From Aureimonas ureilytica DSM 18598 = NBRC 106430 (GTDB taxonomy: Bacteria > Pseudomonadota > Alphaproteobacteria > Rhizobiales > Rhizobiaceae): DNA of 64,000 nt. The stretch's first letter is position 1; each line of letters opens with the position of its first letter. The stretch lies in contig NZ_ARQE01000005.1 in NCBI RefSeq assembly GCF_000382705.1, positions 62,001 through 126,000 of the forward strand, written 5' to 3'. Shown here in pieces: positions 1-64,000 of the stretch. Under the pieces are notes generated by a model. It worked only from the letters and a program-made list of their open reading frames with translations, did not search any database and was not told the origin of the DNA. Both the position numbers and the translations under genes were made by a program.

Positions 1-1
1 T

Positions 2-925
2 CTGGCCGAGCTTGGCCGCCGCTTCGACGTGCGCCACCTCGCCTCGCGCGATCCGGGCGAGCTTTCCGAAGCGGAACGCGGAGAGGTTCGGGCCGTGGCG
101 GTCGCCGGCCACCTGCCGAACGCGGTGATGGACGCGCTGCCGGCGCTGGAGATCGTCGGACATTTCGGCGTCGGATATGACGGCGTCGATGCGCGTCACG
201 CAGCAGAGCGCGGCATCGCGGTCACCAACACGCCGGATGTCCTCACCGAGGAAGTCGCCGACACGGCCGTCGCGCTGGTGCTGATGACCGTGCGCGAGCT
301 GCACCATGCCGAAGCCCATGCGCGTTCGGGCGAATGGGAGCGCAAGGGTGCCTATCCGCTCACGCGCTTCTCGCTGCGCGGCAAGACGGTCGGCATCATG
401 GGTCTCGGCCGGATCGGCCTGGCCATCGCGCGGCGTCTCGAAAGCTTCGGCGTCGCGATCCGCTACCACAATCGCTCCGAGCGCACCGACGTCGCCTATC
501 CTTACGATCCGAGCCTCGAAGCCCTCGCCCAATCGTCCGACATCCTTCTCAACGTGGCGCCCGGCGGCGCCAGCACGGACAAGGCGATCGATGCGGGGGT
601 GCTGCGGGCGCTCGGGCCGGACGGGATTCTGATCAATGTCGGGCGCGGCTCGACCGTGGACGAGCCGGCGCTGATCGACGCTCTGGAACAGGGCACGATC
701 GCGGCGGCCGGACTCGACGTCTTCGCCGACGAGCCGCGCATCCCCGAGCGGCTGCGAAACCTGCGGAACACGGTGCTCCTGCCGCATGTCGCCTCCGCCT
801 CGCGCGACACGCGCATTCTCATGGGCAATCTCGTGGCCGACAACCTGTCGCGCTGGTTCGCGGGCGAGGCTCTGGAAACGCCGGTGCCGGAAAGCCAGGA
901 CGCCGGCCTGACGAGCCGCGCCTGA
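2..925 (+). CDS. D-2-hydroxyacid dehydrogenase, NAD(P)-dependent (5' end outside window)
   Basis: Reduces 2-oxoacids such as hydroxypyruvate or glyoxylate, or oxidises the D-2-hydroxyacid, in the cytoplasm. The frame is open to the left edge of the window, so the GTG at 29 is probably internal and the true start lies upstream; 307 residues are visible, near the usual 310-330. The nucleotide-binding loop reads GLGRIG. The catalytic triad of the family is visible as Arg in VGRGS, Glu in FADEP and His in LLPHVAS. The specific substrate is not readable. A 13-bp hairpin (945-972) follows the stop. Confidence 0.9.
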   Translation: MAELGRRFDVRHLASRDPGELSEAERGEVRAVAVAGHLPNAVMDALPALEIVGHFGVGYDGVDARHAAERGIAVTNTPDVLTEEVADTAVALVLMTVRELHHAEAHARSGEWERKGAYPLTRFSLRGKTVGIMGLGRIGLAIARRLESFGVAIRYHNRSERTDVAYPYDPSLEALAQSSDILLNVAPGGASTDKAIDAGVLRALGPDGILINVGRGSTVDEPALIDALEQGTIAAAGLDVFADEPRIPERLRNLRNTVLLPHVASASRDTRILMGNLVADNLSRWFAGEALETPVPESQDAGLTSRA

Positions 926-944
926 CCCCCGCTTCCCACAAAGC

Positions 945-972
945 CCATGTCGATCCCCCGGGATCGGCATGG
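945..972 (+). terminator. hairpin after the hydroxyacid dehydrogenase gene
   Basis: The arms CCATGTCGATCCC and GGGATCGGCATGG pair over 13 bp with one G-U pair and a very short loop. No T-run follows, so this is at best a weak or Rho-assisted 3' end. Confidence 0.35.
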
Positions 973-1066
973 CTGACCCGCGCGACGCGAGGCTGGTGCC
1001 GCTGCCAGCTTCGATCCATATTGCACTGCGATAGATAGCGGCCCTCGAAACGCAAGGAGGCGGTTG

Positions 1067-2227
1067 ATGACCGACACCTTACGCTCGACCCTTGCGTTGC
1101 GCTCCGTTCCTTCCCTGTTCTGGCCACTGTCCTGGCCCCTGCCCTGGCGCGCCCTTTCGGGTGCGGCTGTGCTTGGCCTGTCCACCGTCCTGCCCGCCGC
1201 CGCCGCACAGAGCGTGGAAGGTTCGACCGGTCTTGCGGGCGATCTCGCCACCGCCACGATCGCGCGGCTGGGCGAGCGGATGGAGGACATTCGCGACCCC
1301 GGCGAAGTGGCCAACAGCGATCTCGACCTGACGCTGCGCATCGCCCCGATGGACGCCGACCGCACGCTCGCGCCGATCCTCGACGCCGTGCCCATGCCCG
1401 AGCTGCCGAGTCTCTATCTCGACAGTGAGTTCAAGGCGCGCGAGGCGCCGAACCGTTCGCTGGAAATCCGGCGGAGCGCGCAAAGCGAGACGCCGCTCAA
1501 CCTCTGGACCACAGGCGAAGTCGAGGTCGGGCGGGACGGATCGGGCATGCTCGACGGGCGGCGCAGCCTCGCCGGCCTTTCGGGCGGGTTCGACCTCTCC
1601 CCCTCCAACCGCACCTCGCTCGGCATGGCGCTGGGCCTCGACCAGCGCATCGGCGACTCCACCGTCAGCGCGCTCAGCCTTGCGACCTATGGCAGCTTCC
1701 ATCCGACCGCGAGCACCTTCGTCGACATGGTGGCCGGGGCCTCGCGCCTTGCCGAGACGCGGAGCGCGGAGGCGCCCGCCTTCGTCGGAGGCCTCCTGCA
1801 GGGCTTCGGCGCGCTGACCTTCGGCTACGAGCATCGGCGCGGACCCTGGATGATCTCGCCCTATGGTCGCGCGCAGGTGTCGCGGCTCGGCGCCGATCTT
1901 CTGCCCGCGCTCGGCGGCGGGCTGAACGGCGTCGGCGCCAGCCGGGCCTCGGCCATCGCGGGCCTGCGCACCGACTATGCGATGAAGGCCTACGGCTTCT
2001 CCTTCAAGCCGGGCCTGCGCGTCGAGCTGACGCGCGATCTCGCCCGCACGCAGATGTCGGGCGCGGACGATATCTTCGGCCGGTCCGGTCTCGCCAGCCT
2101 CTCCTTCACCCCCGGCATCCGCGCCGACATCGCGCCGGACTGGAGCGCCCGCATCGAGCACAAGACCGTCTGGGAGGATGCGTCAGCCCAGTCCTCGTTG
2201 GAAATGAAGATCAGCGGGAAGTTCTAA
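1067..2227 (+). CDS. autotransporter-type outer-membrane beta-barrel protein
   Basis: A 386-residue exported protein. Residues 1 to about 47 look like a long signal peptide ending in an Ala-rich cleavage site (PAAAAQ). The C-terminal half is rich in alternating aromatic/hydrophobic strands, and the last residue is Phe (KISGKF), as expected for a barrel inserted by the BAM complex. The pattern resembles the autotransporter barrel domain. The passenger part is short (about 90-100 residues) and unrecognised. ATG at 1067 was chosen over the adjacent TTG at 1064 because AAGGAGG lies at 1054-1060. It is a single transcription unit. Function beyond outer-membrane location is unknown. Confidence 0.6.
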   Translation: MTDTLRSTLALRSVPSLFWPLSWPLPWRALSGAAVLGLSTVLPAAAAQSVEGSTGLAGDLATATIARLGERMEDIRDPGEVANSDLDLTLRIAPMDADRTLAPILDAVPMPELPSLYLDSEFKAREAPNRSLEIRRSAQSETPLNLWTTGEVEVGRDGSGMLDGRRSLAGLSGGFDLSPSNRTSLGMALGLDQRIGDSTVSALSLATYGSFHPTASTFVDMVAGASRLAETRSAEAPAFVGGLLQGFGALTFGYEHRRGPWMISPYGRAQVSRLGADLLPALGGGLNGVGASRASAIAGLRTDYAMKAYGFSFKPGLRVELTRDLARTQMSGADDIFGRSGLASLSFTPGIRADIAPDWSARIEHKTVWEDASAQSSLEMKISGKF

Positions 2228-2449
2228 AAGAGCCGCCTCGCCGCGCCCGGACGCCCAACCGATCCTTCGCATTTGCGAAAAACTCGCCGAAAACTCCATC
2301 CGTTAACCTTCAGGTAAGATTAATGGAGTGATAGTGGTCCTCCAGCGGGCGGGGTTCGGATGCGATCCCCATCCGCCTCGATTTTCAGGACACCCGATCG
2401 AGCATGGCCAATGGCCTGCCGGCGGGGCCTGTGCCGCAGGAGATCGAAT

Positions 2450-2893
2450 ATGAGGTTCGCCCCCGTCGCGCTCGTTGTCGGATTCGCGGGTACGATCATG
2501 GCTTCCTATCTTCAGGGGCCGGCCGTCGCCTCGACCGACAGTCTGGTCGCCGCCATGTCCCCCTCGCCCGAGATCACCGCCTCCATCGCCGCCGAGGCGG
2601 CCGCTCCGCAGGCCGAGACCGTCCGCCTCATCGACCTTCGCAACGGCGCGACCTGCAAGGTCAACGCGTCCATGGACGAGGATGGCCCGCAGCGCCTGCC
2701 GATCGGCCCGGCCTGCGCCAAGTCGCCCGACCTCGCCCGCGTCGCCTATTGGGAAACCAAGGACGATGGTTCGCTGGTCATGACCGACCACAAGGGCGAA
2801 ACGGTTCTGGAGTTCATGCCGGGCGACGGCGTGCTCTTCGAGAGCGTCTACCCGAACAATGCGCTGATCACGATCGTCGCGGCGCGCAGCTGA
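2450..2893 (+). CDS. exported protein with AprI/Inh-type metalloprotease-inhibitor domain
   Basis: A 147-residue protein with a signal peptide (about residues 1-26). Its C-terminal half fits the Inh fold: a first strand with a Cys (ATCKV), a second Cys after a short insert (PACAKS) that would form the single disulfide, the WETKDDGS strand, and a late DGVLFES strand. Family members sit in the periplasm or outer membrane and inhibit secreted serralysin-type proteases; Brucella Omp19 is a related lipoprotein. There is no lipobox here. ATG 2450 is chosen over the upstream in-frame start at 2360 because a signal peptide begins there and CAGGAGA lies just upstream. No protease gene is nearby. Confidence 0.62.
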   Translation: MRFAPVALVVGFAGTIMASYLQGPAVASTDSLVAAMSPSPEITASIAAEAAAPQAETVRLIDLRNGATCKVNASMDEDGPQRLPIGPACAKSPDLARVAYWETKDDGSLVMTDHKGETVLEFMPGDGVLFESVYPNNALITIVAARS

Positions 2894-2915
2894 GTTCGGC
2901 CCGTGCCATGAATCG

Positions 2916-2939
2916 AAACGGCGCCTTTCGGCGCCGTTT
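2916..2939. terminator. bidirectional intrinsic terminator
   Basis: A perfect 10-bp stem (AAACGGCGCC / GGCGCCGTTT) with a TTTC loop lies between the convergent inhibitor and acetyltransferase genes. The arms end in A/T runs, so it can act on both strands. Confidence 0.8.
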
Positions 2940-2945
2940 GTCGTT

Positions 2946-3620
2946 TCAGCCCTCGCGGCAGGCCTGAAGGGATCGGCGCTGCCGGCCTTCGCCGTCGAAA
3001 TTCTCGTCCGCCAGCCAGCGCTCGAACCCGGCTTTCACGCTCGGCCATTCCGAATCGATGATCGAGAACCACGCCGTGTCGCGGTTGCGACCCTTCACCA
3101 CCATATGCTGGCGGAACAGGCTCTCGTACTGGAAGCCGTAGCGCGCGGCGGCCCGGCGGGAGGGCGCGTTGGTGCTCTCGCATTTCCATTCGAGGCGGCG
3201 ATAGCCGAGCTCGTCGAAGACGCGCCCGTAGAGAAGCGCGAAGGCCTCCGTGGATGCGCGCGTCTTCTGGAGCGAGGGCGCGAGGCAGATATGGCCGATC
3301 TCGGCGACGCCATGCACGGGGTCGAGCCGCATCAGGGCCGCGACACCCTCCGCCTTGCCGGAGCCGGCCGGGATGATCGCATGAAACTTCGGATCGGGGG
3401 CGAGATAGGTCGCGGCCGCGAAGCCATGAAAGGCCTCCGCCCCGTCGAACGGGCCATAGGCGAGATAATCCCAGAGCGCGTGGTGGCCGCGAAACGCGGT
3501 CTCCAGATCGGCGAAATGCCGCTCGTCCACGAGGGGCTCGACCCGGACATGGCACCCGATCAGCGGCTCGTTTCCGGGAAGCGGTCTCGGCTGCCAGTTC
3601 GCGAGGGGCGTCTGCGTCAT
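2946..3620 (-). CDS. GNAT-family N-acetyltransferase (RimJ/RimL type)
   Basis: A 224-residue cytoplasmic acetyltransferase expected to use acetyl-CoA. It shows the layout of RimL-like members: a VRVEPL start strand, a central HGVAEIGHICLAP strand in place of motif A, and a C-terminal NAPSRRAAARYGF segment followed by LFRQHMV. The acceptor is unknown. Its ATG overlaps the stop of the upstream esterase gene (ATGA), so the two are translationally coupled. It ends against a bidirectional terminator. Confidence 0.8.
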   Translation of the reverse strand: MTQTPLANWQPRPLPGNEPLIGCHVRVEPLVDERHFADLETAFRGHHALWDYLAYGPFDGAEAFHGFAAATYLAPDPKFHAIIPAGSGKAEGVAALMRLDPVHGVAEIGHICLAPSLQKTRASTEAFALLYGRVFDELGYRRLEWKCESTNAPSRRAAARYGFQYESLFRQHMVVKGRNRDTAWFSIIDSEWPSVKAGFERWLADENFDGEGRQRRSLQACREG

Positions 3621-4486
3621 CTTGCGTGCGCTTTCAGAAAACGAATCACGGTGTCCCGCAGATCAGGGTTGCCGAGCGGCAGCGCCGTGGCAAGGGAGCT
3701 GACCGCACCCACATGGTCGAGGCCGGGATAATAGCGGGTCTCGACGCGCCCGCCCCTGGCGACGATCGCGCGCGCCATGGAGCGCGTTTCCTCGGGGTTC
3801 ACGGTCGTGTCGGCGAGACCCGAGATCAGAAGCGCGGGCGGCTCGCGCCCGTCCACGAAGCGCACCGGCTGGCTCGCCTCGCGCGTCGCGGCCGGGAAGA
3901 TGCGCTTGTAGCGCTCCTCCTGGATCGGCAGGAAATCATAGGGGCCGGCAAGGCCCACGAAGCCCGAGAGGTCGCGCGCATTCAGCCCGACGCGGCGAAG
4001 ATAGCGCTCGTCGAAGGCGAGCAGCGCCGCGATCTGCGCGCCGGCCGAATGGCCCATCAGGAAGAGCGGATGCCGCCCCGCCGGCAGCCCAGGGCCGCCG
4101 TCGCGCCCGAGCTTGGCCACCGCCGCGACGGCGCTTGCGCCATCGTCCACGAAGCCCGGAAAGGTGACCTGCGGATAGATCCGGTAATTGGGGATCGCGA
4201 CGACGAAGCCGGCGGAGGCGAGCGACTGCCCGACGAAGGGATAGAGCGCCTTGGAGCCGCCGTCCCAGCTTCCGCCATGGACGAAGACGACGATCGGCGT
4301 CCGAGCGCTCGCCCCGTCGGGCACGTAGAGATCGTAGGTGCCGCGCTCGCCGGGGGCGTAGCGCAGATCGCGCACGGTTTCGAAACCGGCGCGGGAGGTG
4401 ACGGCGTTGAGGAAGGCCGGCGCCGAGCAGCCGGCCAGAACGCACAAGGACACGAGGCCGAGAAGGCGAGGAAGAAAGCGCGACAT
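3617..4486 (-). CDS. alpha/beta-hydrolase (BD-FAE/carboxylesterase-like) lipoprotein
   Basis: A 289-residue serine hydrolase. The HGGSW motif supplies the oxyanion hole, GHSAGA holds the nucleophile, and Asp (SGLADTT) and His (GLDHVG) complete the triad. The fold resembles carboxylesterases and kynurenine formamidases. Starting at ATG 4486 gives a classical lipoprotein signal with lipobox LAGC, so an envelope location is likely; starting 11 codons earlier would bury this signal. It is first in a two-gene unit with the GNAT gene (4-bp overlap). Substrate unknown. Confidence 0.78.
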   Translation of the reverse strand: MSRFLPRLLGLVSLCVLAGCSAPAFLNAVTSRAGFETVRDLRYAPGERGTYDLYVPDGASARTPIVVFVHGGSWDGGSKALYPFVGQSLASAGFVVAIPNYRIYPQVTFPGFVDDGASAVAAVAKLGRDGGPGLPAGRHPLFLMGHSAGAQIAALLAFDERYLRRVGLNARDLSGFVGLAGPYDFLPIQEERYKRIFPAATREASQPVRFVDGREPPALLISGLADTTVNPEETRSMARAIVARGGRVETRYYPGLDHVGAVSSLATALPLGNPDLRDTVIRFLKAHAR

Positions 4487-4568
4487 GACCGATCCGCTGG
4501 AGAGCCCGGCGCAGAACATGGCGCGCCTTCAGGCGAAAGCGAGCACACTCCCGTCAGCCGGGAAGAAA

Positions 4569-4614
4569 CCGCCGCCCTCCCCTGGCCTCTTGGGCCGATG
4601 CGGGAGGGCGGCGG
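4569..4614 (-). terminator. intrinsic terminator of eda
   Basis: A 13-bp perfect stem (CCGCCGCCCTCCC with its complement) has a 20-nt loop containing a small inner hairpin. On the minus strand it is followed by TTTCTTCCC, a short U-rich tail just downstream of the eda stop. Confidence 0.65.
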
Positions 4615-4623
4615 TCCGGTCCG

Positions 4624-5265
4624 TCAGCGGGCGCGCAGCGCCGAGGCCTCGCGGGCGAGCTGGGTGATCGTGTCGAAGCGGCCTTCCGCCACCATGTCCT
4701 TGGGCGCGACCCAGGAACCGCCGACGCAGATGACGTTCGGCAGCGCCAGATAGTCGCCGACATTGCTCGGCGACACGCCGCCCGTCGGGCAGAAGCGGAT
4801 CTTCGGGAAGACCGGGGCGAGCGACTTCAGATAGGGAATGCCGCCGAGCTGCTCGGCCGGGAAGAACTTCAGGATCTCGTAGCCTTCCTCGATCATGGCC
4901 ATCAGCTCGCTCGGCGTCGCCGCGCCCGGCAGAAGCGGCACGTCCGAGGACTTGGCGGCGTCGAGCACTTCATGCGTCGTGCCGGGCGAGACGATGAAGC
5001 GCGAACCGGCCTCGACGGCCTCGTCGAACTGGCGCGGCGTCAGGATCGTGCCCGCGCCGCAGATCGCCTCGGGCACTTCGGCCGAGATGGCGCGGATCGC
5101 GTCGAGCGCCGCCGGGGTGCGCAGCGTCACCTCGATGGCGGGCAGGCCGCCCGCCGCGAGCGCGCGGGCGAGCTTCACGCCATCCGCGGCGCTTTCCACC
5201 GCCACCACCGGCATGACCGGCTGGACTTCCAGGATTTCGAGCAGCGCATGGGTCTTCTGGGTCAT
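4624..5265 (-). CDS. eda: 2-dehydro-3-deoxy-phosphogluconate (KDPG) aldolase
   Basis: Class I aldolase that splits KDPG into pyruvate and glyceraldehyde-3-phosphate, the last step of the Entner-Doudoroff pathway. The 213 residues match the compact family length. IEVTLRT carries the catalytic Glu, ILKFFPAE the Schiff-base Lys, and RFCPTGG the phosphate-binding loop. ATG 5265 is chosen over an in-frame start at 5322 because the upstream 19 residues are Arg-rich and unlike the family. edd is not adjacent. The gene lies downstream of otsA on the same strand but 147 bp away, so it is probably separately transcribed. Confidence 0.93.
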   Translation of the reverse strand: MTQKTHALLEILEVQPVMPVVAVESAADGVKLARALAAGGLPAIEVTLRTPAALDAIRAISAEVPEAICGAGTILTPRQFDEAVEAGSRFIVSPGTTHEVLDAAKSSDVPLLPGAATPSELMAMIEEGYEILKFFPAEQLGGIPYLKSLAPVFPKIRFCPTGGVSPSNVGDYLALPNVICVGGSWVAPKDMVAEGRFDTITQLAREASALRAR

Positions 5266-5412
5266 CGGGGTCGCGTCCCTTCGGGCGGCAGGTCGGGAAG
5301 TGTCGCGGCTTCCATAGACCATCGACGCGGCGCTCGAAACTCCCCCGCAGCCGCTTGGCCGCCCGAACGCCCCTCGGAAAGGCGTTTGGGGCCGACTGAC
5401 GCGGATGAGCGC

Positions 5413-6888
5413 TCAGAAAATCGAGGGAAAGCGCGTCTGAGGCCCGCCGAAGCCGAGGCGATGCCACCAGGAGCGCGGCTGGAGATCGCGCTCGTGCCCG
5501 TCGTCGAGAACGGCGAGGAAGCTCTCGCACCATTGCTGCGCCGTGTTGGCGAAGACGCGCGCGCGCATCGCCTCGTGCCGCTCGCGCCGCTCCTCGAGCG
5601 GCATGGCCACGGCGCGCGACAGGGCGTGGGCGATCTCGTCGGTGGAATAGGGATTGACGATCAGCGCCTCGGGCAGCTCGGCCACCGCGCCGGCAAAGCG
5701 CGACAGGATGAGGACGCCCGGATCGGCCGGGTCCTGCGCGGCGATGAATTCCTTGGCGACGAGGTTCATGCCGTCGCGCAGCGGCGTCACCATGCAGATC
5801 TGCGCGGCGCGGTAGATGCCGGCGAGCGCGCGGCGCGTGAAGCCGTTCACCATGATCTGGATCGGGTTCCAGTCGAGCGTCGCGAAGCGGCCGTTGATGT
5901 TGCCGGCGAGCCCCTCCAGCTCCACCCGCAACTCGGCATAGGCTTCGAGTTCGGAGCGCGAGAGCGGCGCGACCTGCAAAAACTGCACATTCCCCCGCTG
6001 GTTCGGCTCGTCCTCCAGAAGCTGCTCGAAGCCGCGAAAGCGCTCCGGCAGGCCCTTGGAATAGTCCATGCGATCGACGCCGACGATCTGGTGGCGGCCG
6101 TGCGAGATGTCGCGCACCATCGCCTCGTGTTCGCGCGCCTCGTCGGACTGGGCGAATTCCGCAAAGCCATGCGCGTCGATGCCGATCGGGAAGGCCGAGG
6201 CGCGCACGATGCGCCCGTCCTGCGTGCGCACCCGGTCGCCGTCGATGTCCTCGGCGCCCAGTTCCTGCACGCAGAAGGCCACGAAATTACGCCGGTCGCC
6301 ATCGGTCTGGAAGCCGATCACGTCATAGGCCAGCATGGCGCGCACGAGGTCCTGGCTGCCCGGCAGCGCGGAAAGGAGATCGGGCGGGCAGAAGGGAATA
6401 TGGAGGAAGAAGCCGAGGCGCCCGTCATAGCCGCAGCGGCGCAGCTCCTGGCCCATGAAGAAGAAGTGGTAGTCGTGGACCCAGACGAGATCGTCGGGCG
6501 TCAGAAGCGGGTTCAGCCGTTCGGCGAAGCGGCGGTTCACCTCGCGATAGATGCGGGCCGAGCTCCGGTCGAAGGAGGCGATGTCGAGCCGGTAATGCAG
6601 AAGCGGCCAGAGCGAGCGGTTGGCGTAGCCGTAGTAGAAGCCGTCCAGTTCCTCGACGCTCATGTCGATCGTGGTCAGCGAGGTGTGGCCGTGGGTTTCG
6701 GTGCGATATTCGCTGCCGGTTCCCTCCGCCGAGGTTTCCCCGCTCCAGCCGAACCATAGACCGCCGCGCCGCCTCAGGGCGTCGGCCAGACCGACCGCCA
6801 GCCCCCCGGCCTTGCCCTCGTCGCTGAGCGGTCCGACCCGGTTCGAGACGACGACAAGCCGCTGGTTGGTGTCCGCCATGGATGTCAT
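5413..6888 (-). CDS. otsA: alpha,alpha-trehalose-6-phosphate synthase
   Basis: GT20 enzyme joining UDP-glucose and glucose-6-phosphate into trehalose-6-phosphate, for osmotic and desiccation protection. The 491-residue protein has the N-loop (SNRVGPL ... KAGGLAVGL), WVHDYHF, HIPFCPP, the nucleotide-sugar site [13 protein letters not shown], and the C-terminal [11 protein letters not shown]. The start codon at 6888 overlaps the otsB stop as ATGA. An open frame continues upstream but runs antisense-like through otsB, so it is not part of the gene. The order is otsB then otsA. Confidence 0.95.
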
Positions 6889-7652
6889 TCCCCTTCCGTT
6901 TCCCCGGAGGCCTCCTGCCTCCCGACGCCGAGCCAGCGATGGACCGAATCCACCGAGGCCAGGCGAAACTCCGCTTCCGTCGGCCCCTCGCCGACCTTGA
7001 TCGAAACTCCTCCCAGTTTGCGAACGGCATAGAAGCCGAATTCGTCGGTCGTGTCGTCCCCGAGATAGATGGGAACGCGGCCCTGGAACGGGGCATGGGC
7101 CATCAGCGCTTCGATGGCCTTGCCCTTGTCCATGCCGGCCAGATGCACCTCGACGATATGGTCGCCCTGCATGACCGCAAAGCCCGGCTGCTCGTTCACC
7201 GCCGCCGAGACGAGGCGCACCGCCGCTTCCTGCAACTCGGGAAAGCCGCGATAATGGACGACGAGCGCCGTTCCCTTGTCTTCCAGGCGCAGGCGCGGCT
7301 CCTCCACGACGCCGGCGCTGAGCGCGAGGCGGATCGGCTCCAACCCTTCCGGCCCGGCCAGCGGAACCACCGGCTCGCCCGGCCTGTCGCGCCGCTCCAG
7401 CCCGTGGACGCCGGCGGCCGCGAAGTGGAGGGGCCGGAGGAAATGGTCGAGATCGGCGATGCGCCGACCGCTGACGACGGCGAAGGCGCCGTCGCATTCG
7501 CTCTGCAACTCGCCGAGGCGCTGGACGGCCTCGGGCGAAATGGCGACCCGTGTCGGGTCGTCCACGAGGTCCACGAGCGTTCCGTCGAAGTCGATGAACA
7601 GCGCGTGGCGGGCGGGGTCGATCGGAGGCGGAAGGTTCATGCCACCCGACAT
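6885..7652 (-). CDS. otsB: trehalose-6-phosphate phosphatase
   Basis: HAD-superfamily phosphatase that dephosphorylates trehalose-6-phosphate to trehalose. Motif I is DFDGTLVD (nucleophile and acid Asp), motif II is VVSGR, a Lys sits in GMDKGKA, and motif IV is YLGDDTTDE. About 255 residues, as usual. The exact start is uncertain: ATG 7652, ATG 7640 and ATG 7691 are all in frame; 7652 follows a G-rich stretch. It is coupled to otsA by a 4-bp overlap. Confidence 0.92.
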   Translation of the reverse strand: MSGGMNLPPPIDPARHALFIDFDGTLVDLVDDPTRVAISPEAVQRLGELQSECDGAFAVVSGRRIADLDHFLRPLHFAAAGVHGLERRDRPGEPVVPLAGPEGLEPIRLALSAGVVEEPRLRLEDKGTALVVHYRGFPELQEAAVRLVSAAVNEQPGFAVMQGDHIVEVHLAGMDKGKAIEALMAHAPFQGRVPIYLGDDTTDEFGFYAVRKLGGVSIKVGEGPTEAEFRLASVDSVHRWLGVGRQEASGETEGE

Positions 7653-7708
7653 AGGCCCCCCCGCCGATTCGGGAACATGCGGGCGCCGCAAAAGCGCCGC
7701 TTTGCCGA

Positions 7709-8314
7709 TCAGACCGTGTTCGCCAGAAGGCGCGAGGCCTGCCGGAAGGCGCCGGCGATCTTTCGGTCATACGCGTTGGCGGCAAAGCCCGGGCCGTTGT
7801 AAAGCCGCGCGAAGCCCGCCCAGTCGCCCCGCTCCAGCCGCTCCGCAAAGGGCCCGGTCTTGAGGAAGCGCGCGACGAGCGCGAACTGCCCCTCGGCGGA
7901 TCGGCGCGCGTCCTCGGCCAGCGCGGCGGCGCTCGCATAGCCGAGCCTTGGCCAGTGCAGGCCCATCACTTGGCCCAAGCCCCAGGAGGTCGCCTCATAG
8001 GCGGCGTTCGCATCGATCGCCGCCGCTCGGGCCAAGAGGCGCCAGCGCGCCTCCTGCCCCGCCGGGTTGCGGATCTGGCCGGCGCGCGGGGCGGACAGGC
8101 CGGCCGTGCGCGCGATCCGGCGCTTGTCGTCGCTCAATCGCCGGTCGAACACATGGCCCTCGAAGCGGATCAGCGGCTCGCGCTTCTCGCCCACCGGCGC
8201 GAAGGCGCGCGCATTGGTTTCCACGATGGCGATGGCGACGAGCGCTGCGGCCGGCGTGCCGGTCGCGCGTTCGACCTCGCGCGCGGCATCGAGAACGTCT
8301 CTGGAGATCGACAT
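7709..8314 (-). CDS. N-acetylmuramidase-domain protein (DUF3380-like lysin)
   Basis: A 201-residue protein matching the N-acetylmuramidase domain of phage-type endolysins. Visible are AIVETNARAF with the likely catalytic Glu, the RFEGHVF strand, and SWGLGQVMG. No signal peptide or peptidoglycan-binding repeat is present, so export would need a holin-like route or cell lysis. No other phage gene is nearby; it may be a domesticated lysin. Its ATG lies one base after the T-run of the upstream dadA terminator, which leaves no free Shine-Dalgarno and suggests very low or conditional expression. Confidence 0.72.
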   Translation of the reverse strand: MSISRDVLDAAREVERATGTPAAALVAIAIVETNARAFAPVGEKREPLIRFEGHVFDRRLSDDKRRIARTAGLSAPRAGQIRNPAGQEARWRLLARAAAIDANAAYEATSWGLGQVMGLHWPRLGYASAAALAEDARRSAEGQFALVARFLKTGPFAERLERGDWAGFARLYNGPGFAANAYDRKIAGAFRQASRLLANTV

Positions 8315-8320
8315 GAAAAA

Positions 8321-8369
8321 CCCCGCCCGTTGAACGAGCCCCAGGATGGGGGCTCGCCAGCGGGCGGGG
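8321..8369 (-). terminator. dadA terminator whose T-run abuts the next start codon
   Basis: The outer stem is 9 bp (CCCCGCCCG / CGGGCGGGG, 8321-8329 with 8361-8369) and the inner stem is 8 bp (8335-8342 with 8349-8356). On the minus strand it ends in T5 (8320-8316), one C, then the ATG of the muramidase gene at 8314. The only G-rich ribosome-binding candidate is inside the stem. Confidence 0.8.
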
Positions 8370-8439
8370 ATAAAATGAGGACAGATTGCGGAGATATGGG
8401 CTTTCCGGCGCCGCTCGCGCGAGGCCGGAAGAAGTCCGG

Positions 8440-9759
8440 TCAGGCCGCTTCGGTCAACCGTTCGGCCTCGGCGCGAACCGTGTCCACCGGCTTCAGCTCG
8501 CCGCGCACGGGCGTGCCGGAGGCCTTGTAGTCGCCCGCGACTTCGGCGGCGATCGTGTCGGCCGTGATGGCCGAGAGCGTCCAGCCGAGATGGCCGTGGC
8601 CGGTGTTGTAATAGACGCCCTTCGCCTTGCCCCGGCCGACGCGCGGCATCATGTCCGGCATCATCGGGCGCAGGCCCGCCCAGGGCACGACCGAGGCGGT
8701 CGACACGCCGGGGAAGCGGTAGCGGCACCAGTCCACCAGCGGCTTGATGCGGGCCATGCGGATGTCGCGGTTCTCGCCCGCGAACTCCGCCGTGCCGGCG
8801 ATGCGCAGGCGATTGGGGCCGAGGCGGCTGGTGACGATCTTGGCCTTGTCGTCGAGCAGCGAGACATAGGGCGCGCCCTCGCGGCTCGCCTCGTCCTCGA
8901 GATTGACGGTGATCGAATAGCCCTTCACGGGATAGACGTTCACGCGGTCGCCCAGCATGGCGGCGAAGCGGCGCGAGCCGACGCCGGCGCAGATCACGGC
9001 CGCGTCGAAATCCTGACGGACCGCCTCGTCCTCCGTTCCCGCCTTGCGCGAGAAGACCGCGACGCCCCCGCCCTCGCGGGTGGAAAGCTGCGTGATATTC
9101 GCCTCGTAGCGGAAGGAGACGCCCTTGCGCTCGCAGGCGGCCGAAAGACCGCGCGTGTATTTGTGGATGTCGCCGGTGAAGTCGCTCTCGGTGAAGAAGC
9201 CACCGTGGAACTTGCCGGCAAGCGCGGGCTCGATCTGGTGGATGCCGGCATTGTCGAGCACGTCGCGGTGCAGGCCGCCCTTGGCATACAGATCGTTGAC
9301 GCGGAGCGCGTGGCGGAACTCCGATTCCGTCTCATAGACGTGGAGAATGCCGCGCTTCACGCAGTCGAAGTCGAAGCCCTCGCGCTCGGCCATGTCCATC
9401 AGATGCTGGCGGGCCGCGATCGCCATCTTCACGGTCGCGACCGTGTTCTCCTCGTAGGAGCGCGCGGCGAGCACGAATTCCGCCATCCAGGACAGCTTGT
9501 GCCAGGTCGGGCTCGGATGAACGAGCAGCGGCGCGTCCTTCTTGAGCATCCACTTGATGCCCTTCAGGAAGGTGGAAGGCGAGTTCCAGACTTCGGCATT
9601 GGAGGCCGAAAGCTGGCCGCCATTGGCGAAGGAGGTTTCCATGGCCGAATAGGCGTTGCGGTCGAAGACCGTCACGTCGAGGCCCTGGGACATGAGCTTA
9701 TAGGCAGTGGTCACGCCGGTGATACCGGCGCCAATAACGGCAACAGAGGTCACGATCAT
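8440..9759 (-). CDS. dadA: D-amino-acid dehydrogenase / glycine-oxidising FAD enzyme (DadA family)
   Basis: A 439-residue flavoprotein of the DAO family that oxidatively deaminates D-amino acids (or glycine) to oxoacids and passes electrons to the respiratory chain. The N-terminal Rossmann motif is VIGAGITGVTTAYKL, with the acidic ribose-binding residue in VFDRN. SFANGGQLSA and the C-terminal NTGHGHLGWTLS are typical of DadA. A tandem glycine riboswitch lies in its leader, so glycine is a likely physiological signal and perhaps a substrate. ATG 9759 has GAAGG just upstream. Transcription ends at the hairpin 8321-8369. Confidence 0.9.
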   Translation of the reverse strand: MIVTSVAVIGAGITGVTTAYKLMSQGLDVTVFDRNAYSAMETSFANGGQLSASNAEVWNSPSTFLKGIKWMLKKDAPLLVHPSPTWHKLSWMAEFVLAARSYEENTVATVKMAIAARQHLMDMAEREGFDFDCVKRGILHVYETESEFRHALRVNDLYAKGGLHRDVLDNAGIHQIEPALAGKFHGGFFTESDFTGDIHKYTRGLSAACERKGVSFRYEANITQLSTREGGGVAVFSRKAGTEDEAVRQDFDAAVICAGVGSRRFAAMLGDRVNVYPVKGYSITVNLEDEASREGAPYVSLLDDKAKIVTSRLGPNRLRIAGTAEFAGENRDIRMARIKPLVDWCRYRFPGVSTASVVPWAGLRPMMPDMMPRVGRGKAKGVYYNTGHGHLGWTLSAITADTIAAEVAGDYKASGTPVRGELKPVDTVRAEAERLTEAA

Positions 9760-9765
9760 CCTTCG

Positions 9766-9780
9766 CCCGATCGCATCGGG
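9766..9780 (-). promoter_or_regulatory. small hairpin just upstream of the dadA ribosome-binding site
   Basis: CCCGAT / ATCGGG with a 3-nt loop lies between the second glycine aptamer and the GAAGG ribosome site of dadA. It may be part of the riboswitch expression platform; that role is an inference. Confidence 0.35.
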
Positions 9781-9796
9781 TCTGGTCGTGCCCCTC

Positions 9797-9980
9797 CGTC
9801 ATTGGCCTGAGAGTTTCACGGCACGAGGATCAGCCCCCTCGCCGCTTTCTCCTTCGGCGGACGGCTGCGTGGAATCGCCGTCACTCTCCGGATGTGTGTT
9901 CGCGCTGCGCGGTCCTTTTGCCTGAGAGTTTCCGGGGCGGTTGCTCCTTCGGCGCCGGCAGATGCCGGTCTCTCCCGCAT
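9797..9980 (-). promoter_or_regulatory. tandem glycine riboswitch (gcvT type) in the dadA leader
   Basis: Read on the minus strand, two consecutive aptamers each carry the glycine-riboswitch core. The first (about 9979-9911) has GCGGGAGAGACC, CCGAAGGAGCAA and CTCTCAGGCAAAAGGACC. The second (about 9892-9797) has CCGGAGAG, CCGAAGGAGAAA and AACTCTCAGGCCAATGACGG. A linker of about 18 nt joins them, as in cooperative tandem switches. No intrinsic terminator follows before dadA, so control is probably translational. Glycine would be expected to switch expression on. Confidence 0.93.
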
Positions 9981-9997
9981 GCAGCGATATGGACTTA

Positions 9998-10026
9998 CAG
10001 ATACGCGACATCCCATGCCGCAGCAA
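9998..10026 (-). promoter_or_regulatory. putative promoter of the riboswitch-dadA transcript
   Basis: On the minus strand TTGCTG (10026-10021) and TATCTG (10003-9998) are separated by 17 bp. The predicted start of transcription, near 9990, lies about 10 nt before the first aptamer, which fits well. The -10 and -35 matches are moderate. Confidence 0.5.
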
Positions 10027-10086
10027 GCGCGAAGAGCCGGCAGACCCTGCCTCAGTTGAGGCATTCTGCCCAAAACGAAAGCAATT

Positions 10087-11610
10087 CTACTCGCCGCGCG
10101 GGAAGCGCTGCGCTTCCTCCAGAATGTTCAGGTCCATATGGTTGCGCATGTAGCGCTCGGAGGCCTTCTGGAGCGGCTGGAAATCCCAGGGGTAATAGGC
10201 GCCGTTGCGCAGCGCCTCGTAGGTGACGTGCCGGCGCGCCTGGCTCTGGCGCACCTCGCGGTCGAAGCGGGGGAGATCCCAGAGCGATTCGGCCTTCTTC
10301 GCAAAACCTGCGAGCGTCTCGGCCTGAGCCGGATCGCCGGCCAGATCGGTCAGCTCGTGCGGATCGGCGTCGAGATCGAAAAGCTGGTCCGGGTCAGCGG
10401 CGCAGCGGTTGAACTTCCAGCGCCCTTCGCGGATCGAGACCATGGGCGCGACCGAGCCTTCGGCGGCATATTCCATCGGAACCGCCTCGCGCCGCTCGCC
10501 GCGCGCCATCGTGTCGATCAGCGACACGCCGTCGATCCAGTCCGCGCCCGAGCCGAGATCGATGCCGGCAAGATCGGCGAGCGTCGGCAGGACGTCGAGC
10601 GTCGAAACGGGCTGGCGGAAGGTGCCGCCGGCCATTCCCGGCGCGGCCAGCATCATGGGCACGCGCGCCGAGCCTTCGAAGAAGTTCATCTTGAACCAGA
10701 GACCGCGCTCGCCCAGCATGTCGCCATGGTCGGAGACGAAGAGGATGGCGGTGTTGTCGGCCAGCCGCGTGGCCTCCAGCACCTCGATCAGCTCGCCGAC
10801 CTTCTCGTCGATATAGGAGATATTGGCGAAATAGGCCCGGCGCGAGCGGGCGATCATCTCGTCCGTGATGTCGTAGTCCTGATCGTTGCAGGCGGCCATG
10901 AGACGGCGCGAATGCGGGTCCTGCGCCTCGTCGGGCAGGCGGCCGATTTCGGGCAGGAGATGAGGCGCGCCCTCGTAGAGATCGAAGAAGCGCCGGCGCG
11001 CGACGTAAGGGTCGTGCGGATGGGTGAAGGACACGGTCAGGCAGAAGGGCCGCTCGTCGTGACCACGGCTGAGGTCATAGAGCTTGGCCTTGGCGTGATA
11101 GGCGACCTCGTCGTCATATTCGAGCTGGTTGGTGATCTCGGCCACTCCCGCCCCGGTGACGGAGCCGAGATTGTGATACCACCAGTCGATCCGCTCGCCG
11201 GGCTTGGTGTAGTCGGGCGTCCAGCCGAAATCGGCGGGATAGACATCGGTCGTCAGCCGCTCCTCGAAGCCGTGAAGCTGGTCCGGCCCGACGAAATGCA
11301 TCTTGCCGGACAGCGCCGTGCGATAGCCCGCGCGGCGCAGATAATGCGCGAAGGTCGGGATATCCGAGGCGAATTCGGCGGCATTGTCATAGACGCGCGT
11401 CTTGGACGGAAGCTGCGCGCTCATGAAGGAGGCGCGGGCCGGGGCGCAGAGCGGGCTCGCCGTATAGGTGTTGACGAAGCGCGCCGAGCGCTCAGCCAGC
11501 GCCTTGAGGTTCGGCGCATGAAGGAAAGGCGCCGGCCCGTCGGGAAAGAAGGTGCCGTTGAGCTGGTCCACCATGATGACGAGGATGTTGGGGCGGCGGG
11601 CGTCGGTCAT
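10087..11610 (-). CDS. betC: choline-sulfatase
   Basis: Type I sulfatase that hydrolyses choline-O-sulfate to choline and sulfate, feeding glycine-betaine synthesis. The 507 residues match BetC. The N-terminal metal site is VDQLNG, the formylglycine site is CAPAR (Cys to be modified), and metal residues recur in SDHGDMLGERG. The C-terminal YYPWDFQP segment is typical of choline sulfatases. It is the second gene of a choX-betC unit, separated from choX by an intercistronic hairpin. betI, betA and betB are not in the window. Confidence 0.93.
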   Translation of the reverse strand: MTDARRPNILVIMVDQLNGTFFPDGPAPFLHAPNLKALAERSARFVNTYTASPLCAPARASFMSAQLPSKTRVYDNAAEFASDIPTFAHYLRRAGYRTALSGKMHFVGPDQLHGFEERLTTDVYPADFGWTPDYTKPGERIDWWYHNLGSVTGAGVAEITNQLEYDDEVAYHAKAKLYDLSRGHDERPFCLTVSFTHPHDPYVARRRFFDLYEGAPHLLPEIGRLPDEAQDPHSRRLMAACNDQDYDITDEMIARSRRAYFANISYIDEKVGELIEVLEATRLADNTAILFVSDHGDMLGERGLWFKMNFFEGSARVPMMLAAPGMAGGTFRQPVSTLDVLPTLADLAGIDLGSGADWIDGVSLIDTMARGERREAVPMEYAAEGSVAPMVSIREGRWKFNRCAADPDQLFDLDADPHELTDLAGDPAQAETLAGFAKKAESLWDLPRFDREVRQSQARRHVTYEALRNGAYYPWDFQPLQKASERYMRNHMDLNILEEAQRFPRGE

Positions 11611-11641
11611 GGCGCTCTCTCAGGTCTCAAAACACAAGAAA

Positions 11642-11669
11642 CGGCGGCGCCTTTCGAGAAGCGCCGCCG
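11642..11669 (-). terminator. intercistronic hairpin between choX and betC
   Basis: A 9-bp GC stem (CGGCGGCGC / GCGCCGCCG) with a 10-nt loop is followed on the minus strand by TTTCTTGTGTTTT. It is a partial terminator or an mRNA 3' stabiliser that would leave choX more abundant than betC. Confidence 0.6.
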
Positions 11670-11688
11670 CGAAACAGGATGGGGTCGA

Positions 11689-12630
11689 TCAGGCGCCGAT
11701 CTTGGCCTTGACGGCGGCCAGACCCGGCTGTCCGTCCAGCGTGGTGATGCCGGCGAGCCAGGGCTCCAGAACGGCCGGGTTCTTGGCGAGCCAGGCCTTG
11801 GCCGCCTTGTTCGGGTCGGTGCCCTCGGCGAGCGCGGCCATCATCTCGTTTTCCATCTCGACGGTGAAATGCATCTGCGAGAAGAGCTTGGCCGCGTTGG
11901 GGCATTCGCTCGCATAGCCCGTGCGGGCCAGCGTATAGACCTCGGCGCCGCCATAGTTCGGGCCGAAAAACTCGTCCGCGCCCGAAAGATAGGTGATGCC
12001 CATATTGTTCATCGGATGGGGCGCCCAGCCGAGGAACACGATCCAGTCCTTGGACCGCTCGGCGCGCTGCACCTGCGCGAGCATGCCCTGTTCGGAACTG
12101 TCGACGAGCTTCCAGCCCTTCAGGCCATAGGCCGGCGCATCGATCATCGACTGGATGTTGGTGTTGGCCGGCGCGCCGGGCTCGATGCCGTAGACCTCGG
12201 ACTTGAACTTGTCGGCGTTGGCCGCGAGGTCCTTCACGTCCTTGACGCCCGCTTCGGCCACATAGTTCGGCACGGCCAGCGTGAACTTGGCGCCTTCCAG
12301 ATTCTTGGTGACAACGTCGGCCGCCTTCTTGGCCTCCAGCTCGTCGCGGAACTTCTTCTGCGCCGGCATCCAGTTGCCGAGGAAGACGTCGGTCTGCTTG
12401 TTGGCGAGCGCCTGATAGCCGACGGGCACGCCGAGCGTCTCGATCTTGGCGGTGTAGCCGAGGCCGTCGAGAACGGTGCTCGCCAGCGCGTTGGTGGAGG
12501 TGATGTCGCTCCAGCCGGGGTCCGACATGCGCACCATCTTGCAGGCGGCCGGATCGGCGGCGAAGGCGGCGCTTGGAAGCGCGACGGCGGCGGCGAGCGC
12601 GGCGACGGCGAAGCGGGCGGAACGGAGCAT
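11689..12630 (-). CDS. choX: choline ABC transporter periplasmic binding protein
   Basis: A 313-residue exported protein of the OpuAC superfamily with a clear signal peptide (cleavage near AFAAD). Aromatic residues expected to cage the trimethylammonium group occur in DPGWSD, GNWMPA, PNYVAE and GWAPHP, as in rhizobial ChoX. It delivers choline (and acetylcholine) to an inner-membrane permease. The usual partners choW and choV are absent; betC follows instead. A binding-protein-less permease set of a related family lies 5 kb away. Confidence 0.92.
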   Translation of the reverse strand: MLRSARFAVAALAAAVALPSAAFAADPAACKMVRMSDPGWSDITSTNALASTVLDGLGYTAKIETLGVPVGYQALANKQTDVFLGNWMPAQKKFRDELEAKKAADVVTKNLEGAKFTLAVPNYVAEAGVKDVKDLAANADKFKSEVYGIEPGAPANTNIQSMIDAPAYGLKGWKLVDSSEQGMLAQVQRAERSKDWIVFLGWAPHPMNNMGITYLSGADEFFGPNYGGAEVYTLARTGYASECPNAAKLFSQMHFTVEMENEMMAALAEGTDPNKAAKAWLAKNPAVLEPWLAGITTLDGQPGLAAVKAKIGA

Positions 12631-12839
12631 CGAAAAACCTCGATTCTGGAAGGCCGTCGTCGGGACGCCTTATCGATTGCTTATCAGGACCGAGACCCAG
12701 CCGGCTTTCAAGGTCCTTTCCTTCGCTCTGCACCGCGGAAAGAGGACGCGCTATGCTCGCCCTGCCCGTTTTCGCAAGACCGGGCGCGGTTGAGAACGAA
12801 CCGACGTGGCGGCGCGCAACGCAGGGAGCATGGAGCGCG

Positions 12840-13199
12840 ATGGACGAGGACCACATAGCCGAGATGTTCGAGGGCCTCGGACCCGTGACCATCCGCCGCA
12901 TGTTCGGCGGCAAGGGCGTCTATCACGCCGGCCTGATCGTCGCGGTCGACTTTCGCGACGAGATTCTTCTCAAGGCCGACGCGACGAGCGCCCCGCTTTT
13001 TGCAGAGGCCGGCGCGCGCCAATGGACTTATGAGGGCCAGACCGGGCGACCGGTTCTCATGCCCTACTGGTCGATCCCCGACGAGGCGTTGGACGACCCC
13101 GAGGCGCTGGCGCACTGGGTCAGGCTCGCCTTCGAAGCGGCCTTGCGCGCGGGGGCCGCTAAGCCGCCACGTCGGCGCAAGGCCCCCTCAGCGCTCTGA
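12840..13199 (+). CDS. TfoX/Sxy family protein (N-terminal domain only)
   Basis: A 119-residue protein with the TfoX N-terminal domain: the [10 protein letters not shown] motif, the DEILLKAD strand, and a conserved Met-Pro-Tyr-Trp segment before the acidic PDEALDD. In gammaproteobacteria such proteins co-activate competence genes; the alphaproteobacterial single-domain members have no established role. A basic tail (PRRRKAP) follows. ATG 12840 was chosen because the domain begins there and GGAG precedes it. The 3' end overlaps the RND gene on the other strand by 12 bp. Confidence 0.75.
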
Positions 13200-16100
13200 G
13201 GCCAGCTTTTCGGCCAAAGCCGGATCATCGGCCGAGCGCGGCAGGAAACGGCGCGTGCGGCGCTTGAAGCCCTCGATATAGGTGAGCACCACCGGCACGA
13301 AGATCAGCGTGAGGATGGTCGAGGAAATCAGCCCGCCGATCACGGCATGGGCCATCGGCGCGCGCTGCTCGCCCCCCTCGCCGAGGCCAAGTGCCAGCGG
13401 CACCATGCCGAAGATCATGGCGAGCGTCGTCATCACGATCGGCCGCAGGCGCACCGCGCCCGCCTCCGCCAAGCTCTCGCGCAGTTCCACGCCCCTTGCC
13501 CGCGCCTGGTTGGAATAGTCCACCAGCAGGATCGCGTTCTTGGTCACAAGGCCCATCAGCATGATGAAGCCGATGATGGAGAAGATGTTGAGCGTCGAGC
13601 CCGTGGCGTAGAGGCCGAGCAGCACGCCGATCAGGGAGAGCGGCAGCGACATCATGATCGCCACCGGCTGGAGGAAGGAGCCGAACTGCGAGGCGAGGAT
13701 CAGGTAGATGAAGATCACCGCGAGCCCCAGCGCCTGGAGCGCATAGCCCGTGCTTTCCGCCATGTTCTCGGCATCGCCCCCGAAGGAGATGCGATAGCCC
13801 GGCGGCAGCTGGAGCTTGGCGATCTCGCGCTGGAGATCGGACGTCACCTCGCCCAGCGCCCGGCCCGAGACATTGGCGGAGATGCGCACTTCGCGCTGGA
13901 GATCGCGCCGGTTGATGGAACTCGCCGCCACGCTGTCCACGACATCGGCCACCTGATCGAGCGCGACCGTGACGGGCCGGTTTTCCGCGTCGCGCCGGCC
14001 GGTGGCGATGGTGAGCGCGCGAAGCTGCTCCGCCCTTGCACGACCCTCTTCGGGCAGGCGCACCATCACATCATAGGTTTCTCCATCCGGCGCGTTCCAG
14101 ACGGAGACGGCATCGCCCGCCACGAGGGGGCGCAGCGTGTCGCCAATCTGGGTCAGCGTGATGCCGAGATCGCTCGCCGCCTCGCGCCGCACGCGGATCG
14201 CCAGCGTCGGCTGCTCGTCCTCGATGGAGGATTCGACCTCGATCGCGCCGGGAATGGCGCGTAGCGCGGCGGTCAACTGGGTGGACAGGCGCTTCAATTC
14301 GGCCGGGCTTTCGCCGAGCACCGAGAATTGCAGGGGCTTGGCGGACGCGCCGCCGCCCCCGCCGCCGCCCATGGCGCTCTGGTTGATCGAAACGGTCAGC
14401 CCCGCGATGCGCGAGAGCGCCGGGCGCAGCGGCTCGACCACATCGGCGGTGGAGCGCGTGCGCTCCGCGATGGGCTTCAGCGTCACGGCGACATTGGCCG
14501 CATTGAAGCCGCGCGAGCCGCCGGAATTGATGGTGGAATAGGTCGTCATCACCTCGGGCTGGGCGCGAAGCACGCGCTCGACCTGCGCGACCTTCATCGC
14601 CGTGTATTCGAGCGAGGAGCCCTCGGGCGCTTCCAGCGAGACGGTGAACTCGCCATTGTCGCCCTCGGGCAGGAACTCCGCGCCAATGCGCGGCACCAGC
14701 ATGAGGCTCGCCACGAAGATCGCGAGCGTCGCGAACACCGTCAGGATGCGGTGCCGGAAGCTCCAGCGAATGACGCGCGCATAGCCACCCGACAGGCGCT
14801 CGAACCCCCGGTCGAAGCGCGCCACCAGCCGCCCGACCGGCCCGCGCTTGGCGCCGGGATGGGCGTGCGGATCGTACCAGACGCTGGAGAGCATCGGGTC
14901 GAGCGTGAAGGAGACGAAGAGCGAGATGAGGACGGCAACCGAAACCGTGACGCCGAACTGGAGAAAGAAGCGCCCGATAATGCCGCCCATGAAGGCGACG
15001 GGCAGGAACACCGCGACGATGGACAGCGTCGTCGCCAGAACCGCGAGGCCGATTTCGTTCGTGCCGTCGAGCGCGGCCTGCCGGTGGCTCTTGCCCATGG
15101 CAAGATGGCGCGTGATGTTCTCGCGCACCACGATCGCGTCGTCGATCAGGATGCCGATGGCGAGCGACAGGGCCAGAAGCGTCATCGTGTTCAGCGTGAA
15201 GCCGAGCGCGTAGATGATCGCGAAGGTGCCGATCACCGAGATCGGCAGGGTCAGGCCGGTGATGACGGTCGAGCGCCAGGAGTTGAGGAAGAGGAAGACG
15301 ATCGCGACCGTCAGGCACGCGCCCTCGATCAGCGTGCGCTGCACCTCGGAGACCTGCGCCGAGATGGCTCGCGAATTGTCGCGCGAGACCGCGAGATCAT
15401 AGCCCTGCGGCCCCAGCTCGGTCTGGAGCTTGGCGATCTCGGCGCGGAGCGCCTGGGCGACCTGAACCGTGTTCGCCCCTTGCACCTTCACGACGTCGAC
15501 GCCGAGCGACTGGACGCCGTTGCGGGCCGCGCGGCTCGTCAGTTCCGCGCCGCCTTCGCGCACGGTCGCAAGGTCAGCCAGATAGATCGGCGCGCCGCCC
15601 TCCGTCGCCACGATGATGCGCTCGAAGCCCGCCACGTCGTCGATCCGGCCCTCCACCGTCACCGTGCGCTCGTCGATGCCCGAGACGAGCGTACCGGCGG
15701 CGATGTCCTGGTTCTCGCGGCGGATGGCGTCGAGCACGGCCGAGGTGCCGACGCCCAGCGCCTCCATGCGCTCGGGATCGAGCAGAACCTGCACCTGCCG
15801 CTTCGCGCCGCCAACGATCGAGGTCTGGCCGACGCCCGCCACGACGTTCAGCCGCTTGGTGACGATCTGGTCGGCGATCGTGGTGATATCGGTCAGCGAA
15901 TGGGTGGCCGAGGAGATGGCGAGCGAGAGGATCGGCTGGTCGTCGGGGTTGAAGCGCGTGACCTGCGGCGTGTCCACGCCATCGGCGAAACCGGCTTCGA
16001 GCCGGGAGACGCGATCGCGCACCTCCTGCGCGGCGACGCCGGAATCGGTTTCCAGCGTGAACTCCACGATGACCAGCGAGCGCCCCTCGAAGGTCTGGGA

Positions 16101-16343
16101 CGACACGGTGTCCACGCCGCCGATCGTGTTCACCGCCTGCTCGATCGGCCGCGTCACCTCCGATTCCACGGTCTCGGGCGAGGCGCCGGTGTAGCTGGTC
16201 GAGACGACGACGACGGGCAGGTCCACCTCAGGGAACTGCTCGACGCCGAGGCGCGAATAGCCGAACAGGCCGATCACGACGATCGCCGCCATCATCATCG
16301 TCGCGAAGACGGGATGGGCGACGCTGATGCGGGTGAGGAACAT
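13188..16343 (-). CDS. RND-family efflux transporter, inner-membrane pump
   Basis: A 1051-residue, 12-helix proton-driven pump of the AcrB/MexB superfamily. The N-terminal helix ([14 protein letters not shown]) and the IAGVGQ-type periplasmic domain are present. TM4 carries the proton-relay pair in [10 protein letters not shown], followed by GGIIGRFF-type helices. The central domain has a Gly-run ([10 protein letters not shown]). It is more like heavy multidrug or lipid-type RND pumps without an adjacent outer-membrane channel gene. It follows its adaptor gene by 2 bp in one operon. No TetR regulator is adjacent. Exported substrates are unknown. Confidence 0.92.
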
Positions 16344-16345
16344 GT

Positions 16346-17479
16346 CTAGCCCAGATCCGCGATGGTGACGTCGGTGTCGGGTTTCAGATCAGGCAAGGGC
16401 GCGGTGACGATCACATCGCCTTCCGCCAGCCCGCGCGCCACTTCCACGAGCCCGCGATCGGCGAACGCGGCGCCGAGCTGGACCGGCTGGCGGTGCAGGC
16501 GACCGCCGCGCGCGGCGAGCACGAAGGCGCCCTCCTCGTCCCGCCGGATGGCGGCGGAGGGAAGCGCGATCACGTCCGGGTAGCTTTCGACCTCGATCTC
16601 CCCCGTGGCGAACAATCCGCCGCGCAGCAGCCCCTCTCCGTTCGGGACACTCAGGAACACGCGCACGGCGCGCGAGCCGGCGACGGCGACCGGCGCGATG
16701 CGCGCGACCTTGGCTTCCACCACGCGGCCCGCAGAGCCCTCGATGCGCATTTGCGCCCGCTGGCCGACGCGCACCTCGGAAATGCGGCTGGTCGGCACCA
16801 GCGCCTCGATCTGCATTTCGTTGAGGTCCACGACCTGGAACAGTTCGGTGTTCACCGGTACGCTCTGCCCCGGCTCGACCGAGCGCTGCGACACGGTTCC
16901 GTCGAAAGGCGCCTTCACCTCGGCATCGCCAAGCGCCTTGCGCGCGTCGGCGACGCCCGCTTCCAAGCCGCGCACTTCCGCTTCCAGCGACAGAAGCTCG
17001 GCCTCGGCCTGCAAGAGCGCCGCTTCGGAGGAGATGCCGGCCGAGCCGAGCCTGCGGCTGCGCTCCAGCGTCGAGGCGGCGAGACGCCGCTGTGCCTGCT
17101 TGGCCTCCAGCGTCGCTTCCTGCGCGGCGAGGGCCGATCGCAAGACCACCGTGTCGAAACGCGCGATCACCTCGCCTGCCGTCACCTTGTCGCCCACCTC
17201 GGCGCTCACCTCGGCCAATTGGCCGGAGACCTGCGCGTTCACAGCGCCGACGCGGCGCGGCTCGGCCGAGCCCGACACGCGCACCGTGCGCGTCAGCGTC
17301 TGCGGCGCGACCTTGGAGACCTCGGCGCCCGCCAGCTCGACACCCGCCGCGACAGGGGCCTGCGAGGCCTGTTGAGCGGTGGGCGGAGCGGCCTCGCGCG
17401 CGCGGCTCCACCCGATGGCGCCGGCCAGACCTCCCGCGAGGAGAACCACGATCAAACCTGTGCGGAGCCTTCCGGCCAT
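16346..17479 (-). CDS. RND efflux periplasmic adaptor (membrane fusion protein)
   Basis: A 377-residue adaptor linking the RND pump to an outer-membrane channel. It has one N-terminal membrane anchor ([16 protein letters not shown]), a lipoyl/barrel-sandwich half at about residues 70-100 ([14 protein letters not shown]), an alpha-hairpin coiled coil rich in Ala/Glu/Leu (about 110-185), the second lipoyl half (VKAPFDGTV), and a beta-barrel domain. It is first gene of the pump operon. The region upstream to the next gene (279 bp) is a divergent intergenic space with no clear operator. Confidence 0.9.
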
Positions 17480-17758
17480 GCCAACTCTACCCGAATTTCA
17501 AAAGACGCAGCCAGCCACTAGGCGCAAAGAACGGCCTTGGCGTGACGTGAGGATCGGGGAGAGCCGCGTCAAGCACTTGGCGGAGCGCCATTGGCGCGGC
17601 ACTCTGTCCTTCGTCGCGACCGATGGATTCTGACGCGGAGGCGCTGACGCGCGCGCTTGCCGCCCCATAATCTCAAGGAACGAGCCACACAAGGAAATGC
17701 GCGGATCACAAATCCGTTGCATGTTCCGCCGGCTCGCGGAACGGAGACCGAGCAGCCG

Positions 17759-18964
17759 ATGACTTCCACCGAGGCGGAGATGGACGAACCCGGCCGCGCC
17801 TTCGCGCCGGGCCTCGATCGTCTCGGGCTTCTCCTCGTCGGCATCGGCGCGGCGGCGCTTCTCTTCCTGCCCTTCGCGACCTTTCGGGCCAATCGCATCG
17901 TGCCGGGTCAGGGCCATTCCGTTTTCGAGGCGCTTTCGCCCGCGCTCGCTTCGACGCTCGCGGCAGCGCTGGCGCTGGTGGCTCTCGTCGCTCTCCTGCG
18001 CGGCCCCCCCTTGCCGCGTCTCGTCGTGGCGCTCGGGGGCCTCGGTTTCCTCCTCGCCGCGATCGGCGCGGCGCCCGCCCATCTCACGCCGGCCGGCAAC
18101 AGCTATGCCCGCGTCGCGCCGGGCTCGGGCTTCTGGCTCCTCGTTTTCGCCCTCGCGCTTCTGGCGACCGATGCGCTCGCGCGAATGCGCCCGCCGCCGC
18201 TGGCACGCGTCGCGCTGCTTCTCGCGGCCGGCGCCGCGCTCTTCGTCTTCTTTCGCTTAGGCGTCTGGGACGGGCTTTCGGTGATGAAGGAATACCGCCC
18301 CCGCGCCGACAGCTTCGCGCGCGAAGCCGGCACGCATGTGGTTCTGGCGCTCGGCTCGCTTGCGGCCGCCGTCGCCGTCGGCCTGCCGCTCGGCATTCTC
18401 TGCCACCGGGTCGACGCGCTGCGCGAGCCCGTTCTCGGCACGCTCAACGTCGTGCAGACGATCCCGTCCATCGCCCTGTTCGGCCTTCTGATCGCGCCGC
18501 TCGGCTGGGTCGCGCTGAACGTGCCGGGCGCGCGCGAAATCGGCATCGGCGGCATTGGCGCGGCGCCAGCGCTCGTCGCGCTGTTCCTCTACTCGCTGCT
18601 GCCCATGGCGGCCAACACGGTCGCGGGCCTTGCCGCCGTACCCTTCAGCGCGCACGACGCGGCGCGCGGTCTCGGCATGACCGGCCGCCAGCGCCTGTTT
18701 CGCGTCGAGCTGCCGCTCGCCCTGCCGGTGATCCTGACGGGCGTGCGCATCACGCTCGTCCAGAATATCGGCCTCGCCACGGTCGCCGCGCTGATCGGCG
18801 GCGGCGGCCTCGGCGTCTTCGTGTTCCAGGGCCTCGGGCAGACCGCGATGGACCTCGTCCTTCTCGGCGCGCTGCCGACCGTCGCCCTCGCCTTTTCCGC
18901 TGCCGTCCTGCTCGACGCCGCCGTCGAACTCGCCCAAGTTCCCAGCCAAGGATCGTCCGTATGA
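17759..18964 (+). CDS. glycine-betaine/choline-type ABC permease with N-terminal extension (YehY-like)
   Basis: A 401-residue inner-membrane permease. The C-terminal ~200 residues are the BPD_transp_1 domain with the coupling loop EAARGLGMT-like segment (HDAARGLGMTGRQ). The N-terminal half adds about five hydrophobic helices, as in YehY of the E. coli YehZYXW osmoprotectant importer. The stop overlaps the ATPase start (ATGA). The ATG at 17759 is the first one that fits; its ribosome site is weak. CATAAT at 17666-17671 may be a -10 element. Confidence 0.82.
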   Translation: MTSTEAEMDEPGRAFAPGLDRLGLLLVGIGAAALLFLPFATFRANRIVPGQGHSVFEALSPALASTLAAALALVALVALLRGPPLPRLVVALGGLGFLLAAIGAAPAHLTPAGNSYARVAPGSGFWLLVFALALLATDALARMRPPPLARVALLLAAGAALFVFFRLGVWDGLSVMKEYRPRADSFAREAGTHVVLALGSLAAAVAVGLPLGILCHRVDALREPVLGTLNVVQTIPSIALFGLLIAPLGWVALNVPGAREIGIGGIGAAPALVALFLYSLLPMAANTVAGLAAVPFSAHDAARGLGMTGRQRLFRVELPLALPVILTGVRITLVQNIGLATVAALIGGGGLGVFVFQGLGQTAMDLVLLGALPTVALAFSAAVLLDAAVELAQVPSQGSSV

Positions 18965-19902
18965 TCGAGTTTCGCGACGTCTCGAAAATCTATGACGGGC
19001 ACCGCGTGGTGGACGGCGTCAGCCTCACGGTCGAGCCGCGCACGATCTGCACGATCGTCGGCACGTCGGGGTCGGGCAAGACGACGCTGATGCGGATGGT
19101 GAACCGGATGACCGAGCCGAGCGCGGGCGCGGTCCTGATCGACGGCGAGGACAACCGCACGATCAAGGGGCCGGAGCTGCGCCGCCGCATCGGCTACGTG
19201 ATCCAGAACCACGGCCTGTTTCCCCACCGCACCGTCGCCGAAAACATCGCGACCGTGCCGCTTCTCCTAAAATGGGAGAAACCCCGCGTCGAGGCACGCG
19301 TGGAAGAGCTTCTCCATCTCTTCGGCCTCGATCCGGCCGACTATGCCGCGCGCTACCCGCATCAGCTTTCGGGCGGCCAGCAGCAGCGCGTTGGCGTTGC
19401 CCGCGCGCTTGCGGCCCGTCCCTCCATTCTCCTGATGGACGAGCCCTTCGGCGCGCTCGATCCGATCATCCGCGCCCGCGCGCAGGCCGATCTCCTCGCC
19501 GTCCAGAAGGCGACGGGCACGACGGTCGTCCTCGTGACGCACGACATGGAAGAAGCCGTGCATCTCGGCCACCGCATCGCCGTCATGGAAAACGGGCGGC
19601 TGCGCCAATGCGCCTCGCCGGCCGAAATCCTGGCGCGGCCGGCGGATGCCTATGTCGAGGAAATGCTCGGCTCCAACGACCGCGCCTTCAAGCTCCTGTC
19701 GCTGGGGACCCTCGCCGATCTCGTGGAGCCGGGCGCGGCCTCGGGCGCGCCGCTCTCCACCGACACCAACCGGCGCGACGCGCTCGCCGATCTCCTCTGG
19801 TCCAACCGGGGCGCCGCGCCCGTGGCGGACGCGACCGGCCGGCTGCTCGGCATCGTGCGCACCTCCACCCTCCTGCGCTCCGCCGCGAGGCCCGCTTCGT
19901 GA
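18961..19902 (+). CDS. quaternary-ammonium ABC transporter ATP-binding protein (OpuCA/YehX-like)
   Basis: A 313-residue ATPase. Walker A is GTSGSGKTT, the Q-loop is VIQNHGLFPH, the signature is LSGGQQQR, Walker B is ILLMDEPFGALD, and the H-loop is VTHD. The C-terminus keeps one CBS-like strand set (VADATGRLLGIV) instead of the two full CBS domains of OpuCA, so ionic-strength sensing may be reduced. It lies between two permease genes and overlaps both by 4 bp. Confidence 0.9.
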   Translation: MIEFRDVSKIYDGHRVVDGVSLTVEPRTICTIVGTSGSGKTTLMRMVNRMTEPSAGAVLIDGEDNRTIKGPELRRRIGYVIQNHGLFPHRTVAENIATVPLLLKWEKPRVEARVEELLHLFGLDPADYAARYPHQLSGGQQQRVGVARALAARPSILLMDEPFGALDPIIRARAQADLLAVQKATGTTVVLVTHDMEEAVHLGHRIAVMENGRLRQCASPAEILARPADAYVEEMLGSNDRAFKLLSLGTLADLVEPGAASGAPLSTDTNRRDALADLLWSNRGAAPVADATGRLLGIVRTSTLLRSAARPAS

Positions 19903-20633
19903 CACGACTTCCGGCGCGGCTCTGGCGCCTCGCCCTCTTCGCCCTGCTTCTGACCTTCCTGATCCGCCCGGGCCTGTTCGCGCCGCTGCTCCAGCCGCTG
20001 ACGCGCAACGGCGCGCCGGCGATCTACGACAAGGGCGATCTCCTGTCGCTCACCCTGTCGCATCTGAAGATCACGGGGCTCGCGACGCTCGCCGCCGCGC
20101 TGCTGGCGGTCTCCATGGCGATCTTCGTGACGCGGCGCGCGGGCGCGGACTTCCTGCCGCTGTCGCGCTCGATCGTGAATGTCGGCCAGACCTTCCCACC
20201 CGTCGCCGTGCTCGCCCTGGCCGTGCCGGCCATCGGCTTCGGCGAGGCACCGACGCTCGTCGCGCTCTTTCTCTACGGCCTCCTGCCGATCTTCGAGACG
20301 ACGATCGCCGGCCTCACCGGCGTGTCCGGCCCCGTTCTGGAAGCGGCGCGCGGCGTCGGCATGACGCCCTGGCAACGCCTCCTGCGCGTGGAACTGCCGC
20401 TCGCCCTCCCCCTCGTCGTTGCGGGCGTGCGCCTCTCGGCGGTGATCGGCTTGGGCACCGCCACGATCGGCTCGACGGTCGGCGCGCGCACGCTCGGAGA
20501 AGTCGTCATCGCCGGGCTCCTGTCCGACAATCTGGCCTTCGTGGTCCAGGGCGGCGCCATCGTCGGCGCGCTCGCCATCCTCCTGCACGACGCCCTGTCC
20601 TGGCTCGAAACCCGCCTCGCCCGCGTCATCTGA
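19899..20633 (+). CDS. glycine-betaine/choline-type ABC permease (YehW-like)
   Basis: A 244-residue permease with six predicted helices and the coupling motif [12 protein letters not shown]. The GTG start at 19899 overlaps the ATPase stop as GTGA; a longer open frame upstream runs inside the ATPase gene and is rejected. It completes a permease-ATPase-permease set. No substrate-binding protein gene of the YehZ/OpuCC type precedes or follows it. Confidence 0.87.
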
Positions 20634-20714
20634 ATGCAGGTCGCGCCCATCGCACCGCCAAACCAACCAAACCCGCCTTGCCTGCCCGCCCATCCTCCTG
20701 TAAGCATCGCATCA

Positions 20715-20737
20715 GGTTCCGAACCAGTCTCGGAACC
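20715..20737. repeat. perfect inverted repeat upstream of tRNA-Arg
   Basis: GGTTCCGA and TCGGAACC are separated by 7 nt, ending 15 bp before the tRNA. No T-run follows. It may end the upstream operon or be unrelated; its role is unknown. Confidence 0.5.
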
Positions 20738-20752
20738 AGGCCGCAAGGTCGG

Positions 20753-20829
20753 GCACCCGTAGCTCAGCTGGATAGAGTGTCGCCCTCCGAAGGCGAAGGT
20801 CACAGGTTCGAATCCTGTCGGGTGCGCCA
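20753..20829 (+). tRNA. tRNA-Arg (anticodon CCG)
   Basis: A complete 77-nt cloverleaf with encoded CCA. The acceptor stem GCACCCG/CGGGTGC is perfect, the D arm is GCTC...GAGT, the anticodon stem TCGCC/GGCGA closes the loop CTCCGAA (anticodon CCG), and the T arm ACAGG-TTCGAAT-CCTGT is standard. It reads the CGG codon. Confidence 0.96.
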
Positions 20830-21140
20830 TTTCGGCACAGAACTGCGAACCGCCGGGGTTCGCCGTGCGCGAGCGTGAAATTGCTGTCCTCGACACGCTG
20901 CTCCCGATTTCACAACAAGCAACAGACGGTCGCCCTTACACTCGGCCCGGCCGATCCGACTTTCGCCCGGTGAGCACCGCTTACGCGGTGATGTCCTTCG
21001 GAACCCGCTCGAACTCGTCGATCAGGCGCCGGCCCGGCAGAGGGGTCGAACCGTCGCCACGTCGGTCTTGATCAGCGTGATGCGCACGTCCCCCACCGGC
21101 GAACTCGGCGCCATGCGGCGCTCTGGCGAACCCGAACGGC
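20830..21140. other. 311-bp intergenic space with a possible degraded coding remnant
   Basis: No intact gene is seen. On the minus strand an ATG at 21114 opens a 30-codon frame (MAPSSPVGDVRITLIKTDVA...), and after an apparent one-base shift near 21035 a second frame continues as RRLIDEFERVPKDITA and stops at 20981. Together they look like one short protein broken by a frameshift, but I recognise no family. A 6-bp hairpin (CACCGC-TTAC-GCGGTG, 20975-20990) spans the stop. No copy of the tRNA 3' end is seen, so there is no sign of an integrated element. Confidence 0.3.
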
Positions 21141-22019
21141 TCACGCCGCGACGATCGTCAGAAGCGTTTCGACGGCGCGCGTGCGATGGCGTTCGGGATG
21201 GGTGAGGACGGTGAAGGGTCGGGCGGGATGGTCGACCGGGATCGACCGGACCTCGCCGGCCGCCAGCGCGCTCGCCACGGCGCGGCGCGACAGGACGCTG
21301 GCGGCAAGGCCCGTCGCGACCGCGCTCAGAACCGCCTCGTTGGAGGGAAGTTCCAGAAGGATGCGCAGGCTCTCCATCGCGACGCCCGCGCTTGCGGCAT
21401 GGGTTTCGAACTCGGCGCGCGTGCCCGACCCAGGCTCGCGCAGCACCCAGGCTTGCGAGGCGTAGTCCGCCGGGTCCACCATGGTTCGAGCCGCCCAGGG
21501 ATGGTCACGCCCCACCACGAGGTGCAGCTCGTCGCGCGCGACGACGCGCTGCATGAGATCGTTCTGCCGGACGGCCCCTTCCACGAAGCCGATATCGGCC
21601 GTGCCCTCGGCCACGGCGGAGGAGACGAGCGCCGTGTTGGCGACGGTCAGCGCGATTTCGAGCGCGGGATGGCGCGTGCGCAGTTCCAGAAGACGGGGCG
21701 CCAGCCAGTAGCTGGCGACCGTCTGGCTGGCATGGATGCGCAGCTGACCGCGCACCTCTTCCCCCAGTTCATCGAGCGTGCGCCGCGTCTGTGCGACCCG
21801 TTCCAGAAGAGCGCGCGCTTCCGCCGCGAAGAGACGCCCCGCTTCCGTCAGCTCGATGCGACGACCGATCCGATCGAAGAGGCGGACGCCATGCTGGCTT
21901 TCGAGCTGAGCGATGGAGGCGCTGACGGCGGATTGGGTCAGGTTGAGGTGGCTGGCGGCCTGCGTGACGTGGAGGCGCTCGGCGACGGCGAGGAAGATGC
22001 GGAGCTGTTCGAATGTCAT
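21141..22019 (-). CDS. LysR-family transcriptional regulator (YeiE/CbbR-like)
   Basis: A 292-residue regulator. The N-terminal winged helix-turn-helix (about residues 1-60) includes VTQAASHLNLTQSAVSASI, and the rest is the two-lobed LysR effector domain, including the lobe strand RGQLRIHASQ. It is divergently arranged with a YeiH-type exporter gene, the usual partner of YeiE-like regulators, and probably controls it from the shared 130-bp region. The effector is unknown. Confidence 0.88.
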   Translation of the reverse strand: MTFEQLRIFLAVAERLHVTQAASHLNLTQSAVSASIAQLESQHGVRLFDRIGRRIELTEAGRLFAAEARALLERVAQTRRTLDELGEEVRGQLRIHASQTVASYWLAPRLLELRTRHPALEIALTVANTALVSSAVAEGTADIGFVEGAVRQNDLMQRVVARDELHLVVGRDHPWAARTMVDPADYASQAWVLREPGSGTRAEFETHAASAGVAMESLRILLELPSNEAVLSAVATGLAASVLSRRAVASALAAGEVRSIPVDHPARPFTVLTHPERHRTRAVETLLTIVAA

Positions 22020-22039
22020 GGATCATCGATCGCGAGAAC

Positions 22040-22049
22040 GAAACGTTTC
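22040..22049. promoter_or_regulatory. palindrome in the LysR/YeiH divergent region
   Basis: GAAACGTTTC is a perfect 10-bp palindrome 21 bp upstream of the LysR start and about 100 bp before the exporter start. It is a plausible operator, by position only. Confidence 0.35.
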
Positions 22050-22149
22050 AACAAGAGGAATAAATTGGATCAAACATGCTTGCCAGGCGGATAGTCGGGG
22101 CGTCGCCAGCGAAACGGCGACCTTCCCCTTCTCATCAGCGTCGTGCCCC

Positions 22150-23166
22150 ATGTCGATCCCCTTCCATGTCAGTCCTGTCGACACCGTGCTTGTATCGGCG
22201 CGGCGCATTCTGCCGGGCGTCGCGCTGACCGCCTGTGTCGCGGCCGTCGCGGTTCTCCTTCCCCGCCTCCTCGGCCTGCCCGCGTTGAGCCCGCTCGTGG
22301 TCGCGATGGTGATCGGGATCGGCTTGCGAAACCTTCTGGGGCCGGTCGAGGGGAGCGCGGAGGGCGTCGCCTTTTCGATGCGGCGAATCTTACGCTTTGC
22401 GATCGTGCTTCTGGGGCTGCAACTGACCGTCCGGCAGATCGGCGATCTCGGGCTCGGCGCGCTCGCGGTGATCGTCCTGTCTCTCATCGGGACCTTCTTC
22501 GCCATCAAGCTCGCGGGCCGCCTGTTGGGGGTGGAGCGCGGTTTGGCCGAGCTGATCGCCGCCGGCACGTCGATCTGCGGCGCCTCGGCGGTGATCGCGA
22601 CCAACACGGTGACGCGGGCGCGCGACGAGGATGTCGCCTATGCCATCGCCTGCGTGACCCTGTTCGGAACGCTGTCCATGCTCCTGCTGCCTCTGGCCAA
22701 CCAGGCTTTGGGGCTGGATGCCGCCTCCTATGGGCTCTGGGTCGGCGCCTCCGTTCACGAAGTGGCGCAGGTCGTGGGCGCGGCGTTCCAGGGCGGGGAC
22801 GAGGCCGGCCAGTTCGGCACTGTCGCCAAGCTCAGCCGCGTCCTCCTGCTCGCGCCGATGATCCTGCTGATCGGCGCGCTCGCCTCGCGCGCCAGGGGTT
22901 CGCAGGGTGGACGCGCGCCGATGCCCTGGTTCGTCTTCGGCTTCATGGCCATGGTCGTCCTCAACAGCCTCGTCGCCCTGCCGGAGGCCGCCCGCGGCGT
23001 GCTCGTGCCGGGAACCTCCTTCCTGCTCGCCATGGCGCTCGCCGCGATGGGGCTGACGACGGACCTTCGGAAGCTCCGGGCCAAGGGATTGCGCCCGCTG
23101 GCTCTCGGCGCGTTCGGCTGGGTCTTCATCAGTCTCGTGGCGCTGGGTGGCGTGGTGTTCCTGTAG
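22150..23166 (+). CDS. YeiH/UPF0324-family putative sulfate exporter
   Basis: A 338-residue membrane protein with about 10 hydrophobic helices. Family marks are RILRFAIVLLGLQLT, the TSICGASAVIAT motif, and a second-half GASVHEVAQVVGAA repeat of the same fold. The family is annotated as conserved hypothetical sulfate exporters, with some members tied to sulfite or taurine metabolism; the substrate here is not known. ATG 22150 was chosen because helix 1 follows and the upstream extension crosses the regulator promoter region. Confidence 0.85.
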   Translation: MSIPFHVSPVDTVLVSARRILPGVALTACVAAVAVLLPRLLGLPALSPLVVAMVIGIGLRNLLGPVEGSAEGVAFSMRRILRFAIVLLGLQLTVRQIGDLGLGALAVIVLSLIGTFFAIKLAGRLLGVERGLAELIAAGTSICGASAVIATNTVTRARDEDVAYAIACVTLFGTLSMLLLPLANQALGLDAASYGLWVGASVHEVAQVVGAAFQGGDEAGQFGTVAKLSRVLLLAPMILLIGALASRARGSQGGRAPMPWFVFGFMAMVVLNSLVALPEAARGVLVPGTSFLLAMALAAMGLTTDLRKLRAKGLRPLALGAFGWVFISLVALGGVVFL

Positions 23167-23426
23167 ACACGGCGGCCGTCTGGCCGAGAACCCGCCAACC
23201 AGAAAGGAGCGCCCTGTCGTCGCGAGGGCGCACCAGTCGGTCGGCTGCGTTTGGATCGTCCGCATCGCTGTTCGGCTTTCCGGGCGAGTGGGGCGCAGGG
23301 CGAGATCGCCGGCAACGGATGGGCGAGCGGCAGCGGGGCCGGCCCCGCTTCCGGCGCCGACCCCGCAGCGTTTCCCAGCGTCATCGCTTCGGAATGGCGC
23401 TTTCCGATAGGGCCGACCCTGTTGGC

Positions 23427-23446
23427 CCTGAGGCTGTAGCCTCAGG
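23427..23446. repeat. hairpin overlapping the cupin stop codon
   Basis: CCTGAGGCT and AGCCTCAGG form a 9-bp inverted repeat at the 3' end of the cupin gene, between it and the convergent exporter gene. No T-run is present on either side. The rest of the 275-bp space 23167-23441 holds no gene that I can support. Confidence 0.45.
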
Positions 23447-23930
23447 GGTGTTTGTGGATCGGATCCACCCAGTACACCTCTTCCGGCTGCTCCACCGGAT
23501 CGACATCGGTGATGTTTACCACCACCGCTTCGTTGTCGGAGCGCACGAGCACGCATTGGAGCGGCTGCGAGGGGTCGGCGTTGATTTCCTGGTGGGGCAC
23601 GAAGGGCGGCACGAAGATGAAGTCGCCCGGACCCGCCTCCGCGACGAATTCCAGCCGGTCGCCCCATCTCAGGCGCGCCCGACCGCTGACGACGTAGATG
23701 ACGCTCTCGAGCTCGCCATGATGGTGAACGCCGGTCTTGGCGTCGGGCGCGATCTGCACCGTTCCGGCCCAGATGCGCTGTGCGCCGACTCGGGCGGCAT
23801 TGATCGCGGCCTGCCGGAACATGCCGGGCGTCTGCGGCGTGTTGGAATCGAGCGCATCGCCCCGGATGACCCGAACCCCGTCGTGCTTCCAGCGCGGCTC
23901 GCCGTGGGAATGCGGATGCTCATGCGCCAT
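23442..23930 (-). CDS. cupin-domain protein
   Basis: A 162-residue single-domain cupin. Motif 1 is VHHHGELESVIYVVSG with three His and a Glu for metal binding, and motif 2 is PGDFIFVPPFVPHQEIN with the fourth His. The His-rich N-terminus (MAHEHPHSHG) could bind metal. ATG 23930 starts the conserved part; the upstream Arg-rich extension is rejected. It could be a small isomerase, dioxygenase or sensor; the family does not fix a reaction. Confidence 0.82.
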   Translation of the reverse strand: MAHEHPHSHGEPRWKHDGVRVIRGDALDSNTPQTPGMFRQAAINAARVGAQRIWAGTVQIAPDAKTGVHHHGELESVIYVVSGRARLRWGDRLEFVAEAGPGDFIFVPPFVPHQEINADPSQPLQCVLVRSDNEAVVVNITDVDPVEQPEEVYWVDPIHKHP

Positions 23931-24100
23931 GCGCGGTCTCCTGTGCTGGTATCCGACCGCATGCCTCGCCCTCGCGCGATCATGCGGCGATCTCAATGAC
24001 ATAGCGTCCATCGACCGTCCCCGATTCGATGGAGCATGGGACCCGAGCCCTTGCGCCTTGCCGCTCGCTCATGCCGAACGCCGAGAATCCCGACCGGGGC

Positions 24101-25498
24101 TCAGTTTCGCGCGAGGAGCGCCGCCGCGCGGGCGCGGGCTTCCCGGGCCTGATCGTCCTGCCCGAGCGTTTCGAGAATATCGCCGTATCCCTTCCACGAC
24201 CAGCTCGAATGGGCCTTGTGGCCGAGCCGCTCGGCAAACAGGCCGCGAGCGCGCAGGGCGTCCCGGCTGGCCTTGGTGACATCGAGCAGGATCATGTGGA
24301 AGACGTCGCGCTGCGCGCGGCTGCCACCGATCCGGTCGAGCCGGTAGCGCACCGGCCCCATGATCTCGAGCGCCTCCCGGTGATGGCCGGCCCGCGCGAG
24401 CTTGAGGCCCCTTGCGAGCGCGAGACCCGATTCCGCGCAGACGCGCGCCTGCGTTCCCGGCAAGGTCGACCATTGCTGGATGTTGGTGATCATCCGGTCG
24501 GCGGCCTGCGCGTCCCCGCCGGCGATGAGGGCCATCAGGTAATGCAGCGAGACGAAGATCAGGTCGGTGTCCTCGACATGCTTGCGCGAGACGTCGAGAA
24601 GCCGGCTCCAGCGGTTCCCCACGTCGATGCCGAACATCTCGAGCCGCCACAGGAGCGAGGAGGCGTTGCAGATGTCGAGATAGAAGTTCGAGTCGATGTC
24701 GGAGACGATCTGCTCGTCGTAGAGCTTCAGGACCGTCTCGAACTCGCCCCGCTCCAGATGATAGAGGCAGCGGTGCCAGTAGAGGTGGAAGCGGAAATTG
24801 TTGACGCCGGACCAGCTCTCCTCGAGCCCCGACACCCATTGGATCCCCTCCTCCATGCGCTCGGTCATTTCGAGGACGTGGGCAACCGAATGGATCGACC
24901 AGGCGTCGGCGGAATTGCGCTCCACCGCCCGGCGGCCGTAGTCTTCCGCCTTGGCGTATTCGCCGCTTTCCTCAAGGCCGAACGCGTACATCCCCAGGAG
25001 AAAGCCGTAGTCGCGGTGCTCGGGCGACCAGAGCGGCAGGATGCGCGCCATGGAGTCGCGCATGCGACGAGGGTCGCCGGAGTAGAAATGGGTGAAGTGT
25101 GCCAGGCGCAGCGCGAGGCTGTCCTGCGGATGATCGAGGACGATGCCCTCCCAGAGATCGGTCGCCGCTTCCAGATCGTGATCGCACCAGGCCGCGAGCG
25201 CCGCCGCATGCGCCCGCTCGCGGTCGTTCGCCCCGGTGCGCGCCAGGAGATCGGGCAGGCCGTCGGAGATCGCCTTGGCCTTGGTCGACTGGTTGGAACT
25301 GCCGAAGAGCTTGGCGAGATATCCGGTGGCGCACTGGGCCATCGGCATGTCGGGGTCGCTTTCGCGCAGGGATTTCAGGATGGCGCCCGTGTCGCGCCGA
25401 AACCCCATATAGGCCGAGCCGAACTCCGTCAGCCGGGCCGCGCTGTCGGGCGAGGACGCCGTGAATTGCAGTCCGTCCGCATTGGCAAATTGCTGCAT
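24101..25498 (-). CDS. TTC38-like tetratricopeptide-repeat protein
   Basis: A 465-residue all-helical cytoplasmic protein matching the TTC38 family. Family marks are SIHSVAHVLEM with an EGIQWVSG helix, FHLYWHRCLYHLE, and VLKLYDEQI. TPR-like helix pairs extend over most of the length. No enzymatic motif is seen and the bacterial family has no agreed function; it probably acts as a protein-interaction scaffold. It is the last gene of a CoA-transferase / acyl-CoA dehydrogenase / TTC38 operon, 10 bp after the dehydrogenase. ATG 25498 begins the conserved part. Confidence 0.8.
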   Translation of the reverse strand: MQQFANADGLQFTASSPDSAARLTEFGSAYMGFRRDTGAILKSLRESDPDMPMAQCATGYLAKLFGSSNQSTKAKAISDGLPDLLARTGANDRERAHAAALAAWCDHDLEAATDLWEGIVLDHPQDSLALRLAHFTHFYSGDPRRMRDSMARILPLWSPEHRDYGFLLGMYAFGLEESGEYAKAEDYGRRAVERNSADAWSIHSVAHVLEMTERMEEGIQWVSGLEESWSGVNNFRFHLYWHRCLYHLERGEFETVLKLYDEQIVSDIDSNFYLDICNASSLLWRLEMFGIDVGNRWSRLLDVSRKHVEDTDLIFVSLHYLMALIAGGDAQAADRMITNIQQWSTLPGTQARVCAESGLALARGLKLARAGHHREALEIMGPVRYRLDRIGGSRAQRDVFHMILLDVTKASRDALRARGLFAERLGHKAHSSWSWKGYGDILETLGQDDQAREARARAAALLARN

Positions 25499-25508
25499 GG
25501 AATGATCC

Positions 25509-26741
25509 TCAATGCGCGTTGGCGACGCGAAGCTCGGGGCGGGACGCCGCCGCCCTCTCGAGTTCGGCATAGCCATGGCGCGTCTGGGGCGTCTTGATGC
25601 CGAGGATCGAACCGGCGACCTGCGTGCGCAGGATCTGGGCCGTGCCTCCGGCGATCGTGAACATGCGGGCGTCGCGCGCCATGCGCTCCAACGGCAGATT
25701 GCGAGAATAGCCCATCGCGCCATGCATCTGAAGCGCGGCGTTGGTCACGGTCTGGGCCGACTCGGACGCCAGGATCTTGGCCTGGGCCGCCGCGCGGATT
25801 TCGGGGAAGCCGTCCACCAGCGTCGCGGCGGCCGAGCGCAGCAGGCCGCGCGCGGCGGCCAGCGCGATCGACATGTCGGCGATCATCCACTGAAGGCCCT
25901 GGAACTCCCCGATCGGGCGCCCGAACTGCTCGCGCGTCATGGCATAGTCGGCCGCCGCCTCGTAGGCGCCTTGCGCGATTCCGAGCGCCACGGTGCCCGC
26001 CCCCACCCGCTGCGCGTTATAGGCCCGCATCAGCCCGGCAAAGCCCCGCTCGATCCCCTCGGGCGGGACCACGATCATGTCCTCGCCGACCTCCATGTCC
26101 TGAAACAGGACCTCGGTTTCGGGAATGCCGCGCAGGCCCATGGCCGGTTCGCGCCGGCCGATCACGAGGCCCGGCGTTTCGTCGCGCACCGCGATGAAGC
26201 CGGCGATGCCCCTGGATCGTCCGTCCTCCATCAGCCGCGCGAAGACGAGATGCAGCTTGGACACGCCGCCGCCGGTGATCCAGTGCTTCTTTCCGTTGAT
26301 GACGTATCGGTCGCCCTTCCTGACCGCGACGGTGGTCATCTCCGTGGCGGCGCTGCCCGCCTCCGGTTCGGTGATGCAGATGGCGGGCTTGTCGCCGGAC
26401 AGGACGAGTTCGGCCGCCAAGCGCTTCTGCTTCTCCGAGCCGTAGCGCATGATCGCACCGATTCCGCCCATATTGGCTTCCACCGTGATGCGGCCCATGG
26501 CGCCGCAGCAGCGCGCCATTTCCTCGATCACCATCACCGTGTCGGCATAGGACAGGCCCCGGCCGCCATAGGCCTGCGGGATCGTCATGCCCATGAAGCC
26601 GGCTTCGGCGAGCTTTCCGACGCTCTCCCACGGATAGGCTTCCGTCCGGTCCACCTCCGCCGCGCGGGGGCGGAACTCGCGCTCGGCGAGGTCGCGCGCG
26701 GCCGCCATCAGGTCGCTGGTCACAGGGGTTGCAGCATTCAT
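25509..26741 (-). CDS. acyl-CoA dehydrogenase
   Basis: A 410-residue FAD enzyme that inserts a trans-2,3 double bond into an acyl-CoA. The family signatures are visible: CITEPEAGSAATEM in the middle domain, the YVINGKKHWITGG strand, and near the C-terminus QMHGAMGYSRNLPLERMARDAR. The usual catalytic Glu position of short/medium-chain enzymes cannot be assigned with certainty. It sits between a CaiB-type CoA-transferase, which would supply the CoA ester, and a TTC38-like protein. Substrate unknown. ATG 26741 was chosen where the N-terminal helix begins. Confidence 0.9.
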   Translation of the reverse strand: MNAATPVTSDLMAAARDLAEREFRPRAAEVDRTEAYPWESVGKLAEAGFMGMTIPQAYGGRGLSYADTVMVIEEMARCCGAMGRITVEANMGGIGAIMRYGSEKQKRLAAELVLSGDKPAICITEPEAGSAATEMTTVAVRKGDRYVINGKKHWITGGGVSKLHLVFARLMEDGRSRGIAGFIAVRDETPGLVIGRREPAMGLRGIPETEVLFQDMEVGEDMIVVPPEGIERGFAGLMRAYNAQRVGAGTVALGIAQGAYEAAADYAMTREQFGRPIGEFQGLQWMIADMSIALAAARGLLRSAAATLVDGFPEIRAAAQAKILASESAQTVTNAALQMHGAMGYSRNLPLERMARDARMFTIAGGTAQILRTQVAGSILGIKTPQTRHGYAELERAAASRPELRVANAH

Positions 26742-26755
26742 CGCGACACGTATCC

Positions 26756-27985
26756 TTATTCTGCGGCGCTTGCCGTGGCCCTGGTGGTCAGGCCGAATTC
26801 CTCGAGAACGTCTTGCGTGTGCTGCCCGCAGGTGGGCGGCGGGCGGCGGTAGGTGACGGGGGTGCGGCTGAACTTGATCGGATTGCCGATCAGTTCCACC
26901 GTGCCGGTCTCTGCGTCGGGATAGGGAATCGTCACCCTCATGCCGCGGCTCGCGACCTGATCGGAGGCGAAGACCTCGTCCAGCCGGTTGATCGGTCCGC
27001 CGGGGACGCCGGCCGCCTCCAGTCCCTCGACGAGCTTGGCCTTCTCCCATTGCCGCAACTCGCCCGCGATCAGGTCGATCAGCGCCTCGCGGTTTTCGAT
27101 GCGCTGGTTGTTGGTGCAAAAGCGCGGATCGCTCGCCAGATCCGGGCGTCCGATGAGATCGCAGAAGCTGCGATATTGCCGGTCGTTGCCGGCCGCCACG
27201 ACGGCGTGGCCGTCGCGCGTTTCGAAGACCTGATAGGGCACGATGTTGGGATGCTGGTTGCCGAGCCGGCGCGGGGCCTGCCCCGACAGGAGATAGTTGG
27301 TTCCCGCGTTCACCAGCCAGGCGATCTGCGCGTCCACCAGCGCGATGTCGATCTGCTGACCCTCGCCCGTCCGGTCGCGATGGCGAAGGGCGGCGAGAAT
27401 GGCGTTGGAGGCGTAGAGGCCGCACACGACGTCGGCGATGCCGACCCCGACCTTCATAGGCTCTCCCTCCGGCACGCCGGTCAGGCTCATGATGCCGCCA
27501 TAGGCCTGGGCGAGAAGGTCGTAGCCGGGCTTGGCCGCGTTGGGGCCGGTTTGCCCGAAGCCGGTGATCGAGCAATAGACGATGTCCGGCTTCTCGCGGG
27601 CGAGGCTCTCGTAGTCGAGCCCGTATTTGGCGAGGCCGCCGACCTTGAAGTTCTCGATCACGATATCGCACTCGCGCACCAGACGACGGATCGTCTGGGC
27701 ATCGGCGGGGTCGGCGATGTCGAGGGCGAGCGAGCGCTTGTTGCGGTTGGCGCAGAGATAATAGGCGCTCTCCTGCGTCGGCCGCCCGGCGTGATCGCGA
27801 ACGAAGGGCGGACCCCAGCTTCTCGTGTCGTCGCCCTCGCCGGGCCGCTCGATCTTCAGGATGTCGGCGCCCATGTCGCCCAGAAGCTGGGTGCAGGTCG
27901 GGCCGGCCAGAATGCGGGACAGGTCGAGAACGCGGACCCCGTCGAGAGGCCCCGGTCGGTGCGGCATGGGAGGAAGATCGCTCAT
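26756..27985 (-). CDS. CaiB/BaiF-family (class III) CoA-transferase
   Basis: A 409-residue enzyme expected to move CoA from a donor ester to a carboxylic acid. Family marks are VRVLDLSRILAGP, LGDMGADILKIE, NRNKRSLALD, and the catalytic-Asp region GVGIADVVCG. It is first in an operon with an acyl-CoA dehydrogenase and a TTC38-like gene, which suggests activation of a free acid followed by oxidation. The regulator gene on the opposite strand is LysR. A paralogue lies at 38997-40193. ATG 27985 is preferred to the TTG two codons upstream. Confidence 0.9.
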   Translation of the reverse strand: MSDLPPMPHRPGPLDGVRVLDLSRILAGPTCTQLLGDMGADILKIERPGEGDDTRSWGPPFVRDHAGRPTQESAYYLCANRNKRSLALDIADPADAQTIRRLVRECDIVIENFKVGGLAKYGLDYESLAREKPDIVYCSITGFGQTGPNAAKPGYDLLAQAYGGIMSLTGVPEGEPMKVGVGIADVVCGLYASNAILAALRHRDRTGEGQQIDIALVDAQIAWLVNAGTNYLLSGQAPRRLGNQHPNIVPYQVFETRDGHAVVAAGNDRQYRSFCDLIGRPDLASDPRFCTNNQRIENREALIDLIAGELRQWEKAKLVEGLEAAGVPGGPINRLDEVFASDQVASRGMRVTIPYPDAETGTVELIGNPIKFSRTPVTYRRPPPTCGQHTQDVLEEFGLTTRATASAAE

Positions 27986-28044
27986 GACCAAAGCTTAGAA
28001 GCTGAACGGAAGTGGCGAAAGCGGATATTGATGGATTGTTACGT

Positions 28045-28057
28045 GACAGAAATTGTC
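28045..28057. promoter_or_regulatory. putative LysR operator in the divergent region
   Basis: GACA-N5-TGTC inside the A/T-rich stretch between the CoA-transferase and LysR genes, about 30 bp before the LysR start. Its position suits autoregulation and control of the CoA-transferase operon. Confidence 0.4.
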
Positions 28058-28086
28058 GCTAATAAGGGCGGTGCGGGAGGCCATCG

Positions 28087-28986
28087 ATGAATATGCGACA
28101 GCTGCGGACGGTGGCGGCGTTTCTGGAGCAGCAGAGCTTCGCGGCGACGAGCGATCGCGTCGGTCTCAGCCCGTCGGCCATCAGCATCCAGATGCTGCGG
28201 CTGGAGGCCGAGCTCGGCATCGCGGTCTTCGATCGCTCGACGCGCCCGCCGACGCTGACGACGCAGGGCGTGGAGATCGCGCGGGTCGCGCGGGAAATCC
28301 TGGAGCTGGAGGAGCGCATCCGCCGCATCGCGCGGGGGCAGACGATCGCGCAGGGCATCACGATCGGCTTCGTGCCGACGACGCTGACGCGCATCCTGCC
28401 AAGGGTCGTCGGCCGCTTGCGCGAGGCTTATCCCGAGCTTCAGATCAACATCAAGTCCGGCTTGTCGGGCGAGTTGGCAGCCGCCGTCATGCGACGGGAG
28501 ATGGACTTCGCCCTGATCACCGCGCCGCCCGGACCGATCGAGAACGTCTCGGTCCACGAGATCGCGCGCGAGCCGCTCGTCGCCATCGGCCCCTTGTCGC
28601 TCCGTCACATCGGCTCGGACGCCGAACTCCTCGCCGCCCTGCCCTTCATCTCCTTCAACAAGCGCGCCTGGCTCGGACAGAAGATCGCCGCCGAGCTGCA
28701 GTCGCGCGCGATCCCTCTTCGCGAGGGCATGGACGTCGATTCCCTCGACACGATCGAGGAACTCGTGGCGGAGGGCTTCGGCGTGTCGGTCGTTCCGCAG
28801 CGCCTCCTGTCACAGCCCTTGGGCGACCGGCTCCAGTGTCTCCCCTTCGGCGCGCCCGCCCAGTCGCGTCGTCTCTCCCTGATCGAGCATGTCAACCATC
28901 GGTCCACGGTGCTGGAAGCGTCCGTCCGCGCGATCTTCCAGGCGATCGCTGAGGAGGCGTCCGGGAGCGAGCCGATCCGCCCTTAG
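28087..28986 (+). CDS. LysR-family transcriptional regulator
   Basis: A 299-residue regulator. The helix-turn-helix is in FAATSDRVGLSPSAISIQ (residues about 16-34), followed by the linker helix and a two-lobe effector domain (ITIGFVPTTLTRILPRV). It is transcribed away from the CaiB-type CoA-transferase operon and probably governs it. The inducer is unknown, perhaps the acid or its CoA ester. Confidence 0.9.
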   Translation: MNMRQLRTVAAFLEQQSFAATSDRVGLSPSAISIQMLRLEAELGIAVFDRSTRPPTLTTQGVEIARVAREILELEERIRRIARGQTIAQGITIGFVPTTLTRILPRVVGRLREAYPELQINIKSGLSGELAAAVMRREMDFALITAPPGPIENVSVHEIAREPLVAIGPLSLRHIGSDAELLAALPFISFNKRAWLGQKIAAELQSRAIPLREGMDVDSLDTIEELVAEGFGVSVVPQRLLSQPLGDRLQCLPFGAPAQSRRLSLIEHVNHRSTVLEASVRAIFQAIAEEASGSEPIRP

Positions 28987-29011
28987 GCGCCCTCCCCGAT
29001 CGCTTGCCGCC

Positions 29012-30436
29012 TCAGGCGGGTGACGCCCTGTCGAAGATGCGGCCCGGGTTGAGGATGTTGTTGGGATCGAATGCCCGTTTCAGCCGGCGCATCGCCTCGA
29101 TCTCGGCTTCGCTGCGCGTGAGATGCAGCCAGGGCTTCTTGTCGAAACCGATGCCGTGTTCGGCGGAGATCGAGCCGCCGCAAGCCGCCGCGCAGCGATA
29201 GACCGCGTCCATGGCCTCGAGGCCCTTTGGGGTGCGGATCACGTAATGCACGTTCCCGTCCCCCATATGGCCGAAGAGGAAGAAGTCCGTGTGCGGGTCG
29301 ATCCGTCGAACCGCCGCCTGGCTTTCTTCCAGGAAGACGGCCGTTCGATCGACGGGAACGCTGACGTCGCCGCTGATGATGTGGTCCATCGTACGGACGA
29401 AATCGCTGCCGCTGTCGCGGATCGTCCAGAGGGATGCGAACTCGCGCTGGGATTGCGAGACGACCGCATCCAAGGCGACCCCATCCTCGATCGCCGCCAT
29501 CAAGGCGGCCTCGAACCCGTCCACGACGCCTTCCTCGCCGAAGGCCTGGATTTCGGTCAGGATGTAGATCGGCGCGCGGGTTTCGAGCGGCGCGGCCCTG
29601 CCGAGAAAACCGAGAATCCCCTCGAAGATCGCCGCGCCCATGAACTCGAAGGCGGACAGGCTGGAGCCGAACGCGGCTCGCAGCCGGTGCAGAAGCGCGA
29701 GCCCGGCCTCCACTGAGGGAACGGCCAGAAGCGCGGCGACCTCGCGGCGCGGCAGGGGGTGGAGACGCAGGCGCGCCCTCGTGACGACCCCGAGCGTGCC
29801 CTCGCTGCCGATGAAGAGCTGGTTCAGATCGTATCCCGTGTTGTCCTTCGCCAGCCCCCGCAGCGAGGACAGAACCGTGCCGTCGGCGAGGACAGCCTCC
29901 AGCCCCGCCACCTGCGCCCGGAACATGCCGTAGCGCAGCACGCGGATGCCCCCGGCATTGGTGGCGATGTTGCCGCCGACCGTCGCCGTGCCGCGCGCGC
30001 CGAGATCCACCCCGACGAGGAAGCCTGCGGCCTGCGCCGCCTCCTGCACCCGCTGCAAGGGCGTGCCGGCAGCGGCCAGCACCGTGGCGCCTGCCTCCTC
30101 GATCGCCCCGAGCTCCGTCATCCGCTCGGTGGACAGGACGGCCTCGCCCTCCACGATCCGGTGGCCGCCCGAAAGCCCGGTCCGACCGCCCTGAACGGCG
30201 AGCGGCTGGCCGGCGGCATCGCAGAGCTTGAGGCAGGCCGCGACCTCTTGCGTCGTGCCCGGCCGCAGGACGAAGCGAGGCACCGCCGAGGGCTTCGCGC
30301 GCAGGTCCTCGCGATAGCCCGCGCCGATCGCGTCGCCCACCAGGAGGGCCTGGGCGGGCAAGAGGGACGACAATCGATCCAGGAGCGGCCCGTCGGGCCC
30401 TTGTCCGACGGAGGCCTTCGCTCGGGAAACGGACAT
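29012..30436 (-). CDS. FAD-linked 2-hydroxyacid dehydrogenase (GlcD/D-lactate dehydrogenase type)
   Basis: A 474-residue flavoenzyme of the vanillyl-alcohol-oxidase fold. The PCMH FAD domain includes LAVQGGRTGLSGGH and the pyrophosphate loop GTATVGGNIATNAGG, followed by GSEGTLGVVTRA. The C-terminal FAD-oxidase domain has FGHMGDGNVHY and SAEHGIG, with the GHIGDGN/E-H-G set that binds the metal and substrate carboxylate. It oxidises a D-2-hydroxyacid (glycolate, D-lactate or D-2-hydroxyglutarate class). It is the last gene of the leftward arm of the divergent locus, after an aldehyde dehydrogenase. Confidence 0.9.
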   Translation of the reverse strand: MSVSRAKASVGQGPDGPLLDRLSSLLPAQALLVGDAIGAGYREDLRAKPSAVPRFVLRPGTTQEVAACLKLCDAAGQPLAVQGGRTGLSGGHRIVEGEAVLSTERMTELGAIEEAGATVLAAAGTPLQRVQEAAQAAGFLVGVDLGARGTATVGGNIATNAGGIRVLRYGMFRAQVAGLEAVLADGTVLSSLRGLAKDNTGYDLNQLFIGSEGTLGVVTRARLRLHPLPRREVAALLAVPSVEAGLALLHRLRAAFGSSLSAFEFMGAAIFEGILGFLGRAAPLETRAPIYILTEIQAFGEEGVVDGFEAALMAAIEDGVALDAVVSQSQREFASLWTIRDSGSDFVRTMDHIISGDVSVPVDRTAVFLEESQAAVRRIDPHTDFFLFGHMGDGNVHYVIRTPKGLEAMDAVYRCAAACGGSISAEHGIGFDKKPWLHLTRSEAEIEAMRRLKRAFDPNNILNPGRIFDRASPA

Positions 30437-30509
30437 GGCGGCGTCACCTTCGACCTTCGGGGAAAAAGGAGCGGCAGGACCGCCGCTCCGGCAGCCGGCT
30501 CGGCGGCTC

Positions 30510-31952
30510 CTAGGCGCTCGTCTGCGTGACGAAGCGGGTGACGAGATAAGCCTCGATCGCTTCCGATCCGCCCTCGGTTCCGTAGCCGGAGTCGCGCACG
30601 CCGCCGAACGGCACCTCGGGCAAGGCGAGGCCCATGTGGTTGATCGTCGTCATGCCGGCCTCGACCCGCGACCCGATCGCCTCGACACTGGCGGCCGACC
30701 CGGCGAAAGCGTAGGCCGCCAGACCATAGGGCAGCCGGTTGGCCTCGGTGATCGCCTCGCCCAGCGTTGCGAAGCGGTTGACCACCGCCACCGGGCCGAA
30801 AGGCTCCTCGTTCATGATGCGCGCCTCGACCGGCACGTTGGAGAGAACCGTCGGCTCGAAGAAATGGCCCTGGTTGCCGATCCGGTTGCCGCCGGTCTCG
30901 AGCTTCGCGCCACGCTCCACCGCATCCGCGATCATGCCTTCGAGCGCGGGAATGCGCCGCTCGTTGGCCAAGGGCCCCATGCGGCTCGCCTCGTCGAGAC
31001 CGTTGCCGACCTTGATCGCGCGCGCGGCTTGCGTGAAACCTTGAAGGAAGCGATCGAACACGCCGTCCTCGACCAGGAAGCGGGTCGGAGATATGCAGAC
31101 CTGTCCCGCATTGCGGAACTTCGAGGCCGCCAGCAGCGACACGGCCTTGTCGATATTGGCGTCCGCGCAGACGATCGCCGGGGCGTGGCCGCCGAGTTCC
31201 ATCGTGGCGCGCTTCATGTGCCGGCCGGCCAGCGCCGCCAGATGCTTGCCCACCGGCGTCGATCCCGTGAACGAGATCTTGCGGATCGTGGGATGGGCGA
31301 TGAGATAGTCCGAAATCTCGGCCGGGGAGCCGAAGACGAGATTGACGGCGCCCGACGGCAGTCCGGCATCGGCGAAGGCCCGGATCAAGGCGGCGGGCGC
31401 GGCCGGTGTCTCCTCGGGCGCCTTCACAATGATCGAGCACCCGGCCGCGATCGCGGCCGACAGCTTGCGCACCACCTGATTGATGGGAAAGTTCCAGGGC
31501 GTGAAGGCCGCCACCGGGCCGACCGGCAGCTTCACGGCCATCTGCAGGACGCCGGGCGCACGCGCGGGGATGATCTGCCCATAGGTGCGGCGCGCCTCCT
31601 CGGCGAACCATTCGATGATGTCCGCCCCGCTCAGGACCTCGCCGCGCGCCTCGGCCAACGGCTTGCCCTGTTCCATCGTCATCATCGGGGCGATGGCGTC
31701 CGCGCGCTCGCGCAGGAGCGCCGCGGCACGCCGCATCACTTGCGAGCGTTCCAGCGCGCCCGTGCGGCTCCAGACCTCGAAGCCCGCCTCGGCGGCTTCG
31801 AGCGCCGCGTCGAGATCGTCCCGCCCGGCATAGGCCAGCCGGCCGATCGCCTCGCCCGTCGCGGGGTTCTGAACCTCGATGGAACGGCCGTCGCGGGCGC
31901 CGCGCCATTGCCCGGCGATGAAGAGCTGCGTGTCGGGATAGGTCGTTGTCAT
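30510..31952 (-). CDS. NAD(P)-dependent aldehyde dehydrogenase (succinate-semialdehyde type)
   Basis: A 480-residue enzyme converting a semialdehyde to a carboxylic acid. Signatures are FTPWNFPIN, the NAD strand [17 protein letters not shown] with the general-base Glu, and [10 protein letters not shown] with the nucleophile Cys. The C-terminal EEPFGPV and [10 protein letters not shown] are typical of GabD/alpha-ketoglutarate-semialdehyde dehydrogenases. ATG 31952 begins the conserved region. It follows the IclR gene and precedes the flavin dehydrogenase (73 bp), all on the minus strand. True substrate unknown. Confidence 0.9.
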
Positions 31953-32083
31953 CGGAAATTCCAATTCCAGTCGATAGGACGATGGAGGCGTGCGACCGCC
32001 CGCCGGGCCTGGCGGCCGGCCGGCGCGACGCGGGAGGCGAAGGTCAGGGCCGCCCGATCCGGAGGCGTCTCGATCACCCGCCC

Positions 32084-32836
32084 CTAGCGGGGCACGAAAC
32101 CGAGAGCCAGACTGATGGTCCGGGCGGCGTTCATCACGTCATCGGAGAACTCGCGCAATTGCTTGCGCTTGACGCGCGAGTCCGGCCCGGACAGGCCGAC
32201 GGCGCCGACCACCTCGCCGGATCGGTTGCGGATCGCGGCGGCGCAGGCCGCGATGCCCTCGCGCCATTCGCCATGGGCGACCGCCGCATAGCCTTTGCGG
32301 CGCGCCAGTTCGACATCCGCCCTGAGGTCCTCGAGGTTGGTGCGCGTCGTGCTCGTATAGGATTTGAACAAGGGCACGAAGCGTTCGAGATAGGCGTCGG
32401 GCATATGGGCCAGCATGGCCTTGCCGGTCGCCATGGTGAAGGCGGGAGCCCGCATCCCGACGCTCGTATGGGCGCGGATGTGATGAGCGCTTTCGATCTT
32501 GTCGATATAGACGACATCCGTCTCGTCCAGAACCGACAGGTGAACGGTTTCGCCCGTCGTCTGCGCCAGCGTCACGAGCGACGGTCGCGCCACCTGCACG
32601 AGGTCGAGGCGCCGATTGGCGGCGCTGCCGAGTTCCAGGATCTTGTTCGTCAGCTCGTAGGCGTTCGTGACCGGGACCTGACGCACGTAGCCCTGACCGA
32701 CAAGGGTCGTCAGCAGCCGGTGGACATTGCTCTTGGTGAAGGCGAGTTCCTTGGCGAGATCCGTCACGCCGCGCGGCGTTTCGCTGAAGGCGAGGATCTC
32801 GAGAAGCCGGAGGCCCTTGATGAATGTCTTGTCCAT
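32084..32836 (-). CDS. IclR-family transcriptional regulator
   Basis: A 250-residue regulator. The N-terminal winged helix is [20 protein letters not shown] plus [12 protein letters not shown]; the C-terminal effector domain has [17 protein letters not shown] and the late [12 protein letters not shown]. It lies in the middle of the leftward arm, and three palindromes of one design lie at the divergent promoter 4.3 kb away (37186-37299), which are the likely operators. The effector should be a substrate or intermediate of the locus. Confidence 0.9.
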
Positions 32837-32989
32837 GCCGCTGCTTCAATCCACCGCTGGCGGTCAACCTCGTCACCCGCCTCTACCATAGGAACGGAGA
32901 CGGCTAAATGCTTGCCCCGCCCTGCGATCCCTGACGGGCAGCCGTGCCGGCGCCCCCCGAGCCGCGTTCGGGGGGCGTGGCGCATCGCC

Positions 32990-34084
32990 TTACTGCGCGA
33001 GAAGCGCGTTGATCTTCTCCTGCGCATATTCCTCGTTGGTGGACTTCCCGTCCGGGGAAACGGCGCCCCAATAGTCCGGGCTCCACTCGATGGCCTTTGC
33101 GAGGTTGGTCGGATTGTTGGCCCAGTAGATCGAAAGGTCCTTGTTGGCGGCCTCGAACACGACGGGCGACGGCAGGGCGACCGGATAGGCCTCCGTCAGG
33201 CGTGCGGCGCGTTCGGCGTCGAGGCGCCAGGACAGGAGCTTCAGCGCGTTGTCGTAGTGTGGCGCGCCCTTCGGGATCGAGAAGAAGTCGTAATACACGA
33301 AGCCCTGGTTCCACTCGACCTCCAGCGGCGCGCCGTCCAGCGCGAGCTTGCTCATCGAGCCCGTGTAGGCCATGCACATGTCCGCTTCGCCGTCGAGCAG
33401 GAGCTGCGGCGGCTGGGCCGAGGTCGTCCACCACTTCACCACCTGCGGCTTGATCTCGGCGACCTTCTTGAGCGCGCGCTCCATGTCGATCGGGTAGAGC
33501 TTGTCCTTCTCGACCCCATCGGCCATCAGCGCCGCTTCCATCACGAAGCGCGGCCAGGCCGGCAGGCAGCGGCGGCCGGGAAACTTCTCGGTGTTCCAGA
33601 AGTCGGCCCAGCTCTTGGGCGCGTCGTCGCCGGAGTATTTCTCGGTGTTGTAGGCGAGGCTGACGCCGATCACCTGAAGCGCGACGCCCTTCGGGCGCTT
33701 GAGATTGTCGGGCATGGCGGCCAGCGTCTTCTGGGCCGTATCCGACAGCTTGGAATAGTCGATGTCGGCGAGGCAGCAGTCGCCCAGAAGCTTGGTTTCC
33801 TGATCGAAGATGAAGGTGAGGTCCCATTCGGTCTTGCCGGCCTCGACCTGCGCCTTGATCTTCGGCCCGCTGCGCGCCTCCTGCACGGTGACGACCCTGA
33901 TCCCCGTTTCCTTCTCGAAGGGGCCGTACATCACTTGGCGCAGCGCCTCGCCATAGCCGCCGCCGGGGTCCTGCATCACGACCTCGCCGCTCTGCGCGAG
34001 CGCCGTGGACGCCGCTCCCATCCAGAGGGCCGCCGCGACGATCCCGCCGGCGAAGGGCTTGAGGCCCGAGTTCATTCGCATCAT
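32990..34084 (-). CDS. ABC transporter periplasmic binding protein (spermidine/putrescine-type)
   Basis: A 364-residue exported protein with a signal peptide ending at ALAQS. It has the type-II periplasmic-binding layout of PotD-like proteins: DPGGGYGEAL, KTEWDLTFIFDQET, WADFWNTEKFPG, and the ordered YTGSMSKLALDG segment. A CC pair in GDCCLADID is unusual. The start at 34084 has GGGAG six bases upstream and restores the signal peptide. Binding proteins of this type carry many small anionic or cationic compounds, so polyamine specificity is not established. It follows the fused permease in the leftward arm. Confidence 0.85.
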   Translation of the reverse strand: MMRMNSGLKPFAGGIVAAALWMGAASTALAQSGEVVMQDPGGGYGEALRQVMYGPFEKETGIRVVTVQEARSGPKIKAQVEAGKTEWDLTFIFDQETKLLGDCCLADIDYSKLSDTAQKTLAAMPDNLKRPKGVALQVIGVSLAYNTEKYSGDDAPKSWADFWNTEKFPGRRCLPAWPRFVMEAALMADGVEKDKLYPIDMERALKKVAEIKPQVVKWWTTSAQPPQLLLDGEADMCMAYTGSMSKLALDGAPLEVEWNQGFVYYDFFSIPKGAPHYDNALKLLSWRLDAERAARLTEAYPVALPSPVVFEAANKDLSIYWANNPTNLAKAIEWSPDYWGAVSPDGKSTNEEYAQEKINALLAQ

Positions 34085-34177
34085 CGTTTCTCCCAGAACA
34101 ATGGTGACATGGACATCATCGCGCCACGCGGACGCGGGTGGGCTGTAGCCGGCGGCGTCGTGGCCCACCGGGCAAAG

Positions 34178-34205
34178 CGGGTGCGGCTTCATGGAGTCGC
34201 ACCCG
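34178..34205 (-). promoter_or_regulatory. intercistronic hairpin before the binding-protein gene
   Basis: CGGGTGCG and CGCACCCG form an 8-bp stem with a 12-nt loop in the 144-bp space between the fused permease and the binding protein gene. It may raise or separate binding-protein expression. Confidence 0.4.
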
Positions 34206-34228
34206 GCTTTCTCGTGGCGCGCCGCCCG

Positions 34229-36030
34229 TCAGGCGACGCCGCGCGAGCGGGCGAGCACGGGCCGGGCCAGCGCGATCCCGCCGATCACCAGCAGCACTTC
34301 GAGCGTCGAGACCACCGCCAGCACAGGGTTGAGCTGGTAGTTGATGTCGGCCCAGAGGCGCAGCGGCAGGGTCTGGAGGTAGGGGCTCGACAGGAACATG
34401 GTCAGAACCAGCTCGTCGAAGGAATGAAGGAAGGCGAAGAAGGCCGCGGCGCCGAGACCCGGCGCGATCGACGGAAGCGTGACGGTGCGGAACACGGTGA
34501 GCGGCGAGGCTCCATGAACGGCGGCTGCCTGTTCCAGGCGCGTGTCGACGCCCTGCAGCGAGGCGCACAGGATCACCACGACGATGGGCAGGCCGCCGAT
34601 CGCGTGCGCGCCCGCCAGGCCCCAGACCGAGCCGACCAGGTCCCAGCGCACGAAGAGAGAGTAGAGCGACAGGCCGAGCACCACGGGGGGGACGATCACC
34701 GGGCTGACCAGAAGCAGCATGACGACCGATTTTCCCGGGATGCGGCTGCGCACCACGCCCATCGCCGCCGCCGTTCCGAGCGTGACCGCGATCGCCGCCG
34801 ACAGGAAGGCGATCATCGCCGAGTTGCGGAAGGCCGCCATCCATTGCGGATCGGAAAAGAACTTGGCGTACCACCGGACCGAGAACCCGGGCGGCGGAAA
34901 GGTGAGATAGATGGCGCTCGAGAAGGAGATGATCCCCACGATGACGATCGGCAGGACGAGGGTCGCGATCACGAGACCGCCCATGCCACGGATGGTCAGC
35001 GATCCGACCCAGCCGGGCAGCGCCGACAGGGCGCGCAGGATCGGCCAGCCCAGGCGGTCCGCAAGGGCCATGCCGAGCCGGGAGCGCGCGGAGGTCCGCG
35101 TTCGCTCCGCCGTCCTGGCTGAGGCGACGGGTTTGGACGCCGCCTCCTCCAGCTTGGCGCCGCCCCAGATGAACTCGAATCCGAGGATGCGGCCGGCGAT
35201 CGCCACCACAATGAGCGTGATGGTCAGGAGCACCACGGCCAGCGCCTGAAGAAAGCCCTCGCTCGTCGCGAAGTCCGCCTGCTGGGTGATGTGCATGGCG
35301 AACATCATGTCGCCCGGACCGCCCAGCAGCGTCGGCGTGATGAAGAAGCCGATCGCCGACACGAAGACGAGAAGGAAGCCAGCGCCCGCGCCCGGCAGCG
35401 TCAAGGGCAGGAGCACACGCCAGAAGGTCGCGAGCGGGCCCGCGCCCGAGGCCTGCGCGGCCCGCGTGAGGGCGGGGTCCAGCCGCGACACGCTGGAATA
35501 GATCGACAGGACCATGATGGGCAGGAGCACGGCCGTCATGCCGAGAAGCACCGTGCCGCGATTGAACAGAAGCTGGGCCGGCTCGCCGAGAATGCCGATC
35601 TGGACGAGGAGCTTGTTGATCGGCCCGTTGCGGCCGAGCAGCACCATCCAGGCATAGGTCCGGATGAGGATCGCGATGAAATAGGGAAGAACCACCGCCG
35701 TCGCGACGAGAAGCTGCGTGAGGCCCCGGGTGCGGTGGATCAGGAAGGCGGCGGGATAGCCGAACAGGAGGCAGAGCCCCGAAACGGTGAGCGCGATCTG
35801 CATCGTGCGAACCAGCGCGTCCCAGTAGAGCGAGGTCGCGAAGATGCGCTCGAAATAGCCCCAGGGCGTCGCGCCGGCGAAGCTGATGCGAACGAGATCG
35901 ATCAACGGCAGAAGGTAGATCGAACCGAGGAACAAGGCGGCCGGCAGAAGCAGCCAGGCGGGGCTCTTCACCCTTTGGCGCCAGTCGGACAGGTCGATGC
36001 CGCGCCGTTCGGACGTGCGGGTCAGGCTGC

Positions 36031-36034
<4 letters not shown>
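34229..36034 (-). CDS. ABC permease, two PotB/PotC-type domains fused in one chain
   Basis: A 601-residue inner-membrane protein. Residues about 1-300 match a PotB-like permease with coupling segment LTRAAQASGAGPLATFW, and about 330-601 match a PotC-like permease with LEQAAAVHGASPLTVF. A linker rich in Ala/Arg/Ser/Thr (about 300-350) joins them. Usual systems encode these as two genes. ATG 36034 overlaps the ATPase stop as ATGA; an upstream open frame is an ATPase-gene shadow. Confidence 0.9.
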
Positions 36035-37170
<1,136 letters not shown>

Positions 37171-37185
37171 GTCTCTCCTCCCGAT

Positions 37186-37202
37186 GTTCTATTATTTAGA
37201 AC
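37186..37202. promoter_or_regulatory. palindromic operator 1 (putative IclR site)
   Basis: GTTCTA-TTATT-TAGAAC, 6-bp arms and a 5-bp spacer, ends 15 bp upstream of the ATPase start. It has the same design as the two palindromes on the other side of the promoter region. An extra half-site GTTCTA lies at 37219-37224. Confidence 0.65.
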
Positions 37203-37238
37203 AGCTTTTCGAATTTATGTTCTACTTGCGAATTTCTC

Positions 37239-37267
37239 TTGTCAAGCCATTCCCCCGCCGATATTCT
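37239..37267 (+). promoter_or_regulatory. promoter of the rightward arm
   Basis: TTGTCA (37239-37244) and TATTCT (37262-37267) are 17 bp apart. On the minus strand the overlapping hexamer 37245-37240 reads TTGACA, so the same bases may serve as -35 for the leftward arm. Operator 2 overlaps the -10. Confidence 0.55.
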
Positions 37268-37279
37268 GCAATTCAGAAT
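37263..37279. promoter_or_regulatory. palindromic operator 2 (putative IclR site)
   Basis: ATTCTG-CAATT-CAGAAT, 6-bp arms and 5-bp spacer, covers the -10 of the rightward promoter. Its centre is 20 bp (about two turns) from that of operator 3. Confidence 0.65.
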
Positions 37280-37282
37280 AGT

Positions 37283-37299
37283 GTTCCAAATTGTGGAAC
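37283..37299. promoter_or_regulatory. palindromic operator 3 (putative IclR site)
   Basis: GTTCCA-AATTG-TGGAAC is a perfect palindrome with 6-bp arms and 5-bp spacer, 40 bp before the CoA-transferase start. The consensus of the three sites is approximately RTTCYR-N5-YRGAAY. Confidence 0.7.
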
Positions 37300-37338
37300 A
37301 TTGTGGCGACAGCTCGAAAGTCTTGCAGGGAGGTGCGA

Positions 37339-38214
37339 GTGCTGACGGATCTGCGATCGATGGCCAGTTTCGTGCGTTCGGGCATGCAGGTGGCGCTGCC
37401 GGTGGACTATGCCGGCGTCTCCATGGCCCTCACCCGCCCCCTGATCGAGACCGGCGCGCGAGACCTGCATCTCGTGTGCGTGCCGACCGGCGGCCTGCAG
37501 GTCGATCAGCTGATCGGCGCCGGCCTGGTGCGTACCGTGGAGACGAGCGCCGTGTCGCTGGGAGAGGCCGGCGGCGCGCCGTGCTTCAACCAGGCGGTCA
37601 AGGACGGAACGGTCCAGGTGATGGACGCGACCTGTCCCGCCATTCATGCCGGCCTGATGGCCGCCCAGAAGGGCGTGCCGTTCATCCCCATTCGCGGCCT
37701 GATCGGCACGGACATCCTGAAACACCGGCCGGATTGGCGCGTGATCGACGATCCGTTCGCGCCGACGCCCGAGCCGATCGTCCTCATCCCCGCGATCCTG
37801 CCGGATGTCGCCATCTTCCATGCGCCGATGGCCGACCGCTTCGGCAATGTCTGGATCGGACGGCGGCGCGAACTGGCCGCCATGGCCTATGCCGCCCGCC
37901 GCACCCTCGTCACCGTCGAGCGCGTCGTGGAAACGAACCTCCTCGCGCAGGAGACGACGGCCGCCGGCGTGCTGCCGTCGCTCTATGTCGACGCGGTGGC
38001 CGAGGCCCCCAAGGGCGCCTGGCCCTACGGATTGTGGGGCGAATATGCGCCCGACGCGGCGGAGCTCGCCGCCTATGCCGCCGCCGCGCGCACGCCGGAG
38101 GGTTTTGCCCGCTACATGGATCGCTCCATCGTGGATCGCCCCGGGGTGGATCGCTCCCCGGCGGATCGCCCCGTCGCGGATCGGCCCGGCACGGAGCCTG
38201 CCCTGTCATGCTGA
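37339..38214 (+). CDS. CoA-transferase family I, subunit A (glutaconate/3-oxoacid type)
   Basis: A 291-residue subunit that pairs with the next gene to move CoA from a donor thioester to a carboxylate. It has the Rossmann-type CoA-transferase fold; LHLVCVPTGGLQVDQLIGAG, VPFIPIRGLIGTD and FGNVWIGRRRELAAMAYAA are subunit-A marks. GTG 37339 is chosen because GGGAGG lies 5 bases upstream and the earlier ATG sits inside operator 3. The C-terminus carries five Asp-Arg repeats not expected in the family (38119-38193). The next gene overlaps it by 7 bp. Confidence 0.85.
   Translation: MLTDLRSMASFVRSGMQVALPVDYAGVSMALTRPLIETGARDLHLVCVPTGGLQVDQLIGAGLVRTVETSAVSLGEAGGAPCFNQAVKDGTVQVMDATCPAIHAGLMAAQKGVPFIPIRGLIGTDILKHRPDWRVIDDPFAPTPEPIVLIPAILPDVAIFHAPMADRFGNVWIGRRRELAAMAYAARRTLVTVERVVETNLLAQETTAAGVLPSLYVDAVAEAPKGAWPYGLWGEYAPDAAELAAYAAAARTPEGFARYMDRSIVDRPGVDRSPADRPVADRPGTEPALSC
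38119..38193 (+). repeat. five tandem 15-bp repeats in the CoA-transferase A gene
   Basis: Five imperfect 15-bp units, each starting GATCG, encode DRSIV-DRPGV-DRSPA-DRPVA-DRPGT near the protein's C-terminus. They are in frame and low in hydrophobic residues, so they probably form a flexible tail that arose by slippage. Confidence 0.8.
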
Positions 38215-38981
38215 TCCTGCCGCGCGAAATCCTGATCGTCTCCATCGCCCGGCTGCTGGAGGGCGTGCGCCACGTCGCGGTCGGGGCGTCCTCGCCCATT
38301 CCCGCCGCCGGCGCCATGCTGCGCCGCGCCCTGAACGAGACGTCCGGCGCCCCGCCCGTGCGCCTGTCGATCCTCGGTTCGGTGGAGCACAACTTCTTCA
38401 CCAACGGTTCGGCCGAGCTGTTCGACTGTGCCGGCCAGGGACGCATCGACGCCTTCTTCCTCGGCGGCGGGCAGATCGACGGCCAGGGCAACATCAATCT
38501 CGTCGGCGTCGGCGACTATCCGCGCTCCAAGGTGCGCTGGCCCGGCTCCTTCGGATCGGCCTATCTTTATTTCGTGGTGCCGCGCGTCATCCTGTTCCGC
38601 GAGGAACACAGCCCCCGCGTCCTCGTGGAGGCGGTCGATTTCGTGAGCGCGCCGGGCGTCAGCCCCGCCAACGTGCCCCGGACCGGCGGCCCGCATGCCC
38701 TTCTCACCGGCATGGGCCTGTTCCGCTTCGACCGGAGCGAAGGCCGCTTCGCGCTGGAAAGCACGCATCCCGGCCACAGCCTCGCCGACATCCGGGCGGC
38801 CACCGGCTTTCGCTTCGCCCATGACGAAACGCCCCGGGAGACCGAACGGCCCGACGCGCCGACGCTCGCGCTGCTTCGCACACGCGTGCTCGACGAGCTT
38901 TCCGAAACCTATCCCGAGTTCGCCGGCCAGATGTCGCGAGACATCGACGCTCTTGCGGCGTCCCGCTCGCTCGCCTCCTGA
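38208..38981 (+). CDS. CoA-transferase family I, subunit B
   Basis: A 257-residue partner of the upstream subunit A. It has the subunit-B marks GSVEHNFFTNGSAELFDCAGQ-type core, the FFLGGGQIDGQGNIN loop and FVVPRVILFREEHSPR. In Gct-type enzymes the catalytic Glu is in subunit B (the SVEHN region is the likely place). ATG 38208 overlaps the A-gene stop by 7 bp. Substrate unknown. Confidence 0.83.
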   Translation: MLILPREILIVSIARLLEGVRHVAVGASSPIPAAGAMLRRALNETSGAPPVRLSILGSVEHNFFTNGSAELFDCAGQGRIDAFFLGGGQIDGQGNINLVGVGDYPRSKVRWPGSFGSAYLYFVVPRVILFREEHSPRVLVEAVDFVSAPGVSPANVPRTGGPHALLTGMGLFRFDRSEGRFALESTHPGHSLADIRAATGFRFAHDETPRETERPDAPTLALLRTRVLDELSETYPEFAGQMSRDIDALAASRSLAS

Positions 38982-38996
38982 GAGGACAACCGATCC

Positions 38997-40193
38997 ATGT
39001 CGAACCACGGCTCGCTCGCCAACATCCGGGTCATTGACGCCAGTCGCGTGCTCGGCGGCCCCTATTGTGGACAGATCCTCGCCGACCATGGCGCCGACGT
39101 CGTCAAGATCGAGCCGCCGGCCGGCGACGAGACGCGCGGCTGGGGCCCTCCCTTTCTGGACAGCACGGCAAGCTACTTCCTCGGGCTCAACCGCAACAAG
39201 CGAGGCATGGCGCTCGACATGTCGCAGCCCGCCGGTCAGGAGCTCCTTCTGACCCTGCTCGAAACGGCCGATGTCTTCATCGAGAACTTCAAGACCGGCA
39301 CGCTGGAGCGCTGGGGCCTGACGCGCGAGGAACTGGAGCGCCGCTTTCCTCGCCTCGTGCATTGCCGCGTGTCCGGCTTCGGCTCCGACGGACCGATGGG
39401 CGGCATGCCCGGCTATGATGCGGCCATCCAGGCCTCGGCCGGCATCATGAGCGTCAACGGCGAGGTCGGGGGCGAGCCCTTGCGCGTCGGTCTGCCGGTG
39501 GTGGACATGGTCACCGGCCTCAACGCCGCGATCGGCATCCTGATGGCGCTGAACGAGCGCCAGACCAGCGGACGGGGCCAGTTCGTCGAGGCGGCGCTCT
39601 ACGACTGCGCCATCTCGCTGCTCCATCCCCATCTGCCCAATCACTACCTTTCCGGCAAGGTCGCCAAGCCCACCGGCAACGCCCATCCCAACATCTGCCC
39701 CTACGACACGTTCGCGACGGCCGACGCCAAGATCTTCCTGGCGGTCGGAAACAACCGGCAGTTCGCGAGCCTCTGCGCGGTCCTGGGGCGGCCCGACCTG
39801 CCGGACGACGCGCGCTTTGCCACCAACGGCACGCGCAACGTCCACCGGGACGCCCTGAAGATCGAGCTGGAAAGCGCCCTGAGCGCGTTCGAATGCGCGC
39901 CGCTGGCCGATCGCCTCATCAAGGCGGGCGTTCCCTGCGGGGCGGTGCGCACGATCGACCAGGTTTTGGCCGATCCCCACACGATCCATCGCGAGATGGT
40001 GGTCGACATCGACGCCTATCGCGGCACCGGAACGCCCATCAAGATGGCGCGGACCCCGGCTTCCTATCGCCGCGCGCCGCCGCAATTCGCCGAGCACACG
40101 GATGCGATCCTCGCGGAAGCGTCGATCGACGCGGAGGGCTACCGAGCGGTGCTGCCGGGCCTTGCGCACAAGCCCCGCGCCCGGATCGCCTGA
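38997..40193 (+). CDS. CaiB/BaiF-family (class III) CoA-transferase
   Basis: A 398-residue class III enzyme, paralogous to that at 26756-27985. Family marks are IRVIDASRVLGGP, LADHGADVVKIE, LNRNKRGMALDM, and the catalytic-Asp segment GLPVVDMVTG. It forms an operon with a two-subunit family I transferase, so the locus encodes two unrelated CoA-transfer systems, which could act on different acids. A typical ribosome site AGAGGA lies upstream. Substrate unknown. Confidence 0.9.
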   Translation: MSNHGSLANIRVIDASRVLGGPYCGQILADHGADVVKIEPPAGDETRGWGPPFLDSTASYFLGLNRNKRGMALDMSQPAGQELLLTLLETADVFIENFKTGTLERWGLTREELERRFPRLVHCRVSGFGSDGPMGGMPGYDAAIQASAGIMSVNGEVGGEPLRVGLPVVDMVTGLNAAIGILMALNERQTSGRGQFVEAALYDCAISLLHPHLPNHYLSGKVAKPTGNAHPNICPYDTFATADAKIFLAVGNNRQFASLCAVLGRPDLPDDARFATNGTRNVHRDALKIELESALSAFECAPLADRLIKAGVPCGAVRTIDQVLADPHTIHREMVVDIDAYRGTGTPIKMARTPASYRRAPPQFAEHTDAILAEASIDAEGYRAVLPGLAHKPRARIA

Positions 40194-40264
40194 CGTTTCC
40201 GTACCGCCCGCGAGGATGGGGCGCCCACTCGCGACCGTGTCAGCTCTTTTGGGGACCAGCCACC

Positions 40265-41812
40265 ATGAATGGCGCCGACCTTTTATGCGAGACGCTTCTC
40301 GCCGACGGTATCGACATCTGCTTCGCCAATCCGGGCACGTCCGAAATGCATTTCGTGGCGGCGCTCGACCGCCAGCCGCGCATGCGCTGCATTCTCGGCC
40401 TCTTCGAGGGGGTCGTGACCGGAGCGGCCGACGGCTACGCCCGCATGGCGGACAAGCCGGCGGCCACGCTCCTGCATCTCGGGCCCGGGCTCGCCAACGG
40501 TCTGGCGAACCTGCACAACGCGCGCCGGGCCCGCTCGCCCATCGTCAACGTCGTGGGGGACCACGCGGTCGATCACCTGCCCTTTGATGCGCCGCTGACC
40601 TCCGACATCGAGTCGCTAGCAAAGCCCATGTCGCATTGGGTCGGCCGCGCCGAGACGGCGGACGGCATCGGCCAGCGCACGCAGGAGGCGATCCGCGCCG
40701 CGCGCTCCGCGCCCGGCCACATCTCGACGCTGATCCTCCATGCCGACGCGGCCTGGACCGAGACCCGGGCGAGCGTGCCGACGCCCTCGGCGCCTCCCTC
40801 CCCCGCCGCTCCCGACGGCGCGCGCATCGCGGCCGCCGCCCGCGCCCTGGCGCTCGGCCGCAACACCACGATCCTGGCGAGCGGCCGGGCGCTCCGCGAG
40901 GAGGAACTGGCGCTTCTCGACCGGATCGCGTCGCGAACCGGCGCCCGGCTGATGGCCCAGCAGTCCAACGGCCGCATGCATCGCGGCGCGGGCCGCGTGT
41001 CGGTGGACCGGGTTCCCTATGTCATCGACAAGGCGCTGGCGGCCTTCCGCGAAACCGAGCAGGTCGTTCTGGTGGGCGCCAGGACCCCGGTCGGCTTCTT
41101 CGCCTATCCCGGCAAGCCGAGCAGCATGCTGCCGGAAGGCTGCGTGGTTCTCGATCTCACGGATGAGGGCGCCGATCTCTCCGCCGCGATCCGGGCGCTC
41201 GCGGACGAAGTCGGCATTTCCGGCATCGCGCCGCGCTTGGGGGTCCGCCACCGCCCGCCCGTGCCGCAGGGCAAGCTGACCCCGGATGCGATCGCCGCCG
41301 TTCTGGCGCATCACATGCCCCCCGACAGCATCGTCTGCGACGAGTCGGTGAGTTCGGGGCGGGATTTCTTCAACGTCACGCACGGGGCCGAGCCCCACGA
41401 CTTCCTGCAGCTGACGGGCGGGGCCATCGGCATCGGCCTGCCCCTGGCGGCGGGCGCCGCGATCGCCTGCCCCGATCGCAAGGTCGTGGTGCTGCAGGCG
41501 GACGGGAGCGGCATGTACACGGTGCAGGCGCTCTGGACCCATGCCCGGGAGCGGCTCGACATCTGCACCATCGTCTTCTCCAACCGGCGCTATCAGATTC
41601 TCCTGGGCGAGTTGGCGAATGTCGGCGCGGGCGCACCGGGCCGCAACGCCAGCCGGATGCTCGATCTCGACGATCCCGCGATCGACTGGGTGTCGCTGGC
41701 CCAAAGCATGGGCGTCGAAGCCGCGCGGGCCGAAACGGTCGAGACCTTCGAGGATCTTCTGAAAATCGCCTTTTCGCGGCCCGGCCCGTTCCTTATCGAA
41801 GCGGCGATCTGA
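40265..41812 (+). CDS. thiamine-diphosphate enzyme (acetolactate-synthase/benzoylformate-decarboxylase type)
   Basis: A 515-residue TPP enzyme, shorter than the usual 550-600. The catalytic Glu is in GLFEGVVTGAADGYARM, and the central domain and C-terminal TPP domain follow. The Mg-TPP motif starts ADGSG rather than GDG and ends in a Ser-Asn-Arg-Arg loop; the Asp and Asn ligands are kept. It could decarboxylate a 2-oxoacid or CoA ester. Its place beside a CaiB gene recalls the Frc-Oxc pair of oxalate degradation, but it does not look like oxalyl-CoA decarboxylase. Confidence 0.82.
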   Translation: MNGADLLCETLLADGIDICFANPGTSEMHFVAALDRQPRMRCILGLFEGVVTGAADGYARMADKPAATLLHLGPGLANGLANLHNARRARSPIVNVVGDHAVDHLPFDAPLTSDIESLAKPMSHWVGRAETADGIGQRTQEAIRAARSAPGHISTLILHADAAWTETRASVPTPSAPPSPAAPDGARIAAAARALALGRNTTILASGRALREEELALLDRIASRTGARLMAQQSNGRMHRGAGRVSVDRVPYVIDKALAAFRETEQVVLVGARTPVGFFAYPGKPSSMLPEGCVVLDLTDEGADLSAAIRALADEVGISGIAPRLGVRHRPPVPQGKLTPDAIAAVLAHHMPPDSIVCDESVSSGRDFFNVTHGAEPHDFLQLTGGAIGIGLPLAAGAAIACPDRKVVVLQADGSGMYTVQALWTHARERLDICTIVFSNRRYQILLGELANVGAGAPGRNASRMLDLDDPAIDWVSLAQSMGVEAARAETVETFEDLLKIAFSRPGPFLIEAAI

Positions 41813-41826
41813 CAGGAGGCGGAACC

Positions 41827-44151
41827 ATGGCCACGATCAAGCGCGTCCCCCATTGCAGCCATTGGGGCGCCTACACCATCCTGATGGACGGCGAGACGAT
41901 CGCCGGCGTCGAGCCCTTCGCGTTCGATCCCGCGCCCTCGCCCATCATCCACTCCGTGCGCGAATGGGCCCGCCCCGAACGCCGCGTGCTCCAGCCGATG
42001 GTGCGCGCCGGCTGGCTGGCGAAGCGCGAAGGCAGCGACCGGCGCGGACGCGGCACCGAGAGCTTCGTGCCGGTGAGCTGGGACGAGGCGACGACGCTCG
42101 TCGCCGACGAGATCCGGCGGGTCGCGGGGACGTTCGGCAACGCATCGATCTTCGCCGGCTCCTACGGCTGGACGAGCTGCGGGCGCTTCCACCACGCCTC
42201 GTCGCTCCTGAAGCGCATGATGAACCTGTCGGGCGGCTATACGGGCCATGTCGACACCTATTCGATCGCCGCCGGACCGGTGATCCTGCGGCACACGCTC
42301 GGCGACGATCGCGCCTGCGGTGGTCAGGCCAACACGCTCGACACGGTGGCCGAGAACACCGAGACACTGGTGGTTTTCGGCTCGCTCTCGCCGCGCACGG
42401 CCCAGAGCGAAGCGGGCGGCATCGCCACCCATTCCCTCGAAATCTATCTCAAGCAGCTCACCCAGCGCGGCGTGAAGGTGGTTCTCGTGTCGCCCCTGCG
42501 CGACGATCTGCCCGATTTCGTGGACGCCGAATGGTGGCCGATCCGCCCCAACACCGATACCGCGCTCATGCTGGGTCTGGCCGGCGAGATCGTGAAGGCC
42601 GATCGCCACGACACGGCGTTTCTGGATCGCTGCACCAGCGGGGCGGACAAGCTCCTCGCCTATCTCGACGGCTCGACCGACGGCGAGTGCAAGGACGCGG
42701 CCTGGGCCGCGCGCATCACCGGGCTCGACGCCGGGAAGATCGCGGGCCTTGCCCGGCAACTCGTCGAAACGCGCTCCATGCTGACGGTCAGCTGGAGCCT
42801 GCAGCGGGCGCACCATGGCGAGCAGCCCTTCTGGGCCGCGCTGAGCCTCGCCTCGATCGTCGGGCAGATCGGGCTGCCGGGCGGCGGAATGGGCTTCGGC
42901 TACGCATCGCTCGGCGGCAACGGCGCGCCCATCAATCTCGGCAAGTCGCCCGCCATCTCGCAGCTTCGCAAGCCCATCGACAGCTTCATTCCCGTCGCCC
43001 GCATCAGCGACATGCTGCTTCATCCCGGCGCCGAGTTCACCTACGAGGGGCAGACGCGCACCTATCCCGATGCGCGCCTCGTTTATTGGGCGGGCGGCAA
43101 TCCCTTCCACCACCACCAGGATCTGAACCGCTTGTCGGAGGCCTGGACCCGGCCCGAGACGATCATCGTCCAGGACCCGATGTTCACCGCGACCGCCCAG
43201 CGCGCCGACATCGTGCTGCCCGCCAACACGTCGATCGAGCGCAACGATCTGGCCGGCAACAAGCGCTCGGATTTCGTGATCGCCATGCACCGGGCGATCC
43301 CCTCGCTCGGCCAGTCGCGCTCCGACTTCGACATTTTCGACGAGATCGCCGGAAAGCTCGGCGTCGGCGCGGCCTTCAACGAGGGCCGCGACGAGATGGG
43401 CTGGCTGCGCCATCTCTACGAGGCGAGCCGCACCGATGCGCGCGAGCGCCTCGACTTCGACATGCCGGACTTCGACACGTTCTGGGAACAGGGCTACGCC
43501 CGCTGCCCGGTGAAGTCGCACAATGTCTATCTTCAGGAATTCCGCGCCCGGCCGGACGAGCATCCGCTCGCCACCGAAAGCGGTCGGATCGTTCTGGGCA
43601 GCCAGACGCTGGAGCGTCTCGGCTACGAGGATTGCCGCGCCCATGCCGCTTGGATCGAACCGGCCGAGTGGCTGCGGTCCGGGTCCGAGGACGACCGGCT
43701 GCATCTCATTTCGCACCAGCCGCCCGGCCGCCTTCACAGCCAGCTCGAAACCGGCGCGGCCAGCATGGCGCAGAAGCGCGACGGCCGCGAAACGGCGCGC
43801 CTTCATCCGGACGACGCGCGAAGGCGCGGCATCGGCGACGGGCAGGCGATCCGCCTGTGGAACGAGCGCGGCGCGTGTCTCGCCACCGCCGACCTGTCCG
43901 ATACGGTTCGCGAGGGCGTCGTGGTTCTGCCGACCGGCGCCTGGTTCACCCCGACCGGCAATAGCGGCCTCGAGATCGCCGGCAACCCGAACGTTCTGAC
44001 GCTCGATGTCGGCACCTCGCGCTTCGGCCAGGGCTGCTCGGCCCATACCTGTCTCGTTCACGTGGAGCCCTTCGCGGGAGACGCCGGCGACGCGATCGAC
44101 ATCTATGGGGAAAAGCTGTCCGCCCTCCTGACGCAAAGGGAGCCCGCATGA
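41827..44151 (+). CDS. molybdopterin oxidoreductase, DMSO-reductase family (BisC/TorZ-like)
   Basis: A 774-residue bis-MGD enzyme. The N-terminus (PHCSHWGAY) lacks the Cys set for an iron-sulfur cluster, and GSYGWTSCGRFHH carries the Ser ligand of Mo, as in DMSO, TMAO and biotin-sulfoxide reductases. The C-terminal binding domain has RLHSQLE and PTGAWF. There is no Tat signal, so it should be cytoplasmic. It lies inside a carbon-catabolic operon, where a sulfoxide or N-oxide substrate is possible. AGGAGG precedes the start; its stop overlaps the next gene (ATGA). Confidence 0.88.
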   Translation: MATIKRVPHCSHWGAYTILMDGETIAGVEPFAFDPAPSPIIHSVREWARPERRVLQPMVRAGWLAKREGSDRRGRGTESFVPVSWDEATTLVADEIRRVAGTFGNASIFAGSYGWTSCGRFHHASSLLKRMMNLSGGYTGHVDTYSIAAGPVILRHTLGDDRACGGQANTLDTVAENTETLVVFGSLSPRTAQSEAGGIATHSLEIYLKQLTQRGVKVVLVSPLRDDLPDFVDAEWWPIRPNTDTALMLGLAGEIVKADRHDTAFLDRCTSGADKLLAYLDGSTDGECKDAAWAARITGLDAGKIAGLARQLVETRSMLTVSWSLQRAHHGEQPFWAALSLASIVGQIGLPGGGMGFGYASLGGNGAPINLGKSPAISQLRKPIDSFIPVARISDMLLHPGAEFTYEGQTRTYPDARLVYWAGGNPFHHHQDLNRLSEAWTRPETIIVQDPMFTATAQRADIVLPANTSIERNDLAGNKRSDFVIAMHRAIPSLGQSRSDFDIFDEIAGKLGVGAAFNEGRDEMGWLRHLYEASRTDARERLDFDMPDFDTFWEQGYARCPVKSHNVYLQEFRARPDEHPLATESGRIVLGSQTLERLGYEDCRAHAAWIEPAEWLRSGSEDDRLHLISHQPPGRLHSQLETGAASMAQKRDGRETARLHPDDARRRGIGDGQAIRLWNERGACLATADLSDTVREGVVVLPTGAWFTPTGNSGLEIAGNPNVLTLDVGTSRFGQGCSAHTCLVHVEPFAGDAGDAIDIYGEKLSALLTQREPA

Positions 44152-44828
44152 CCGGGGTGAGCGAAACGGACCTCCAGCACCGACGGGACATCGTCGCGGC
44201 CTGCCGCCAGATGACGGCGCTCGGCATCAACCAGGGCACATCCGGCAATATCAGCGTCCGGGTCGAGGGGGGCCTCTTCGTCACCCCGTCCGGCCGCGCC
44301 TATGACGAGATGGAGCCCGAGGATATCGTGTTCATGCGATGGGACGGCTCCTGGGATGCGACGCCCGGCAACGTTCCCTCCAGCGAATGGCGCTTTCACC
44401 TCGACATCCTCAGGGCCAAGCCCGAGGTGAACGCGGTGGTTCACGCCCATCCGACCTATTGCACGATCCTCGCCATTCTCAACCGGCCGATCCCCGCGAT
44501 CCACTACATGATCGCGGTCGGCGGGGGAAACGACATCCCCTGCGCGCCCTACGCCCAATACGGCACGTCGGAGCTTTCCGATGCGGCCGTCGCAGCCTTG
44601 ACCGAACGGCGGGCCTGCCTCCTGGCCCATCACGGCCTGATCGCGACCGGCCCGCATCTGCGCAAGGCGCTGTGGCTGGCGGTCGAGGTCGAGACGCTCG
44701 CGCGCCAGTATCACGGCTGCCTCCAGATCGGCGAACCGCCGCTTCTGCCCGATGCCGAGATCGACAGCATCCTCGAACGCTGGGGCCAGTACGGGTTGCG
44801 CGACAGGCCCGCCATCGAGGCCGCCTGA
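44148..44828 (+). CDS. class II aldolase/adducin-domain protein (fuculose-phosphate-aldolase type)
   Basis: A 226-residue zinc-dependent aldolase or decarboxylase. NQGTSGNIS binds phosphate, HAHPTY supplies two zinc His, and AHHGLI supplies the third; SSEWRFHLDI holds the catalytic Glu region. Family members cleave sugar phosphates or act on 3-oxo-tetronate phosphates (OtnC type). It overlaps the molybdoenzyme gene by 4 bp and precedes a PfkB-type sugar kinase, which would provide a phosphorylated substrate. Confidence 0.85.
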   Translation: MTGVSETDLQHRRDIVAACRQMTALGINQGTSGNISVRVEGGLFVTPSGRAYDEMEPEDIVFMRWDGSWDATPGNVPSSEWRFHLDILRAKPEVNAVVHAHPTYCTILAILNRPIPAIHYMIAVGGGNDIPCAPYAQYGTSELSDAAVAALTERRACLLAHHGLIATGPHLRKALWLAVEVETLARQYHGCLQIGEPPLLPDAEIDSILERWGQYGLRDRPAIEAA

Positions 44829-44873
44829 CGGCGACCCTTTCCCCTCCCCCTTCATCCAGCAGGAGCGGCCTTC

Positions 44874-45827
44874 ATGGCGCACACCCACGACGTCAGCGTT
44901 TGCGGCAGCTACATTCTCGACATCTGCGGGTTTCCGGTCACGGAAACGCCGGCGGGCGGCGGGCGCGCCCTGATCGAGGAAATCCGCCTGTCGGTGGCGG
45001 GAACGGCCGGCGGCACGGTGGTTCCCTGCGCGCGCCTCGGCCTCCAGGCGCTGGCGGTGGGCGCGGTCGGATCGGACGAAAAGGCCGATTGGGTGCTGGA
45101 TGCGATGCGCCGCGACGGGATCGACGTGTCCCGGATGGAGCGCATGGCGGGCGTGCCGACCTCGGCGACGATCCTGCCGATCCGCCCCGACGGCTCACGC
45201 CCGGCGCTGCACGCGCGCGGCGCCTCGGCCCGCTGGCGCATCTCCCCCGAGGTGCAGGAGGCGGCCTGCCAAGCCCAGGTGCTGCATCTCGGTGGTGTCG
45301 GCTCGATCCTGGCGATGGATGGCGAGCCCTCCCGCGCGCTTCTGGAGATGGCAAAGGCCAAGGGTTGCGTCACGACGCTCGACCTCATCTCGGCGCGCGA
45401 CGAGACGCTGTCGCTCGTGGAGCCGCTCCTGCCCTTCACCGACTTCTTCATGCCGAGCATCGACGAGGCGGCGGTGATGGTGGGAAGCCCCGATCCGCGA
45501 GCCTGCGCAGAGTTCTTCATCGGCAAGGGGGCCGGCGCCTGCGCGATCTCGCTGGGAGCCGACGGCTCCTACATCCAGACGCGCGAGGGGCGAAGCTTCA
45601 CCGTGCCCGCCTTCGACATCACGGTTCGCGACACGTCGGGCTGCGGCGATTCCTACACGGGCGGCTTCATCGCCGGCCTCGTGCGCGGCTGGGATCTTCT
45701 CGACTGCGCCCGACTTGCCACCGCGACCTCGGCGATCGTGGCGACGGGCGTCGGCTCGGGCGCCAATCTCGTGTCCTTCGAAGAAACCGTCCACGCCATG
45801 AACACGCTGCCGGTGAAGGGCGCCTGA
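44874..45827 (+). CDS. PfkB-family carbohydrate kinase
   Basis: A 317-residue kinase phosphorylating a sugar, sugar acid or nucleoside. The N-terminal glycine motif is VAGTAGGTVV, and the C-terminal signature reads RDTSGCGDSYTGGF, with the catalytic Asp kept but Cys at the usual Ala. AGGAG lies 8 bases upstream. It stands between a class II aldolase and an SDR; kinase then aldolase is a logical order for a phosphorylated-sugar route. Confidence 0.87.
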   Translation: MAHTHDVSVCGSYILDICGFPVTETPAGGGRALIEEIRLSVAGTAGGTVVPCARLGLQALAVGAVGSDEKADWVLDAMRRDGIDVSRMERMAGVPTSATILPIRPDGSRPALHARGASARWRISPEVQEAACQAQVLHLGGVGSILAMDGEPSRALLEMAKAKGCVTTLDLISARDETLSLVEPLLPFTDFFMPSIDEAAVMVGSPDPRACAEFFIGKGAGACAISLGADGSYIQTREGRSFTVPAFDITVRDTSGCGDSYTGGFIAGLVRGWDLLDCARLATATSAIVATGVGSGANLVSFEETVHAMNTLPVKGA

Positions 45828-45873
45828 GACAGGCCCTTCACCCCGTCGAGCCATCCAACCGAAAGCAACAGCC

Positions 45874-46620
45874 ATGACCAGACATGCCATCGTGACGGGC
45901 GCCAGCCGCGGCATCGGCCGCGCCATCGCCCTCGGCCTTGCGGAGCGCGGCTACGATCTCGCGCTCAACGACATCGCGGCGCAGGACGGCGATCTCGGCG
46001 AAACCGCAGCGATGATCGAAGCGCTCGGCCGACGCTGCGTGCGCGTCCTCGCCGATGTCAGCCAGCTGGAGGACTGCCGCCGGGCGGTTCGGGAAGCCGT
46101 CGAAGGGCTCGGCCATATCGACGTCCTCGTCAACAATGCGGGCATCCTGCGCCTGGCGATGATCGAGGAGATGACGCCCGAGACCTGGGATCAGACCTTC
46201 GCGGTCAACACGCGGGGCGTCTTCCAGATGACGCAGGCCGTGATCGGCCACATGAAGGAGCGCCGCTACGGCCGCATCGTCAACATCGCTTCGCTCGCCG
46301 CGCGCACCGGCGGCCCCGGTCAGGCCCATTACTCGGCCTCGAAATCGGCCGTTGTCGGCTTCACCCGCGTCTCGTCGATGGAGTTCGCCGGACACGGCAT
46401 CACCGTGAACGCGGTGTGCCCGGGGATCATCCTCACCGAGATGGGCAAGAACAACCTGCGCGATCCCGAGCGCGTCGCCTATTTCGAGAAGATCACCGAC
46501 GTTCATCGCCTCGGCCAGCCGGAAGACGTGGTCGGCCCCGTCGCCTTCTTCGCCTCCGACGATTCCGCATTCGTCACGGGACAGGCGCTGAATGTCGACG
46601 GAGGTATCTTCTACAGCTGA
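45874..46620 (+). CDS. short-chain dehydrogenase/reductase (FabG-like)
   Basis: A 248-residue SDR. The nucleotide loop is TGASRGIGRA, the NNAG motif is VNNAGIL, the catalytic Ser is in NIASLAARTG and the Tyr-Lys pair in YSASKS. The Asp in ALNDI suggests NAD(H). It is the last gene of the rightward arm and might oxidise or reduce a polyol or hydroxyacid. A LacI-family gene converges on its 3' end. Confidence 0.9.
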   Translation: MTRHAIVTGASRGIGRAIALGLAERGYDLALNDIAAQDGDLGETAAMIEALGRRCVRVLADVSQLEDCRRAVREAVEGLGHIDVLVNNAGILRLAMIEEMTPETWDQTFAVNTRGVFQMTQAVIGHMKERRYGRIVNIASLAARTGGPGQAHYSASKSAVVGFTRVSSMEFAGHGITVNAVCPGIILTEMGKNNLRDPERVAYFEKITDVHRLGQPEDVVGPVAFFASDDSAFVTGQALNVDGGIFYS

Positions 46621-46680
46621 GGCAGCGTTGCGCGGTCGATCCGCGAAACGCGGACGCACAGGCCGGCTGTCGATGCTTCG

Positions 46681-47715
46681 TCAGGGAGCGCGTGCAACCG
46701 ACGATCGCCAGACGAGCGAGACGTCGAACACCCGGTCCGCCGGCTCCTCGACGACGCCATCGGCGACGAGGCGCACCATCCAGTCGGTGATGGCGGAAAC
46801 GGGCTGCGCGAAGGTCGTGAGATCATAGGAGGCCCAGCCCGCCTGCTCGATGTCGTCGAACCCGATCACCCCGACCTCGCGCGGCACGCTGCGGCCGAAG
46901 CGATGGCGCGCGGCGTCGAGAACGCCGCAGGCCAGAAGATCGGTCACGGCGAAGACGGCGTCGGGCGGATCGTCGGACGCGAAAAGCTCGGTTCCGCCCT
47001 GTAGGCCGCTTTCATAGGCCGTGGCCCCGCCTTCCCAGACGGCGACCTCCTGCCCCGCCTCGCGCGCGGCGGCGAGGAAACAGTCCCGCCGGGCCTTCAG
47101 ACTGGGGGTTCCGATCGCGGAGGTGACGAGCGCGAGGCGCCGATAGCCCGCGCGCAGAAACAGGTTGGCGGCGGTGCGGGCGGCGCGCGCATTGTCCACC
47201 GACAGGTTGATCGTGCCGGGCAGGTGATCGTCGCGGTTGAGGAGGATCAGCCGCTGGCCGCTGTCGAGGCAGCTTTGCGCGATCGAGCGATAGGGCGTGC
47301 CCGAAAGCACGATCGTGGCGTCGGCCCGGTAGTTCAGCGTCTGGCGGAGCGCCGCTTCCACATTGCCGGAGGCCCGCCCCGCGTTCAGCACCATGACGAC
47401 CTTGCCGGCTTCCTGCAGGACGCGCGACAGGGTTTCGATGAGACTCGACAGGTAGGGCGTGTGGATGTCGGCCACGATGAGGCAGACGATGCCCGTCTGC
47501 TGGCGCATCAGGCCCCGCGCCAGATGGTTGACATGGTAGCCGAGCTCGGCCGCGGCGGCCTCGACCTTGGCGCGCGTGTCGGGAGAGATGCTGGCGCCCG
47601 GCGTGAAGGCGCGCGACACCGCCGAGCGCGAGACGCCCGCCAGCCGCGCCACTTCCTGCGCGCTCGCAAAGGCGACCGGCCGCCCGGCCTCCGGCCTTCC
47701 CTTGTGTTCCGTCAT
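46681..47715 (-). CDS. LacI-family transcriptional repressor
   Basis: A 344-residue regulator. The helix-turn-helix and hinge start (SAQEVARLAGVSRSAVSRAF) are followed by a periplasmic-binding-like effector domain (VCLIVADIHTPY, GVIGFDD). It is transcribed away from an AfuABC-like ABC operon and should repress it from operator 47802-47817. ATG 47715 was chosen from the domain boundary; a longer in-frame start at 47781 would overlap the promoter. Confidence 0.88.
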   Translation of the reverse strand: MTEHKGRPEAGRPVAFASAQEVARLAGVSRSAVSRAFTPGASISPDTRAKVEAAAAELGYHVNHLARGLMRQQTGIVCLIVADIHTPYLSSLIETLSRVLQEAGKVVMVLNAGRASGNVEAALRQTLNYRADATIVLSGTPYRSIAQSCLDSGQRLILLNRDDHLPGTINLSVDNARAARTAANLFLRAGYRRLALVTSAIGTPSLKARRDCFLAAAREAGQEVAVWEGGATAYESGLQGGTELFASDDPPDAVFAVTDLLACGVLDAARHRFGRSVPREVGVIGFDDIEQAGWASYDLTTFAQPVSAITDWMVRLVADGVVEEPADRVFDVSLVWRSSVARAP

Positions 47716-47774
47716 GTTTCGCTCTGCAAAGCCGTGCACCCTTACCCGCGCAACAATGGCAGGCTGCCCGACAG

Positions 47775-47780
47775 TTGACA
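47775..47780 (+). promoter_or_regulatory. -35 hexamer of the ABC-importer operon
   Basis: A consensus TTGACA lies 66 bp before the binding-protein start codon, in the LacI divergent region. No convincing -10 is found 16-18 bp downstream, so the promoter may need an activator or be weak. Confidence 0.35.
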
Positions 47781-47801
47781 ATCATCCTGCAAACGTCGAG
47801 C

Positions 47802-47817
47802 TTGCACAGGAGTGCAA
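47802..47817. promoter_or_regulatory. putative LacI-family operator
   Basis: TTGCAC-AGGA-GTGCAA is a perfect palindrome with 6-bp arms, 29 bp before the start of the binding-protein gene and downstream of the TTGACA at 47775, where a repressor would block initiation. A related TGCA-N6-TGCA pair lies at 47725-47738 near the LacI start. Confidence 0.55.
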
Positions 47818-47845
47818 AGTACCAACGATGCTGGGAGGCTCGACA

Positions 47846-48871
47846 ATGCGCACCAAACTTCTGACCGCCGCCATGCTCTTGGGAGCGGCCTTCGCTCCCC
47901 TTCCCGCCCAGGCGGCCGGGACGCTGAACCTCATCTGCGCCGCCGACGTGAAATGGTGCGAGCTGATGGAGCGGGAGTTCGAGGCCAGCCACGACATCGA
48001 CGTCAACATGGTGCGCATGAGTTCGGGCGAGGCCTATGCCCGCCTTCGCGCCGAAGCGCGCAACCCCAAGACCGACCTCTGGTGGGCGGGCACGGGCGAC
48101 CCGCATCTTCAGGCGGCCGACGACAAGCTGACGGTGGAATACAAGTCGCCCATGCTGGACCAGCTCCAGCCCTGGGCGCAGAAACAGGCCGAGGTTTCGG
48201 GCTACCGCACGGTGGGCATCTATTCCGGCGCGCTCGGCTGGGGCTACAACACCGACATCCTCGCCAAGAAGGGCCTGGACGCCCCGGCCTGCTGGAAGGA
48301 CCTGACGGACGCGAAGTACAAGGGCGAGATCCAGATCGCCAACCCGAACTCGTCGGGCACCGCCTATACGGCGCTCGCGACGCTCGTGCAGCTGATGGGC
48401 GAGGACGAAGCCTTCGCCTATCAGAAGGCGCTGAACGCCAATGTCACGCAATACACCAAGTCCGGCTCGGCCCCGGTGAAGGCGGCAGCGCGCGGCGAAA
48501 CCGGCATCGGCATCGTCTTCATGCATGACGCGGTGGCCATGACCAAGCAGGGCTTCCCGGTGAAGACCGTCGCCCCGTGCGAGGGAACCGGCTTCGAGGT
48601 CGGCTCCATGTCGATCGTCAAGGGCGCCAAGAATCTCGAGAACGCCAAGATCTTCTACGACTGGGCGCTCTCGGCCGAGGTGCAGTCCAAGGCCGCCGAG
48701 GCCGACAGCTTCCAGCTGCCCTCCAACAAGAGCGCCACCGTGCCGCCCGAGGCACCCAAGCTCGGCGAGATCAAGCTGATCGACTACGACTTCGCCAAAT
48801 ACGGCAATGCCGACACCCGCAAGGCGCTTCTGGAGCGCTGGGACCGCGAAATCGGCGCCTCCGCCAACTGA
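47846..48871 (+). CDS. ABC transporter binding protein (AfuA/Fe3+-type; possibly sugar-phosphate)
   Basis: A 341-residue exported protein with a signal peptide ending at AQAAG. It has the type-II periplasmic-binding fold of the AfuA/FbpA family: ICAADVKWCELM, PKTDLWWAGTGDPH, GYNTDILAKKG, and NPNSSGTAYTALA. The tyrosine pair expected for Fe3+ ligation is not obvious. AfuA proteins with a similar permease architecture bind hexose-phosphates, and the phosphatase at the end of this operon favours a phosphorylated substrate here. ATG 47846 has GGGAGG upstream. Confidence 0.8.
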   Translation: MRTKLLTAAMLLGAAFAPLPAQAAGTLNLICAADVKWCELMEREFEASHDIDVNMVRMSSGEAYARLRAEARNPKTDLWWAGTGDPHLQAADDKLTVEYKSPMLDQLQPWAQKQAEVSGYRTVGIYSGALGWGYNTDILAKKGLDAPACWKDLTDAKYKGEIQIANPNSSGTAYTALATLVQLMGEDEAFAYQKALNANVTQYTKSGSAPVKAAARGETGIGIVFMHDAVAMTKQGFPVKTVAPCEGTGFEVGSMSIVKGAKNLENAKIFYDWALSAEVQSKAAEADSFQLPSNKSATVPPEAPKLGEIKLIDYDFAKYGNADTRKALLERWDREIGASAN

Positions 48872-48880
48872 TCCCGTCCT

Positions 48881-48905
48881 GGCGCGCGTCGCCGTGGCGC
48901 GCGCC
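48881..48905 (+). promoter_or_regulatory. intercistronic hairpin after the binding-protein gene
   Basis: GGCGCGCG and CGCGCGCC pair over 8 bp with a 9-nt loop in the 63-bp gap between binding protein and permease. It probably protects the upstream mRNA and limits read-through. Confidence 0.5.
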
Positions 48906-48934
48906 GGCTCCATCGTTCGGGAGGATTCGGCTCC

Positions 48935-51175
48935 ATGGATTCGCGCGTTCGCCGGCTCGACGGCGCCCTCATCCTCGCTCTCGTCGCCTTCGCGCTCCTG
49001 CCCTGGTACGGGCTGGAAGGCGGCATCTGGAACGGACGCTGGCTCGCCTCCTGGCCGCTCGCGCCGGAGGCCGCGCCCGGCCTCGCGCAGATCGGCGTGC
49101 GCTCGGCGTTCTGGCTCGTGCCGCTGGCGCTCACGATCGGTGCCGCGCTCGCCCTGCGCTTCACGCCGCCCGGCGAGCGGCGCGGCCGGTGGCTCGCAAC
49201 TGTGGGCGGCATCGGCCTTGCCTGTCTCGTCGTGGAAGGCCTTTCGATCGGCTATGGCGGCTGGAACTGGAGCGGCTGGGAATCCCTTTTCGGCCCGCTG
49301 GAGGACGGACAGCCGCCCTTCGGCCTCGGCGCCTTCGCCCTCGCGCTCGCCTTTCTCCTGTTTCTCTCCTTCGGCCTTGCCGAGCGCGGTCGCCTGCGGG
49401 GCGACGCCTTCGTGCTCTCGGCCATCGCGCTCGTCGTCGCGCTGGTCACGGCCTTCGTTCTGTATCCTCTGGCGAGCCTGTTTGCGGGCGCGTTCCAGGC
49501 GCTCGACGGCTCGTTCGACGCCACGAGCTTCCTCACCAACATTCAGGACCCGTCGATCTGGTCGCTCAGCTGCCTGACGGGCTCGGGCAATTGCGGCCTC
49601 GCCTGGCGCACGGTGACGCTCGCGATCTGCACGGGCCTCGGCACGACGATCCTCGGCCTTGCCTTCGCGCTGGTGGCGACGCGCACAGGCTTTCCCTTCA
49701 AGCGCCTCCTGCGGCTACTGACGATCCTGCCGATCATCACGCCGCCCTTCGTGATCGGCTTGGCGCTCATCCTCCTGTTCGGGCGCTCGGGCGTCGTCAC
49801 GCAAGCGATCCTGACCCTGACCGGCCTTGATGGCGGGCGCTGGCTCTATGGCCTGCCCGGCATCTGGATCGCGCAGATGCTGAGCTTCACGCCGATCGCC
49901 TTCATGGTGCTGATCGGCGTCATGGAAGGCATCAGCCCCGCCATGGAAGAGGCCGCGCAGACCATGCGCGCCAACCGCTGGCGCACCTTCTGGACCGTGA
50001 CCTTCCCCCTCATGCGCCCCGGCCTCGCCAACGCCTTCCTCGTCGGCTTCATCGAAAGCATGGCCGATTTCGGCAATCCGCTCGTGCTCGGCGGCAGCCA
50101 TGGCGTCCTTTCGACGGAAATCTTCTTCGCGGTCGTCGGCGCGCAGAACGACCCGGCCCGCGCGGCGGTGCTCGCCCTCGTGCTTCTCGCCTTCACGCTC
50201 TCGGCCTTCTTCCTCCAGCGCCTCTGGCTGCGCGGGCGCTCCTACACGACCGTCACCGGCAAGGGCGATTCCGGCCGCCATGTGCCGCTCGACCCCAAAT
50301 TGCGCGCCATCGTCGTCAGCGCGGTTTCGGTCTGGGTCGTCTTCACGCTCACCGTCTATGCCATGATCGTCTTCGGCAGTTTCGTGCGCACGCTCGGCCT
50401 CGACAACACGCTGACGCTCGACCACTACGCCAAGGCCTTCTCGGTCTCCTCGGGCGAAAGCGGCTTGCGCTGGACGGGCGTCGCCTGGAACTCGTTCTGG
50501 ACGACGATGGAGATCGCGCTGATCGCCGCGCCACTCACCGCCCTTGTCGGCCTTCTCTCGGCCTATCTTCTGGTGCGCCAGCGCTTTGCGGGCCGCGAGA
50601 TGCTGGAATTCGTGCTGATGCTCTCCTTCGCCATTCCCGGCACGGTGATCGGCGTGTCCTATGTGCTCGCCTTCAACCTGCCGCCGATCGAGATGACGGG
50701 CACGGCGATGATCCTCGTGATCTGCTTCGTCTTCCGCAACATGCCGGTGGGCGTGCGCGGCGGCATCGCGGCCATGAGCCAGCTCGACCGGAGCCTCGAC
50801 GAGGCCTCGCTGACGCTGGGCGCCAATTCCTTCACCACGCTTCGGCGCGTCGTGCTGCCGCTCCTGAAGCCCGCCATCGTGGCGGCGCTCGTCTATTCCT
50901 TCGTGCGCTCGATCACCTCGATCAGCGCCGTGATCTTCCTCGTCAGCGCGCAGTACAACATGGCGACCTCCTATATCGTCGGCCTGACGGAAAACGGCGA
51001 ATACGGCGTCGCCATCGCCTATTCCACCATGCTGATCGCGGTGATGGTCGTCGTCATCGGCCTGTTCCAGCTTCTGGTCGGCAAGCGAACGCTGCGGCGC
51101 GAAACGCGCAACACCGCGCCGGCCGCCGCAGCCCCCACGAGTGCCGCCACGCTTTCGCAGGAGAAGGTCGCATGA
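48935..51175 (+). CDS. ABC permease, two domains fused, with N-terminal extension (AfuB-like)
   Basis: A 746-residue inner-membrane permease. Two BPD_transp_1 domains are visible, with coupling segments MEEAAQTMRANRWRTFW (about residue 337-353) and LDEASLTLGANSFTTLR (about 621-637). An N-terminal extension of about 170 residues adds several extra helices; AfuB-type permeases also have long extensions. GGGAGGA lies upstream of ATG 48935. Its stop overlaps the ATPase ATG as ATGA. Confidence 0.9.
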   Translation: MDSRVRRLDGALILALVAFALLPWYGLEGGIWNGRWLASWPLAPEAAPGLAQIGVRSAFWLVPLALTIGAALALRFTPPGERRGRWLATVGGIGLACLVVEGLSIGYGGWNWSGWESLFGPLEDGQPPFGLGAFALALAFLLFLSFGLAERGRLRGDAFVLSAIALVVALVTAFVLYPLASLFAGAFQALDGSFDATSFLTNIQDPSIWSLSCLTGSGNCGLAWRTVTLAICTGLGTTILGLAFALVATRTGFPFKRLLRLLTILPIITPPFVIGLALILLFGRSGVVTQAILTLTGLDGGRWLYGLPGIWIAQMLSFTPIAFMVLIGVMEGISPAMEEAAQTMRANRWRTFWTVTFPLMRPGLANAFLVGFIESMADFGNPLVLGGSHGVLSTEIFFAVVGAQNDPARAAVLALVLLAFTLSAFFLQRLWLRGRSYTTVTGKGDSGRHVPLDPKLRAIVVSAVSVWVVFTLTVYAMIVFGSFVRTLGLDNTLTLDHYAKAFSVSSGESGLRWTGVAWNSFWTTMEIALIAAPLTALVGLLSAYLLVRQRFAGREMLEFVLMLSFAIPGTVIGVSYVLAFNLPPIEMTGTAMILVICFVFRNMPVGVRGGIAAMSQLDRSLDEASLTLGANSFTTLRRVVLPLLKPAIVAALVYSFVRSITSISAVIFLVSAQYNMATSYIVGLTENGEYGVAIAYSTMLIAVMVVVIGLFQLLVGKRTLRRETRNTAPAAAAPTSAATLSQEKVA

Positions 51176-52236
51176 CCCAGACCGCCGCCAAGGGCTCCGT
51201 CCGTTTCGAAGCCGTCGAAAAGCGCTTCGGCTCCGTCGTCGCCATCCGCTCCCTGTCCTTCGACATCGAGCCGGGAACGCTGGTGACGCTGCTCGGCCCC
51301 TCGGGCTGCGGCAAGACCACGACGCTGCGGATGCTGGCGGGGCTCGAACAGCCGACCGCCGGGCGCATCCTGATCGGCGGGCGGGACGTCACCAACCTGC
51401 CCGCCAACGAGCGCGACGTCTCGATGGTGTTCCAGTCTTACGCGCTGTTTCCGCATATGAGCGTCGGCGAGAACGTCGCCTATGGCTTGCGCTCGGGCGG
51501 AAGCTCCAAGCGCGAGGCGCTGGAGCGGGCGAAGGATGGTCTGGCGCTGGTCGGCCTCGAAGGCTTCGCCGAGCGCCTGCCGAGCGAACTGTCGGGCGGC
51601 CAGCAGCAGCGCGTGGCCGTCGCGCGCGCGCTCGTCCTGGAGCCGCAGGTCCTGCTTCTGGACGAGCCGCTCTCCAATCTCGACGCGCGGCTGCGCCGCC
51701 ATGTGCGCACCGAAATCCGCGAATTGCAGCAGCGCCTCGGCTTCACCGCCGTTTACGTGACGCACGATCAGGAGGAGGCGCTGGCCGTGTCCGATCGGAT
51801 CGTGGTGATGAAAAGCGGCGAGATCGCGCAGGCCGGCTCGCCGCGCGAATTGTATGAGACGCCCGCCTCCTCCTTTATCGCCGACTTCATCGGCGAGGCC
51901 AATGTCGTGCCCTGCGAGGTCGCGCGGGCCGGCGATGGCGGGCTGGAAGCGCGGCTCGGGGGCCTGCGCCACCCGATCCGCGCGGCAACGGCCCGCGAGG
52001 GCGCGGCCCAGCTTGCGATCCGCCCGAACGCCATTACGCTGGGCGAACCCCGGCCCGACCGTCTGGACGGGCGCGTCGCCAGCGCGGCGTATCTGGGCGA
52101 TCACATCGAATACGAGGTGGAAACTGCGCTCGGCCGCCTTTTCGTGGTGGATACCGCCATCGAGACCGTGCGCCCCGTTTCCAGCGCCATCGGCATCGGC
52201 CTGCACGAGCGCGGCGTCGCGCTGATCCCGGCTTGA
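51172..52236 (+). CDS. ABC transporter ATP-binding protein (AfuC/FbpC-type)
   Basis: A 354-residue ATPase with Walker A GPSGCGKTT, Q-loop VFQSYALFPH, signature LSGGQQQR, Walker [12 protein letters not shown] and H-loop THDQ. The C-terminal ~110 residues form a TOBE domain. It energises the preceding fused permease and is followed 8 bp later by the phosphatase gene. Confidence 0.92.
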   Translation: MTQTAAKGSVRFEAVEKRFGSVVAIRSLSFDIEPGTLVTLLGPSGCGKTTTLRMLAGLEQPTAGRILIGGRDVTNLPANERDVSMVFQSYALFPHMSVGENVAYGLRSGGSSKREALERAKDGLALVGLEGFAERLPSELSGGQQQRVAVARALVLEPQVLLLDEPLSNLDARLRRHVRTEIRELQQRLGFTAVYVTHDQEEALAVSDRIVVMKSGEIAQAGSPRELYETPASSFIADFIGEANVVPCEVARAGDGGLEARLGGLRHPIRAATAREGAAQLAIRPNAITLGEPRPDRLDGRVASAAYLGDHIEYEVETALGRLFVVDTAIETVRPVSSAIGIGLHERGVALIPA

Positions 52237-52244
52237 GAGACATC

Positions 52245-53060
52245 ATGACCGACATGACAGAGACAAACGACAGCGCCATCCGCGCACGACAGACGCTGGC
52301 CGAAGCCATCGCGCGGGAGGGCGGGCGCGTTGCGCTTTCCTATTTCCGCGACCGCTCGCGCCTGACGGTCGACCAGAAGATGAACGGGCAGGATGTCGTC
52401 TCGATCGCCGACAAGGAGGTAGAGACCTTGCTGCGCGAGCGCATCGCGGCGAGTTTCCCCGATGATGGCCTTCTCGGCGAGGAATACGGGCTTCAGGAAG
52501 GCACATCCGGCTTTCGCTGGGTGATGGACCCGATCGACGGCACGAGCCCCTTCGTGTTCGGCATTCCGGCCTGGTGCGTGTCGATCGCGGTCATGCAGAG
52601 CGAGCGGATCGTCGCGGGCGTCATCTACGCGCCGACGACGGACGAGCTGTATTCGGCGCGGCGCGGCGCGGGCGCGACGATGAACGGCCAGCCGATCCAT
52701 GTTCTGGAAAGCGCAACGCTCCAGAACGGCGTTCTGGGGCTCGGCGCCAATCACCGCGTTCCCGCCGCCACCGTCTCGCGCGTCGTGGAGCAGCTTCTCG
52801 CCGAAGGCGGCATGTTCATCCGCAACGGCTCGGGCGCGCTGATGCTGGCCTATGTCGCGGCCGGGCGTCTGGCAGCCTATTGGGAGCCGCATATGAACGC
52901 CTGGGACTGCTATGCCGGCTTTCTTCTCGTGGAAGAAGCGGGCGGCTGGATCGTCGATCCCACAGAGTGGAGCGGCCTGATGGATGGCGGCCCCGTCGTC
53001 GCGGGCTCGCCGGGCACAAGGGCCGATCTTCTGCGCATCGTCGCCGGCGACGCGGCTTAG
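52245..53060 (+). CDS. inositol-monophosphatase-family phosphatase
   Basis: A 271-residue Mg-dependent phosphatase. All metal and catalytic motifs are present: GEEYG for the metal Glu, DPIDGTSPF for the Asp pair, and WDCYAG for the third Asp. Family members hydrolyse inositol, histidinol, fructose-1,6-bis- or other sugar phosphates. It is the last gene of a LacI-governed ABC importer operon, so it may dephosphorylate the imported compound. ATG 52245 (with GAGAGA upstream) is preferred to the TTG at 52233. Confidence 0.88.
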   Translation: MTDMTETNDSAIRARQTLAEAIAREGGRVALSYFRDRSRLTVDQKMNGQDVVSIADKEVETLLRERIAASFPDDGLLGEEYGLQEGTSGFRWVMDPIDGTSPFVFGIPAWCVSIAVMQSERIVAGVIYAPTTDELYSARRGAGATMNGQPIHVLESATLQNGVLGLGANHRVPAATVSRVVEQLLAEGGMFIRNGSGALMLAYVAAGRLAAYWEPHMNAWDCYAGFLLVEEAGGWIVDPTEWSGLMDGGPVVAGSPGTRADLLRIVAGDAA

Positions 53061-53109
53061 CGCCAAGCTCACCTCCGCCGCACGGCCCGGCGGGGGCCTT
53101 CGGTCGAGA

Positions 53110-54783
53110 TCAGACCGGGGTCGTGTCGACCGAACGGCTGCTCGCCTCGTGCCGCACCCGGCTTTCCACCAGAAGACCCTCGGCGCTCATGATCGGATGG
53201 GCGACCGAGACAATATGGGCGTTGATGCGCTTGAGGTCGCGCAGCATGTCCAAATGAAGCGAACTCGTCTCGATGCTCGCCCGCTTGTTCTCGCGCAGGC
53301 GCTGGAAATGCCGCGCGGCCGAGCGCTTCTCGATCTGCCGGACCGTCAGCTTGGCGTCCATCAGCCGGCGCGACAGGTCGAGGTCGCGCGTCACGAAGAT
53401 GGACTGCGCCATGCGCAGGTTCTCGATCGTCGTGTCCATGAAGGCGTCGAGTTCGCGAAAGCCTTCGTCCGAGAACCAGAGGTCGAAACTGACCATCTTG
53501 TGGACCTCATGGACGAGGCCCTTCTCGACGATGTCGCCGATATGCTCGAGATTGATCGCGTAATCGACGATCTCGGCCGAGCGCCCGTGCGCCTTGTCCC
53601 CGGCCTCGCCCTCCGCGATTTGGGCGATGTAGATCTTCACCGCCTGTTGCAGCCGGTCGACGTCCTTTTCGAGGGGCGCAATGCCGCGCAGGAGCGTCAG
53701 GTCGCGCCGCCGGAAGGCCTCCTGCACGTCGCACAGCATGGTCTCCACGAGATCGCCGACGCCCAGAACCTCGCGCGTCGCGCTGGCGAGGGCCACGACC
53801 GGCGTCGAAAGCTCCTCCGGGTCGAGGAATTTCGGCGCGTTCCGCTCCTGCGGCGCGTCGGGCAGGAGGCGCCGCATCTGGTCGGCGAGCGGTCCGGCCA
53901 GCGGCCAGAACACGAGGGCGAGCACGAGATTGAACAGGAGGTGGACATCCACCGGCAGGTTGGCCGCGCCGAGGCCGAGGCCCGACAGCGCGGCGCCGAC
54001 ATGGTCGGCCAGCGGCAGGATGGCGAGGACACCGCAGGCCCGCGCGACGAGATTGCCGAGAACCACGCGCCGGGCCGCGACGGGCTCGCGCGAAGTCGCC
54101 AGAAGCGGCGGGATCGCACCCCCGAGATTGGCTCCGAGCACGAGAACCACGATCAACCCGTCCGACAGGATGCCGGCCGCGCCGAGCGCGGTGACGAGAA
54201 TTACCACGGCCAGACTGCTCGCCGCCGCGAGAGCCAGCGCGGCCGACAGAAGCAGGGCGACCGGCCAGGCATCGTCGAGAAGCCCGATAAAGGCCCCGAG
54301 CGCCGGCGAAGCGCGCATCGGCTCGGTGGCGAGGCTGAGGAGATGCAGCGACAGGAGAAGGAGCCCGACGCCCATCAGGGCAATGCCCGCCCCCTGCCGG
54401 GGGCCGACGCCATTGCGGCGCAGCGCGAAGCCGACGAGGAGGAGGACCGGCGACAGCCATTCGATGCCGGCCGCCACGATCCAGGCCGTCAGCGCCGTGC
54501 CGATATTGGCGCCGAGAAGCACGACCTGCGCCATGCGCGGATCGACGAGCCCGCGTTCCACGAAGGAAGCCGTCATCAGGCCGGTCGCCGTCGAACTCTG
54601 GAGCGCCAGGGTCGCGCCGATCCCCGACAGGAGCGCCCGCCAGGACTGCTGCGTGCCCGCCGCGAGAACCGCTCGGAGCCGCCCGCCGAAGGCCTGGAGA
54701 ACGCCCTGTTTGACCTCCGACAGCCCGAACAGAAGCAGGGCCACGGCGCCTGCGAGATTGATCATGACGAGTACGGACTGCAT
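53110..54783 (-). CDS. Na/Pi-cotransporter family protein with PhoU-like tail
   Basis: A 557-residue membrane protein of the NptA/YjbB type. Two PNaS repeats, with LALQSSTATGLMT in the first and VLVLGANLGGAIPPLLA in the second, define the Na/Pi fold. The C-terminal ~200 residues are helical and PhoU-like (LEHIGDIVEKGLVHEVHKM). E. coli YjbB exports phosphate; other members import it. It faces, tail to tail, the phosphatase gene (49-bp gap) and diverges from ugpB. Confidence 0.88.
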   Translation of the reverse strand: MQSVLVMINLAGAVALLLFGLSEVKQGVLQAFGGRLRAVLAAGTQQSWRALLSGIGATLALQSSTATGLMTASFVERGLVDPRMAQVVLLGANIGTALTAWIVAAGIEWLSPVLLLVGFALRRNGVGPRQGAGIALMGVGLLLLSLHLLSLATEPMRASPALGAFIGLLDDAWPVALLLSAALALAAASSLAVVILVTALGAAGILSDGLIVVLVLGANLGGAIPPLLATSREPVAARRVVLGNLVARACGVLAILPLADHVGAALSGLGLGAANLPVDVHLLFNLVLALVFWPLAGPLADQMRRLLPDAPQERNAPKFLDPEELSTPVVALASATREVLGVGDLVETMLCDVQEAFRRRDLTLLRGIAPLEKDVDRLQQAVKIYIAQIAEGEAGDKAHGRSAEIVDYAINLEHIGDIVEKGLVHEVHKMVSFDLWFSDEGFRELDAFMDTTIENLRMAQSIFVTRDLDLSRRLMDAKLTVRQIEKRSAARHFQRLRENKRASIETSSLHLDMLRDLKRINAHIVSVAHPIMSAEGLLVESRVRHEASSRSVDTTPV

Positions 54784-55204
54784 GGCGCATTCTTGAAGGA
54801 TTGGAGAGGAACGGAAAGGGCGAAATGCGGACGGGCGGGTCCTGTGACGCAGCGGAGAAAGGGAGTGGCGACTCGCGCGGGAACGGGGTCCGGCGGAGGG
54901 TGCTTCAACGTCGCAGATGATCGCGTCCTTGGGAAGGCGACCTTATCAAGCCGGCGTTCCTTGCCGCCCCGCCGATGGGGATCGCGATCCCGAGGATCGC
55001 CCGCGCCCCGCTCCCACGAAGGTCGGCTGATCGCCTCTTCAACAGATCATATGATGGACGACTGATTGTCAGGTTGACGTCCAGACCTGCGCATGGCTTG
55101 TCTCGAAGATCGAAAAGGCGGCGCGAGACCGCCGGAGACATGAATTGGCGATCCGTGGCCGCCCGCTTGGGGATCGAGGCCGCCGGCGCCTGGGGAGGAC
55201 TGAT
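54784..55204. other. 421-bp divergent intergenic region upstream of ugpB
   Basis: This region separates the Na/Pi gene and ugpB. It contains a perfect palindrome ATCATATGAT (55046-55055) that could be an operator. It also holds a 22-codon open frame (55140-55208). No good Pho box is present: TTGTCA (55066) and TTGACG (55074) are 8 bp apart, not 11. No clear -35/-10 pair was found. Confidence 0.5.
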
Positions 55205-55208
55205 ATGA
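55140..55208 (+). CDS. possible 22-residue leader peptide overlapping the ugpB start
   Basis: ATG 55140 opens MNWRSVAARLGIEAAGAWGG.. and stops at 55206-55208, overlapping the ugpB ATG as ATGA. A ribosome crossing it would run through the ugpB ribosome-binding site. Its own GGAG is too close to the ATG (2 nt), so translation is doubtful. Confidence 0.22.
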   Translation: MNWRSVAARLGIEAAGAWGGLI

Positions 55209-56509
55209 CCGCACGCGCGCTGACGCTTGCCCTGACCATGGGCGTCGCCTTCACCTCGTCGTCGGCCTTTGCCGCGACCGAGCTTCAATGGTGGCACGCC
55301 ATGAACGGCGCCAACAACGAAGTGGTGGAAGAACTCGCCAAGGAGTTCAACGCCAGCCAAAGCGACTATGTCATCAAGCCCGTCTTCAAGGGCACCTATC
55401 CCGAAACGCTGAACGCCGGCATCGCCGCCTTCCGCGCCAAGCAGACGCCGGCCATCATCCAGGTCTTCGACGTCGGCACGGGCGTGATGATGGGCGCGAG
55501 CGGCGCGATCAAGCCGGTGGCCGAGGTGCTGGAACAGGGCGGCTACACGTTCGACAAGTCGCAATATCTGCCGGGCATCGTGAACTACTATTCCAAGCCC
55601 GACGGGACGATGCTGTCCTTCCCCTACAATTCCTCCTCGCCGATCCTCTACTACAACAAGGATACGTTCCAGAAGGCGGGCCTGGATGCCAACAACCCGC
55701 CCAAGACCTGGGACGATGTCTTCGCGGCCGCGCGCAAGATCAAGGAAAGCGGCGCCGCGCCCTGCGGCTACACCTCGACCTGGCTGACCTGGATTCACCT
55801 GGAGAATTTCGCGGCCTGGAACAATGTGTCCTATGCGAGCGGCGAGAATGGTCTTGCCGGCGGCAAGGTGGAACTGGCGATCGACGCGCCGATCTATGTC
55901 GACCATTTCCAGGCGATCGCCGATCTCGCCAAGGAAGGCGTCTTCCGCTACGGCGGCCGGACCTCGGAGGCCAAGCAGCTCTTCCTGTCGGGCGAATGCG
56001 GCATCCTGACCGAGTCCTCGGGCGGCCTCGGCGACGTCGTGAAGTCGGGCATGAACTACGGCATCGGCCAGCTTCCCTACGACACGAAGGGGGTCAACGC
56101 CCCGCAGAACACGACGCCCGGCGGCGCGAGCCTCTGGGTCTTCGGCGGCAAGAGCGACGCCGAGTACAAGGGCATCGCTCAGTTCTTCAACTTCCTGTCG
56201 CAGACCGACATCCAGTCCCGCCTGCATCAGAAGTCGGGCTATCTTCCGGTGACGCTGGCGGCCTACGAGGCCACCAAGGCGAGCGGCTTCTACGAGAAGA
56301 ACCCGGGTCGTGAAACGCCGATCAGCCAGATGATGGGCAAGGCACCGACCGAGAACTCCAAGGGCGTGCGCCTCATCAACCTGCCGCAGGTGCGCGACAT
56401 CGAGAACGAGGAGTTCGAGGCCATGCTGAACGGCAGCCAGGACGCCAAGACCGCGCTCACCAAGGCCAAGCAGCGCGCCGACGCCGCGATCGCCTCGGCC
56501 ACACGTTAA
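55205..56509 (+). CDS. ugpB: sn-glycerol-3-phosphate ABC transporter binding protein
   Basis: A 434-residue exported protein that captures glycerol-3-phosphate and glycerophosphodiesters. Signal peptide 1-23, then the UgpB pattern LQWWHAM, FKGTYPETLNAGIAAFR, FPYNSSSPILYYNKD, CGYTSTWLTWIHLENFAAW and SGYLPVT. It matches rhizobial UgpB very closely. GGAGGA lies about 6 bases before ATG 55205. It is separated from ugpA by a 203-bp space with a GC hairpin. Confidence 0.95.
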   Translation: MTARALTLALTMGVAFTSSSAFAATELQWWHAMNGANNEVVEELAKEFNASQSDYVIKPVFKGTYPETLNAGIAAFRAKQTPAIIQVFDVGTGVMMGASGAIKPVAEVLEQGGYTFDKSQYLPGIVNYYSKPDGTMLSFPYNSSSPILYYNKDTFQKAGLDANNPPKTWDDVFAAARKIKESGAAPCGYTSTWLTWIHLENFAAWNNVSYASGENGLAGGKVELAIDAPIYVDHFQAIADLAKEGVFRYGGRTSEAKQLFLSGECGILTESSGGLGDVVKSGMNYGIGQLPYDTKGVNAPQNTTPGGASLWVFGGKSDAEYKGIAQFFNFLSQTDIQSRLHQKSGYLPVTLAAYEATKASGFYEKNPGRETPISQMMGKAPTENSKGVRLINLPQVRDIENEEFEAMLNGSQDAKTALTKAKQRADAAIASATR

Positions 56510-56543
56510 GAAACGGCACGAGCGTCGGCCGGGTCCGCCCGCC

Positions 56544-56568
56544 CGCCGGTGGGGTCCACCCGCCGGCG
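56544..56568 (+). promoter_or_regulatory. intercistronic hairpin between ugpB and ugpA
   Basis: CGCCGGTGGG and CCCGCCGGCG pair over 10 bp (one G-U) with a 5-nt loop, 35 bp after the ugpB stop. The next bases (CTTGTCCCCC) are not a clear T-run, so it probably stabilises ugpB mRNA. Confidence 0.5.
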
Positions 56569-56712
56569 CTTGTCCCCCGATGCTTCGGGCCAGGGGGTCG
56601 ATGCGGCCTCGCGTCGCCCGTTCCCAAGCATTCCTGCGAAGGGCGAACCATCCCTTAGCGACCCCGCGCTGCCGGGTCGTCACCCCATCTCCAGAGACCC
56701 AAGGCTTACAAG

Positions 56713-57600
56713 ATGGCCTCTCCTCGCGTCGTCTTTCCCAACAAGGTGCTGCCCTATCTCCTGCTCGCACCGCAGATCGCGCTGACGCTGGTCTTCTTCT
56801 ACTGGCCGAGCGCGCAGGCGCTCTACCAGTCGACCCTGCGCGAGGACGCCTTCGGGCTCGCCACCGAATTCGTCGGGCTCGCGAACTTCCAGGCCGTGCT
56901 GTCCGATCCGAACTATCTGCATTCGCTTCGGGTGACGCTGGTCTTCAGCTTCGCGACGGCGGCGCTCGCCATGGGCCTGTCGCTCTTTCTCGCCTCGGCG
57001 GCCGAGACGGTCGTGCGTGGCAAGGGCATCTACCGCACGCTCCTGATCTGGCCCTATGCGGTGGCGCCCGCCGTCGCGGGCCTTCTCTGGCTCTTCATGT
57101 TCAGCCCGACCATGGGCACCTTCGCCTATATGCTGCGGGCCACCGGCTACAATTGGGACCCGCTCCTCAACGGCGATCAGGCCATGGTCATGGTGGTGGT
57201 CGCGGCAGCCTGGAAGCAGATCAGCTACAATTTCCTGTTCTTCGTCGCGGCGCTCCAGTCCGTGCCCCGCTCCCTGATCGAGGCCGCCGCCATCGACGGC
57301 GCGCGCGGCCCCAAGCGCTTCTGGACGATCGTCTTCCCGCTGATCGCGCCGACCAGTTTCTTTCTTCTGGTGGTGAACTGCGTCTACGCCTTTTTCGACA
57401 CGTTCGGCATCATCCATGCCGTGACGGGCGGCGGGCCCGCCAAGGCGACCGAAACGCTGGTCTACAAGGTCTATAACGACGGCTTCGTGAATCTCGACCT
57501 CGGCTCCTCGGCGGCCCAGTCCGTGATCCTCATGGCGATCGTGATCGCCCTCACCGCCGTCCAGTTCCGTTTCGTCGAGCGCAAGGTTCATTACGCCTGA
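56713..57600 (+). CDS. ugpA: glycerol-3-phosphate ABC transporter permease
   Basis: A 295-residue permease with six predicted helices (residues about 12-290). The coupling loop is [15 protein letters not shown], and [16 protein letters not shown] is the MalF-family mark. Its stop overlaps the ugpE start by one base (TGATG). Ribosome site weak. Confidence 0.94.
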
Positions 57601-58448
57601 TGGTCGAACAGCGCCCCCTCGCCCGGGCTTTCGCCCATCTCGTCCTGATCCTCGGCGTCCTCATCGTCGCCTTCCCGATCTACTATACGTTCGTCGCCTC
57701 GACGCAGACGCTCCAGACCATTCTCTCGCCGCCCCTGCCGCTGACGCCCGGCGGAGAGTTCGCCGACAATTACGGCACGGCGCTGTTTTCGGGCGTCAGT
57801 CAGATCGGCGGCGTCAGCATCGCGCGGCTCCTGTGGAACACCGCCGTGGTGGCGACCGCCATCGCGGTCGGCAAGATCGTGATCTCGATCCTCTCGGCCT
57901 TCGCCATCGTCTATTTCCGCTTTCCCGGCCGGATGGTGGCCTTCTGGCTGATCTTCATCACGCTGATGCTGCCGGTGGAAGTGCGCATCCTGCCGACCTA
58001 CAAGGTGATCGTCGATCTCGGCCTGATCGACACCTATACGGGCCTCACGCTGCCGCTCATGGCCTCGGCCACGGCCACCTTCCTGTTCCGCCAGTTCTTC
58101 ATGACGATCCCGGCCGAGCTGGTGGAGGCCGCGCGCATCGACGCGGCGGGTCCGCTGCGCTTCCTGCGCGACATCCTGATCCCGCTCTCTAAGACCAATA
58201 TCGCGGCGCTCTTCGTGATCCTCTTCATCTATGGCTGGACGCAGTATCTCTGGCCGCTTCTGATCACGAACGACAATTCGATGAACACGATCGTCATTGC
58301 GTTGAAGAAGATGGTCTCCTTCGCCGACGCCGAAACTCCGTGGAACCTCGTCATGGTCACCGCGATCTTCGCCATCCTTCCCCCGGTCCTTGTCGTGGTG
58401 CTCATGCAGCGCTGGTTCGTCAAGGGACTGGTCGAGTCCGAGAAGTAA
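57600..58448 (+). CDS. ugpE: glycerol-3-phosphate ABC transporter permease
   Basis: A 282-residue permease partner of UgpA. It has the MalG-type coupling segment [17 protein letters not shown] and the N-terminal helix with the [14 protein letters not shown] loop. UgpA and UgpE form the membrane channel for glycerol-3-phosphate. It is followed 4 bp later by ugpC. Confidence 0.94.
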
Positions 58449-58452
58449 CCCC

Positions 58453-59505
<1,053 letters not shown>

Positions 59506-59693
59506 CGCGTCCTGGACGAGGGCGGCTTTGCGAGCCGGCGGCGCGTCATCCGGCCCGCCTCGCTGCCGGGACATGCCGAGATCGGATCGGCGTTCGATCG
59601 ACGCCCTTTCGATCGCACCGCGCGACGCGGGCTTCCTATCTTGCCAGGGCGGCCCATTGAAGCATACCTCTCCGGCGGAATGGAGGGCATGGA

Positions 59694-60647
59694 ATGGGGC
59701 GCTCATTGGGCGAAGAGACATCGCGCTTGGATATCGCCGCGAAAGCGGGATGGCTCTACTACGTCGCCGGCAAGACGCAGGAAGAGATCGCGCAGATCCT
59801 GAAGCTCTCCCGCCCGAGCGTCCAGCGGCTCGTGTCGCTCTCCATGAGCGCGGGGCTGGTCAAGATGCGGATCGACCATCCGATCAGCTCCTGCATGGAA
59901 CTGGCGGACGAGTTGAAGGCGAAATTCGGCCTGTCCTTCGCCGAGGTGACGCTGAGCGACCCGACCTCCGCGTCCACCGTTCTCGGCATCGCCGAGGCCT
60001 GCGCCAGCGAGATGGAGCGGCGCCTGTCGGTCGGCGAACCGACCGTGCTGGCGGTCGGCACCGGGCGAACCTTGAAGGAGGCGGTCAAGCGCATGCCCTC
60101 CATGCATTGCCCGCAGCATCGCATCGTGTCGCTGGCGGGCAATGTCGGGCTGGACGGGTCTGCCTCGGTCTACAACGTCGTCTTCTCCATGGCCGACAAA
60201 GTTCAGGCGCCGCACTATCCCATGCCGGTGCCCGTGGTCGCTTCCTCGCCCAAGGAGCGCACGCTCCTTCACGAGTTGAGCGGCGTGCGCTCGACGCTGC
60301 AACTGGCGATGGACGCGCAAAGCGCCTTTGTCGGCATCGGCGATGTCGGGCCGCAGGCGCCGCTCGTGCTCGACGGCTACATCACGCCGGACGAAGTGAC
60401 GGAGGTGCAGAAGGCCGGAGCCGTGGGAGAAATCTGCGGCTGGCTCTACGATGCCGGGGGCACGATCCTCGACTGCGCCTTCAACGCCCGCGTCGCCAGC
60501 GTGCCGATCCCCTCGGTCGACCGCTGCGAAGTGATCGCCGTCGCGATGGGTCCCGCCAAGAAGCCGGCGCTCGCGGCTGCGCTCGGCCGCCTCGTCAACG
60601 GCGTCATCACGGACGAGCGAACCGCGCGGTCTCTCCTCGGGCGGTAA
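59694..60647 (+). CDS. SorC/DeoR-type sugar-binding transcriptional regulator
   Basis: A 317-residue regulator. The N-terminal helix-turn-helix is in GKTQEEIAQILKLSRPSVQRL; the C-terminal sugar-binding domain has LAVGTGRTLKEAV, VSLAGNVG and GIGDVG, typical of SorC family. Polyol-operon regulators of rhizobia have the same type. It lies 394 bp before smoE on the same strand and probably acts on the direct repeats at 60989-61020. GGAGGG precedes ATG 59694. Confidence 0.88.
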   Translation: MGRSLGEETSRLDIAAKAGWLYYVAGKTQEEIAQILKLSRPSVQRLVSLSMSAGLVKMRIDHPISSCMELADELKAKFGLSFAEVTLSDPTSASTVLGIAEACASEMERRLSVGEPTVLAVGTGRTLKEAVKRMPSMHCPQHRIVSLAGNVGLDGSASVYNVVFSMADKVQAPHYPMPVPVVASSPKERTLLHELSGVRSTLQLAMDAQSAFVGIGDVGPQAPLVLDGYITPDEVTEVQKAGAVGEICGWLYDAGGTILDCAFNARVASVPIPSVDRCEVIAVAMGPAKKPALAAALGRLVNGVITDERTARSLLGR

Positions 60648-60967
60648 CCTCCCTCGACGCAAAGAGCGTTCGCCGAAGAAACGGCGCGACATGCCGGGCG
60701 CGCCGCTCCCGGCCGGCATGGAAACCTGCGCCTGACATGGCCCGGCGGAACGCCACGCCGACAAGCCGAGCACCGTCGCGCGAGACGAGCTTCGTTTCTC
60801 CGCCCGACACGCCTTGCGACCTCCCCTCCCTGCAAAACCATCCCCCAGCCGACGCCCTCTGCAGCCAACCCCGCCTCCACAGCGGGGCAGGCCGAATGCT
60901 GCCCTGCAGCACGCGTCGAAGGAGCGTGGACATGTCGCGGCGACAAAGCGCGGGAACGGAGCGACGC

Positions 60968-60996
60968 TTGACAGTCCGTTCAACATCCTGAACAAT
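60968..60996 (+). promoter_or_regulatory. promoter of the smoEFG operon
   Basis: Consensus -35 TTGACA (60968-60973), 17-bp spacer, -10 AACAAT (60991-60996). Transcription should begin near 61003. The first operator repeat covers the -10. Confidence 0.65.
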
Positions 60997-61020
60997 TGCT
61001 CTCGACCTGATCAATTGCTC
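60989..61020 (+). promoter_or_regulatory. two direct repeats, putative SorC operator
   Basis: TGAACAATTGCTC (60989-61001) and TGATCAATTGCTC (61008-61020) match at 12 of 13 positions, start to start 19 bp apart. CAATTG is itself palindromic. One copy overlaps the -10 and the other the start of transcription; a repressor bound here would block the promoter. Confidence 0.65.
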
Positions 61021-61041
61021 AGGGGTCTTTGGGAGGACAAC

Positions 61042-62355
61042 ATGGGTTTTCGGCACGTACTGGCGGCCGCGGTCTCCACGCTTGCGCTGGCGGGATCGGC
61101 GAACGCGGAAACGCTCACGATCGGCACCGTCAACAACAATGACATGATCGTCATGCAGAGCCTGACGGGCGAGTTCACCAAGGCTCACCCGGATATCCAG
61201 GTGAACTGGGTGACGCTCGAGGAGAACGTGCTGCGCCAGCGCGTCACCACCGACATCGCCACCAAGGGCGGCCAGTTCGACATCATGACGATCGGCACCT
61301 ACGAGGTTCCGATCTGGTCCGGCAAGGGCTGGCTCGCGCCGCTCGAGGCGCTCGGCCCGGACTACGATGCCGACGACCTCCTGCCGCCGATCCGCTCGGC
61401 GCTCTCGACCGACGGCAAGCTCTATGCGGCTCCGTTCTACGCCGAGAGCGTGATGACCATGTACCGCAAGGACCTTCTGGAGAAGGCCGGCCTGACCATG
61501 CCGGAAAAGCCGACCTGGGCCTTCATCGCGGAAGCCGCGGAGAAGATGACCGACAAGTCGGCCGGCGTTTACGGCATCTGCCTGCGCGGCAAGGCCGGCT
61601 GGGGCGAGAACATGGCCTTCCTCGGCAACATGGCCCGCTCCTTCGGCGCCAATTATTTCGACGCCGGCTGGAAGCCGCAGTTCGAGAGCGAGGGCTGGAA
61701 GAAGGCCGTCTCCCTCTATGTCGATCTCATGACCAAATACGGCCCTCCGGGCGCGGCGTCCAACGGCTTCAACGAGACGCTCTCGCTGTTCGGCCAGGGC
61801 AAGTGCGGCATGTGGATGGATGCCACGGTCGCCGCTTCCTTCGTGACGGACCCCAAGCAGAGCCAGGTGCCCGACAAGGTGGGCTTCGCCCCGGCCCCCT
61901 GCGGCATCGACAACTGCCCCAATGAGGGCGCGAACTGGCTCTGGGCCTGGTCGCTCGCCATCCCCGCTTCGTCGCAGAAGAAGGAAGCCGCCGAGACCTT
62001 CGTCTCCTGGGCGACCTCCAAGGCCTATCTCGATCTCGTCGCCAAGGAAAAGGGCCTCGCCAACGTGCCTCCCGGCACGCGCCAGTCGCTCTACAAGAAC
62101 GCCGAGTATCTGAAGGCCGCGCCCTTCGCGCAGCAGACGCTGAACTCGATCGACAAGGCCAATCCGGCGATCACCGAAAACAAGCCCTATGTCGGCCTGC
62201 AGTTCGCCGCCATTCCCGAGTTCCAGGGTCTCGGCACGGCCGTCGGCCAGCAGATGGCGTCCGCCCTCTCGGGTTCGGTCACGGTGGATCAGGCGCTCGC
62301 CGCCGCGCAGGCCCAGGCGACCCGCGAAATGACGCGCGCCGGCTACATCAAGTAG
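61042..62355 (+). CDS. smoE: sorbitol/mannitol-type polyol ABC transporter binding protein
   Basis: A 437-residue exported protein with a signal peptide (cleavage near SANAE). It shows the SmoE/MtlE signature: TLTIGTVNNNDMIVMQ, WVTLEENVLRQRVTTDIATKGGQFD, TIGTYEVPIW. GGGAGGA lies just before ATG 61042. It captures hexitols in the periplasm for SmoF/SmoG. Confidence 0.92.
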   Translation: MGFRHVLAAAVSTLALAGSANAETLTIGTVNNNDMIVMQSLTGEFTKAHPDIQVNWVTLEENVLRQRVTTDIATKGGQFDIMTIGTYEVPIWSGKGWLAPLEALGPDYDADDLLPPIRSALSTDGKLYAAPFYAESVMTMYRKDLLEKAGLTMPEKPTWAFIAEAAEKMTDKSAGVYGICLRGKAGWGENMAFLGNMARSFGANYFDAGWKPQFESEGWKKAVSLYVDLMTKYGPPGAASNGFNETLSLFGQGKCGMWMDATVAASFVTDPKQSQVPDKVGFAPAPCGIDNCPNEGANWLWAWSLAIPASSQKKEAAETFVSWATSKAYLDLVAKEKGLANVPPGTRQSLYKNAEYLKAAPFAQQTLNSIDKANPAITENKPYVGLQFAAIPEFQGLGTAVGQQMASALSGSVTVDQALAAAQAQATREMTRAGYIK

Positions 62356-62372
62356 GCCCAAGGCCCCACGCC

Positions 62373-62395
62373 CCGGCCGGCTTCGCGCCGGCCGG
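62373..62395 (+). promoter_or_regulatory. intercistronic hairpin between smoE and smoF
   Basis: CCGGCCGGC and GCCGGCCGG pair over 9 bp around a 5-nt loop, 17 bp after the smoE stop. It probably protects the binding-protein mRNA and limits read-through. Confidence 0.5.
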
Positions 62396-62532
62396 CGGCC
62401 TGACCTGCGTCCGACCGCTCGGACCCATTCACCCATCAAGGCTCGCCGCTCGCGCGGCGCGCCGTCTCGGTCGCGCATTTTCCGATTGAAGTCCGCGCAT
62501 AGAACGCGGGCACGTCGCATGGGGAGGGAACT

Positions 62533-63396
62533 ATGGCGACAACGCACACGAAATCCGTCGCACGCTGGATGATGATGCCCTCGGTCGTGGCACTCTTCAT
62601 CTGGATGATCGTGCCGCTCGCTCTGACGCTCTACTTCTCCACGCTGCGCTATACCTATTACGACCCGCTGACGCCCTTTGTCGGCATCGAGAACTACAGC
62701 TACTTCCTGTCCGATCCGCGCTTCATCAGCGCCTTCCAGAACACGCTGATCCTCGTCGCGGGGGTTCTGGCGATCACCATGATCGGCGGCGTGCTGATCG
62801 CTCTTCTTCTCGATCAGGTCTTCTACGGGCAGACGGTGGTGCGGCTTCTCGTGCTCGCGCCCTTCTTCGTCATGCCGACCGTGGCGGCGCTGGTCTGGAA
62901 GAACATGATCATGAACCCGGTGAACGGCGTCGTCGCCTGGGCTCTCACCTCCGTCGGGCTGCAGCCGATCAACTGGCTGACCGACTATCCGCTTCTGTCG
63001 ATCATCATCATCGTCGCCTGGCAGTGGCTGCCCTTCGCGACCCTGATCCTCCTGACCGCGCTGCAATCGCTCTCGGAAGAGCAGAAGGAAGCCGCCGAAA
63101 TGGACGGCGCCGGGCCGATCGCCTCCTTCTTCTACATCACGCTGCCGCACATGAAGCGCGCGATCACCGTGGTGATCCTGATCCAGACGATCTTCCTTCT
63201 CTCGGTCTATGCCGAAATCTTCGTGACCACCGGCGGTGGCGAAGCCTCCTCCAACCTCCCCTTCCTGATCGCCTCGATCATCTCGCTGGAAGGCGATGTC
63301 GGAACGGCCTCCGCCGGCGCGATCGTCGCCGTCATCCTCGCCAATATCGTGTCGCTCTTCCTCGTCCGCCTCGTCGGCAAGAATCTGGAGGCCTGA
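62533..63396 (+). CDS. smoF: polyol ABC transporter permease
   Basis: A 287-residue MalF-type permease with six predicted helices. The coupling segment is QKEAAEMDGAGPIASFF, followed by the IFVTTGGGEA loop. GGGAGGG precedes ATG 62533. It lies between smoE and smoG. Confidence 0.92.
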   Translation: MATTHTKSVARWMMMPSVVALFIWMIVPLALTLYFSTLRYTYYDPLTPFVGIENYSYFLSDPRFISAFQNTLILVAGVLAITMIGGVLIALLLDQVFYGQTVVRLLVLAPFFVMPTVAALVWKNMIMNPVNGVVAWALTSVGLQPINWLTDYPLLSIIIIVAWQWLPFATLILLTALQSLSEEQKEAAEMDGAGPIASFFYITLPHMKRAITVVILIQTIFLLSVYAEIFVTTGGGEASSNLPFLIASIISLEGDVGTASAGAIVAVILANIVSLFLVRLVGKNLEA

Positions 63397-63399
63397 TCC

Positions 63400-64000
63400 A
63401 TGGCGCGCGCCGTCTCACCCCGCCGCAAGATTCTCGTGACGATCCTCGCCTGGACCGTCGGCTTCCTGATCTTCTTCCCGATCCTCTGGACGATCCTGAC
63501 CTCGTTCAAGCCCGAGATCGAAGCCATCGCGATCCCGCCGAAATTCGTCTTCTTCAACTGGACGACGGAGAACTACACCGCCATTCAGGAACAGCGGAAC
63601 TACTTCTCGTTCCTGATGAACTCGATCTACCTGTCGCTCGGCTCGACGCTGCTCGGCCTTCTCTTCGCGATCCCCGCCGCCTGGGCCATGGCCTTCTCGC
63701 CGACCAAGCGCACCAAGGACGTCCTCCTCTGGATGCTGTCCACCAAGATGATGCCGGCGGTCGGCGCGCTGGTGCCGATCACCATCCTGTTCCGCACGCT
63801 CGGCCTTCTCGACAGCCGCATCGGAATGATCGTCATCCTGGCGCTGATCAACCTGCCGATCGTGGTCTGGATGCTCTACACCTACTTCAAGGAAATCCCC
63901 GGCGAAATCCTCGAGGCGGCCCGCATGGACGGCGCCAACCTGCGCCAGGAGCTCTTCCGGGTCCTCGCCCCGATGGCCGTGCCCGGCATCGCCTCGACCA
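63400..64000 (+). CDS. smoG: polyol ABC transporter permease (3' end outside window)
   Basis: The first 200 codons of a MalG-type permease. The N-terminal helix (ILVTILAWTVGFLIFFP) and the coupling segment GEILEAARMDGANLRQELF are present, and the frame is still open at the right edge. It starts 3 bp after the smoF stop. smoK or a polyol dehydrogenase would be expected further right. Confidence 0.9.
   Translation, partial: MARAVSPRRKILVTILAWTVGFLIFFPILWTILTSFKPEIEAIAIPPKFVFFNWTTENYTAIQEQRNYFSFLMNSIYLSLGSTLLGLLFAIPAAWAMAFSPTKRTKDVLLWMLSTKMMPAVGALVPITILFRTLGLLDSRIGMIVILALINLPIVVWMLYTYFKEIPGEILEAARMDGANLRQELFRVLAPMAVPGIAST

What the first reader, a model, noticed from the sequence alone, without database searches (positions are those of the whole stretch)
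29012..46620. A 17.6-kb divergent catabolic locus with no named pathway
The leftward arm has a PotABCD-type importer with a fused permease, IclR, a semialdehyde-type ALDH and a flavin 2-hydroxyacid dehydrogenase. The rightward arm has a family I CoA-transferase, a class III CoA-transferase, a TPP enzyme, a Mo oxidoreductase, a class II aldolase, a PfkB kinase and an SDR. Both arms start in one control region and each is co-directional, so they look like one regulon. I know of no published pathway that needs all of these. Two parts are chemically coherent: kinase plus aldolase for a phosphorylated sugar or sugar acid, and CoA activation plus TPP decarboxylation for an acid.
Basis: partly seen in the sequence, partly recalled or inferred. 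Interest (0 to 1): 0.75.

Follow-up and report, generated by a model that had tools for sequence, protein, structure and literature searches.

The report
Undescribed IclR-controlled catabolic regulon
A bacterial gene set that seems to import and break down one unidentified, probably sugar-like acid is a single, recurring, separately switched unit found in scattered bacteria, and I found no described pathway that matches its chemistry.

Summary
In detail: 14 genes at 29012-46620, two co-directional arms leaving one control region. Both arms form one unit. Searching only with the importer's binding protein, 10 of 297 genomes of the order have it (the window's own included), and all 10 carry the right-arm gene CtB 4.0-5.4 kb away. 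The control region carries a palindrome, GTTCY-N7-RGAAC, found in 25 of 26 importer-bearing loci and 0 of 15 loci with CtAB but no importer; it is the likely IclR operator. Of 31 loci (30 distinct), 30 have a FucA-type aldolase and exactly one of two kinase/dehydrogenase pairs: PfkB+SDR (12) or FGGY kinase+2-hydroxyacid dehydrogenase (18). CaiB and TPP are optional; GlcD and ALDH look peripheral. The "family I CoA-transferase" lacks the expected glutamates and has an invariant cysteine (46 of 46). Best reading: uptake, oxidation, phosphorylation and aldol cleavage to DHAP plus an aldehyde, with a decarboxylation/CoA branch; the S-oxide-reductase-type Mo enzyme hints at a sulfoxide or thioether. 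The substrate is unknown. Three text searches for the gene set listed no description.

The parts
29012..30436 (-). FAD-linked 2-hydroxyacid dehydrogenase (GlcD-like), peripheral
   Evidence: Pfam FAD_binding_4 + FAD-oxidase_C; 58-67% homologue in 11 of the other 30 loci, several of which are cut short
30510..31952 (-). aldehyde dehydrogenase, semialdehyde type, peripheral
   Evidence: Pfam Aldedh; 75% homologue in L118 and L124; 76% homologue starting 1.5 kb before a TPP gene in L059
32084..32836 (-). IclR-family regulator
   Evidence: Pfam HTH_IclR + IclR_C; present in 21 of 21 loci whose held sequence reaches past the binding protein, window included
32990..34084 (-). ABC substrate-binding protein (PotD/opine-type class)
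   Evidence: SBP_bac_8; close homologue of PDB chain 3rpw_A, E 6.8e-193
34229..36034 (-). ABC permease, two BPD_transp_1 halves fused
   Evidence: Pfam, 2 stretches
36031..37170 (-). ABC ATPase (ABC_tran + TOBE_2)
   Evidence: Pfam
37186..37202 (.). operator-like palindrome O1, by the ATPase start
   Evidence: a TTGTCAA element (TTGACA on the minus strand) starts 53 bp to its right
37239..37267 (+). rightward promoter-like site, second hexamer overlapping O2
   Evidence: consensus match only, 9 of 12; shuffles mean 0.2
37263..37279 (.). operator-like palindrome O2
37283..37299 (.). operator-like palindrome O3
37339..38214 (+). CtA, CoA-transferase-fold alpha subunit with invariant Cys99
   Evidence: CoA_trans; IpdA alignment; Cys in 46 of 46
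38208..38981 (+). CtB, beta subunit; no invariant Glu near residue 60
   Evidence: CoA_trans; AibB/GctB/IpdB relatives; residue counts
38997..40193 (+). CaiB, class III CoA-transferase (optional)
   Evidence: CoA_transf_3; 21 of 31 loci
40265..41812 (+). TPP-dependent 2-oxoacid decarboxylase-like enzyme (optional)
   Evidence: Pfam; NF005760 767.4 bits over cut-off 363; nearest solved: benzoylformate decarboxylase, E 9.5e-38
41827..44151 (+). BisC-type Mo S/N-oxide reductase
   Evidence: Pfam Molybdopterin; TIGR00509 994.2 bits; Tyr-Gly-Trp motif in 31 of 31 sequences
44148..44828 (+). class II FucA-type aldolase
   Evidence: Aldolase_II; NF005984 264 bits, cut-off 264; His pairs, the catalytic Glu block and the GN block kept in 30 of 30 sequences, with some S/T and S/A exchanges
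44874..45827 (+). PfkB-family kinase
   Evidence: PfkB; best NCBIfam IolC-type, 117.6 bits, below cut-off 300
45874..46620 (+). SDR dehydrogenase
   Evidence: adh_short_C2; 79-85% homologue in 11 relative loci, always with PfkB

Best explanation
This is one patchily distributed, probably horizontally acquired catabolic regulon for a single, unidentified, poly-hydroxylated organic acid or sugar conjugate. Steps supported by comparison: (1) an IclR-type regulator very probably acts on GTTCY-N7-RGAAC operators at both divergent promoters; (2) the ABC importer, CtAB, BisC, the aldolase and a dehydrogenase+kinase pair form the conserved core. Inferred steps: the ligand is imported; SDR (elsewhere a 2-hydroxyacid dehydrogenase) oxidises a hydroxyl to a ketone; PfkB (elsewhere an FGGY kinase) phosphorylates the neighbouring carbon; and the FucA-type metal aldolase cleaves the ketose-1-phosphate-like product to DHAP and an aldehyde. 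GlcD-type oxidation, TPP decarboxylation and ALDH turn a 2-hydroxy acid into a shorter aldehyde and then an acid. CaiB makes its CoA thioester, and CtAB acts on an acyl-CoA or acid as a cysteine-dependent C-C or thioester hydrolase/lyase rather than a classical CoA-transferase. BisC probably reduces a sulfoxide (less likely N-oxide) in the ligand or an intermediate. Separate likelihoods: one regulon 0.95; DHAP-forming dehydrogenase-kinase-aldolase module 0.7; CtAB not a classical CoA-transferase 0.6; sulfoxide/thioether substrate 0.4.
For: Arms together: 10 of 10 SBP-bearing genomes of 297 (own genome included) have CtB 4.0-5.4 kb away; 6 of 6 in a search of 119 genomes with 3rpw_A as query, two of them among the ten. 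Left- and right-arm proteins share distance patterns, r 0.65-0.89, 0 of 2000 permutations as high (the permutations do not remove shared ancestry of the hosts). Operators: 25 of 26 importer loci, 0 of 15 CtAB-only loci; in 15 genomes 28 of 39 places of a stricter pattern lie at this locus. TTGTCAA (leftward -35 TTGACA) in 21 of 23 divergent regions. Swap: 30 of 31 loci have exactly one kinase/dehydrogenase pair, and three related loci combine the B-type aldolase with PfkB+SDR. Among loci not found through TPP, TPP is in 6 of 6 FGGY loci and 0 of 11 PfkB loci other than the window; each of the 20 TPP-bearing loci has HADH or a GlcD-type gene. TPP-ALDH neighbours in L059 and L114. SDR-PfkB-aldolase recurs as a module with sugar importers in L139 and L140. 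CtA Cys99 in 46 of 46, BisC Tyr-Gly-Trp in 31 of 31.
Against: No substrate, product or activity is shown. L032 keeps the importer, CtAB, CaiB and TPP but shows no aldolase, kinase, dehydrogenase pair or BisC within the stretch held. L047 has no operator match. BisC misses the curated cut-off of its family. The rhodanese next to BisC in 14 of 31 loci could serve Mo-cofactor sulfuration, so it is not evidence for a sulfur substrate. In MAFFT the AibB Cys56 column falls in a gap of all 46 CtB rows, so the CtB side of the active-site claim rests on the absence of any invariant Glu there. HADH and SDR are different families; their equivalence is inferred from mutual exclusion, and because TPP follows HADH the true equivalence may be SDR against HADH+TPP. 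In the relatives no consistent rightward -10 was seen at the TTGTCAA element.
Confidence: 0.5

Rival explanations
1. A sugar-acid or polyol pathway without any heteroatom: SDR, PfkB and aldolase give DHAP and glycolaldehyde or tartronate semialdehyde, GlcD and ALDH finish it, and BisC/AhpD-like genes are only repair or redox helpers.
For: PfkB's best NCBIfam match is the IolC type, though below cut-off; the same SDR-PfkB-aldolase module occurs with sugar importers in L139 and L140, where no BisC match was found; a galactarate-dehydratase-like gene (361.6 bits, cut-off 730.85) stands near TPP in L039.
Against: BisC is in 30 of 31 loci, too constant for an accessory; CtAB has no role in such a route.
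Confidence: 0.25
2. A new version of the DHAP shunt for a thioether pentose (methylthioribose-like): the aldolase gives DHAP and an (alkylthio)acetaldehyde, ALDH and CaiB/CtAB process the acid, and BisC reduces its sulfoxide.
For: The aldolase is 50-61% identical to the aldolase beside mtnK/mtnA in L141; CtA-CtB-CaiB stand in one Diaphorobacter region with cysteine dioxygenase and 3-sulfinopropanoyl-CoA desulfinase.
Against: MtnK and MtnA homologues: 0 of 48 loci. Many FucA-type aldolases reach 50-60% identity, so that figure says little. A 2-hydroxyacid dehydrogenase has no place in the known shunt (recalled).
Confidence: 0.15
3. Two pathways share one switch and one importer: kinase+aldolase for a sugar, CtAB/CaiB/TPP for a separate acid.
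For: CtAB-CaiB-TPP-Perox occurs without aldolase or kinase in L043, L046 and, with the importer, L032.
Against: One binding protein and one largely self-contained operator set; CtAB is in 31 of 31 importer loci and the aldolase in 30 of 31.
Confidence: 0.15
4. Oxalate-type catabolism (formyl-CoA transferase, oxalyl-CoA decarboxylase, formate dehydrogenase).
For: A class III CoA-transferase, a TPP enzyme and a Mo enzyme lie together.
Against: CaiB scores 210.9 against a cut-off of 504.2 for formyl-CoA transferase, and the Mo enzyme 118 against 666.25 for formate dehydrogenase; none of the 25 TPP families shown (of 53) is oxalyl-CoA decarboxylase.
Confidence: 0.03

Closest known systems
FucA-type DHAP pathways (L-fucose; 5-deoxyribose/methylthioribose DHAP shunt)
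   Same: kinase and a class II FucA-type aldolase; blocks I recall as DHAP- and metal-binding are conserved
   Different: no MtnK or MtnA; dehydrogenase where those pathways have an isomerase; CtAB, BisC, TPP and CaiB added
IpdAB, AibAB and glutaconate CoA-transferase (CoA-transferase fold)
   Same: alpha and beta subunits match 6co6, 5mzw and 1poi chains
   Different: IpdA's Glu105 position is an invariant Cys in CtA; no invariant Glu near CtB residue 60
BisC / DMSO reductase family
   Same: TIGR00509 994.2 bits; Tyr-Gly-Trp motif
   Different: just under the curated cut-off; embedded in a catabolic regulon
Benzoylformate decarboxylase-like TPP enzymes (NF005760)
   Same: full-length match 767.4 bits over cut-off 363
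   Different: named acetolactate synthase by NCBI; substrate unknown
myo-Inositol (Iol) pathway
   Same: logic of TPP enzyme, IolC-type kinase, aldolase, ALDH (pathway recalled)
   Different: PfkB far below the IolC cut-off; aldolase of the FucA family; no IolD among the 25 TPP families shown (of 53)

Membership tests
IclR-controlled divergent regulon | IclR gene in the locus | tested here: met
   21 of 21 loci whose held sequence reaches past the binding protein; 10 further loci are cut before that point
IclR-controlled divergent regulon | conserved palindromic operator in the control region | tested here: met
   25 of 26 importer loci, 0 of 15 others (400 bp upstream of CtA searched in those)
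IclR-controlled divergent regulon | IclR binds the operator | not testable with these tools
   needs a binding assay
DHAP shunt (MtnK/MtnA/Ald2) | FucA-type aldolase | tested here: met
   30 of 31 loci; 50-61% to the L141 aldolase
DHAP shunt (MtnK/MtnA/Ald2) | MtnK and MtnA homologues | tested here: not met
   0 of 48 loci; the queries found themselves in L141
Family I CoA-transferase | alpha/beta sequence homology | tested here: met
Family I CoA-transferase | catalytic Glu in the beta subunit (role recalled) | tested here: inconclusive
   no invariant Glu near CtB residue 60: E 32, A 6, R 4, K 4 of 46; alignment to AibB ambiguous there
IpdAB hydrolase | IpdA Glu105 (role recalled; the residue differs between 6co6 and 6coj) | tested here: not met
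   Cys99 in 46 of 46 CtA sequences
BisC S/N-oxide reductase (TIGR00509) | curated score | tested here: not met
   994.2 against 1017.55 bits
BisC S/N-oxide reductase (TIGR00509) | Tyr-x-Trp motif of S-oxide reductases (role recalled) | tested here: met
   31 of 31
myo-Inositol pathway | IolC equivalog score | tested here: not met
   117.6 against 300 bits
Oxalate catabolism | formyl-CoA transferase score | tested here: not met
   210.9 against 504.2 bits
Sulfonate (sulfoacetaldehyde) catabolism | SafD and Xsc scores | tested here: not met
   ALDH to SafD 266.4 against 700 bits; TPP enzyme to Xsc 63.2 against 676.4 bits

The most novel reading that the evidence does not exclude
The locus encodes an undescribed route for a sulfoxide- or thioether-bearing sugar acid. 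BisC reduces the sulfoxide so that the compound can enter the route, an interchangeable dehydrogenase/kinase pair and a FucA-type aldolase release DHAP, and CtAB is a new cysteine-dependent lyase or hydrolase evolved from the CoA-transferase fold that breaks the remaining carbon or sulfur bond.
Probability: 0.22. Interest if true: 0.75.

Novelty: new variant of a known kind. Interest (0 to 1): 0.5.

Why it matters
The same operator-defined gene set recurs in Hyphomicrobiales and Rhodobacterales, with one Burkholderiales relative that lacks the operator, so an environmentally common compound is probably eaten by a route that I could not find described. The module swap (PfkB+SDR for FGGY+2-hydroxyacid dehydrogenase) narrows the chemistry to a step that two unrelated enzyme pairs can do. 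CtAB gives a testable case of a CoA-transferase fold with a new active-site residue.

Tried and rejected
Oxalate (Frc/Oxc/FDH), myo-inositol, sulfoacetaldehyde-type sulfonate catabolism and the MtnK/MtnA DHAP shunt were tested by family scores or tblastn and not met. Sulfoquinovose-type logic (PfkB kinase, aldolase, ALDH, 2-hydroxyacid oxidation, TPP decarboxylation) was otherwise only considered.

The ligand of the binding protein could not be had: PDB 3rpw_A is a close homologue, but the tool gives neither organism nor ligand. I first took it from memory for a Rhodopseudomonas palustris protein. Four species of one genus with 95% homologues have 6.2-6.4 Mb genomes, the identity was not established, and the R. 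palustris ligand screen (PMC3223731: abstract and outline, passages and one section read) is therefore not used. Searches looked for that protein's ligand without use.

Text searches for the gene set gave nothing relevant (0 papers; 5 papers, judged unrelated from the listing). One search listed two Paracoccus papers on a guessed tag range, not read. One search listed 9 papers on related terms; passages of one, PMC6079011, were read, the others seen as listings only. No Rfam match in 28000-48000.

Selection bias: L032-L048 were found by TPP, so TPP frequencies are quoted apart for loci found by CtA, CtB or the binding protein. L116-L135 are 20 of the places listed, mostly from the top of the list, a few passed over. 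Ten loci are cut inside the binding-protein gene. Presence means at least 45% identity in the stretch held. The shuffle control was run only on the 25 loci that carry the motif. In one search the reversed-pattern control gave 21 strand matches in the 15 genomes against 68 for the pattern (palindromes count on both strands).
Full report
WHAT IS THERE. The window lies in a 5.09-Mb genome. Fourteen genes fill 29012-46620. Leftward from the control region: ABC ATPase, fused permease, binding protein, IclR, ALDH, FAD 2-hydroxyacid dehydrogenase. Rightward: CtA, CtB, CaiB, a TPP enzyme, a BisC-type Mo reductase, a FucA-type aldolase, a PfkB kinase, an SDR (families). Outside it lie a LacI-type regulator gene on the right and, on the left, a LysR gene and another class III CoA-transferase.

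THE TWO ARMS ARE ONE UNIT. The least biased test uses a left-arm query. The binding protein is found in 10 of 297 genomes of the order, the window's own included, at E 1e-120 or better. In the same genomes CtB lies on the same contig 4.0-5.4 kb away in 10 of 10. A second search, with 3rpw_A as query, of 119 genomes of one family gave 6 hits, two of them (G143, G236) among the ten; CtB stands beside the binding protein in all 6, and CtA too. Distances between loci for left- and right-arm proteins correlate (Perm/CtB r 0.82, Perm/BisC 0.89, SBP/CtB 0.65; 0 of 2000 permutations as high); these permutations do not remove shared host ancestry. None of the 20 genomes of the window's own family listed has CtB at E 1e-50, so the locus is patchy and probably acquired.

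THE SWITCH. The control region holds three 17-bp palindromes (37186, 37263, 37283). The form GTTCY-N7-RGAAC recurs in 25 of 26 importer-bearing loci examined, mostly one site by each arm (one site only in L132), and in 0 of 15 loci with CtAB but no importer. In the 25 positive loci there are 53 sites against a mean of 0.17 in shuffles; the shuffles were run on those 25 only. The exception is L047, where IclR lies co-directional before CtA. In 15 whole genomes 28 of 39 places of a stricter pattern are at this locus, and in the window's genome both are; 11 places lie elsewhere, 5 of them in one genome (G352), and were not followed. A TTGTCAA element, which reads TTGACA for the importer promoter, is kept in 21 of 23 divergent regions, with the left operator on its promoter side. 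The IclR gene is present in 21 of 21 loci whose held sequence reaches past the binding protein; ten further loci are cut before that point. Binding by IclR itself is inferred.

WHAT IS CORE AND WHAT VARIES. In 31 loci with binding protein and CtA (30 distinct; L048 and L144 are identical in CtB and SBP): CtB 31, BisC 30, aldolase 30, AhpD-like 'peroxidase-related' gene 27 (missing from the window, L047, L048, L144; no match in the window's genome, in a search without a positive control), CaiB 21, TPP 20, rhodanese 14. The kinase step comes in two forms that do not co-occur: PfkB+SDR in 12 loci, FGGY kinase+2-hydroxyacid dehydrogenase in 18, neither in L032. Three related loci (L121, L130, L148, one clade) join the aldolase of one form to the kinase of the other, which argues that both forms serve the same substrate. 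On a quick tree of four core proteins (29 loci) this needs at least 2 kinase changes. TPP goes with the FGGY form: among loci not found by TPP it is in 6 of 6 FGGY loci and in 0 of 11 PfkB loci other than the window. Each of the 20 TPP-bearing loci also has a 2-hydroxyacid dehydrogenase (HADH or GlcD type), and TPP sits next to an ALDH in L059 and L114. This supports 2-hydroxy acid, 2-oxo acid, aldehyde, acid as a branch.

THE ODD ENZYMES. CtA and CtB are relatives of family I CoA-transferases by sequence. The residue of IpdA that differs between deposits 6co6 and 6coj (E105, catalytic as I recall) aligns with Cys99 in CtA, invariant in 46 of 46 sequences, including CtAB pairs from other contexts. 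CtB has no invariant Glu near residue 60 (E 32, A 6, R 4, K 4 of 46). The correspondence with AibB Cys56 is ambiguous. The BisC-type enzyme keeps a Tyr-Gly-Trp motif in 31 of 31; I recall that the Tyr marks S-oxide over N-oxide reductases. The aldolase keeps the blocks expected of a DHAP-forming FucA enzyme in 30 sequences (block roles recalled).

OTHER CONTEXTS. CtAB-CaiB stands with BisC, the AhpD-like gene, a FAD-binding_3 protein and a TRAP importer in Sulfitobacter; with a ketol-acid-reductoisomerase-like gene, a TRAP-type importer, TPP and the AhpD-like gene in L043 (L046 has matching genes); and in one Diaphorobacter region with cysteine dioxygenase and 3-sulfinopropanoyl-CoA desulfinase. 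The SDR-PfkB-aldolase module stands with sugar importers in Mesorhizobium and Rhizobium. The locus therefore looks like an assembly of two portable modules under one switch.

MECHANISM AND LIMITS. The best reading is import, oxidation, phosphorylation and aldol cleavage to DHAP plus an aldehyde, with a 2-hydroxyacid/decarboxylation/CoA branch and a sulfoxide reductase. The sulfur idea rests on BisC and the Diaphorobacter neighbours and is only moderately likely; the rhodanese may serve the Mo cofactor. No substrate is known. Searches of 5.39 million open papers for the gene set listed no description; subscription journals are mostly not covered.

Noticed in passing
window 26756-27991 (-): A second class III CoA-transferase, 45% identical to CaiB; 59% identical to a Diaphorobacter gene next to 3-sulfinopropanoyl-CoA desulfinase.
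   Followed up: partly
window 46681-53060: Right of the locus a LacI-type regulator gene is followed by what looks like another binding-protein ABC importer gene set (by eye from the reading frames).
   Followed up: no
L119, L122, L123, L125-L129, L133-L135: CtAB pairs at 65-71% (CtA) and 72-78% (CtB) identity stand without the importer; TctC-type solute receptors occur beside them in L119 and L127 and an acyl-CoA dehydrogenase in L127, with the same invariant Cys.
   Followed up: partly
L116:7028-7792 and L117:12217-12978: A 254-aa protein between the AhpD-like gene and the aldolase, 87% identical in the two loci, with partial matches in L120 and no Pfam match; it looks hotdog-like by eye only.
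   Followed up: partly
L039, L040: TPP and AhpD-like genes stand beside a zinc-type reductase gene of one cluster with an AcuI-like one in L045; a galactarate-dehydratase-like gene was identified in L039; no CtAB was found there.
   Followed up: partly
window 37291: The first possible start (TTG) of the CtA frame falls inside palindrome O3, so the gene probably starts at GTG 37339.
   Followed up: yes
L143: A Haematobacter BisC homologue (68%) lies near malate synthase G and glycolate-oxidase-like genes.
   Followed up: no
G352 and other genomes: Eleven of 39 places of the operator pattern lie away from the locus; their neighbours were not read.
   Followed up: no
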